This document shows, in pieces, positions 1-26,065 of a stretch of 26,065 nucleotides of DNA. The position numbers and the translations under genes were made by a program. This DNA is from a virus, in the IMG/VR virus record IMGVR_UViG_3300047552_002587, positions 1-26,065 of that record; one strand, given 5' to 3'. The notes beneath the pieces were generated by a model, which saw only the letters and a list, made by a program, of their open reading frames with translations, was not told the origin of the DNA and did no database searches. Every line of letters begins with the position of its first letter. Within the stretch, counting starts at the first letter, position 1.

Positions 1-120
1 GGAGAGGGAGAGGGAGAGGGTGGACACGTCCGCTGTGTCGAAGGGGAGAGGGGAGCAGAGGGAAGGGGAAGGGTTAGGTGAAGGGTGGCTGGGGTTAGTT
101 GTGGGAGAGAGAGAGGGTTT
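1..120 (-). terminator. Candidate Rho-dependent terminator after the minus-strand operon
   Basis: RNA read leftward past the fibre gene stop would be C-rich, nearly free of G and full of YC dinucleotides, which is what a Rho utilisation site looks like. Across the 127-bp repeat I count 67 C and 8 G on the transcript strand, and six of the eight G lie in the 20-nt core. There is no GC-rich stem followed by a U-run, so an intrinsic terminator is unlikely. This role is inferred from composition and position only. Confidence 0.35.
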
Positions 121-127
121 TTAGAAA
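1..127. repeat. Left terminal inverted repeat, 127 bp, perfect
   Basis: Positions 1-127 are the exact reverse complement of 25939-26065; I compared the two ends block by block, and the first mismatch inward is position 128 (A, where the other copy would give G). The plus strand here is almost pure purine: three GGAGAG hexamers at 1-18, then a mixed core at 21-40 that can form a GACAC/GTGTC hairpin (23-27 with 35-39), then G-tracts at 43-46, 50-53, 60-62, 65-68 and 71-73 that fit a G-quadruplex pattern. The inner 7 bases include the stop codon of the fibre gene. The outer edge coincides with the window edge, so the repeat may be longer in the real molecule. Confidence 0.97.
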
Positions 128-1239
128 AGGTTTGAGACGTATTCTACTGTAAAAGGTTTTAGATCCCCTGCAATTGTCATATCATTAACTGTTGCTACAT
201 TTGAAGATACGTTTAAATACATTGCTAGTTTTACAGCTGTGGTTATCTTCTTACTTGCATAACCTGACTTTGCTAAGACATTCCCAGCAGGTTCATTATT
301 AGACTGTATCCTCAAAAGCAGTTCGTCATAAGCAAAAGTGTTATTTGCAGTGGATAGCCCTACAATTATAGATATAGCTGATGCAGATGTTGAAGTATTA
401 TAGCACCGAAAGTTAGGTATTTTTAAGTTCACATCCCAGCTGCCTACAGGGAGAGATATTACAGATAATAGGTTGTAGATAATGTTTATAACAATTCCAG
501 AAGCTGCTGTTTTTGTGTAGCTTGTGTTGTAGGAGGCTCTGTAGACCCATTTAGCAGCATCTGCGGGGAAACCAATAGGGAATTTAACATCTGAGTAATA
601 AGGGGAAGAGATTGCAGCATTTACTAAGGTGTAATCTGTTCCGCCGAATACAGTTATTACAGTTTCTACCCCATTATAAGCACCTACTAGAGTTACAATA
701 AAGTATTTAACAGTTGCAGATTGTGTGAGCTTTATTCTGAAACCTACTCCTATTACATTTGTCACATCCCCAGGGATTTTTATAGTAGCTGAGGGAGAGT
801 CTGTAGCCTCAAAAGTCCAAATACCTCCAGTAGTTTTCCAACTGGAAGTGGTAGAAGTTTGTACAGCCCAGTTTGCAGCAGTTTGCCCTGGGGAGTTGGC
901 AAGAGCTCTTACAGTTGAGTTGACAGGATAGTCTGTTAAAGCTCCAGAAGTTGCAGGTATTGAGATAGTCCAAATATCGCCTTTGAGGATAGCCCCTCCT
1001 GCCCCAGAACCGCCAGTTGTAGGGAATAAGTTTGTAGAAGCATCGAAGTTACCTCTGTCATCCCAGAGACCTACGACTAAGTTGTCGGCATAAGCGTTGG
1101 AGGCTGTAAGGTTTGCAACGAGTTCATCAGCTACACTGGTGAAGTTATCGTTTATTTTGCCAGCAGCATCATAAGCGGTATCTCCAGTGCCATCATTTGG
1201 AACTGTACCTCTGTTTATTGGGGTTATTGTTAAGGTCAT
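121..1239 (-). CDS. Tail fibre / tip-distal structural protein
   Basis: Encodes 372 aa. The N-terminus (about residues 9-33) carries the pattern RGTVPNDGTGDTAYDAAGKI followed by NDNF, a short adaptor motif that recurs at the start of many phage fibre proteins and probably anchors the fibre to the tail tip. The rest is rich in Ser, Thr, Asn, Gly and aromatic residues with no enzymatic motif, typical of beta-structured fibre domains. Its ATG overlaps the stop of the upstream tip-protein gene (ATGA), so it is translationally coupled as the last gene of the late operon. The stop codon lies inside the terminal inverted repeat. The fibre role rests on the N-terminal motif and position; receptor specificity cannot be read from the sequence. 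Confidence 0.7.
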   Translation of the reverse strand: MTLTITPINRGTVPNDGTGDTAYDAAGKINDNFTSVADELVANLTASNAYADNLVVGLWDDRGNFDASTNLFPTTGGSGAGGAILKGDIWTISIPATSGALTDYPVNSTVRALANSPGQTAANWAVQTSTTSSWKTTGGIWTFEATDSPSATIKIPGDVTNVIGVGFRIKLTQSATVKYFIVTLVGAYNGVETVITVFGGTDYTLVNAAISSPYYSDVKFPIGFPADAAKWVYRASYNTSYTKTAASGIVINIIYNLLSVISLPVGSWDVNLKIPNFRCYNTSTSASAISIIVGLSTANNTFAYDELLLRIQSNNEPAGNVLAKSGYASKKITTAVKLAMYLNVSSNVATVNDMTIAGDLKPFTVEYVSNLF

Positions 1240-3461
1240 AAGTCGTTATCCATAGTTGTAGTGGAGGAATCAAAAGTCCAGATACCATCAAAAGTTCTTG
1301 CAGGGCTTCCTGCGGATGAGGTAAAGTTATGGATGACTTTTTGAAAGCAGTCACCGTTTGAGTTTGTAGACTTTACTTCTAACCTGCCGTGAGTTGTGAA
1401 GGTATGTGCTGGGATGTATAAAGTGCAAGAAGTTGTAAATGTTTCTAAAGTTGCGATAAGTATAGTGTCGTCGTAGAGAGAGACTGTGTAGAGGATTCCA
1501 GCTTCAGAAGTTACACTATCTGTGTAGTATGAAAAAGGTTCAGCTGTTTGTAGGTAGCGATTTCTATGCGCCCAGTTTAGGGAGATGGTTGTCGCAGGTC
1601 TTTCAGGAGTCCAGTAAGAACCTTCTATTAGTAAATTACCTGGTGGGTAAGGTAAGTGCATTCTTCCTGAAAGGGTTATTGTATTTACAGGAGCTGAGGC
1701 AAGAGGTAAAGTTCCTTGAGAGGTTACGGTTAAGTTTTTAACTGAAACAATATCTCCAGCGAAGTATTTAGTTCTGTCAAGCCCTTGGAAATCTTCAATA
1801 CCTGCGAAGGTAGTGCCTATGGGGTGGATTTCAGGTACAGTGTCTAAGATTCCTCGCTTTACTTCAATTGTTTTTAGCGCAGTGTCTATGGAGGAAACAT
1901 GGACGAGTTCATCCCCTAGGGCTGCGAAAGAGCCGATTGTTAAAGAGCTTATATCTTCAACAGTGTTTATGTGTAAGGTTGTTGAAATTCTGTCAACTGC
2001 GGAGGTTAATTCAGCCCAATAAGAGAAATCTGTAGTACCGTTTTTTGCGTATGTAGAACCTAGAGTTGACCATAGTTCAGCTTCTATACTTGCAGGTGTT
2101 GGGGATTTAGCTGCTACGATATAGCCAGTTTCCATCGGTAGTACAGCTTGAGCCTCAGCATCCCCTTGCCAGATAGCTACAGCGTAATAAGGGACTTCAT
2201 AAAGTCTGAGGGAGTTTATAGGAACTGGAGGTGCTGTAGTAGGTTTCCAACGAGTTTCTTCATAGTCATATCCTGGGATGTCTGAGAACACTACAGGAGC
2301 AATGTTGAAGAAGTCTTCTATGAAATCGATTGCAATTGCTTCATCTTTAGCAGTTCCAAAGTTTATATTCTTAACCCTGAAGTATTTTTTAGAAGTTCCG
2401 AAGGCTTCAGGTAGTTCGAGAGAGAACATATCCCCAGGGTTTAAGATTTCAGCTTCTCGTGAGCATAGAAGCGAACCTGAGAATACGGGTAGTCCTAATT
2501 GCTGTAAATCTCGGTCGCCGATTATCTTTGCAACTCTTTGTGTGGAGATTCCTGAGTAGTTTATTGTTTGTAAAACTGAACCGCCCTGACGCGCGATAAG
2601 GGATATGTTCTTTGCAGTGTAAGAAGCTTTGTCGTAAGTACCGTTGTTTTCGTAGTTTATTTGAATCTCTGAGACTAAGTCAGTTAGAGATTTTCTGGAA
2701 AGGTTTTGGATTGTAACTAAGTTGTCTTCGTTTACTTGAAAAGTGCTGGCATCAGGAGTTTCATAGCGGATAAGTTTTATCATCCATAGACCTGTAAAAC
2801 GGTCTCGGTATATAGAGGCTTGGATATGTTTGGAAACTTCCTGAATGAAATCTTCGATAGAGGATTCTTTATCCCACAGGAAGGAGAAGCCTAGACCCTC
2901 TTCATGGCAGGTGTAAGCGGCACTTTCCCAAGAAGCTGTATCGATGGAGACTTCAGGTTCCCCTAAACCCCATTCGTCGTCAGTTAGACATTCTCGTAAA
3001 ACATGAACAGCATTTATTTCATTTGCAATTGGTGACATCTTTGCTGGATACCATTGAGGGGTTCCTCTGGAGCGTTTGGATATACGAGTCAGGGCAAATT
3101 CCCAGGGTTTCATGTAATAGTTTAACCCGATGTACATTTGTTGCAGGATGGCAGAGGTTATTCCTCGATAAGCTGGTATTGCTTCACCGATGCAGGATTG
3201 TAAGTATGCAGAAGGGGTTTGGCTGGGTGAACCGAATTGAGTTTCAAGATTCCCTGTTATGCCACCTTCGCGAGAAGTTCCTCCGAAAAGGTCAGGGCGG
3301 TTTATGTAGGTAAGACCATCTGCTGTAATTGGAGCATCTAAGAGTTCCTTTGTGTCTACGCGAATGGATAGAATAGCATCAGCGATGCCACTGCATATCA
3401 CGAAGTGCATACCGACATAGTAAGTAGATACTTTAACCTGATTGGATTTTTTTCTACTCAT
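1236..3461 (-). CDS. Tail tip / central fibre protein (Phage-tail_3, D3112-like)
   Basis: Encodes 741 aa. The N-terminal half reads like the conserved tail-tip protein of D3112-like phages and gene transfer agents: YVGMHFVICSGIADAILSIR near the start, then LFGGTSREGG, PWEFALTRI, a Trp-Tyr-Pro segment and an AVHVLRECLTDDEWGLG block. These proteins close the tail tube at the baseplate and act like lambda gpJ. The second half (about 400-741) is beta-rich and contains segments such as SSLTIGSFAALGDELVHVSS, consistent with Ig/FN3-like receptor-proximal domains. It overlaps the 87-aa gene upstream and the fibre gene downstream by 4 bases each (ATGA at both junctions). Family assignment is from remembered motifs, not from a search. 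Confidence 0.75.
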   Translation of the reverse strand: MSRKKSNQVKVSTYYVGMHFVICSGIADAILSIRVDTKELLDAPITADGLTYINRPDLFGGTSREGGITGNLETQFGSPSQTPSAYLQSCIGEAIPAYRGITSAILQQMYIGLNYYMKPWEFALTRISKRSRGTPQWYPAKMSPIANEINAVHVLRECLTDDEWGLGEPEVSIDTASWESAAYTCHEEGLGFSFLWDKESSIEDFIQEVSKHIQASIYRDRFTGLWMIKLIRYETPDASTFQVNEDNLVTIQNLSRKSLTDLVSEIQINYENNGTYDKASYTAKNISLIARQGGSVLQTINYSGISTQRVAKIIGDRDLQQLGLPVFSGSLLCSREAEILNPGDMFSLELPEAFGTSKKYFRVKNINFGTAKDEAIAIDFIEDFFNIAPVVFSDIPGYDYEETRWKPTTAPPVPINSLRLYEVPYYAVAIWQGDAEAQAVLPMETGYIVAAKSPTPASIEAELWSTLGSTYAKNGTTDFSYWAELTSAVDRISTTLHINTVEDISSLTIGSFAALGDELVHVSSIDTALKTIEVKRGILDTVPEIHPIGTTFAGIEDFQGLDRTKYFAGDIVSVKNLTVTSQGTLPLASAPVNTITLSGRMHLPYPPGNLLIEGSYWTPERPATTISLNWAHRNRYLQTAEPFSYYTDSVTSEAGILYTVSLYDDTILIATLETFTTSCTLYIPAHTFTTHGRLEVKSTNSNGDCFQKVIHNFTSSAGSPARTFDGIWTFDSSTTTMDNDL

Positions 3462-3721
3462 AGCTTTTTAACCCCTGTGAATTTGTAGCGAATGATGTCT
3501 TCAGCGATAACATCTTTTGTTTCTAAAAGAGTTTCTACAGAAAGTCCTTGACGAACCGCCACCCGCCATGAGATTTTATTAGCATCACAAAAAGTTTTCC
3601 AGCCACTGACACAACCGCCATAAGCTGAACAATCACTTACAGTTATGATTTCTTTTTTATACTTATTAAGGTTTTCTTTTTCATTTGATTTTTCATCAGA
3701 CCCTTTACCTGAGTTTTTCAT
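3458..3721 (-). CDS. Small tail-tip operon protein, 87 aa, function unknown
   Basis: An 87-aa protein with a Lys/Glu/Asn-rich, probably disordered first 25 residues, followed by a compact domain with a Cys pair (SDCSAYGGCVSG) and the pattern WRVAVRQGLSVETLLETKD. A small protein of this type (Cys-containing turn, then a Trp-Arg segment, then G-(L/I)-x-x-E-x-L-x-x-T-x-D) lies directly upstream of the tip protein in D3112-like phages, where it has no established function. The start is supported by an AGGAA Shine-Dalgarno 4 bases before the ATG, overlapping the region just after the previous gene's TAG stop. It overlaps the tip-protein gene by 4 bases, which suggests a chaperone or accessory role for that protein; this is inference. 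Confidence 0.6.
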   Translation of the reverse strand: MKNSGKGSDEKSNEKENLNKYKKEIITVSDCSAYGGCVSGWKTFCDANKISWRVAVRQGLSVETLLETKDVIAEDIIRYKFTGVKKL

Positions 3722-3729
3722 AACAGTTC

Positions 3730-3963
3730 CTATTTCTTTTTAGCAGTGTCAGCTTTAACTTTTAAAATCCTTAAATCTCCATACCATGCTATTTTAGGAG
3801 ATTTTATCATCCGCGTTCCGAAGAGGACTGGTAGGTTTTTACCAACTTCTACTGAAGGTATTTCAAAAGTTTTATCTGGAGTTGGTGCAGTCTTTTTACT
3901 CTTCTTAGAGAACAGGTAAAAGATTGGGGTTAGTATTAGGTTTATAAGTCCAAGCCATTCCAT
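3730..3963 (-). CDS. Small membrane-anchored tail-tip operon protein, 77 aa
   Basis: A 77-aa protein with a hydrophobic N-terminal segment (WLGLINLILTPIFYLF, about residues 3-18) followed by Lys-rich residues, then the motif VGKNLPVLFGTRMIKSPKIA leading into a Trp-Tyr-Gly-Asp sequence. That P-V-x-F-G-T...W-Y-G-D pattern is characteristic of a small protein encoded just before Phage-tail_3 tip proteins in D3112-like phages and related prophages. The ATG shares one base with the TAA of the upstream gene (TAATG). The hydrophobic segment could be a transient membrane contact during assembly or infection. The precise function is unknown. Confidence 0.6.
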   Translation of the reverse strand: MEWLGLINLILTPIFYLFSKKSKKTAPTPDKTFEIPSVEVGKNLPVLFGTRMIKSPKIAWYGDLRILKVKADTAKKK

Positions 3964-4691
3964 TAGAGTAGTCCTGTAGAAGAGGTCGGGTTAGTCGCAG
4001 GGATATAAGGAAAGCCGCCGAAATTATCCAGATTTGAAAAACCTAGGCATGAAGTTCTGGTTAAGGAGCATCCTTTTCGTAAGGTTAAAGTTCCAGAAGC
4101 GGGAAGGATGAAACCATCAGATATTCTAACTCCAGTTGCTGAGGATGTTAAGATTCCTCTAATCTGGTTTCCTATAATTGCGATACCGCCTGCGAAGTAG
4201 TTATCAGGTTTACCAGTGCTAAGGGTTATATTAGTACCATCAAGGGTATAGACTGCATATGGCGTGGAAAATGCAGAGGCATCTACCCCACAAGCTGTAG
4301 AGTATAAAGTCTTCCAACAGTAAGGTGAGAATTTAGCACCAGCCATTTTTCGGAAAACTGCATTATAACCTGAGTCACAGGATAAGGTTACTAACATACC
4401 TTTTAATTCAGCTTTTACAATCCTACCCTTCCAGAAAAGTTTGCCATCTTTAAAAACCTCAACTATAAGCTGGTCTTCAATGAAGTTATCTACACAACTT
4501 CTAGCGAAAGAGTTTGTAACAGGGAAGGAAAAAGTTACCTCACTTTTCATTAGGTTCTCATGGAGCTGGATGGAGCTACGAGAGCATACTGTAGGTGGGT
4601 AAGTGACACCGTCCAGAGTTTTTGTAAAAAGGTTTGGGTTGAAGGGATATTTAATACCCTGAACCGTTGAGAATAGGTATAGTTCTGACAT
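3963..4691 (-). CDS. Tail assembly protein, BR0599 / DUF2163-like
   Basis: Encodes 242 aa from the ATG at 4691, which gives MSELYLFSTVQGIKYPFNPN and sits directly behind the upstream stop (TAAGATG). The C-terminus, CSLTRTSCLGFSNLDNFGGF followed by PYIP, is the hallmark of the BR0599/DUF2163 family (Cys...Cys...F-x-N...N-F-x-G-F-P). In gene transfer agents the equivalent protein builds the hub of the tail tip and is encoded just before the peptidase and tip genes, the same position as here. Further Cys residues occur mid-protein (SPYCWKTLYSTACGVD). An in-frame ATG at 4745 with an AAGG upstream would add 18 residues ending in a Cys-Arg-Cys sequence; that start would overlap the upstream gene by 53 bases and is less likely. 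Confidence 0.75.
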   Translation of the reverse strand: MSELYLFSTVQGIKYPFNPNLFTKTLDGVTYPPTVCSRSSIQLHENLMKSEVTFSFPVTNSFARSCVDNFIEDQLIVEVFKDGKLFWKGRIVKAELKGMLVTLSCDSGYNAVFRKMAGAKFSPYCWKTLYSTACGVDASAFSTPYAVYTLDGTNITLSTGKPDNYFAGGIAIIGNQIRGILTSSATGVRISDGFILPASGTLTLRKGCSLTRTSCLGFSNLDNFGGFPYIPATNPTSSTGLL

Positions 4692-4692
4692 C

Positions 4693-6720
4693 TTAATACA
4701 CCGACAGTGTGTTTGTTGAAGTATTTGGGATATATAATTTCCCATCTGAACCTTCGATTACTTCTCCAGGGAAGGGGGAGGATATACTTCCCATAACTGT
4801 ACCAAGGAGCGGGTTGACAAGCAGGACAATATTATCTCCAGCACAGGAGATTGCTAAGAAGCCACTTGCTAAAGCTGTTATGTAAATAGGGGAATAACCA
4901 AGAGGATAAGTTGCAAGGATTATTCCAGAACTGCGGGATACTTTGGAAAGTGTCTGTGCACTAGGGTTAGTTACCCAGATATAACCATTCATCAGGCATA
5001 CATGTCTTCTGGTCGCTCCAATGTTTAGGGACAGAGGTATTGTCGCTAAAACTTCTAAAGTTGTTGGGAGAATTTTGTATAAAAACGCAGCTCCTACAGC
5101 CCATAGGAATACTCCGTCGAAGTACATTGAGGTTAGACCTGTGTCTACAATTGTAGTTCCTATAGCTTCAACAACACCAGAAAAACTAACTCGGTACATA
5201 CTAAGCTCTGAGGTGTAAGTGAGGATTCCATAAGGGCTGTAAGCAAGCATTATAGGTACACCTGTCATTGGTGCATAACATACATTTACAAGAGTCCCAG
5301 TTTTTGTATATTTCGCAATACCTGGATTTCCAGAATCCCAGTGAAGTTCCCATATAAATGTGCCATCAGAGACAATTCCACCGAAGCGCACACCAGAACC
5401 TGGGTCTTTATGAGGGATTCCAGTTATGATAGGGATTAGAAGTCCAGTGCTTAAGGAATAGGAGTATATAACTCCCTCCCCTTCGATGAAGATATGGTCA
5501 GAGTCTTTAGCCGTCCATATTCCGCCTGTTAAAGGTAGTTGGATTCTCAGGGAATACTTCGGCGGATACAGGGCATTTATATGTTTATTCGAGGTTATTG
5601 CGGTTAGAGCAACTGAACATATTTTTTTATTCTTGTAAGCAAAAGTTATGCTATCACTGTTTAACCTGACAAGGTGTAGAAATTCTACAGTATAGATGTC
5701 AATAATATCTTCTGTCGGAGGGGTATCGATTAGGATATGGTCAGTTGTATAATCAATTGAAGTTATCGCAGATATTTTTAAATAATATTTCCCAGCTTTT
5801 GTTCGCAGAAGTATATATCTATCCGCTGAAGGAAGTTTTGTAGGGTAGGTTACAAGTGTTGTCGCACCTGCAAGAATTGTTGAATCCTTCAAACGAATAT
5901 CTTTAGTTTTTGTAGGAAACCAAAAGAGCTCAGCTCTACCTTTTAAAACAGACAACGTGTCTTTTAAAGTTTTTATCTCTTCTCTTTGCTGGGTGGAGAT
6001 TGTGAAACTGTAATTTTGGCGAGCATAGTTTTCTGCTTTCAGAACTTCGGACAGACCTAGGTCACTAGCAGCCATTTCAAAAGCTTGGGTATATCTGTGT
6101 TCTATCGTTGTTGAGGTTTGCAGGGGTAGGTCTAAGACAGGGTACTCAGCGAAATAGTCTGGAATTACTGGGAAAATTGTAGGGGCATATCTGTAAAACC
6201 CTCTGAAAGATAGTTTTGCTGAGAAAGAACTACCAGAGGAATCAGAAAAGGAAACCCCTTCTGTGAGGAATCCTTTTACCAGAGGGATAAGCCAAGCTTT
6301 TGCAAAATCTCTACTCACAGGAGCTGTTAAAGTGAATATGGTGTCCGAAACCCCAGCTATAGTTACAACTTCCCAATTAGCAGGGCTTTCAAAGAGGAGA
6401 AAAGTTTTCTCTTCCGCAGGGTATTCTATGGAGGAAAGTATACAGGATATTGAAGAAACCCCAGCGGTAATTGCTGGAAAAAGAGCATACAAATGCCACA
6501 GAGGTAAGTAGAAGGTGTCTAATCCAATTCTCTCTGCTAAAGCTTTTGCATAAGCAAATTCCTCCGCTGAACGGAAGTTGAAAGTATAGTTTGCATAATA
6601 TACAGGCTGCTCTTTGTAGGATTCTAAACTTTCTGAATTTCTACAGCCGATAACAGTCGTCCCCCATTCAAAAACTTCTTCAAAAGTTGTCAGAGGAGCT
6701 ATTGCGAATACATCTGTCAT
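4693..6720 (-). CDS. Distal-tail-like protein with duplicated N-terminal domain fused to a seven-bladed beta-propeller
   Basis: Encodes 675 aa. The first ~380 residues hold two copies of one fold-like unit: residues 43-75 (YTFNFRSAEEFAYAKALAER...LPLW) and 235-275 (YSFTISTQQREEIKTLKDTL...LFWFPT) match in pattern, and each is followed by similar beta-rich stretches (to about 180 and 378). An aromatic-Phe-x-Pro ending of this kind is common in hub proteins encoded right after the tape measure, in the slot of DUF2460 in gene transfer agents. Residues ~385-675 look like a beta-propeller: seven roughly spaced hydrophobic strands include FIWELHW, FLWAVGA, YIWVTNP, FLAISCA and KLYIPNT. The gene overlaps the tape measure gene by 4 bases (ATGA). 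The propeller is presumably exposed and could bind a surface ligand. Confidence 0.65.
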   Translation of the reverse strand: MTDVFAIAPLTTFEEVFEWGTTVIGCRNSESLESYKEQPVYYANYTFNFRSAEEFAYAKALAERIGLDTFYLPLWHLYALFPAITAGVSSISCILSSIEYPAEEKTFLLFESPANWEVVTIAGVSDTIFTLTAPVSRDFAKAWLIPLVKGFLTEGVSFSDSSGSSFSAKLSFRGFYRYAPTIFPVIPDYFAEYPVLDLPLQTSTTIEHRYTQAFEMAASDLGLSEVLKAENYARQNYSFTISTQQREEIKTLKDTLSVLKGRAELFWFPTKTKDIRLKDSTILAGATTLVTYPTKLPSADRYILLRTKAGKYYLKISAITSIDYTTDHILIDTPPTEDIIDIYTVEFLHLVRLNSDSITFAYKNKKICSVALTAITSNKHINALYPPKYSLRIQLPLTGGIWTAKDSDHIFIEGEGVIYSYSLSTGLLIPIITGIPHKDPGSGVRFGGIVSDGTFIWELHWDSGNPGIAKYTKTGTLVNVCYAPMTGVPIMLAYSPYGILTYTSELSMYRVSFSGVVEAIGTTIVDTGLTSMYFDGVFLWAVGAAFLYKILPTTLEVLATIPLSLNIGATRRHVCLMNGYIWVTNPSAQTLSKVSRSSGIILATYPLGYSPIYITALASGFLAISCAGDNIVLLVNPLLGTVMGSISSPFPGEVIEGSDGKLYIPNTSTNTLSVY

Positions 6721-9700
6721 ATCAAAGACTCCGAATTTCTAGTCATGTGGTTTACTATTATCGACTCACCTTCAGTAGAAGTCAAATATTTTCTAAAATC
6801 ATCCCCATAACCTACGTTTACTATTTTTACAGCTTTACCAGAACTGTTGGAAATGTTGTTAATAGTTTGCATAAGTTGTTTGTTTTGCCCAGGTGCTAAA
6901 ACTCTTTCCCCTTTGGTGAGTTTGTAGGTGGCATTTTCAGGAACATATTCTAAACCTCCGTGAGCCTGAGGCATTGGTTGGGAAACAATTTGGGCAATCT
7001 GTGCAGCTCCCATTGCAGCGGCTAGACCAGCTAGGATTGTACCCATAGGAGGAGGAACTTCCATAGCTGCCATTACTGCAACTGCGGTTGACATTATTAC
7101 CTTAGCAGTTGCGTTAGCTTTATAGAGGGCAAAAGCTATCCTCGCCTGTTCGCTTTCTGCACCGTACATCTTAATCATACTTTCGGTGATTCCTGAGAAA
7201 GCATCTGCGGCAAGTCCAGCGATACCTGAATAGTAATTTGCGTTTAACATTGAACCCGCAGTTGCGTATTTTTCCCGTATGCGCAAAATCTCTTGCTGTT
7301 TCGCTTCTTCCGCCAGAACACTTTTAGAGGCAATATCTAATTCCTGAGCAAGACCTTGGGATAGATTATTCTGGTCTCTTTGATATTGCTGGTAATCATT
7401 AGGTATCTGAGATTGGATATAGTTATTAGCAGCTCCAGCGTTTGGATACCTTACTTGTGACAACTGCATCCTAGCTTCTTTAGCTTTTAAAGCTTTCTGA
7501 GGATTTCCCTCAAGTTCAGCAGCTTTTTCCAACACCACCACATATCTCTCAGCTTCTTCAGTATAAGCTTTTCTAGCTTCAGTTAGTTGAGCAATTGCTT
7601 GTTGTTCAGAGATATAACCTGTTGCTTTAAGATTAGCAATTTCCTGCTCACGCATTTGGAAAGCTTCTCTGGCTATACTTTGCTTAGCCTCCAGGTCAAT
7701 TGTTTTCGCTTGCTCAAGTTGTAAACTTCTACGAGTTTTTAAAAGTTCTAAAGCTTTTGTGTTTTCAGGAATTCCTTTCTCTTTATCTGCGAGCAGGGAT
7801 TTGCGTTCTCTTAGATATGCAACTTCAATTTGAGCTTCAGCAGATGCCTGTTTGCCACCACGAAGTCCGTCAATTTGTGCATTGAGTTCTTCGATTTTCT
7901 GGGCGAAAGCTTCTTCTTGAGCTATGCGTTTATCTGTCAGGTCTTTTTGTAAAGTTGCTTGGGCTAAGGCATAAGAGGATTGGATTGTCGCAGTTTTACC
8001 TGATTCTTCTCTGACCCTGACCTCACTTTCCATAGTTGCTTGGGTGTATTTATCAAGCAGGTCTCCTGTTTTTCCTTTCTCGTCGTAATATTTGAGAACT
8101 GTAGGGACATAATCTCTGGTTTCTTTTGTCAAACCTGAGAGGAAATTCTCTCCAAAAGATTTCACAGCTTTATCCACAGCCCAAGGACCAGCGTTATAAG
8201 CTGCTAAAACTTTAGGTATATTTCCATTATACCTGTCCATAAGTTGAGCAAAATACTGTTTAGAAGATTCTAAAAGAGCAGCTTGGTTAGCATCCACAAA
8301 CTCTACCAGAGGTCTTTTTATAGCTTCTGGAAGGGTGTAGTATTTCTTAGCCTTATTCCCTTTATTTGCAGCGTCTTGAAAAGCTTTGGCAGAAATTTCT
8401 AAAGCAAGAATATCCTGTGGAATCGGCATAAAAGCTTTAGCTGTAGAAGGCATAATCTGCCCCAACCCTAAAGCCCCTACAGGAGACACTTGTGATTTCT
8501 TAAACTGAGATTCATGCTTCATAACAGCGGCGAACAGCTTATCATTATCCGTAATCTGCTCACCGATTTGTTTACTTACAAGTTTAGCACCTTCGGATTG
8601 TACTTTTTGCAGCTCCAGCTCAAGTCGTATCTTCTCCGTCTGCATTTTAACATCCATGTCATGTTTTACAGCTAAGAGTTTGGAGTTTATAATCCCCTGC
8701 TCAGCGGAACTCTTTGCACTAAGTAGTTGTGTTTTGAGTAAATTCTCCTGAGTCGCTGCTTCCTCTCTGATAGCAGATTGTTTTTCCTGAGAAGCTGCTT
8801 GCACTGCTTTGGTAGAGTCATCTAGGAGTTTTGTTTGAAATTCAAACTGTCTTTGCGACATTCCTAGTTGTTCGTCAGTTATAACCTTAGCGGTTTCTTG
8901 CTCCATTTTAGCTTCAGTGTCGAGCAAGTCTTTCCTAGCAACAGCTCTGGATTCTAAATATTTCTTAAAAAGAAAAGCTTCATTTTCCTGGGAGTTTGTT
9001 AGGTTTACATTAAGGTCTTTTAATGCAGCTTTAGCAGCTTCTACAGCTGGGGAAAACCCGCCTACACCTACGTTTAGAATTTTGTTATTAACAACATCCT
9101 GAGCTAAAGCTATACGCTCTTGAATGTCCAAAGTCTGCTGTGCAGCTTCATTGTACATTTTTTGAGCTTCAATAACTTTCTCAGATTTGGATATGTCAAA
9201 ATTAACCTGAGCCTCTGGGGAACTCTTAGCACCCGCCGCCGCAGTTTCAGCATCTTGAATATCTTTAACATTCTTAGCAATTCGCTCTGCGGTTTCTTGA
9301 ATTTGTTGCCACTTGACATATACCGCAGATGCAGCTGCTAGGAGAGCAACCAAACCAATCCCTACGCTATTCGCAGCGATAAAAGAGCCTACGCCTTTGA
9401 GAGTAGTGCTTAGAGTTGTAGCAGCTGCATTGAAAAACCCCAATCTCTGCACAACTTCCAAAGCCATTAGGGTTTGCATAGATTTTACTAAATACAACAC
9501 CCCTGCACTGCCAGCAAGAGCTACGATAGTCGCTTTAACAGTTGTCAAACTCTTATCTAAACTATCACCTTCTTCGATGAAAAGTCTGAACTGTTCCAAA
9601 CTTCCTGTAACCCATTTGGTAATGTCTATCAGCATTGTTGAGGTAGATTTGTAACCAGCTTCACTTAGAAGTTCCCAAGAGGTGGACAACCTGCCAAGAC

Positions 9701-12323
9701 TAGCTTGCATACCGCTGGAAGCTCTTTCAAAAGCTACACCGCCGAATTTTTGCTCAAGCACTGTACCGAATTCTGAGACAAGTTGGTGCGGGGTAACCAG
9801 ACCAGCCTTCATATCCTTCTGCAACCTAATAGTTGCGTGATTTATATCTTCCCCAGCTTTAGCATAAGCAAGTGCCATCAAACTTACAGCACCTGGAACC
9901 CGCTGAGCTAACTGCTTAACAAGTTCTTCAGCTTGGAGCTTACCTTTAGAGAAAATCTGAGCCAGTGCTAGGAATATCCCATCGACTTCGTCCTGGGTTT
10001 TGTGTAAAGTCGTTGCAGCTGTATTTACATCTCTAAATATCTTAATAATCGTAGACAACTTTTCCCCAGCGTTTATAGCACTTGGGGCGAACTGGTTGAA
10101 AGACTTCATCAAAGCCTGGATAGGAATACCAGTTCTTTCAGCCTCAGCTCTGAAATCAAACATCTGCTTTTCAGCACCGATGAGGTTTCCTGTAACAGCT
10201 GTAAGACTGGCAAGGGAAGATTCCATCCGTATACCAGCTTGAGGGATATTCATTATCCCTTCTTCAACTTTAGACAAAATGCTTCGCAGAGCTTGGTAGA
10301 TTATCATACTACCAGCAATACGAGATACCCAGCTTTGGTGGCTAGATTCTGCTTCTTGAGTTCTTAAATTCGTCCTGTGGATTTGGTCAGTGTATGCTTT
10401 AAGCTGGTCAATGTAAAGAGCTGGGTTCGTTGCTTTTAAAGAAACATCTGGAGCGTTTACTTGAGCAGTCGGGTTGATTATGCGATTAAGCAGGGAATTA
10501 CCTTTTTTAGCATCAGCAGCTTCTTTCAACCGCAATTGCTCTGCAAGGACATTCTTAAGCCTCTCTTCCGCTGATTTAACTTCATTAGCTGTTTCAAGTC
10601 TAGCTCTTCCAGCTTGACGAATACGCTCCAAAAGCTGAAACTGGTCTAAAAGGATTCTATTCCTAGCTCCTTCAGCGGAGGATGCTGAGATAACCCCTGC
10701 TTCTGCATCTTTCCGTATCTGTGCAAGTCTATTTACTAAGCGAATTTCTGCCTCAGCTTCAAGTTGTCGCTGACGCTCTTTAATAGCTGCTATACCATTA
10801 ACTCCGTCTTGCTCTACAGCTTTTTGCATAGCAACACGTTTTCTGAAATCTGATATTTGAGCTGTTTCTGTAAGTTTAAGTTGCTCTAACCGCAGGTTTT
10901 CTACATCTCTAATCCCTTTCAACCAAGCAGCGTTTTGCTGTTCTTGAGCTGAGATGTTTCTTAGAGCTGCGGCTGTTTGAGCATCTGTAATCACAGTAAG
11001 TGCTTTGACTCTATCTTCATACTTCGCAATAGCTGCTGTAGAGAAAGTATCCTTTGCAGTATCTGGCAGGTTCGCACTGCCAATACTATTAAGTTTTGTA
11101 GCTAAATCCGCTTTAAGTTGACGCAGCTTCTCAGCTTCTTCTATACGAATAGCTGTTACACTATTAACCCCTTCTTTCGTCAGAGCTTTTTCTTTCGCCA
11201 AAGCAGAATTTAAAATCGCTAACTTATTACTCGTAGCTTCTTGGTACAGTCGTAAACTTTCAATCGCCGCACTTTTTTCTAAATCTGCTTGTTCCTTAAT
11301 CCTTTTCTTCTCAGCATCTGCAATGAGTTTGCTATTAATCTTTAAAGCTTCTGCATGGTCTTTTTCTAAACTTTCCTGAGCTTTTACAGCAGAAACTCTT
11401 TTAGCATAAGCTTCTTCAATAGCAAGCTGTTGTTTTTTATAATTGTCAAGTATCTTATCCAGCGCAGCTTGCTGAGAGCTTAAATCCATCCCTGAGGAAG
11501 ATACTCTATCCAAACCTGCATCTCGGTTCAGGGTTATCTTCGCAAGACCATCCCTTCTCTTAGCATCAGCGGCTGCTAAACTATCTGCACCACTTTTTAT
11601 AATAGCAACTTCTTTCCCTATCTCTCCTTGCAACAGTACCAGTCTTCTATTCAAATATTCCTGAAAAGCTTCAACATCCTTTGCCCTTCCAGCCTTCTCA
11701 ACTTCCAAAGCTTTTAACTTTTCGGTCGCTGTTTCATGAGCTGCAAGTATCTCCTTTTTGTAAGTTTCATCAATTGCGTTTCCCTGTGCAAGTAAATTTA
11801 CATTACTTTTTGAAGTGTCTAGGTCTTTAAAAGCTGCATTTCTCTTAAACTCAGCCTGTCTTAAAGCTTCAGCTTCTTGCAACTTAATGGCTCTTATACT
11901 ATTACTACCTTCGCGGATAATTGCAACTTCTGCCTCAACCTCAGCTTTGATAATTCTCAAACTTTCTTCAGAAGCTTTTTTAGTAATCTCAGCTCGCTGC
12001 TTGTCAATTTCCCCAAGCCCTGCTTTTATGTTTGTGATATATCCTGAACCACTGGAATCTAGTGCAGGGAAGCTTCCAGCAGTATTATCAACAATCGTAA
12101 GAGTCTTTATCTTCTCCTGAAGTCTTTTGAAATCCTCTAAATTCTTCAACGTAACCTGCATGGTTGCATTAAAAGCTTTAGTCTTTTCGTCCAGTTTTAC
12201 AAAACCTCCAGAGACATTTCCACTGAAACCTTTTAACAAAGTCTCAGCAGCTTCCATAGTTTTTTCAAAACTAGACAAATCCCCTGCTATACCAATTGTG
12301 AATGTCTTTGAATTATTAGCCAT
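6717..12323 (-). CDS. Tape measure protein with internal lytic transglycosylase domain
   Basis: Encodes 1868 aa, about twice lambda gpH (853 aa). Order: an alpha-helical, Ala/Glu/Lys/Arg-rich N-terminal region of ~620 residues with four degenerate repeats; a classic tape-measure domain near residue 800 (GKLQAEELVKQLAQRVPGA); two hydrophobic segments at roughly 928-950 and 984-1003; an SLT lytic transglycosylase domain with the catalytic Glu in HESQF (E1271), then GALGLGQIMPSTA and AYNAGPWAV; more coiled coil; and a C-terminus with the usual AHGGLEYVPE and KGERVLAPGQN. It sets tail length and probably cuts peptidoglycan during DNA entry. The start at 12323 gives MANNSKTFTIG and an 8-base overlap with the preceding frame; an in-frame ATG at 12359 would add 12 residues. 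Neither start has a strong Shine-Dalgarno. Confidence 0.93.
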   Translation of the reverse strand: MANNSKTFTIGIAGDLSSFEKTMEAAETLLKGFSGNVSGGFVKLDEKTKAFNATMQVTLKNLEDFKRLQEKIKTLTIVDNTAGSFPALDSSGSGYITNIKAGLGEIDKQRAEITKKASEESLRIIKAEVEAEVAIIREGSNSIRAIKLQEAEALRQAEFKRNAAFKDLDTSKSNVNLLAQGNAIDETYKKEILAAHETATEKLKALEVEKAGRAKDVEAFQEYLNRRLVLLQGEIGKEVAIIKSGADSLAAADAKRRDGLAKITLNRDAGLDRVSSSGMDLSSQQAALDKILDNYKKQQLAIEEAYAKRVSAVKAQESLEKDHAEALKINSKLIADAEKKRIKEQADLEKSAAIESLRLYQEATSNKLAILNSALAKEKALTKEGVNSVTAIRIEEAEKLRQLKADLATKLNSIGSANLPDTAKDTFSTAAIAKYEDRVKALTVITDAQTAAALRNISAQEQQNAAWLKGIRDVENLRLEQLKLTETAQISDFRKRVAMQKAVEQDGVNGIAAIKERQRQLEAEAEIRLVNRLAQIRKDAEAGVISASSAEGARNRILLDQFQLLERIRQAGRARLETANEVKSAEERLKNVLAEQLRLKEAADAKKGNSLLNRIINPTAQVNAPDVSLKATNPALYIDQLKAYTDQIHRTNLRTQEAESSHQSWVSRIAGSMIIYQALRSILSKVEEGIMNIPQAGIRMESSLASLTAVTGNLIGAEKQMFDFRAEAERTGIPIQALMKSFNQFAPSAINAGEKLSTIIKIFRDVNTAATTLHKTQDEVDGIFLALAQIFSKGKLQAEELVKQLAQRVPGAVSLMALAYAKAGEDINHATIRLQKDMKAGLVTPHQLVSEFGTVLEQKFGGVAFERASSGMQASLGRLSTSWELLSEAGYKSTSTMLIDITKWVTGSLEQFRLFIEEGDSLDKSLTTVKATIVALAGSAGVLYLVKSMQTLMALEVVQRLGFFNAAATTLSTTLKGVGSFIAANSVGIGLVALLAAASAVYVKWQQIQETAERIAKNVKDIQDAETAAAGAKSSPEAQVNFDISKSEKVIEAQKMYNEAAQQTLDIQERIALAQDVVNNKILNVGVGGFSPAVEAAKAALKDLNVNLTNSQENEAFLFKKYLESRAVARKDLLDTEAKMEQETAKVITDEQLGMSQRQFEFQTKLLDDSTKAVQAASQEKQSAIREEAATQENLLKTQLLSAKSSAEQGIINSKLLAVKHDMDVKMQTEKIRLELELQKVQSEGAKLVSKQIGEQITDNDKLFAAVMKHESQFKKSQVSPVGALGLGQIMPSTAKAFMPIPQDILALEISAKAFQDAANKGNKAKKYYTLPEAIKRPLVEFVDANQAALLESSKQYFAQLMDRYNGNIPKVLAAYNAGPWAVDKAVKSFGENFLSGLTKETRDYVPTVLKYYDEKGKTGDLLDKYTQATMESEVRVREESGKTATIQSSYALAQATLQKDLTDKRIAQEEAFAQKIEELNAQIDGLRGGKQASAEAQIEVAYLRERKSLLADKEKGIPENTKALELLKTRRSLQLEQAKTIDLEAKQSIAREAFQMREQEIANLKATGYISEQQAIAQLTEARKAYTEEAERYVVVLEKAAELEGNPQKALKAKEARMQLSQVRYPNAGAANNYIQSQIPNDYQQYQRDQNNLSQGLAQELDIASKSVLAEEAKQQEILRIREKYATAGSMLNANYYSGIAGLAADAFSGITESMIKMYGAESEQARIAFALYKANATAKVIMSTAVAVMAAMEVPPPMGTILAGLAAAMGAAQIAQIVSQPMPQAHGGLEYVPENATYKLTKGERVLAPGQNKQLMQTINNISNSSGKAVKIVNVGYGDDFRKYLTSTEGESIIVNHMTRNSESLI

Positions 12324-12723
12324 CTTCTGTCTCTGTCTCTGGTTGGTTAGTTTTGACATCTTTATAAAGAGTCTTTAGAAAACCTGAATGAATATATGCC
12401 AAATTCACCAGGGCTTCTAAAAAATCAATATCAAGTTTTTTGCACACTGTCTCAATAAGGGCTGGGTTTAGTGCATCTTCTACAGGATATAGCCTAACAT
12501 ACTCATAAGCTTTTAAAAACTTCTCATGAATATCCCACAAATAAAAAAACTCTGCAAGGGCTTCCTCACAGAGTTCTTTGTCTTCATCTTCATCATCCAG
12601 AACTTCCACACCACTTCCAAGAACTTTTACCCTCTGTTCTTCTAAAGCTTGTGCAGCTTTCCTTTCTGACTCAACTCTGTAGTTTAATACAATTTGTGCT
12701 AAAAAATCCCCAGCCCCAGTTAG
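12316..12723 (-). CDS. gpT-like extension of the tail-assembly chaperone, made by -1 frameshift
   Basis: This 135-codon frame is open without interruption from the slippery site at 12723-12729 to its TAA at 12316, but it lacks an ATG; the only credible independent start is a GTG at 12609 without a good Shine-Dalgarno. Reading -1 after the heptamer continues the gpG-like protein with Leu-Thr-Gly-Ala-Gly and gives a fusion of about 308 aa spanning 12316-13241. The extension has an acidic stretch (VLDDEDEDKELCEEAL) and a helical C-terminus. In lambda the equivalent gpG/gpGT pair, made by a -1 slip, chaperones the tape measure and recruits tail tube subunits. The position immediately upstream of the tape measure gene fits that role. 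Confidence 0.75.
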   Translation of the reverse strand, partial: LTGAGDFLAQIVLNYRVESERKAAQALEEQRVKVLGSGVEVLDDEDEDKELCEEALAEFFYLWDIHEKFLKAYEYVRLYPVEDALNPALIETVCKKLDIDFLEALVNLAYIHSGFLKTLYKDVKTNQPETETEDG

Positions 12724-13241
12724 TTTTTTATTGAGGCTTCTTCAGTAAGCTGGATGTTATAAAACACCTCATTCATACCTTTTGTTAAGGCGGAACTCCA
12801 GGGATTTGAATCCAGAAGAATGTCCAAGAGGAAGTTCAGACAATCCTCAGGCTCTCCCCAGAGTTCCTCATTCTTTTTAACCGTTCTGGTGTCGGCGATT
12901 ACCATTTTCTCAGGTTTCTTCCCATCTTCATGAATAAACAGTGGAAATTGGCGAATGGCAATGACCTGAGTTTTAATAAAAGCTTTCAAATCTTTAGCTT
13001 TTTCAAGTTCAAAATCTGAAAATGCTTTCCCAATCTCTTCGACAGGGATTTTTATCAAATCTTCATCACTCAGTTTACGGTTTGTAATTTCACGAAACTC
13101 CTGAAGTTTTACATCAGCTTCTTGAGACCCATAACGTTTAAAAGTTACGAAAAGGGTTTCAATAAAACCTGCTGCATCTTTGTAAGATTTAACAGGGATT
13201 TCAACTTCAGGTGTTTGTAAAGATATATAAAACTTTTTCAT
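12720..13241 (-). CDS. Tail assembly chaperone, lambda gpG-like
   Basis: A 173-aa, charged, mostly helical protein (MKKFYISLQTPEVEIPVKSY at the start) encoded between the tail tube and the tape measure, the standard slot of the tail assembly chaperone. It is not a virion component in known systems; it binds the tape measure and delivers tube subunits. The start is supported by GAGGAA 8 bases before the ATG. Its 3' end carries the frameshift site described separately, so it should be made both as this short form and as the longer fusion. Sequence similarity to lambda gpG itself is not obvious by eye; identification rests on order, size and the frameshift. Confidence 0.75.
   Translation of the reverse strand: MKKFYISLQTPEVEIPVKSYKDAAGFIETLFVTFKRYGSQEADVKLQEFREITNRKLSDEDLIKIPVEEIGKAFSDFELEKAKDLKAFIKTQVIAIRQFPLFIHEDGKKPEKMVIADTRTVKKNEELWGEPEDCLNFLLDILLDSNPWSSALTKGMNEVFYNIQLTEEASIKN
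12723..12729 (-). promoter_or_regulatory. Slippery heptamer A-AAA-AAC for -1 programmed frameshifting
   Basis: On the minus strand the last sense codons of the gpG-like gene read ATA AAA AAC TAA. The heptamer A AAA AAC is in the correct X-XXY-YYZ phase and directly abuts the stop codon. A -1 slip opens a frame that runs 135 codons to the tape measure start. I see no convincing downstream pseudoknot; a weak stem around GCTGGGG may exist. This heptamer is a recognised -1 site, although A-AAA-AAG is usually stronger in bacteria. Confidence 0.75.
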
Positions 13242-13269
13242 TTTTGCTTCCTCGGCTGATGAAAAATAA

Positions 13270-14367
13270 TTAACGCCACGCTAACTTAACGTGACCACAG
13301 TTTTTAAACGTTAAATCTCTGCCAATCTTGCCATCGATAGTTGTTTCTTTACTATCGGCAAGTTGCAGTTTTGTAAACTCGATGTAATACTTCTTACCAT
13401 CGACAGCACCCCATTGGAAACCGAACTGAAAGAACGCTTCCAACATAGCACCTGTATGCAAACTGTACTTCGCGACCGCGTCTGGCTCCAGATACCCAGC
13501 AGTGCCGATTTCAGGCTCCATGATACTAATAACAACATCTGTGTTTTGAGTTTTTAAAATATACTCATCACCGCAGGTTGTTTGGATACGATTCAACACA
13601 TATCCAAAAAGGTTCGCCGCGACAATATGCTGGATACAAAATGTGATAACGTTACCTGTAAAAGCAGCAGGCAAATCAGTGCCATCAACATAAGGAACAA
13701 ATTGTGCTTGTTTGACCTGATTAGGTCTAATCGGTGCAGCGATTGCACTTTTTTGTTGACCATAATCTGCAACAACCGTAGTTCGGGCTTCAGGGAATAA
13801 TTCAGGTGGTTCCAGCAATTCAACAGGAATACCTTTCAGCATCCATGTTAAAATCGCACGCTTACCGATGGTAATATCCAAATCGACCTGAGCACGGCAA
13901 TTAAAGAAACGGAACAACTTTTGCACAAGCGGAGTCTGAGGAGCTACACGAGAAACTAACGCTGTACCTACAGCACCTGTATCTCCAAGGTCGTCTAATT
14001 GCACCTGATGTGTCGCATCCGCTGTATAAGTAACTGTAGCACCAGCGATTTCCATTAATCTTTCTAGTGGAAAGTTCGCTTCTGAGGCTGGTGTAGAGCC
14101 AGTGAGAGCAGCATAATCAACCAAAGCAGGAAAAAAGGTCTTAAAACCAATCTCACCTGTTCTATCAATAATACTTGTAAAAACTTCTTTGCTTGTCTGG
14201 TCATCTGCGTACTCCACAGTTTCTGTAGTATTTGGCATTGCAAACGTAGGTTCAAAACCTGCAACAGCATCTGTAGAAACAATTGCTGAAGCAGGTTGTG
14301 CAACGTTGGAGGCTGATTGAAGTTTTAAATAAACCTGCTTAGCCTTCTCATCATAAAAATTACTCAT
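13270..14367 (-). CDS. Major tail tube protein
   Basis: Encodes 365 aa, upstream of the chaperone pair. The protein is beta-rich, with alternating hydrophobic stretches, few Cys residues and no enzymatic motif; regions such as TTETVEYADDQTSKEVFTSI and the C-terminal IGRDLTFKNCGHVKLAWR look like tube-forming beta strands. It is larger than lambda gpV (246 aa), so it may carry an extra surface domain. An AAGG lies 9 bases before the ATG. Note the CG-containing codons and codon choice here and in the capsid gene, which look somewhat better optimised than in neighbouring genes, as expected for the most abundant virion proteins. Assignment is from order and size. Confidence 0.75.
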   Translation of the reverse strand: MSNFYDEKAKQVYLKLQSASNVAQPASAIVSTDAVAGFEPTFAMPNTTETVEYADDQTSKEVFTSIIDRTGEIGFKTFFPALVDYAALTGSTPASEANFPLERLMEIAGATVTYTADATHQVQLDDLGDTGAVGTALVSRVAPQTPLVQKLFRFFNCRAQVDLDITIGKRAILTWMLKGIPVELLEPPELFPEARTTVVADYGQQKSAIAAPIRPNQVKQAQFVPYVDGTDLPAAFTGNVITFCIQHIVAANLFGYVLNRIQTTCGDEYILKTQNTDVVISIMEPEIGTAGYLEPDAVAKYSLHTGAMLEAFFQFGFQWGAVDGKKYYIEFTKLQLADSKETTIDGKIGRDLTFKNCGHVKLAWR

Positions 14368-14402
14368 AATAAATTACCTTATAGAGTGGTTAGAAAACTG
14401 CA

Positions 14403-14624
14403 TTAAGCATTGCTTTTTGCAGAACTTGCTTTTGCAGCAATCGGTATGTCTGAGACATCAGCATAAACTTCACCACAAGGTAGATTTGCAATGAGAGCTT
14501 GCTTAGCAGCTTCAGCAATTGGTGAACCGTTAATCATGTCAATGTTCTGTCTGCGAATAGCAGCTACAGTTAGTGTAGAGTTCAGCACTTCAAATGTACC
14601 GTCTGGGTGTAGTATTCTGGGCAT
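14403..14624 (-). CDS. Small conserved-looking protein, 73 aa, unknown
   Basis: A 73-aa protein starting MPRILHPDGTFEVLNSTL, chosen because the ATG at 14624 has a near-perfect Shine-Dalgarno (AAGGAG, 6-base spacing). An upstream in-frame ATG at 14720 would only translate AT-rich intergenic sequence and overlap the tail terminator gene. Central residues are helical (AAIRRQNIDMINGSPIAEAA) and the C-terminus is Ala/Ser/Lys-rich. It lies between the tail terminator and the tail tube genes. I do not recognise the family. The strong ribosome binding site and its place in the tail block suggest a virion or tail-assembly role, but the sequence does not show which. Confidence 0.6.
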   Translation of the reverse strand: MPRILHPDGTFEVLNSTLTVAAIRRQNIDMINGSPIAEAAKQALIANLPCGEVYADVSDIPIAAKASSAKSNA

Positions 14625-14688
14625 TTTGTTCTCCTTAAAATCACAATGGGTTATTTTATTAATTTTAATAAATTCACAATAAGTTATT

Positions 14689-15111
14689 CTAAACTTCCTG
14701 TGTAACGTTCGGCATTTCAATCCTGTAGAAACTTAGCCACAGTATTCTACCATCAGCAACGTTTTTACTAAACTGTCTGTGTGGGGTTATGCCTGAATAA
14801 AGAGCTTCTTCAGGTAAGGGGATGTATCCTGAAACAGTTGTATGCACCTGCCGCCATACTAAAGAGAAATCTGTAACTTTGCAATTTAACTGCACGAAGA
14901 AAAACTGATACAAACTTTCCGCATAAGCGACCATAGGACTAACAGTTTCCCCAGAGCCAAGGATGTCATTAACTTCAACTGAATGATACCCAATAACAAC
15001 AGTCGGTGGGTCGTTTATGTTTGATACTGAAGTTTCCGAACCATCTGAAAGGTGTGTAGCTATACCAGTGTCTGTTTGGACTTTTGCTACTAAACCTGCT
15101 AAGTCATACAT
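14689..15111 (-). CDS. Tail terminator, lambda gpU-like (by position)
   Basis: A 140-aa protein close in length to lambda gpU (131 aa), encoded two genes upstream of the tail tube. Proteins in this slot cap the tube at the head-proximal end and stop its elongation. The sequence has the mixed alpha/beta look of that fold, with an N-terminal helix (MYDLAGLVAKVQTDTG) and central beta strands (PPTVVIGYHSVEV, ILWLSFYRIEM). The start overlaps the upstream gene by 8 bases. No diagnostic motif allows certainty; a head-tail joining protein is the main alternative. Confidence 0.55.
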   Translation of the reverse strand: MYDLAGLVAKVQTDTGIATHLSDGSETSVSNINDPPTVVIGYHSVEVNDILGSGETVSPMVAYAESLYQFFFVQLNCKVTDFSLVWRQVHTTVSGYIPLPEEALYSGITPHRQFSKNVADGRILWLSFYRIEMPNVTQEV

Positions 15112-15433
15112 GAACTTTATCCCTGAAACTTAAAGTTATTTCTGAAACCCCTGAATTATCAGGGCGTTCTTTTAAAGCAATGAAGTTGTAAAGGTAAGTC
15201 CCATCAGTTACTGTAAATGCTGTACTATCAGCAATTGCAAGCCTATCCCACTCACTTGTCCTGCAAAGCATTGTGTATAGGGTTTCTACAGTGGGAATAC
15301 CCCCGAAACCTGTAGAACCTCCATCAACAGTGTACAACTCAAAATTAAGAACTCCTTTTAAAACACCTGAAGGGAATGTAATATTCTCCCCTAGTTTTAA
15401 AAACAAATCTTCTAATCCAGGTTCTGGCATCAT
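15104..15433 (-). CDS. Candidate head-tail joining / stopper protein (FII-like)
   Basis: A 109-aa protein similar in size to lambda gpFII (117 aa), with a short N-terminal helix (PGLEDLFLKLGENITFPSG), a central loop rich in Gly and Thr, and C-terminal beta strands ending SEITLSFRDKVHV. That layout suits a head-completion protein that seals the portal or joins it to the tail. Two consecutive ATG codons (15433 and 15430) are possible; the first forms an ATGA overlap with the preceding gene. In lambda, FII comes before Z, whereas this gene follows the Z-like one. The function is inferred from size and place only. Confidence 0.45.
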   Translation of the reverse strand: MMPEPGLEDLFLKLGENITFPSGVLKGVLNFELYTVDGGSTGFGGIPTVETLYTMLCRTSEWDRLAIADSTAFTVTDGTYLYNFIALKERPDNSGVSEITLSFRDKVHV

Positions 15434-16062
15434 ATATTCAACAACTCCCGAAGGGTAAATTCTTCTATAACCTGCATTGGTTTGCTGGAGGAGAAATAAT
15501 TCTCAAGCTCAGGGGATTTTAATAAATCCGTAAAACTAGGTGCATATAGCGCATGTATTGGCAGTCTTTCACTACCTAACCAAGTCTTAGCCTGATTTCT
15601 TTCAAAGATGAATCCAGCTTTTTTCTTTTGGAAAAATCCCTTATAAGGAATCCTTCCAGCACCGCTTCTGTAAGCTTCGTAACTAGCAGATTTCCCTCTT
15701 ACAGGCTTCGGAGTGCTGTTTTTTCTAATTCTCACAAAAACAGCTTTAGAAGTTCTATTATTTACAGTAACTTCTTCTAATTGAAAAGGATAATCTGATA
15801 GTGGCACTGCTCTATAGGTGTATTTAATGTCTAAGGTTAAAATCTTTTGAGTTTTGCCAGATTTTGTTCTACTTATTGCATTTATCCCTGCATAATCAAT
15901 ATGCTTTTTAGGAATTGCAAAATGTTTATGAACTTCCTTACGAATTTCCCTATCCAACTCATTTGCAGCTCTATTAAGAGTCCTGCTTAATGCTAGGCGT
16001 AAAGGCACCTGTAGAGCTTTAAAAGATGCTACCGATGTGTCTTTAAACCCAGCACTAAACAT
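15430..16062 (-). CDS. Minor tail protein, gpZ-like
   Basis: Encodes 210 aa from the ATG at 16062, which has AAGG 8 bases upstream; an upstream in-frame start at 16095 would run back into the capsid gene and adds an implausible hydrophobic leader. The N-terminal pattern ALSRTLNRAANELDREIRKE followed by a helix with IPKKHI is typical of prophage minor tail protein Z, which in lambda is needed to place DNA in the tail for injection. The protein is strongly basic in the middle (KNSTPKPVRGKSASYEAY), consistent with nucleic-acid contact. It lies directly after the capsid gene and overlaps the next gene by 4 bases. Confidence 0.65.
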   Translation of the reverse strand: MFSAGFKDTSVASFKALQVPLRLALSRTLNRAANELDREIRKEVHKHFAIPKKHIDYAGINAISRTKSGKTQKILTLDIKYTYRAVPLSDYPFQLEEVTVNNRTSKAVFVRIRKNSTPKPVRGKSASYEAYRSGAGRIPYKGFFQKKKAGFIFERNQAKTWLGSERLPIHALYAPSFTDLLKSPELENYFSSSKPMQVIEEFTLRELLNI

Positions 16063-16072
16063 GATAAATACC

Positions 16073-17122
16073 TTAACTGCCTGTACGAGTAGCACCAGTT
16101 CTGATAGAAAAGGTACTGTTGATTTTTGTATGCACCAGCATAGGAGCTGATTGCAATGTTAAAATCGGATTGCCAGGTTCTTCTTCTGCCCAGTTTTTGT
16201 AAAAATAAGGCATACCCATGTACTCAGCTGCAACGTCTTGAATAGCTGCAAAAGCTCTCCAACCATAACCAGGGTCGGGAACGCCGACAACAGCATCTGT
16301 TGGTAAGTACAATGTATCATCGCCTGAGTCAGGGTCAGTGTAGTCCTGAGTGTAGGTAAAGATGGGGATTTGGGAATCTGAATAAGTGCCACGATAGGTA
16401 AGACCTGACATATCAGCTTGCTGAGCTTTCCAGATGAGACTAGAATTTTGACTCGCTAAAACGTCAGTGTAGACGATTTTGTCAAACTCAGGGTCTCTTT
16501 TAAAAGCTCTCCAAGCTGCGTTGCCAAAGTATAAAATACGAACAGGAACTTGGCAGGTGTTAAGAGCTTCTTCAACATCAGCATGAGGGCTAATTGAAGT
16601 GTTCGCATCAAGCCAAGTATCTGCCCCAGTTTTAACAATCGTATTTTCAGCTTTACGATTGAAATTGACTAAAACGTCAATACCTTCGCCTTTCATACGG
16701 TAAGAACCTGTCAGGAACAATTGAGTAGCCATCAGTTCCAACCGACGAAATAAACGCTCACGTTGCTTTTCAGCAATGTCTACAACAGTAGCGCGATAAC
16801 GTTCCGCCGCAGTCATAGGGGCAGCCATTTTTTCGCCAGGCATACGAGTGAACACATGGTCAGGTAGAATCAGGTCTCTGTCTCGAATATAACCTGGTTC
16901 ATAAGAATCAACTACAAAACCTTTTTTCGGTCTTGCTTTGCTGTTAACGCGAGGAGACACGAAAACTGAAATACGTTTGTCAGCTTCGATTCTGTCAAAA
17001 TAGATTTTTCTTTCATTTGTAATCAGCTCTTTCCCAAAATTATCCAAGATAACATTCTGGAAAGGGACTATATCTGAAAGAACTTCAGAAATCTCTGAGT
17101 GAGTAAAAAACTCTGGTTTCAT
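16073..17122 (-). CDS. Major capsid protein, lambda gpE family
   Basis: A 349-aa protein nearly the length of lambda gpE (341 aa). The N-terminal half has the family look: VLDNFG-type segment near residue 27, FVSPRVNSKARPKKGFVVDS, and PGEKMAAPMTAAERYRATVV preceding a long helix rich in Arg and Glu (the HK97-fold spine helix). The C-terminal half includes the A-domain-like strands and ends APMLVHTKINSTFSIRTG. It forms the icosahedral shell and is encoded just after the decoration protein, as in lambda D-E. GAGG lies about 7 bases before the ATG. Confidence in the family is high because both the sequence style and the gene order agree. Confidence 0.88.
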   Translation of the reverse strand: MKPEFFTHSEISEVLSDIVPFQNVILDNFGKELITNERKIYFDRIEADKRISVFVSPRVNSKARPKKGFVVDSYEPGYIRDRDLILPDHVFTRMPGEKMAAPMTAAERYRATVVDIAEKQRERLFRRLELMATQLFLTGSYRMKGEGIDVLVNFNRKAENTIVKTGADTWLDANTSISPHADVEEALNTCQVPVRILYFGNAAWRAFKRDPEFDKIVYTDVLASQNSSLIWKAQQADMSGLTYRGTYSDSQIPIFTYTQDYTDPDSGDDTLYLPTDAVVGVPDPGYGWRAFAAIQDVAAEYMGMPYFYKNWAEEEPGNPILTLQSAPMLVHTKINSTFSIRTGATRTGS

Positions 17123-17159
17123 AATAAATCCTCAAAATAAAATACTACAGTTTGTAACG

Positions 17160-17185
17160 CTAAAACACCACAAAGAGTATTTTAG
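17160..17185 (-). other. Stem-loop between decoration and capsid genes
   Basis: On the minus strand CTAAAATAC and GTGTTTTAG can pair over nine positions (one G-U) around an 8-nt loop. The stem begins with the decoration gene's stop codon (TAA) and is not followed by a U-run, so it is not a standard terminator. It may act as a partial attenuator or an RNA-processing or stability element tuning the ratio of the two abundant head proteins. It is weak and could be chance in AT-rich sequence. Confidence 0.3.
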
Positions 17186-17574
17186 AAACCTGGTTTGTCG
17201 AAATGCAGGATAATTTCCGTACCGTCAAAGATTGAATCTTTTTTCAAGTCCGTATCTGCATCGGTGAAAAAATCGAAATTAACAGCCGCTGCATTTATAT
17301 CAGCTTCAACATACATCGGAACCCAGGAATCTTCAGTAGAAATAGGATTCCCAACAAGACCATCAAAACCAGAACCTGGCTCCAGTGGAACTGTTAAACC
17401 AATAACAGTATCCGCAATAGAGGTCGCAGGAATTGCTTTGAAATCTGCATCACGTTTTAACGGCGTAAGTGCTGGAATAACGACAGTAGTCGCTTTCAGC
17501 AAAATCGATTTTGTTTTTACATCTACCCCTCTCAAGACATCTTCAGGGGTATAAGTTGCAATAGGGTTGGTCAT
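17182..17574 (-). CDS. Head decoration protein, lambda gpD-like
   Basis: A 130-aa protein compared with 110 aa for lambda gpD, placed between the protease/scaffold gene and the capsid gene exactly as in lambda. The pattern near residues 41-68 (KRDADFKAIPATSIADTVIG), then LTVPLEPGSG, and the late EADINAAAVNFDFFTDAD segment are typical of gpD-type proteins, which trimerise on the expanded capsid and stabilise it against DNA pressure. GAGG 5 bases upstream supports the start. There is a 59-bp gap to the capsid gene that contains a stem-loop. Confidence 0.8.
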   Translation of the reverse strand: MTNPIATYTPEDVLRGVDVKTKSILLKATTVVIPALTPLKRDADFKAIPATSIADTVIGLTVPLEPGSGFDGLVGNPISTEDSWVPMYVEADINAAAVNFDFFTDADTDLKKDSIFDGTEIILHFDKPGF

Positions 17575-17639
17575 AAAAACCTCGAAACAGTTAATATTAG
17601 AATGAAGTAGTGCTGGTTATAAAAAACCACACCCCAGTT

Positions 17640-18056
17640 TTAAGCTTTCAATTTATTCGTAGCTTTTTGGTAAGCATCGCGTAAGGCACCTGCCTTATTA
17701 CCAGAACCTTCAGTTTTTGGGTCAACGAAAGATTCATGCAGACCACCAGAAGCATCCAGACTTGGGCTAAAGCCTTTTGCCATCTGCTTCATCAAAAGTT
17801 TTGACTGTTCTGAAGAAAAACCAGCTTCCAAATGTTCTTTTAAAAATTCAGTAACATTCAAAGCCGCACCAATTCGTAAAGTGTCTGCGGTTTGGAATAA
17901 ATCCAGCATTTCTACTTTAGCAGTTGCCACAGCTGATACAGCATCAACTTGAAGTTGATTTATTGTAGCTTCTAAAGCTGCTGTCTTTTCTTGCTCAGCT
18001 TTTAAAGCTGCGCTCATTGCTTCAAAGTCCATAAGACCTCCTGTTGTTGTTGACAT
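17640..18056 (-). CDS. Nested scaffold protein, Nu3-like, from an internal start
   Basis: Two in-frame ATGs inside the protease gene have their own strong ribosome binding sites. The ATG at 18056 has GGGGGAG (18062-18068) 5 bases upstream, giving a 138-aa protein starting MSTTTGGLMDF; the ATG at 18032 has AGGAGG (18037-18042) 4 bases upstream, giving 130 aa. Both leave just the coiled-coil scaffold. In lambda, Nu3 is translated from an internal start within C in the same way and shapes the prohead before being removed. The sequence shows the start sites; separate translation is inferred. Confidence 0.6.
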   Translation of the reverse strand: MSTTTGGLMDFEAMSAALKAEQEKTAALEATINQLQVDAVSAVATAKVEMLDLFQTADTLRIGAALNVTEFLKEHLEAGFSSEQSKLLMKQMAKGFSPSLDASGGLHESFVDPKTEGSGNKAGALRDAYQKATNKLKA

Positions 18057-18911
18057 GGTAACTCCCCCAGATTTTCTAGCAAACCCAATTGCTTCATCAA
18101 TATTTATAGCAATTGCATCTATCAGACCAAGTTCCAGAGCTGTTGTTGCATAAACCTCAGAACCTTTTAAATCTAGGATAGTCTTCAAATTAATATTAGA
18201 CCGCCCTAATAAAACATCATTATTAAACTCATTGTCCAAATAAGCAAGGCTTTCTGTAAATTTTTTAATCACCGTTTCATCTAAAGCAGTGTGACTATCA
18301 CCTAAAGCTTTCTCAGCTTTACTTCGGAAAAAAGTGTACTTCTTTCCTGTTGCAGCGTCTTGAGCTGACAAATCGACATGAACCATAATTGCGCCAATAC
18401 TCGCAACCATAGCTGTAGGGGAAGCGTAGAAGTACTGACAAGCAGCTCCAATAGCGTAACCTGCGCTTGTAGCAAGCCCATCAGTGAAAGCCCAAGTTGT
18501 AATACCCTGCTTTCCCAAAGCTCTAATCTCAGCGGTGAGGGCAAAAAGACCTTTAGCTTCTCCACCTGGAGTGTCTAAGTAAAACCCAATTTCCTGCACC
18601 CCTTCTTGCACCAAACTGCGTATTTGCTTACTAATACTTTCATAAGAGGTCATGCCACTGGCAGCTGAGGCATTTTTACTAACCAAACTATCAAAAACAT
18701 TAATAACTCCGATAGAAGTATCTCTAGGGTTTAGCGCAGTTCGCCCATCTTTCTGAGTTTTCCAGCTCATACTTGGAGTTTTATCTACAGCTTCCTTATC
18801 CCCAATCATAATAGGTATAGCGACTAAATCCAAAATTGTTTGTAGCTTATTATCCGCTATCAACAGCGGTTCACCTACGATTCTCGTCAGTAATCTACTT
18901 ACTTTGTGCAT
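17640..18911 (-). CDS. Capsid maturation protease (S49/SppA type) with C-terminal scaffold
   Basis: Encodes 423 aa from the ATG at 18911, preceded by AAAGGTGG with 5-base spacing; a GTG at 18920 would add three residues. The protease half shows DTPGG (113-117), the nucleophile region DGLATSAGYAIG with Ser149 as likely catalytic residue, and Lys201 (or Lys198) in FFRSKAEKALG as the probable general base of a Ser-Lys dyad. This is the lambda gpC type, which cleaves head proteins and itself during prohead maturation. Residues ~295-423 form a Glu/Ala/Lys-rich coiled coil (FEAMSAALKAEQEKTAALEA) equivalent to the lambda Nu3 scaffold. It overlaps the portal gene by 17 bases. Confidence 0.88.
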   Translation of the reverse strand: MHKVSRLLTRIVGEPLLIADNKLQTILDLVAIPIMIGDKEAVDKTPSMSWKTQKDGRTALNPRDTSIGVINVFDSLVSKNASAASGMTSYESISKQIRSLVQEGVQEIGFYLDTPGGEAKGLFALTAEIRALGKQGITTWAFTDGLATSAGYAIGAACQYFYASPTAMVASIGAIMVHVDLSAQDAATGKKYTFFRSKAEKALGDSHTALDETVIKKFTESLAYLDNEFNNDVLLGRSNINLKTILDLKGSEVYATTALELGLIDAIAINIDEAIGFARKSGGVTMSTTTGGLMDFEAMSAALKAEQEKTAALEATINQLQVDAVSAVATAKVEMLDLFQTADTLRIGAALNVTEFLKEHLEAGFSSEQSKLLMKQMAKGFSPSLDASGGLHESFVDPKTEGSGNKAGALRDAYQKATNKLKA

Positions 18912-20286
18912 TCTTACCACCTTTACTATCTGAAATTGTTGTTTTTAAGATATTATGCTTAGGATTACTTTCCAGCACAATTTCATACCCTTGTTCCAGC
19001 ATCAACTGCTTCATGTGAGCTTCTACATCCTCAACACCGCGCTCACCCAGTTTTTCCTCAAGCGTAGCAAAACCTGCTCTAACCTCTAGCAGGTCAGCTT
19101 GAACATCCTTCAACGGGTCTACCCATTCCTCTTTAGGAAGTACGAATTTACATTTAGCATCTGCAAATGCTTGGGAAACGTAAACACTGCCAAGTTCTTT
19201 AAACCTTTCCGTCAGCGGTCTCATAGCTTGGGTTATGAATATCAACTGCTGTGTAGTAGCAACTTTTTTACGAACTTCTATAGTCCCTGCTCGAATGGAG
19301 CTGAAATTAACATTCGACAAATCACCTGTAATTTGCTCATAAGTTTGTTCCAAAGCTGCCGCACATAAGCGAGTTTGATACTGCAACAAAACCGCCAGAT
19401 TAGTCCCAATATCCTCAATCTTAGCAAATTCAAATCTTTCCCCGTGTCTGAGATAATGAATACCCCCAGGTTTAATTCTCTCCAACCTTGTACTATCCTC
19501 AGAGTCATCAGCACTTTGCCTACCATAAGGATTTTCTATATCTCCTATAAGCGGCTGTTGAAAACCTGTTTCTGTATAAACTATCCAACCTACGCCAGTA
19601 GCAGCTTTTTGACGAACTAAAGTAGCATCTGCTAATTCATCCATTTCATACATCGGCAGTATCACACCTGATAGTAACGGTATGCCTCGCCATTGCCCAG
19701 GTCTAATTCTTTGAAAGATATGTAAAACATCTCTAGCTTCCAGAGGGACTATTGTATTCATCTCCCTAGCGATGTAATCATTTGGGTAATGTTTCCAGAA
19801 ATTATACTTCAGCGGCTTTCCATTAGTATCAAAAGTTATTCCATACCGCATGTCTAACCCTTCAAACTTTCTTATATCCAACTGTTCTGTTGCAAAAGTT
19901 TGTAGCATTAAAGGAACTTTTCTACCTGGAGAATCCATAAGTTTCATATAGGAAAAAATTTCCCCAGATTCAAAATACCCATTAGCCCATAAATGCTGGG
20001 TGCTTGTCATATCACCCCAGCCATCTATATTAGGAGCTGCCCAGAACTTATCCCATTCCTTCTGTACAACTTTATTATTCCATTTAACCTTAATCCCATT
20101 ACCAATCCAATGATTTCTTGCATTACTCTGAGCTGTAATTGCTAAAGCATTATTTCTGCACAAATCATGACTTCTTCTGCGCAGCAGTTCTATCTCTCTC
20201 AGAGCAATTCTATCCGAACTACCGCTAAGCAACCCTTTTCTTTCCAGCCGATAACCTGTATCAGCTCCATCATAACCAATACTCAT
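18895..20286 (-). CDS. Portal protein, lambda GpB family
   Basis: A 463-aa protein with family traits of the lambda portal: an Arg-rich N-terminal helix with LRRRSHDLCRNNALAITAQS, then ARNHWIGNGIKVKW, a wing segment with DVLHIFQRIRPGQWRGIPLL, and ITGDLSNVNFSSIRAGTIEV, which matches the conserved D-L-S-x-V-N-(Y/F)-S-S-I-R signature. The portal forms the dodecameric ring at one capsid vertex through which the terminase pumps DNA and to which the tail attaches. It is somewhat shorter than lambda gpB (533 aa) because the C-terminal clip/crown part is short. The ATG overlaps the gpW-like gene's stop (ATGA). Confidence 0.9.
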   Translation of the reverse strand: MSIGYDGADTGYRLERKGLLSGSSDRIALREIELLRRRSHDLCRNNALAITAQSNARNHWIGNGIKVKWNNKVVQKEWDKFWAAPNIDGWGDMTSTQHLWANGYFESGEIFSYMKLMDSPGRKVPLMLQTFATEQLDIRKFEGLDMRYGITFDTNGKPLKYNFWKHYPNDYIAREMNTIVPLEARDVLHIFQRIRPGQWRGIPLLSGVILPMYEMDELADATLVRQKAATGVGWIVYTETGFQQPLIGDIENPYGRQSADDSEDSTRLERIKPGGIHYLRHGERFEFAKIEDIGTNLAVLLQYQTRLCAAALEQTYEQITGDLSNVNFSSIRAGTIEVRKKVATTQQLIFITQAMRPLTERFKELGSVYVSQAFADAKCKFVLPKEEWVDPLKDVQADLLEVRAGFATLEEKLGERGVEDVEAHMKQLMLEQGYEIVLESNPKHNILKTTISDSKGGKNAQSK

Positions 20287-20549
20287 TTTTTACTCCAAGC
20301 AACTCTGTGGTGGGTTTTACGAAAAAGGTCTCCAGAAGCTTCAGGTTCTAAATCAATAAGCTCTCTCTTCAGACGATTTATTTCATCTATAAGCACCTGC
20401 TCATTTATTTCATTGTATCCGTACTCTCTTCTATTAACCCCAGTTCCTATAACATACTTCGTAGCAACTTCCCCTTTTAAATACTTCTTTAAGGTTAGTT
20501 GATACTCCAACAACTCTGCCTCAAGAGCTGCTTTATCTACTGTAGCCAT
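20283..20549 (-). CDS. Head-tail joining protein, gpW-like
   Basis: An 88-aa protein (lambda gpW is 68 aa) that starts with a helix (KAALEAELLEYQLTLKKYLK), has a short beta-hairpin region (TGVNRREYGYNE) and a second helix (EINRLKRELIDLE), the alpha-beta-alpha layout of gpW. It lies between the terminase and portal genes as in lambda. The family's function is to plug or adapt the portal after DNA packaging so that tails can join. AGGTGA is 4-5 bases before the ATG, four bases after the terminase stop. Confidence 0.75.
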   Translation of the reverse strand: MATVDKAALEAELLEYQLTLKKYLKGEVATKYVIGTGVNRREYGYNEINEQVLIDEINRLKRELIDLEPEASGDLFRKTHHRVAWSKK

Positions 20550-20553
20550 GAAA

Positions 20554-22512
20554 TCACCTAATGTCTAACCCTGGAGCTACATTACTTTCACGCCCCACAG
20601 TATTTTTATGAACGGTAGCAACAATACTGCTTTCCAGTTGCTGCCAATGTTTTTCAGTATACAACTGTATCCCTAGTGCATGTTTTGAATGTTCACAAAG
20701 TACAATACAGTCTAAAGCTTCGTCCCTTTCCCCAGGTGTCAACTCATATCTCGGAGGATTTCCTTTTTTATAATTACTCAGTAATTGGTTTTCAAAATCT
20801 TCTCTACAACTTTGATATACAAAAATCCTATCCCTGCCACCAGTTAAAGCTATACGTCTGAGAATATCACTCTTCCCTTTCTGCACACCTACATGATACA
20901 CAGTAACTCCCATAGTCTCCATAACTCTTTTGCGAAGGTCTTTATCACCTGCACCTTCGGGATTAACAGGAACTGTAAAAATTTCCTTCTCTGTAAAACC
21001 TGCGGAATGGTCACCTTTTGTGGCATAAGTATGTGGGTTTATCTTACACATCTGTTGAACCCAACGATAGACAAGGCGTACAGTATTACCATCACCTGAG
21101 TCAATGCTTATACCAGAAATTGGTAAATTTATATCCCTGTCTACAGGTGAAAGTTCATGCCTAAACTTCCCTAACATAAGCTTCGTCAGATGCTCCCAAA
21201 CTGGGTCTTCTGGGTCTTTCACATAACCAAACAGCTCTCCCCAATATATAACCCAAGAGTTATTACTCCTTCCATGTGCTGTCAACACAACTGCAAGCCT
21301 ATTCCACTGCACATCTACCCCTGCGGTTATAATCAAACCCCCAGCAGGAACAGTTTTTTCTTCATAAAAAATTCTTTGAGCTTTCAAAGCTTCCGCTGTA
21401 ATATCACTAACATTTTCCTTATAAGAAAGTCCCATAGAGTTGTTGGTGTAACTCTTTAACTTCCCAGGTTTTCCTTTATCCTTCTCCACCAAAGCTTCTA
21501 ACCAATTCTTTTTCAGGTTATACAAACTACTACCTGGCAGAAACGTACTCATCAATTCATTAAAAGCGAAACCGATAAAATGACTTTCCGCTGTAGGAAC
21601 CCAGCCTAAATCATGAAACTCTGTACTTGATACTAAGTTATTATTCAGCTCCTTATCACCCCATCTCTCTAAACAGTGCGGGCATTCATAATAAGCTGTC
21701 TCAGGGTTATACCTGCCAAAAGTTTTATCAATCTTTCCACCTGGGTAAGTATCTGCCTTTAACTGCGAAAACCCCAACACATGGAACTTTTCACAAACAT
21801 GACAAACTACCATAAACACCATTTTATTGCTCAGTTCATAAGCATCGTCTACATTAGAACTGCCCTCTTCCACAGGTGTACCACCATAAACTAGCAAACT
21901 ATTCGGAAAGGTTTTACTTCTTTGCAGGAATATATTAAGTGCATTCCCCTGACCTTTTAAATCTTGCTTTAACCCATCAGGTTCTTCCACAAACAGTATA
22001 GGAGCTGAAGAACTTTTAAGCGCATTATCACTAGCAGCAGAGACTAAACTCAACCACCCACCTGGGTATTTAAAAAAGTCATACCTGCACTTATCTGGGT
22101 CTCCGATTCGAGTAAGCAGTGCTGTGGAATTTCTAATAGCAACTCTAAGCTTTTCTTCAGTGTACCGTTTTATCAACGCATCTGAAGGGAAAGCAATCAT
22201 TATATTCTGAGGGTCTTGAACAATAACTCTTTCGATAAAAAAGTTATTTATCTGTGTCCAGCCAAACTGAGCAGGTTTCTTAGCAATAATAACCTTAGTC
22301 TCTGGGTCGTCTACATACTTCAAATACGCCAGCAAACAAGGGGTTTTTAATAAGTTAACACGACCTGGGTCAGATGTTACTTCTGGGGACAGGTAAATAT
22401 ACTTCTCTGTATACTCCCTTGTATTCAACCTTTCTGGTGCAAATAGTTGTTGAAACAAAGTCCCTAAAAAGTTCTCCGCTACAGCAATCTCTAAACCCCC
22501 TAACTCACTCAT
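20554..22512 (-). CDS. Terminase large subunit, lambda GpA family
   Basis: A 652-aa protein (lambda gpA is 641 aa). The deviant Walker A is AKKPAQFGWTQ (residues 77-87) and the Walker B is PILFVEEPDG (171-180); a coupling-type LLVYGGTPVEEGSS follows at 206-219. Two CxxC pairs (C237/C240 and C277/C280) sit before the nuclease domain, as in many GpA proteins. The nuclease begins at AGVDVQWNRLAVV with D400 as a likely metal ligand and D471 in ISIDSGDGN as a second. It powers DNA packaging into proheads and cuts the genome ends. The ATG overlaps the small subunit gene by 8 bases. The GpA type usually goes with cohesive-end packaging. Confidence 0.95.
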   Translation of the reverse strand: MSELGGLEIAVAENFLGTLFQQLFAPERLNTREYTEKYIYLSPEVTSDPGRVNLLKTPCLLAYLKYVDDPETKVIIAKKPAQFGWTQINNFFIERVIVQDPQNIMIAFPSDALIKRYTEEKLRVAIRNSTALLTRIGDPDKCRYDFFKYPGGWLSLVSAASDNALKSSSAPILFVEEPDGLKQDLKGQGNALNIFLQRSKTFPNSLLVYGGTPVEEGSSNVDDAYELSNKMVFMVVCHVCEKFHVLGFSQLKADTYPGGKIDKTFGRYNPETAYYECPHCLERWGDKELNNNLVSSTEFHDLGWVPTAESHFIGFAFNELMSTFLPGSSLYNLKKNWLEALVEKDKGKPGKLKSYTNNSMGLSYKENVSDITAEALKAQRIFYEEKTVPAGGLIITAGVDVQWNRLAVVLTAHGRSNNSWVIYWGELFGYVKDPEDPVWEHLTKLMLGKFRHELSPVDRDINLPISGISIDSGDGNTVRLVYRWVQQMCKINPHTYATKGDHSAGFTEKEIFTVPVNPEGAGDKDLRKRVMETMGVTVYHVGVQKGKSDILRRIALTGGRDRIFVYQSCREDFENQLLSNYKKGNPPRYELTPGERDEALDCIVLCEHSKHALGIQLYTEKHWQQLESSIVATVHKNTVGRESNVAPGLDIR

Positions 22513-23152
22513 TTTCAGATTCCTCTGAGCTTTCCTCCCCAGGGATTATCTCTTCATTCAACTTATCCTGTATAAACGTCTCAAAAACCCCATTTGCATT
22601 CTTAACCATCTCCTCGCCTATTTCCTTCCATGTATTCAAAACGCTATCAATCTTATCCCTAGTCTCTGGGTAAGCGCGAGTTATTGCCACCAGTTGCCCT
22701 CTCATACTTACAAAATAAGGTTCAAAAGCCATTAATAAAACTTTACCGTCTATAGCTTCCTTTTTCTCCTTCGCAACTGCAAGCCATTCCCTTTCCGTCT
22801 TCGCTTTATTCAATTTAATCTTCTGAATCAAATCTTCTTCTGCGATGTTAGAAGTCTTTTTAACAGCTTTAGCTTTCCAATACTTAACATGATGTAAAAT
22901 ACACTCCCTGTAAGTTGCGTCAGTGTTTGAAGGCAGTTTCCCATCCTGTCTATATTGATACAGCATTGAAACATTACAACCTAAAAGTCCTGAAAGTATT
23001 GCAGGCGAAACCGCAGAATCCAAATCAACTTTAAGAACATTTCTAGCTATTTTTTCAGAACTGTCATAATGACTTATCTTACGCTGCTGAGCTTCTCCAG
23101 CATCTTCCAGAATCGCATCTATGAAACTTTCTGTACTATCTTTCGGGTTCAT
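22505..23152 (-). CDS. Terminase small subunit, Nu1-like
   Basis: A 215-aa protein with a likely helix-turn-helix near residues 48-75 (VSPAILSGLLGCNVSMLYQY then RQDGKLP), followed by the family-like helical segment EEDLIQKIKLNKAKTEREWL and an acidic C-terminal tail (GEESSEESENE) that would contact the large subunit. Such proteins bind the packaging site and load the large subunit. It is the first gene of the minus-strand late operon, 71 bp from the divergent plus-strand gene. The ribosome binding site is weak (GAGAG). No cos-like sequence is obvious next to it. Confidence 0.75.
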   Translation of the reverse strand: MNPKDSTESFIDAILEDAGEAQQRKISHYDSSEKIARNVLKVDLDSAVSPAILSGLLGCNVSMLYQYRQDGKLPSNTDATYRECILHHVKYWKAKAVKKTSNIAEEDLIQKIKLNKAKTEREWLAVAKEKKEAIDGKVLLMAFEPYFVSMRGQLVAITRAYPETRDKIDSVLNTWKEIGEEMVKNANGVFETFIQDKLNEEIIPGEESSEESENE

Positions 23153-23223
23153 TATTGACTCTCTATATATAAGGTATAAAATCTACTTTACAATGAATTT
23201 TCACCAAAAACAAGGGGATGATT
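23153..23223. promoter_or_regulatory. Divergent intergenic region with candidate promoters for both operons
   Basis: This 71-bp AT-rich spacer is the only place from which both operons can start. For the plus operon a candidate is TTGACT (23155-23160), 16 bases, TAAAAT (23177-23182). For the minus operon a candidate is TTGTAA (23193-23188), 16 bases, TATATA (23171-23166). The two overlap, so firing of one would hinder the other. No clear operator palindrome is visible beyond the TATATA run. AT-rich sequence gives such matches by chance, so the position is better supported than the exact boxes. Confidence 0.4.
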
Positions 23224-23595
23224 ATGGAAGAAACTGGATTAAACGTTGTAAAAGATATAGCAAATCTAGGTGCAGTCGGCTCTCTGTTAATCCTATCTTG
23301 CTATGGACTGTACAAAGGAATACTTTACATCATCGGGTATTCCAAAGAACGAATGACTCAGGTAGAAACTTTGACAAAAGAACACGCTGAAGCTATTGAT
23401 AAAATCCACAAAGAGTATCAAGAGCAGCTCCGTACTACCGCAGAAACCTTTAACAAAGAACGGGCAGACTTACTATCCTCTTGGAATGCTGAGAGAAAAG
23501 AATCTCTAGTCGCTCTGAACAACTTAACCCAAACCGTCCAGAAAATGTATGACCTCGTAGAAAAGCGCGACGGTAACATTGAAAGACATTCTTAA
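23224..23595 (+). CDS. Membrane protein with long coiled coil; holin- or spanin-like candidate
   Basis: Encodes 123 aa from the ATG at 23224, chosen because AAGGGG (23212-23217) lies 6 bases upstream; the earlier ATG at 23218 abuts that sequence and cannot use it. The protein has one transmembrane segment at about residues 15-38 (GAVGSLLILSCYGLYKGILY) and then ~75 charged residues forming a coiled coil (KEHAEAIDKIHKEYQEQLRT). One helix plus coiled coil is seen in inner-membrane spanins and in some holin-associated phage proteins; no partner outer-membrane lipoprotein or endolysin is present. It starts the plus-strand operon. The function is open. Confidence 0.6.
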   Translation: MEETGLNVVKDIANLGAVGSLLILSCYGLYKGILYIIGYSKERMTQVETLTKEHAEAIDKIHKEYQEQLRTTAETFNKERADLLSSWNAERKESLVALNNLTQTVQKMYDLVEKRDGNIERHS

Positions 23596-23618
23596 ACTGT
23601 AACCTTTAGGAAAAACCT

Positions 23619-23921
23619 ATGAACTGCATTCACATTCACACCTCCCCCCTGCATCGCGGAAACCTTGCAATCCCTGTTGCTATGCAATTTGATGAACCTC
23701 TGAACCTATTCCTAACCCCAGATTCAGACGACAATCCTCAAAATCAAACATCGTCTTTGGTTCAGGTAATTGCGCCCGCTGACGTTATAACAGGCATCCG
23801 TAGAAATTCATCTGAAATCCTCTTTACAGGTTTCAGCCCTACAAATATTATCCTCGCCCCAGGTGATTCTTTGCTAACTACAGCTGTATCTGGTGACCTT
23901 TACTTCTTGCCCCTTTGGTAA
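23619..23921 (+). CDS. Small beta-rich protein, 100 aa, unknown
   Basis: A 100-aa protein starting MNCIHIHTSPLHRGNLAIPV, with AGGA 8 bases before the ATG. It is rich in Pro, Asn, Thr and beta-branched residues and ends in a run of short beta strands (SSEILFTGFSPTNIILAPGD then LYFLPLW). No signal peptide or membrane segment is seen. The ending resembles the style of small phage beta-sandwich domains, like the one in the next gene. As it sits in an operon ending with a surface beta-propeller protein, a virion component or fibre accessory is a reasonable guess, but I do not recognise the family. Confidence 0.6.
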   Translation: MNCIHIHTSPLHRGNLAIPVAMQFDEPLNLFLTPDSDDNPQNQTSSLVQVIAPADVITGIRRNSSEILFTGFSPTNIILAPGDSLLTTAVSGDLYFLPLW

Positions 23922-23926
23922 TTCCT

Positions 23927-24400
23927 ATGCCAACAAAAGCTGAATTAAAAATAATCGAACTTCTTGAATCTATGTCTGGAGGCTCCCCAGGTGGTTCAGG
24001 TAGTTCTGTAGATTTCGGTACTAAAGCCGATACACCTGCTGCTACTGACATAGGAACTTTCAGTTTCCTAGCTTTCTTCAAAAGAAGTTTGCAGAAATTA
24101 ACAGCTCTTATCGCTACCCAAACAATAACCCACAGCACTCTACCATATTCCGTAGATGTATCTGATACCAACCATCAAAGTCCTGCATTTGCTGTAAACT
24201 CCTCCAGAGTAATCCTCACCTCAAATGCAGATTGCTGGGTACGTTTAGGCTCAGCCCCTGTTGCAACTGTTGGTGGGATAGGTTCATTCCTAGTCTCCGC
24301 TGGAATCCCTACTTACATCACAACCATAACCCCTGGAGAAAAACTAGGAGTTATCAGTGCTGGGGTTTTGGGGTTGTTATCTGTGCAAGAACTTATCTAG
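23927..24400 (+). CDS. Putative structural protein with C-terminal phage beta-sandwich domain, 157 aa
   Basis: Encodes 157 aa from the ATG at 23927; a TTG at 23915 would overlap the preceding stop and is less likely. An N-terminal helix (TKAELKIIELLESM) leads to a Gly/Ser linker, a second helical stretch (FLAFFKRSLQKLTALIAT), and a C-terminal domain with the pattern SRVILTSNADCWVRLGSAPV, then FLVSAGIPTYITTITPGEKL and a final GLLSVQEL. Small phage virion proteins commonly use this arrangement (a strand with A-D-x-W-V-x-x-G, then a P-A-G-x-P-x-Y turn, then P-G-x-K-x-x-x-I). It is probably a minor structural or fibre-associated protein; the exact role is unknown. Confidence 0.6.
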   Translation: MPTKAELKIIELLESMSGGSPGGSGSSVDFGTKADTPAATDIGTFSFLAFFKRSLQKLTALIATQTITHSTLPYSVDVSDTNHQSPAFAVNSSRVILTSNADCWVRLGSAPVATVGGIGSFLVSAGIPTYITTITPGEKLGVISAGVLGLLSVQELI

Positions 24401-24411
24401 GAGCTGCCGTC

Positions 24412-25971
24412 ATGCTAACCCCCAAAGGTCTTAAGAAACGTGAAGTTTTGCCTCCGAGTTTGCGACAAACCCCAGGTAATAAGCATACGACACTTGCAAC
24501 CCCTGGGTATATCTGGGTTACAAACACAGGAACTCAAATGCTAGAACGTATAAACACTACAACTCTTGAAGTTGTTATGTTTGCTTCTGGGGGAGGCACT
24601 CCTGCAGGTATTGCTTTTGATGGAACACATCTCTATGTCTCTCACTTCTCCAGTGGTAATATTACAAAAATGACCACCACTGGTGAAGTGCTTGCCTCTT
24701 ACCAAATTTCCTCTGGCTTGCATCAGATTGTTTTTGACGGGGTAGACCTGTGGGTTACTTCTTACTATGAAGGTAAAATTTACAAACTCTCTACCTCAGG
24801 AACCGTTCTTTTCATTTATGACTCAGGTAGATACCCTGTAGACTTAACAGTTGCTGATAATAAAATATGGGTAGGTTTATTCAACTTCACCTTCTACCCT
24901 TTTGGTGCTGGAGGACTTTTAAAACTTAACAACAATGGAACTTTAAACGCTGAATACCCAATCGTGGAAAACCCTTTAGGTATAGACTTCGGGGACAATC
25001 ATATCTGGACAGCAAACTTCCTAACAGGTGATGTTTTTAAAGTAAATGCCTCAAATGGAACTGTAGTTTTAACATTTAACACAGGAATTCCAGACTCTGC
25101 AATCCTACACCTTTCATACTCAACTTATGGCAATTATATCCTGATAACAATTTCAAAAGACTATTCCTCCTACAACCTTCCAAACAGTGAAAATGTAGTT
25201 CAAATACGTTCAGCTGCTACAGGTGCTCTTATAGAAACTGTACCAGTTGGTATAGACCCTAGAAATGTAAGCATCGATGAGTTCCACTGGGGTTATGTCG
25301 CAGGTTATGGAGACGGTACTGTTACTAGATTCCCTCTCCCAGCACCTGGAGTATCCTATGACATATTTCTACATTTCGATACTTTCCCGTTCACCAACAG
25401 CGGCGACTTACCTGTAACAATAACTGCCCCAGAGACGCGCTTTACTTCAGACCCTGCTAGAGTTATTGAAGGTTCAGGTTCTGCCATATCAAACAGAGGT
25501 AGTGGAAATCTTGACCAAGAGACTATACAGGTTTTCTCAACTGACGCTATAACCCTTGGTGACCAGTGGACAATTCGCTTTAAAGCTACTATAAATGCTC
25601 CTACAATGGGGGTAGGTATCTTAACCCCTTGGACAGGTTCTGCAATAGAAAGCGTCTCTATAATCTCCGCAGCTTCTCTTTATGTAATGCAATTCACCGC
25701 TGCTATTGCTGTACCAATAACACCAGGAATTCCTCAATTATTCTCAATAGAGCTTTTTGAGGGAAGTCTTTATATCTATCTGGATGGTGTACTTAAAGGA
25801 ACTCAGTTATACAACGACCCTCTCTCAGGTTTGCCAATACCTCCTATGACATTATCAGGCGGTTCTCGACTGTTTTCTATCGGCGGTACAGGTAATGACA
25901 TAGCTGAGAACCAGCAAACAATTATAGATGAGCTTATCTTTCTAAAAACCCTCTCTCTCTCCCACAACTAA
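24412..25971 (+). CDS. Seven-bladed beta-propeller plus concanavalin-like domain; candidate fibre/adhesin
   Basis: Encodes 519 aa; the ATG at 24412 is preceded by AGGAG with 8-base spacing, and an open frame further upstream is out-of-frame overlap with the previous gene. Residues ~30-310 show seven repeats, each with an inner strand: IWVTN (34), LYVSH (74), LWVTS (113), IWVGL (152), IWTAN (198), ILITI (243) and WGYVAGY (293), as in YncE/NHL-type propellers. Residues ~315-519 look like a LamG/concanavalin-type jelly roll (DIFLHFDTFPF, WTIRFKATINAP, SLYIYLDGVLKG, TIIDELIFLK). Both folds bind sugars or surface ligands, so host attachment is likely. The last 11 codons lie inside the terminal inverted repeat. 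Confidence 0.7.
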   Translation: MLTPKGLKKREVLPPSLRQTPGNKHTTLATPGYIWVTNTGTQMLERINTTTLEVVMFASGGGTPAGIAFDGTHLYVSHFSSGNITKMTTTGEVLASYQISSGLHQIVFDGVDLWVTSYYEGKIYKLSTSGTVLFIYDSGRYPVDLTVADNKIWVGLFNFTFYPFGAGGLLKLNNNGTLNAEYPIVENPLGIDFGDNHIWTANFLTGDVFKVNASNGTVVLTFNTGIPDSAILHLSYSTYGNYILITISKDYSSYNLPNSENVVQIRSAATGALIETVPVGIDPRNVSIDEFHWGYVAGYGDGTVTRFPLPAPGVSYDIFLHFDTFPFTNSGDLPVTITAPETRFTSDPARVIEGSGSAISNRGSGNLDQETIQVFSTDAITLGDQWTIRFKATINAPTMGVGILTPWTGSAIESVSIISAASLYVMQFTAAIAVPITPGIPQLFSIELFEGSLYIYLDGVLKGTQLYNDPLSGLPIPPMTLSGGSRLFSIGGTGNDIAENQQTIIDELIFLKTLSLSHN

Positions 25972-26065
25972 CCCCAGCCACCCTTCACCTAACCCTTCCC
26001 CTTCCCTCTGCTCCCCTCTCCCCTTCGACACAGCGGACGTGTCCACCCTCTCCCTCTCCCTCTCC
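25939..26065. repeat. Right terminal inverted repeat, 127 bp, perfect
   Basis: Exact reverse complement of positions 1-127, so here the plus strand is C/T-rich. The inner 33 bases encode the last ten residues and stop of the propeller gene, in a different frame from the one the fibre gene uses at the left end; the DNA is therefore conserved independently of the protein it encodes. The G-tracts lie on the minus strand. The core GACACAGCGGACGTGTC can form a 5-bp hairpin. Confidence 0.97.
25972..26065 (+). terminator. Candidate Rho-dependent terminator after the plus-strand operon
   Basis: The transcript running past the propeller gene would be C-rich and very G-poor, the same composition as at the left end, because the two ends are inverted copies. 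The only secondary structure is a short GACAC/GTGTC stem without a U-run. A Rho loading site is the simplest functional reading, inferred from composition and location alone. Confidence 0.35.

Follow-up and report, generated by a model that had tools for sequence, protein, structure and literature searches.

Introduction

Inverted repeats flank phage DNA in the invertible loops of phage P1 (C-segment) and phage Mu (G-segment), where they sit within the tail fibre genes, next to the gene for a serine invertase. Identical inverted ends are also a feature of the phi29 and PRD1 types of phage, which use protein-primed replication and have no terminase of the GpA type. Terminases of that type package cohesive or headful ends. 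In other replicons, the inverted repeats of plastid DNA and of the yeast 2-micron plasmid are identical within a genome, diverged between species and have edges that differ from one species to the next.

Terminal repeats of length k are also known from de Bruijn graph assemblers. In the CheckV study, the lengths of direct terminal repeats were found to accumulate at the k values of assemblers, and high quality was reached by 33.2% of contigs with inverted terminal repeats vs 90.0% of those with direct terminal repeats (PMC8116208). The JGI pipeline runs metaSPAdes with a k list of 33, 55, 77, 99 and 127, the last being the maximum (PMC11584781).

Here we analyse the inverted repeat at the ends of an entire IMG/VR contig of 26,065 bp, hereafter the window, and compare it with related phages. 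As in P1 and Mu, the repeats flank phage DNA and an inversion is conceivable, but they are located beyond the 3′ ends of the late arms, with the entire virion module between them, and no recombinase was identified within the window. The identical inverted ends recall phi29 and PRD1, whereas the module encodes a GpA terminase and the terminal element is internal in relatives. The likeness to plastid DNA and the 2-micron plasmid lies in the within-genome identity, the divergence between species and the shifting edges; these are, however, different replicons, and for the phage of the window isomers are only a possibility. The nearest TerL proteins in the GenBank phage set (∼32% identity) belong to Marinobacter phage PS3 and Pseudomonas phage KT1, which have a similar head-gene order. 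A search of these two phages for an inverted repeat flanking the module found none in either.

Results

Self-comparison of the sequence showed that bases 1–127 of the window are the exact reverse complement of bases 25939–26065, the left copy being G/A-rich on the + strand and the right copy lying on the − strand. The match ends abruptly, with identity lost at base 128, and the inner edges are at 127/128 and 25938/25939. The perfect 127-bp inverted ends with an abrupt inner edge described in the original prediction were thus confirmed. No further repeat of at least 20 bases was found in the window. The GC content of the repeat is 59%, compared to 40.6% in the entire window.

A second IMG/VR contig, 3300042988_002344 (20,400 bp), corresponds to window positions 5666–26065 with 0 mismatches over 20.4 kb and has the same end base, 26065. 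Given this matching end, the right-hand cut is reproducible between two metagenomes, which may be related samples. When the inner, middle and outer pieces of the repeat were searched in IMG/VR, only this sister contig was matched. One 28-mer of the repeat was absent from the GTDB genome contigs, and a blastn search of the repeat against phages and plasmids gave no match. The proposal that the repeat is common to several segments of a divided genome gained no support, as the 127-mer occurs in no other IMG/VR contig. An origin by library tailing or from an adapter was ruled out, since a homologous element is internal in the related contig G002 (see below).

The gene content was assigned using Pfam and PHROGs. 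The leftward late arm (121–23152, − strand) encodes a TerS-like protein (22505–23152), assigned from its position, TerL with GpA ATPase and nuclease domains (20554–22512), a lambda-type portal (18895–20286), an S49 protease (17640–18920), capsid E (16073–17122), the tape measure (6717–12359), the tail tip (1236–4745) and a tail fibre-like protein (121–1239), and a neck protein is also among its products. The rightward late arm (23218–25971, + strand) has four ORFs: a coiled-coil/membrane ORF (23218–23595), two small ORFs and a gene for a beta-propeller-like protein (24412–25971), whose final codons and stop (25969–25971) fall within the repeat. By eye, beta-propeller-like repeats are seen in proteins of both arms (4693–6720 and 24412–25971), of which only the latter matches Vgb_lyase, below the curated cut-off.

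The GpA terminase, lambda-type portal, S49 protease, capsid E, tape measure and baseplate/tail proteins justify the earlier label of a virion module, and TerL, the portal and the HK97-type head and tail genes agree with Caudoviricetes. The two domains of TerL do not fit a protein-primed linear genome, which would be packaged without an HK97-type terminase. In the window, the tail-tip block is on the leftward arm, after the tape measure; in relatives G002, G003 and G047 it lies on the TerS-side arm, on the opposite strand. Tail genes thus move between the two late arms among relatives.

No replication, integration or recombinase genes were found in the window. Likewise, neither a protein-primed DNA polymerase or terminal protein gene nor a site-specific invertase gene was found within the window; such genes may lie in DNA outside it. 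Among the relatives, Rep3 initiators are present on the same contig in G010, G011 and G044; the G022 contig encodes thymidylate synthase, ligase and MazG, and the G043 contig a UvrD-like helicase, DNA polymerase A and ribonucleotide reductase. Since the window is without the replication genes that relatives carry on the same contig, it is most likely part of a genome. Plasmid-type Rep3 initiator genes in the flanks of G010, G011, G013 and G044 are oriented inward next to the late module, a hint of plasmid-like replication in this group of phages. In the same four contigs, a small leader gene is found repeatedly upstream of flank genes that differ. In G043, an intein carrying an HNH endonuclease domain splits the ribonucleotide reductase gene (24031–26862).

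The repeat itself contains an inward-reading ORF, which we call gene x. In the left copy its 3′ end (ERERERVDTSAVSKGRGEQREGEGLGEGWLGLVVGEREGF, followed by the stop) occupies 2–124 on the + strand, with the 5′ end outside the window; the mirror copy (25942–26064, − strand) follows from the identity of the two repeat copies. The TAG stop at 122–124 overlaps the TAA of the left late gene. Gene x would encode a small, E/G-rich product, and at either end it faces the final gene of the late arm head-on. Homologs in G002, G005, G050 and G047 share a C-terminal motif, LG[ED]GWxW or GMLGW[LW]G, and the frame in the window reads ...EGLGEGWLG... at this place. The homologs are found at the end of the TerS-side arm in G002, G005 and G050 and at the end of the tape-measure-side arm in G047. 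Near the C-terminus, synonymous and replacement codon differences are mixed between G005 and G050, a pattern that favours a coding region. Indels between the window and G002 shift the frame, which makes the reading frame of gene x less certain. Stop codons are scarce in G/A-rich DNA, and the open frame by itself is weak evidence for the gene.

Upstream of gene x, a block of 98 bp is shared by G002, where it is in the flank on the TerS side, and G047, where it is in the flank on the tape-measure side (72%, E = 3e-12). From these alignments, one cassette occupies either arm in inverted orientation in this lineage, reaching ∼500 bp outward. A comparison of the genes beyond the cassette gave no protein match between G002 and G047; different genes come next.

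On the strand of the late transcripts, the repeat is C-rich, G-poor and YC-rich. This stretch starts right after the stop codon of the right late gene (25972–26065, + strand; C/G 6.75) and is mirrored at 1–120 on the − strand (C/G 8.25). The C>G skew of 25972–26065 was equalled by none of the 51,436 inner 94-nt stretches of the window. In terms of composition, the stretch is rut-like and a candidate Rho-type terminator region; the skew may also simply result from the E/G-rich coding of the opposite strand. An intrinsic hairpin terminator was ruled out for the window, where the folding energy was no better than that of shuffled sequences. The stem-loop of G005 is strong, compared to a weak one in the window.

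A small inverted motif, GACAC-N7-GTGTC, is located at 23–39 (+ strand) in the left copy, with its mirror at 26027–26043, and its core GGACACGTCC is kept in G002. A search with GGACACGTCC..TGTGTC matched 20 contigs, of which only the sister contig and G002 had the purine-rich context. We therefore rejected conservation of the motif beyond these two, as the remaining matches look like chance. In G018 and G032 the sequence becomes C-rich 118–124 nt before the contig end. These two ends are weak support for the cut pattern, because the C-rich end of G018 is fibre coding sequence matching G043. A partner-arm contig of G018 was searched for and not found.

The relatives had been collected by TerL. 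In G002 (TerL 54%) a copy of the element is present at 1039–1136, at the stop of the outermost late gene and in the same orientation as in the window. It matches the repeat of the window with 72% identity over 100 bases (score 87, vs a maximum of 67 in 1000 dinucleotide shuffles). The contig continues outward for 1.0 kb past the element, through an ORF (852–1136), an intrinsic-terminator-like hairpin and a gene at 2–577. In G047 (TerL 56%) the corresponding site is on the opposite arm and the sequence continues outward for ∼4.7 kb; G050 continues for 0.4 kb. In G005, the contig end lies 126 nt beyond the last late stop codon. G005 and G050 are 95% identical over 3.5 kb; the homology is lost in the fibre gene and resumes at 5130, which is 128 nt before the end of G005. 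Where G005 stops, its sister G050 runs on outward. Of the options originally put forward, that of an inverted repeat pair within a larger genome agrees best with the data, as the element is internal in G002, G050 and G047; the flipping of the 26-kb segment that formed part of this option is possible.

Two further repeat structures were observed in the relatives. Beyond the late arm of G047, at ∼23.05–23.76 kb, there are AGCTATGCAAAGAAT-type repeats and a long imperfect palindrome (23565–23689), possibly an origin or recombination site. G043 has an imperfect inverted repeat (74–124 and 29111–29160) with a strong sigma70-type promoter on both copies, consisting of TTGACT, a G-rich spacer and TATAAT.

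G044 (3300042882_000356, 35,318 bp, TerL 41% identical) is likewise bounded by a perfect inverted repeat of exactly 127 bp. The window and G044 are the only contigs with two copies; every other relative displays one arm. The content of the G044 repeat differs from that of the window and is the start of an inward Rep3-type gene, which is full length on the TerS side (18–749) and truncated on the tape-measure side (35050–35301). Its inner edge, GAATTG, is common to the congeners G013 and G014. From this edge to the contig end, the distance in G014 comes to 97, which becomes 99 should the two following bases be shared as well and may then reflect another k of the JGI pipeline. G010 ends in a leader sequence, and its similarity to the other junction of the congeners stops ∼127 bp from the contig end.

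G044 and G014 are 96.6% identical over 28.9 kb. The repeat copies are identical within G044 and 6–8% different from G014. We infer recombination between the copies as the simplest reason for this identity; a recent renewed duplication may give the same picture. In the window, the right late gene stops at a site conserved with G002 (TAACCCCAG, positions 95–97 of the repeat), and the left late gene stops a few bases within the repeat edge. The conserved stop of the right gene, together with the truncated tape-measure-side copy in G044, suggests that copying went from the TerS side to the tape-measure side.

In both the window and G044 the terminal repeat is as long as the top k of the JGI pipeline (127), a comparison that assumes this pipeline for the metagenome of each relative; the record of the window names no assembler. 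The caution in the original prediction that 127 is an assembler k-mer length has become stronger, with exactly 127 in the window and again in G044, and with G005 ending at 126 nt past the stop codon. The window resembles the direct terminal repeats examined in CheckV (PMC8116208) in that the repeat length equals k and a single k-mer bounds the contig. In contrast to these, its k-mer is inverted, which points to a real inverted repeat and not to a closed circle. A contig bounded by one inverted 127-mer is the expected graph output for a repeat of at least 127 bp at both ends. As the repeat has the length of the top metaSPAdes k and terminal repeats are known to peak at k, the contig is most simply a graph segment that was cut at a longer repeat.

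Discussion

Taken together, the data suggest, with a probability of roughly 0.64, that the inverted repeat of the window represents the innermost 127 bases of a longer inverted repeat flanking the virion genes, and that the fragment is part of a bigger genome. The phage genome would then exceed the window, and its divergently transcribed late module would be flanked on both sides by inverted copies of one cassette, composed of a promoter-side block, the small inward gene x and the opposite-strand C-rich end of the late transcript. With copies identical over at least 127 bp, an assembler using k = 127 would be unable to choose a flank and would cut 127 bp past both inner edges. The inner edge would coincide with the 3′ end of the outermost late gene of each arm; there, late transcripts would run head-on into transcription from the flank, and the C-rich, G-poor stretch would suit transcription termination. 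Both copies would be in one genome and, by analogy with G002 and G047, would extend ∼500 bp outward. This extension beyond the 127 bp is extrapolated from relatives with 50–56% TerL identity. The copies may have arisen by copying of the TerS-side flank onto the tape-measure side and recombination would keep them alike; the same recombination could flip the module.

A linear genome or genome segment, with a true terminal inverted repeat of 127 bp or longer kept identical by the replication mechanism, could also account for the perfect identity of both ends, the end base shared with a second assembly, the copies that are identical within G044 despite their difference from G014, and the G044 genes that read inward from both ends. 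We regard such true termini as unlikely and this part of the original prediction as unsupported: the element is internal in relatives, with at least 1.0 kb of outward sequence in G002, 0.4 kb in G050 and ∼4.7 kb in G047, the module encodes a GpA-type terminase, and a terminal repeat of exactly 127 bp in each of two diverged phages would have to match k by coincidence. The tail-tip genes that moved between arms in the relatives indicate that alternative arrangements exist in nature, and two co-existing genomes or isomers, each with gene x at one end of the module, might have been merged by the assembly graph. This is quite improbable for copies that are identical over 127 bp and each continue into a single 26-kb path, with a second contig free of mismatches over 20.4 kb and the pattern recurring in G044.

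Slightly less probable again is a palindromic junction, either a circle of ∼26 kb in which two inverted copies of gene x abut at the closure, or a foldback/hairpin product of biological origin or of amplification. The same contig structure would result, the outer sequence being unseen, but the window is without the replication genes carried by relatives, its right-hand cut is reproduced in the second contig, and differing genes follow the cassette in relatives. A host or unrelated interspersed repeat (REP/MITE-like) that flanks a prophage fragment by chance might be expected to have the low-complexity, G/A-rich composition seen here, which is unlike that of the module. We consider it highly implausible, as a homologous element occurs at the same gene junction in phage relatives. 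The searches of viral contigs, GTDB contigs (28-mer) and, by blastn, phages and plasmids found the repeat only in the window and its sister contig and lent no support to a host repeat.

A longer inverted repeat flanking the virion genes in a bigger genome is thus the reading that we prefer. A bolder reading, which we put forward tentatively and consider less likely than not, is a clade of GpA-terminase phages whose whole virion module is bounded by a long inverted repeat that is homogenised and has edges varying from species to species, the genomes existing as two flip isomers or as linear molecules with real inverted ends. We know of no such architecture in terminase-packaging phages.

Viral catalogues take inverted terminal repeats as a sign of completeness, and a repeat of length k can mark one part of a larger genome. 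The identical inverted copies around the complete virion module of two diverged phages suggest that the flanks still recombine with each other. If true, this recombination would provide a testable route by which the module might be flipped and tail genes might pass from one late arm to the other, as seen among relatives.

Follow-up and report, generated by a model that had tools for sequence, protein, structure and literature searches.

A phage β-propeller protein with a probable lectin-like domain beside an inverted terminal repeat: a candidate adhesin

Organization of the locus

The window analysed is an IMG/VR phage contig of 26,065 bases. Its minus strand carries a small-terminase-like gene, a GpA-type terminase, the portal, an S49 protease, an E-type capsid protein, neck and tail genes, the tape measure and a tail tip like that of phage JBD30. 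A cassette on the plus strand diverges from the terminase genes, and the gene under study, encoding a protein that we term P0001, is a member of it (Table 1). A reading of the sequence alone had described a plus-strand gene here for a seven-bladed propeller with a concanavalin-like C-terminus, and the gene itself was confirmed exactly as delimited in the table.

Table 1. Genes, domains and repeat arms of the window.
Feature	Position	Strand	Basis
Left arm, perfect inverted terminal repeat	1-127	.	100% complementary to 25939-26065
Left-end tail-fibre-like gene	121-1239	-	T4 gp9/10 N-terminal match 0.0072; phrog_677 6e-5
Baseplate hub / J-like protein	1236-3461	-	8rk3_o 1.5e-76; 8vjh_A 2.6e-77; phrog_1101
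Distal-tail-protein-like gene with C-terminal propeller (P0002)	4693-6720	-	phrog_1082 3.7e-48; residues 69-360 match 8rk3_U (JBD30)
125-aa protein, one hydrophobic segment and coiled coil, holin/spanin-like	23218-23595	+	Inspection
100-aa ORF of the plus-strand cassette	23619-23921	+	ORF only
Partner gene, about 158-161 aa	23924-24400	+	In both relatives a gene 35-37% identical to it immediately precedes the propeller gene
Propeller-lectin gene (P0001), 519 aa	24412-25971	+	ORF; AGGAG 8-9 nt before its ATG; propeller 49-50% identical in the nearest relatives
Seven-bladed YncE/YVTN-type β-propeller, residues ~24-311	24481-25344	+	AlphaFold2, Foldseek, profile match
C-terminal LamG/concanavalin-like domain (probable), residues ~315-519	25354-25968	+	Homology to the domain that closes the left-end gene product in two relatives
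Right arm, inverted terminal repeat	25939-26065	.	Read in frame by the propeller-lectin gene as its final 10 residues (FLKTLSLSHN) and stop codon

The cassette begins with the gene for the protein with the hydrophobic segment and coiled coil. The 100-aa reading frame has no family match, and the gene that we call the partner ends 11 nt before that of P0001. By inspection the C-terminus of the partner protein is small, all-β and decoration-like. Rfam and tRNA scans of the window found nothing, and no replication genes were recognised either in the window or in the related contig G001 introduced below, which does encode an M15 endolysin. The genome of a distant isolate, Marinobacter phage PS3, is 42 kb in size and includes a primase and an integrase.

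The propeller

Residues ~20-311 of P0001 were modelled by AlphaFold2 as a seven-bladed propeller of 27-28 strands, with pLDDT mostly in the range 70-94; the input alignment included the two relatives described below. The model has seven four-stranded blades and a closed ring, and thus predicts a β-propeller of the seven-bladed YncE/YVTN kind. Foldseek matched it to the seven-bladed YncE of E. coli (3vgz, 7seu; TMt 0.74-0.76), the archaeal YVTN surface-layer protein 1l0q and BtuG, with E values of about 1e-10 to 1e-13. A profile of three sequences (A5) matched 1l0q_A with E = 7.4e-12, so that similarity to the family is also seen at the level of profiles. Model, Foldseek matches and profile together bear out the seven-bladed propeller of the sequence-only reading. 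P0001 shares with YncE, 1l0q and BtuG the fold, the number of blades and the YVTN-type strand motif, but it is only 10-18% identical to them in the Foldseek alignments, is encoded by a phage and has an additional C-terminal lectin-like domain. The viral structure models that resemble P0001 include propellers of uncultured caudoviruses and of giant viruses. On inspection the N-terminus does not have the look of a Sec signal, which would suit assembly inside the cell.

A search of a 50,697-record phage collection gave no match to P0001. Among annotated phages there are no sequence relatives of the propeller protein, of its lectin, of the relatives' propeller protein or of the partner protein. 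A scan of GTDB species genomes returned only distant propellers, in bacterial metagenome-assembled genomes and one cultured bacterium, and close relatives sought in IMG/VR by way of the terminase and J yielded the same phage or nothing.

Two related phages

A degenerate search turned up two contigs of siphophages, IMGVR_UViG_3300020045_002124 (G001) and IMGVR_UViG_3300020045_003113 (G006), both from a single further metagenome. These resemble the window in the propeller, in the partner gene lying directly upstream of it and in having inverted repeats at the ends of the contig, and their cassette likewise begins with a gene for a transmembrane/coiled-coil protein. They differ from it in that the C-terminus of the propeller protein is a second propeller in place of the lectin, the lectin is carried instead by the tail gene at the left end, and the tail is lambda-like, with J, I, K and L genes. 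The structural genes of both contigs are rotated relative to those of the window, with the cassette placed before L-K-I-J-fibre-TerL and the left end following the tape measure and a small tail gene. The position of the repeat therefore follows the cassette, and not the usual gene order.

Comparison of these two phages with each other shows where they diverge. In 40-column blocks along the propeller protein the identity is 35, 90, 70, 48, 78 and 72%, and then 90-100%, while the C-terminus of the partner is 26-49% identical. The left-end gene (L015/L041; 31-1317 on the minus strand of G001) is 92-98% identical at its N-terminus and 32-58% in the lectin core, or most variable blocks. Identity is 72-100% (mostly 85-100%) for J, 88-100% for the fibre and 98-100% for TerS. 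In this single pair of phages, the first half of the propeller and the C-terminus of the partner are thus far more variable than J or the fibre, and variation in sequence collects where binding surfaces are proposed below; it could also be mosaicism that involves no selection on binding.

The C-terminal domain

The C-terminal ~200 amino acids of P0001 have no match in Pfam, PF13385 included, and no convincing match in the PDB. The AlphaFold2 model has a pLDDT of 21-36 here, in a region where the alignment contained no relatives, so that a confident fold was not obtained. The region does align over its full length with the domain that closes the left-end tail protein in both G001 and G006. The homology is seen in shuffle z-scores of 5-7, with none of 1000 shuffles scoring as high, and in an hhalign E value of 7e-5 over 45 columns. 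The G006 domain in turn matches Laminin_G_3 (PF13385) with E = 4e-4 and 21 bits, which is under the curated cut-off of 27.6, and provides an intermediate linking the domain in the window to that family. The C-terminus is therefore concanavalin-like by way of its relatives, one copy of which resembles PF13385, and not by any match of its own. We conclude that it is probably a LamG/concanavalin-like lectin, for which a glycan-binding role is plausible.

The inverted terminal repeats

The right arm of the repeat is nearly all pyrimidine and ends in (CCCTCT)n. At the other end of the contig the left-end gene has its stop codon at 121-123, inside the left arm and one codon into the repeat, and is out of frame with respect to the lectin reading. 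A second contig of the window's phage stops at the same base.

G001 and G006 have perfect inverted terminal repeats of 121 bp each, with the same inner boundary. Each contig has two identical arms, and those of G001 are 83-85% identical to those of G006, which points to concerted upkeep. Their left-end tail gene runs through the repeat in frame, which gives the final 28-29 residues of the lectin (TIDEFAYFLSTAL...), and their propeller gene takes its stop codon from the repeat, out of frame. Thus the lectin belongs to the right-end gene in the window and to the left-end gene in both relatives, and in all three contigs the repeat starts at or near the last strand of the lectin.

A hairpin that appeared by eye to be conserved in the repeats is not claimed, as the folding z-scores are -1.1, -2.1 and +1.2. 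The target of a diversity-generating retroelement was also considered and rejected; the repeats are identical and inverted, and are not near-copies differing at adenines, and the window genes that were scanned include no reverse transcriptase.

A candidate host-recognition protein

We propose that P0001 is a host-recognition protein or adhesin of the virion with an exchangeable C-terminal binding domain, and put the probability of this at about 0.58. A rigid seven-bladed propeller of the YncE/YVTN type, made together with the small partner encoded upstream, would carry a replaceable binding domain at its C-terminus. Here this would be the LamG-like lectin, contacting glycans of the host surface during adsorption, and the variable blades 1-4 and the variable C-terminus of the partner would probably enlarge the surface used in recognition. 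The final lectin strand and the 3′ flank lie in an inverted repeat that the terminal gene at the opposite end shares, and binding domains could be replaced upstream of this shared 3′ anchor, at either end. We infer from these features that P0001 is located in the virion and binds glycans, and that recombination is the cause of the exchange.

The adhesin proposal is supported by the propeller model, by the partner-propeller pair that is kept in two phages with a different tail, by the difference in the C-terminal domain, and by the lectins lying at opposite ends beside the repeats. Against it, the gene is oriented divergently from the structural operon, P0001 has no counterpart in the phage collection of 50,697 records, the lectin is recognised indirectly, and the protein has neither the long N-terminal coil nor the trimerisation stem that are usual in fibres. 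Propellers are known in phage tails, and their role in recognition is mostly unproven. In phi11 the receptor-binding protein gp45 has a five-bladed propeller with a putative GlcNAc pocket, a triple-helical stem and a tower, and in PhiKZ gp131C is a seven-bladed propeller at the periphery of the baseplate (PMC4901313). The C-terminal propeller of PhiKZ gp131 and phi11 gp45 are thus propellers in tail-tip or baseplate proteins thought to touch the host, as is proposed for P0001. The link to these two proteins is one of literature and not of sequence, and in contrast to the five-bladed, stemmed gp45, P0001 has no stem.

Next in rank we place a role as a decoration of the head or neck that binds polysaccharide or a mucus-like matrix, and is not a device for adsorption; we regard this as unlikely. 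In the window the cassette adjoins the terminase genes and diverges from them, far from the genes of the tail tip, the partner resembles a small decoration-type β domain by inspection, and the tail tip already has a fibre-like gene of its own at the left end, all of which would suit a decoration. But in G001 and G006 the cassette adjoins the tail genes L-K-I-J and not head genes, and there is no match to a decoration family.

For the adhesin, what makes the finding worth following is the lectin at the opposite end together with the conserved repeats. Across different phage groups the partner gene stays with the propeller and the C-terminal domain is not the same; a lectin domain of like kind belongs to another protein at the opposite end, beside a perfectly kept inverted repeat. 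If the proposal is true, a phage could in this way reshuffle host-recognition domains between two ends. A more specific version, which we consider doubtful, has recognition genes converging on both termini of a phage replicon or genome arm, with the repeats as markers of these termini. Recombination anchored in the repeats would then move the lectin between the left tail protein and the right propeller adhesin, and concerted evolution would keep the repeats identical. In outline this resembles the terminal transposition of viruses that have inverted terminal repeats. The ordinary reading is that a genome arm flanked by the repeats is missing from the contigs. There may otherwise be real ends of a linear genome at the repeats, in contigs whose repeat lengths equal plausible k-mer sizes.

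It is improbable that the repeats are artefacts of assembly and the placement of the lectin at opposite ends a coincidence. The lengths of 127, 121 and 121 bp do resemble k-mer sizes used by assemblers, and are for this reason to be taken as lower limits, and no contig in IMG/VR runs past the repeats. However, G001 and G006 share an inner boundary while their repeats are only 83-85% identical, and the window, which comes from a different phage group, has an equivalent boundary at the final lectin strand. Chimeras joined at random would not fall on homologous points in this way.

The propeller is very unlikely to be an enzyme of the virginiamycin-B-lyase or sugar-cleaving type, with the lectin serving as its carbohydrate-binding module. 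Propellers often carry enzymes, and residues 29-154 gave a partial match to Vgb_lyase (PF24684), but the score of 27.4 bits is far under the curated cut-off of 50 and only half of the profile is covered, so that identity as a Vgb lyase is rejected. Moreover, the only invariant histidines among P0001 and its two relatives are H25 and H104, and no conserved catalytic set was recognised.

The second propeller of the window

The sequence-only reading had noted that a GYIWVTN strand is common to P0001 and to a second propeller encoded in the window, labelled a tail-hub propeller, and suggested either duplication of a propeller module or two recognition proteins sharing a domain. The shared strand exists. 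The label does not fit the gene, since the N-terminal part of its product (P0002) matches 8rk3_U, and the hub-like gene is a different one (Table 1). The chain 8rk3_U is 567 amino acids long and so fits gp49, the distal tail protein of JBD30, in which the polypeptide stops past domain IV at residue 567 (PMC11445458). This protein is related to the N-terminal part of P0002, and not to P0001, and P0002 continues into a C-terminal propeller that gp49 does not have. We take the C-terminus of P0002 to be a propeller on the strength of its repeats and a weak similarity to other propellers, as a structure model of this part by itself had a pLDDT of 43 and was uninformative.

The two propeller genes are related by a BLAST score of 32.7 bits and by an optimal alignment better than 1000 shuffles, so both are propellers of a broad type. 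The resemblance is not a special one. In blade-by-blade comparison the mean z-score is 2.0 between the proteins and 2.2 within P0001, and the circular registers score 1.0-2.8 with none standing out. By BLAST the propeller of P0001 scores 30 bits with that of P0002, whereas four propellers from unrelated viruses give 38-70 bits and a true relative, in another phage, gives 297 bits. Despite the shared strand and the alignment score, a recent duplication of one module is hardly credible, being contradicted both by the blade registers and by the control propellers; the two are alike only in the generic blade pattern. That they are two separate virion proteins each bearing a propeller is plausible, as one is fused to a distal tail protein of the JBD30 type and the other lies in its own cassette.

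Multiple propellers within a contig were also seen elsewhere. IMGVR_UViG_3300014501_000021 has a run of large phage tail-type proteins, each with several propellers of the Vgb/YVTN type, and gave 14 matches to P0001 within the single contig. In IMGVR_UViG_3300025317_000280 near-identical blades (VGTxPxGVAFDGTHIWVAN...) occur in two genes, at 1156-2181 and 7264-8175; these blades were likely amplified recently, and by inspection a GIY-YIG-like gene lies between the two.
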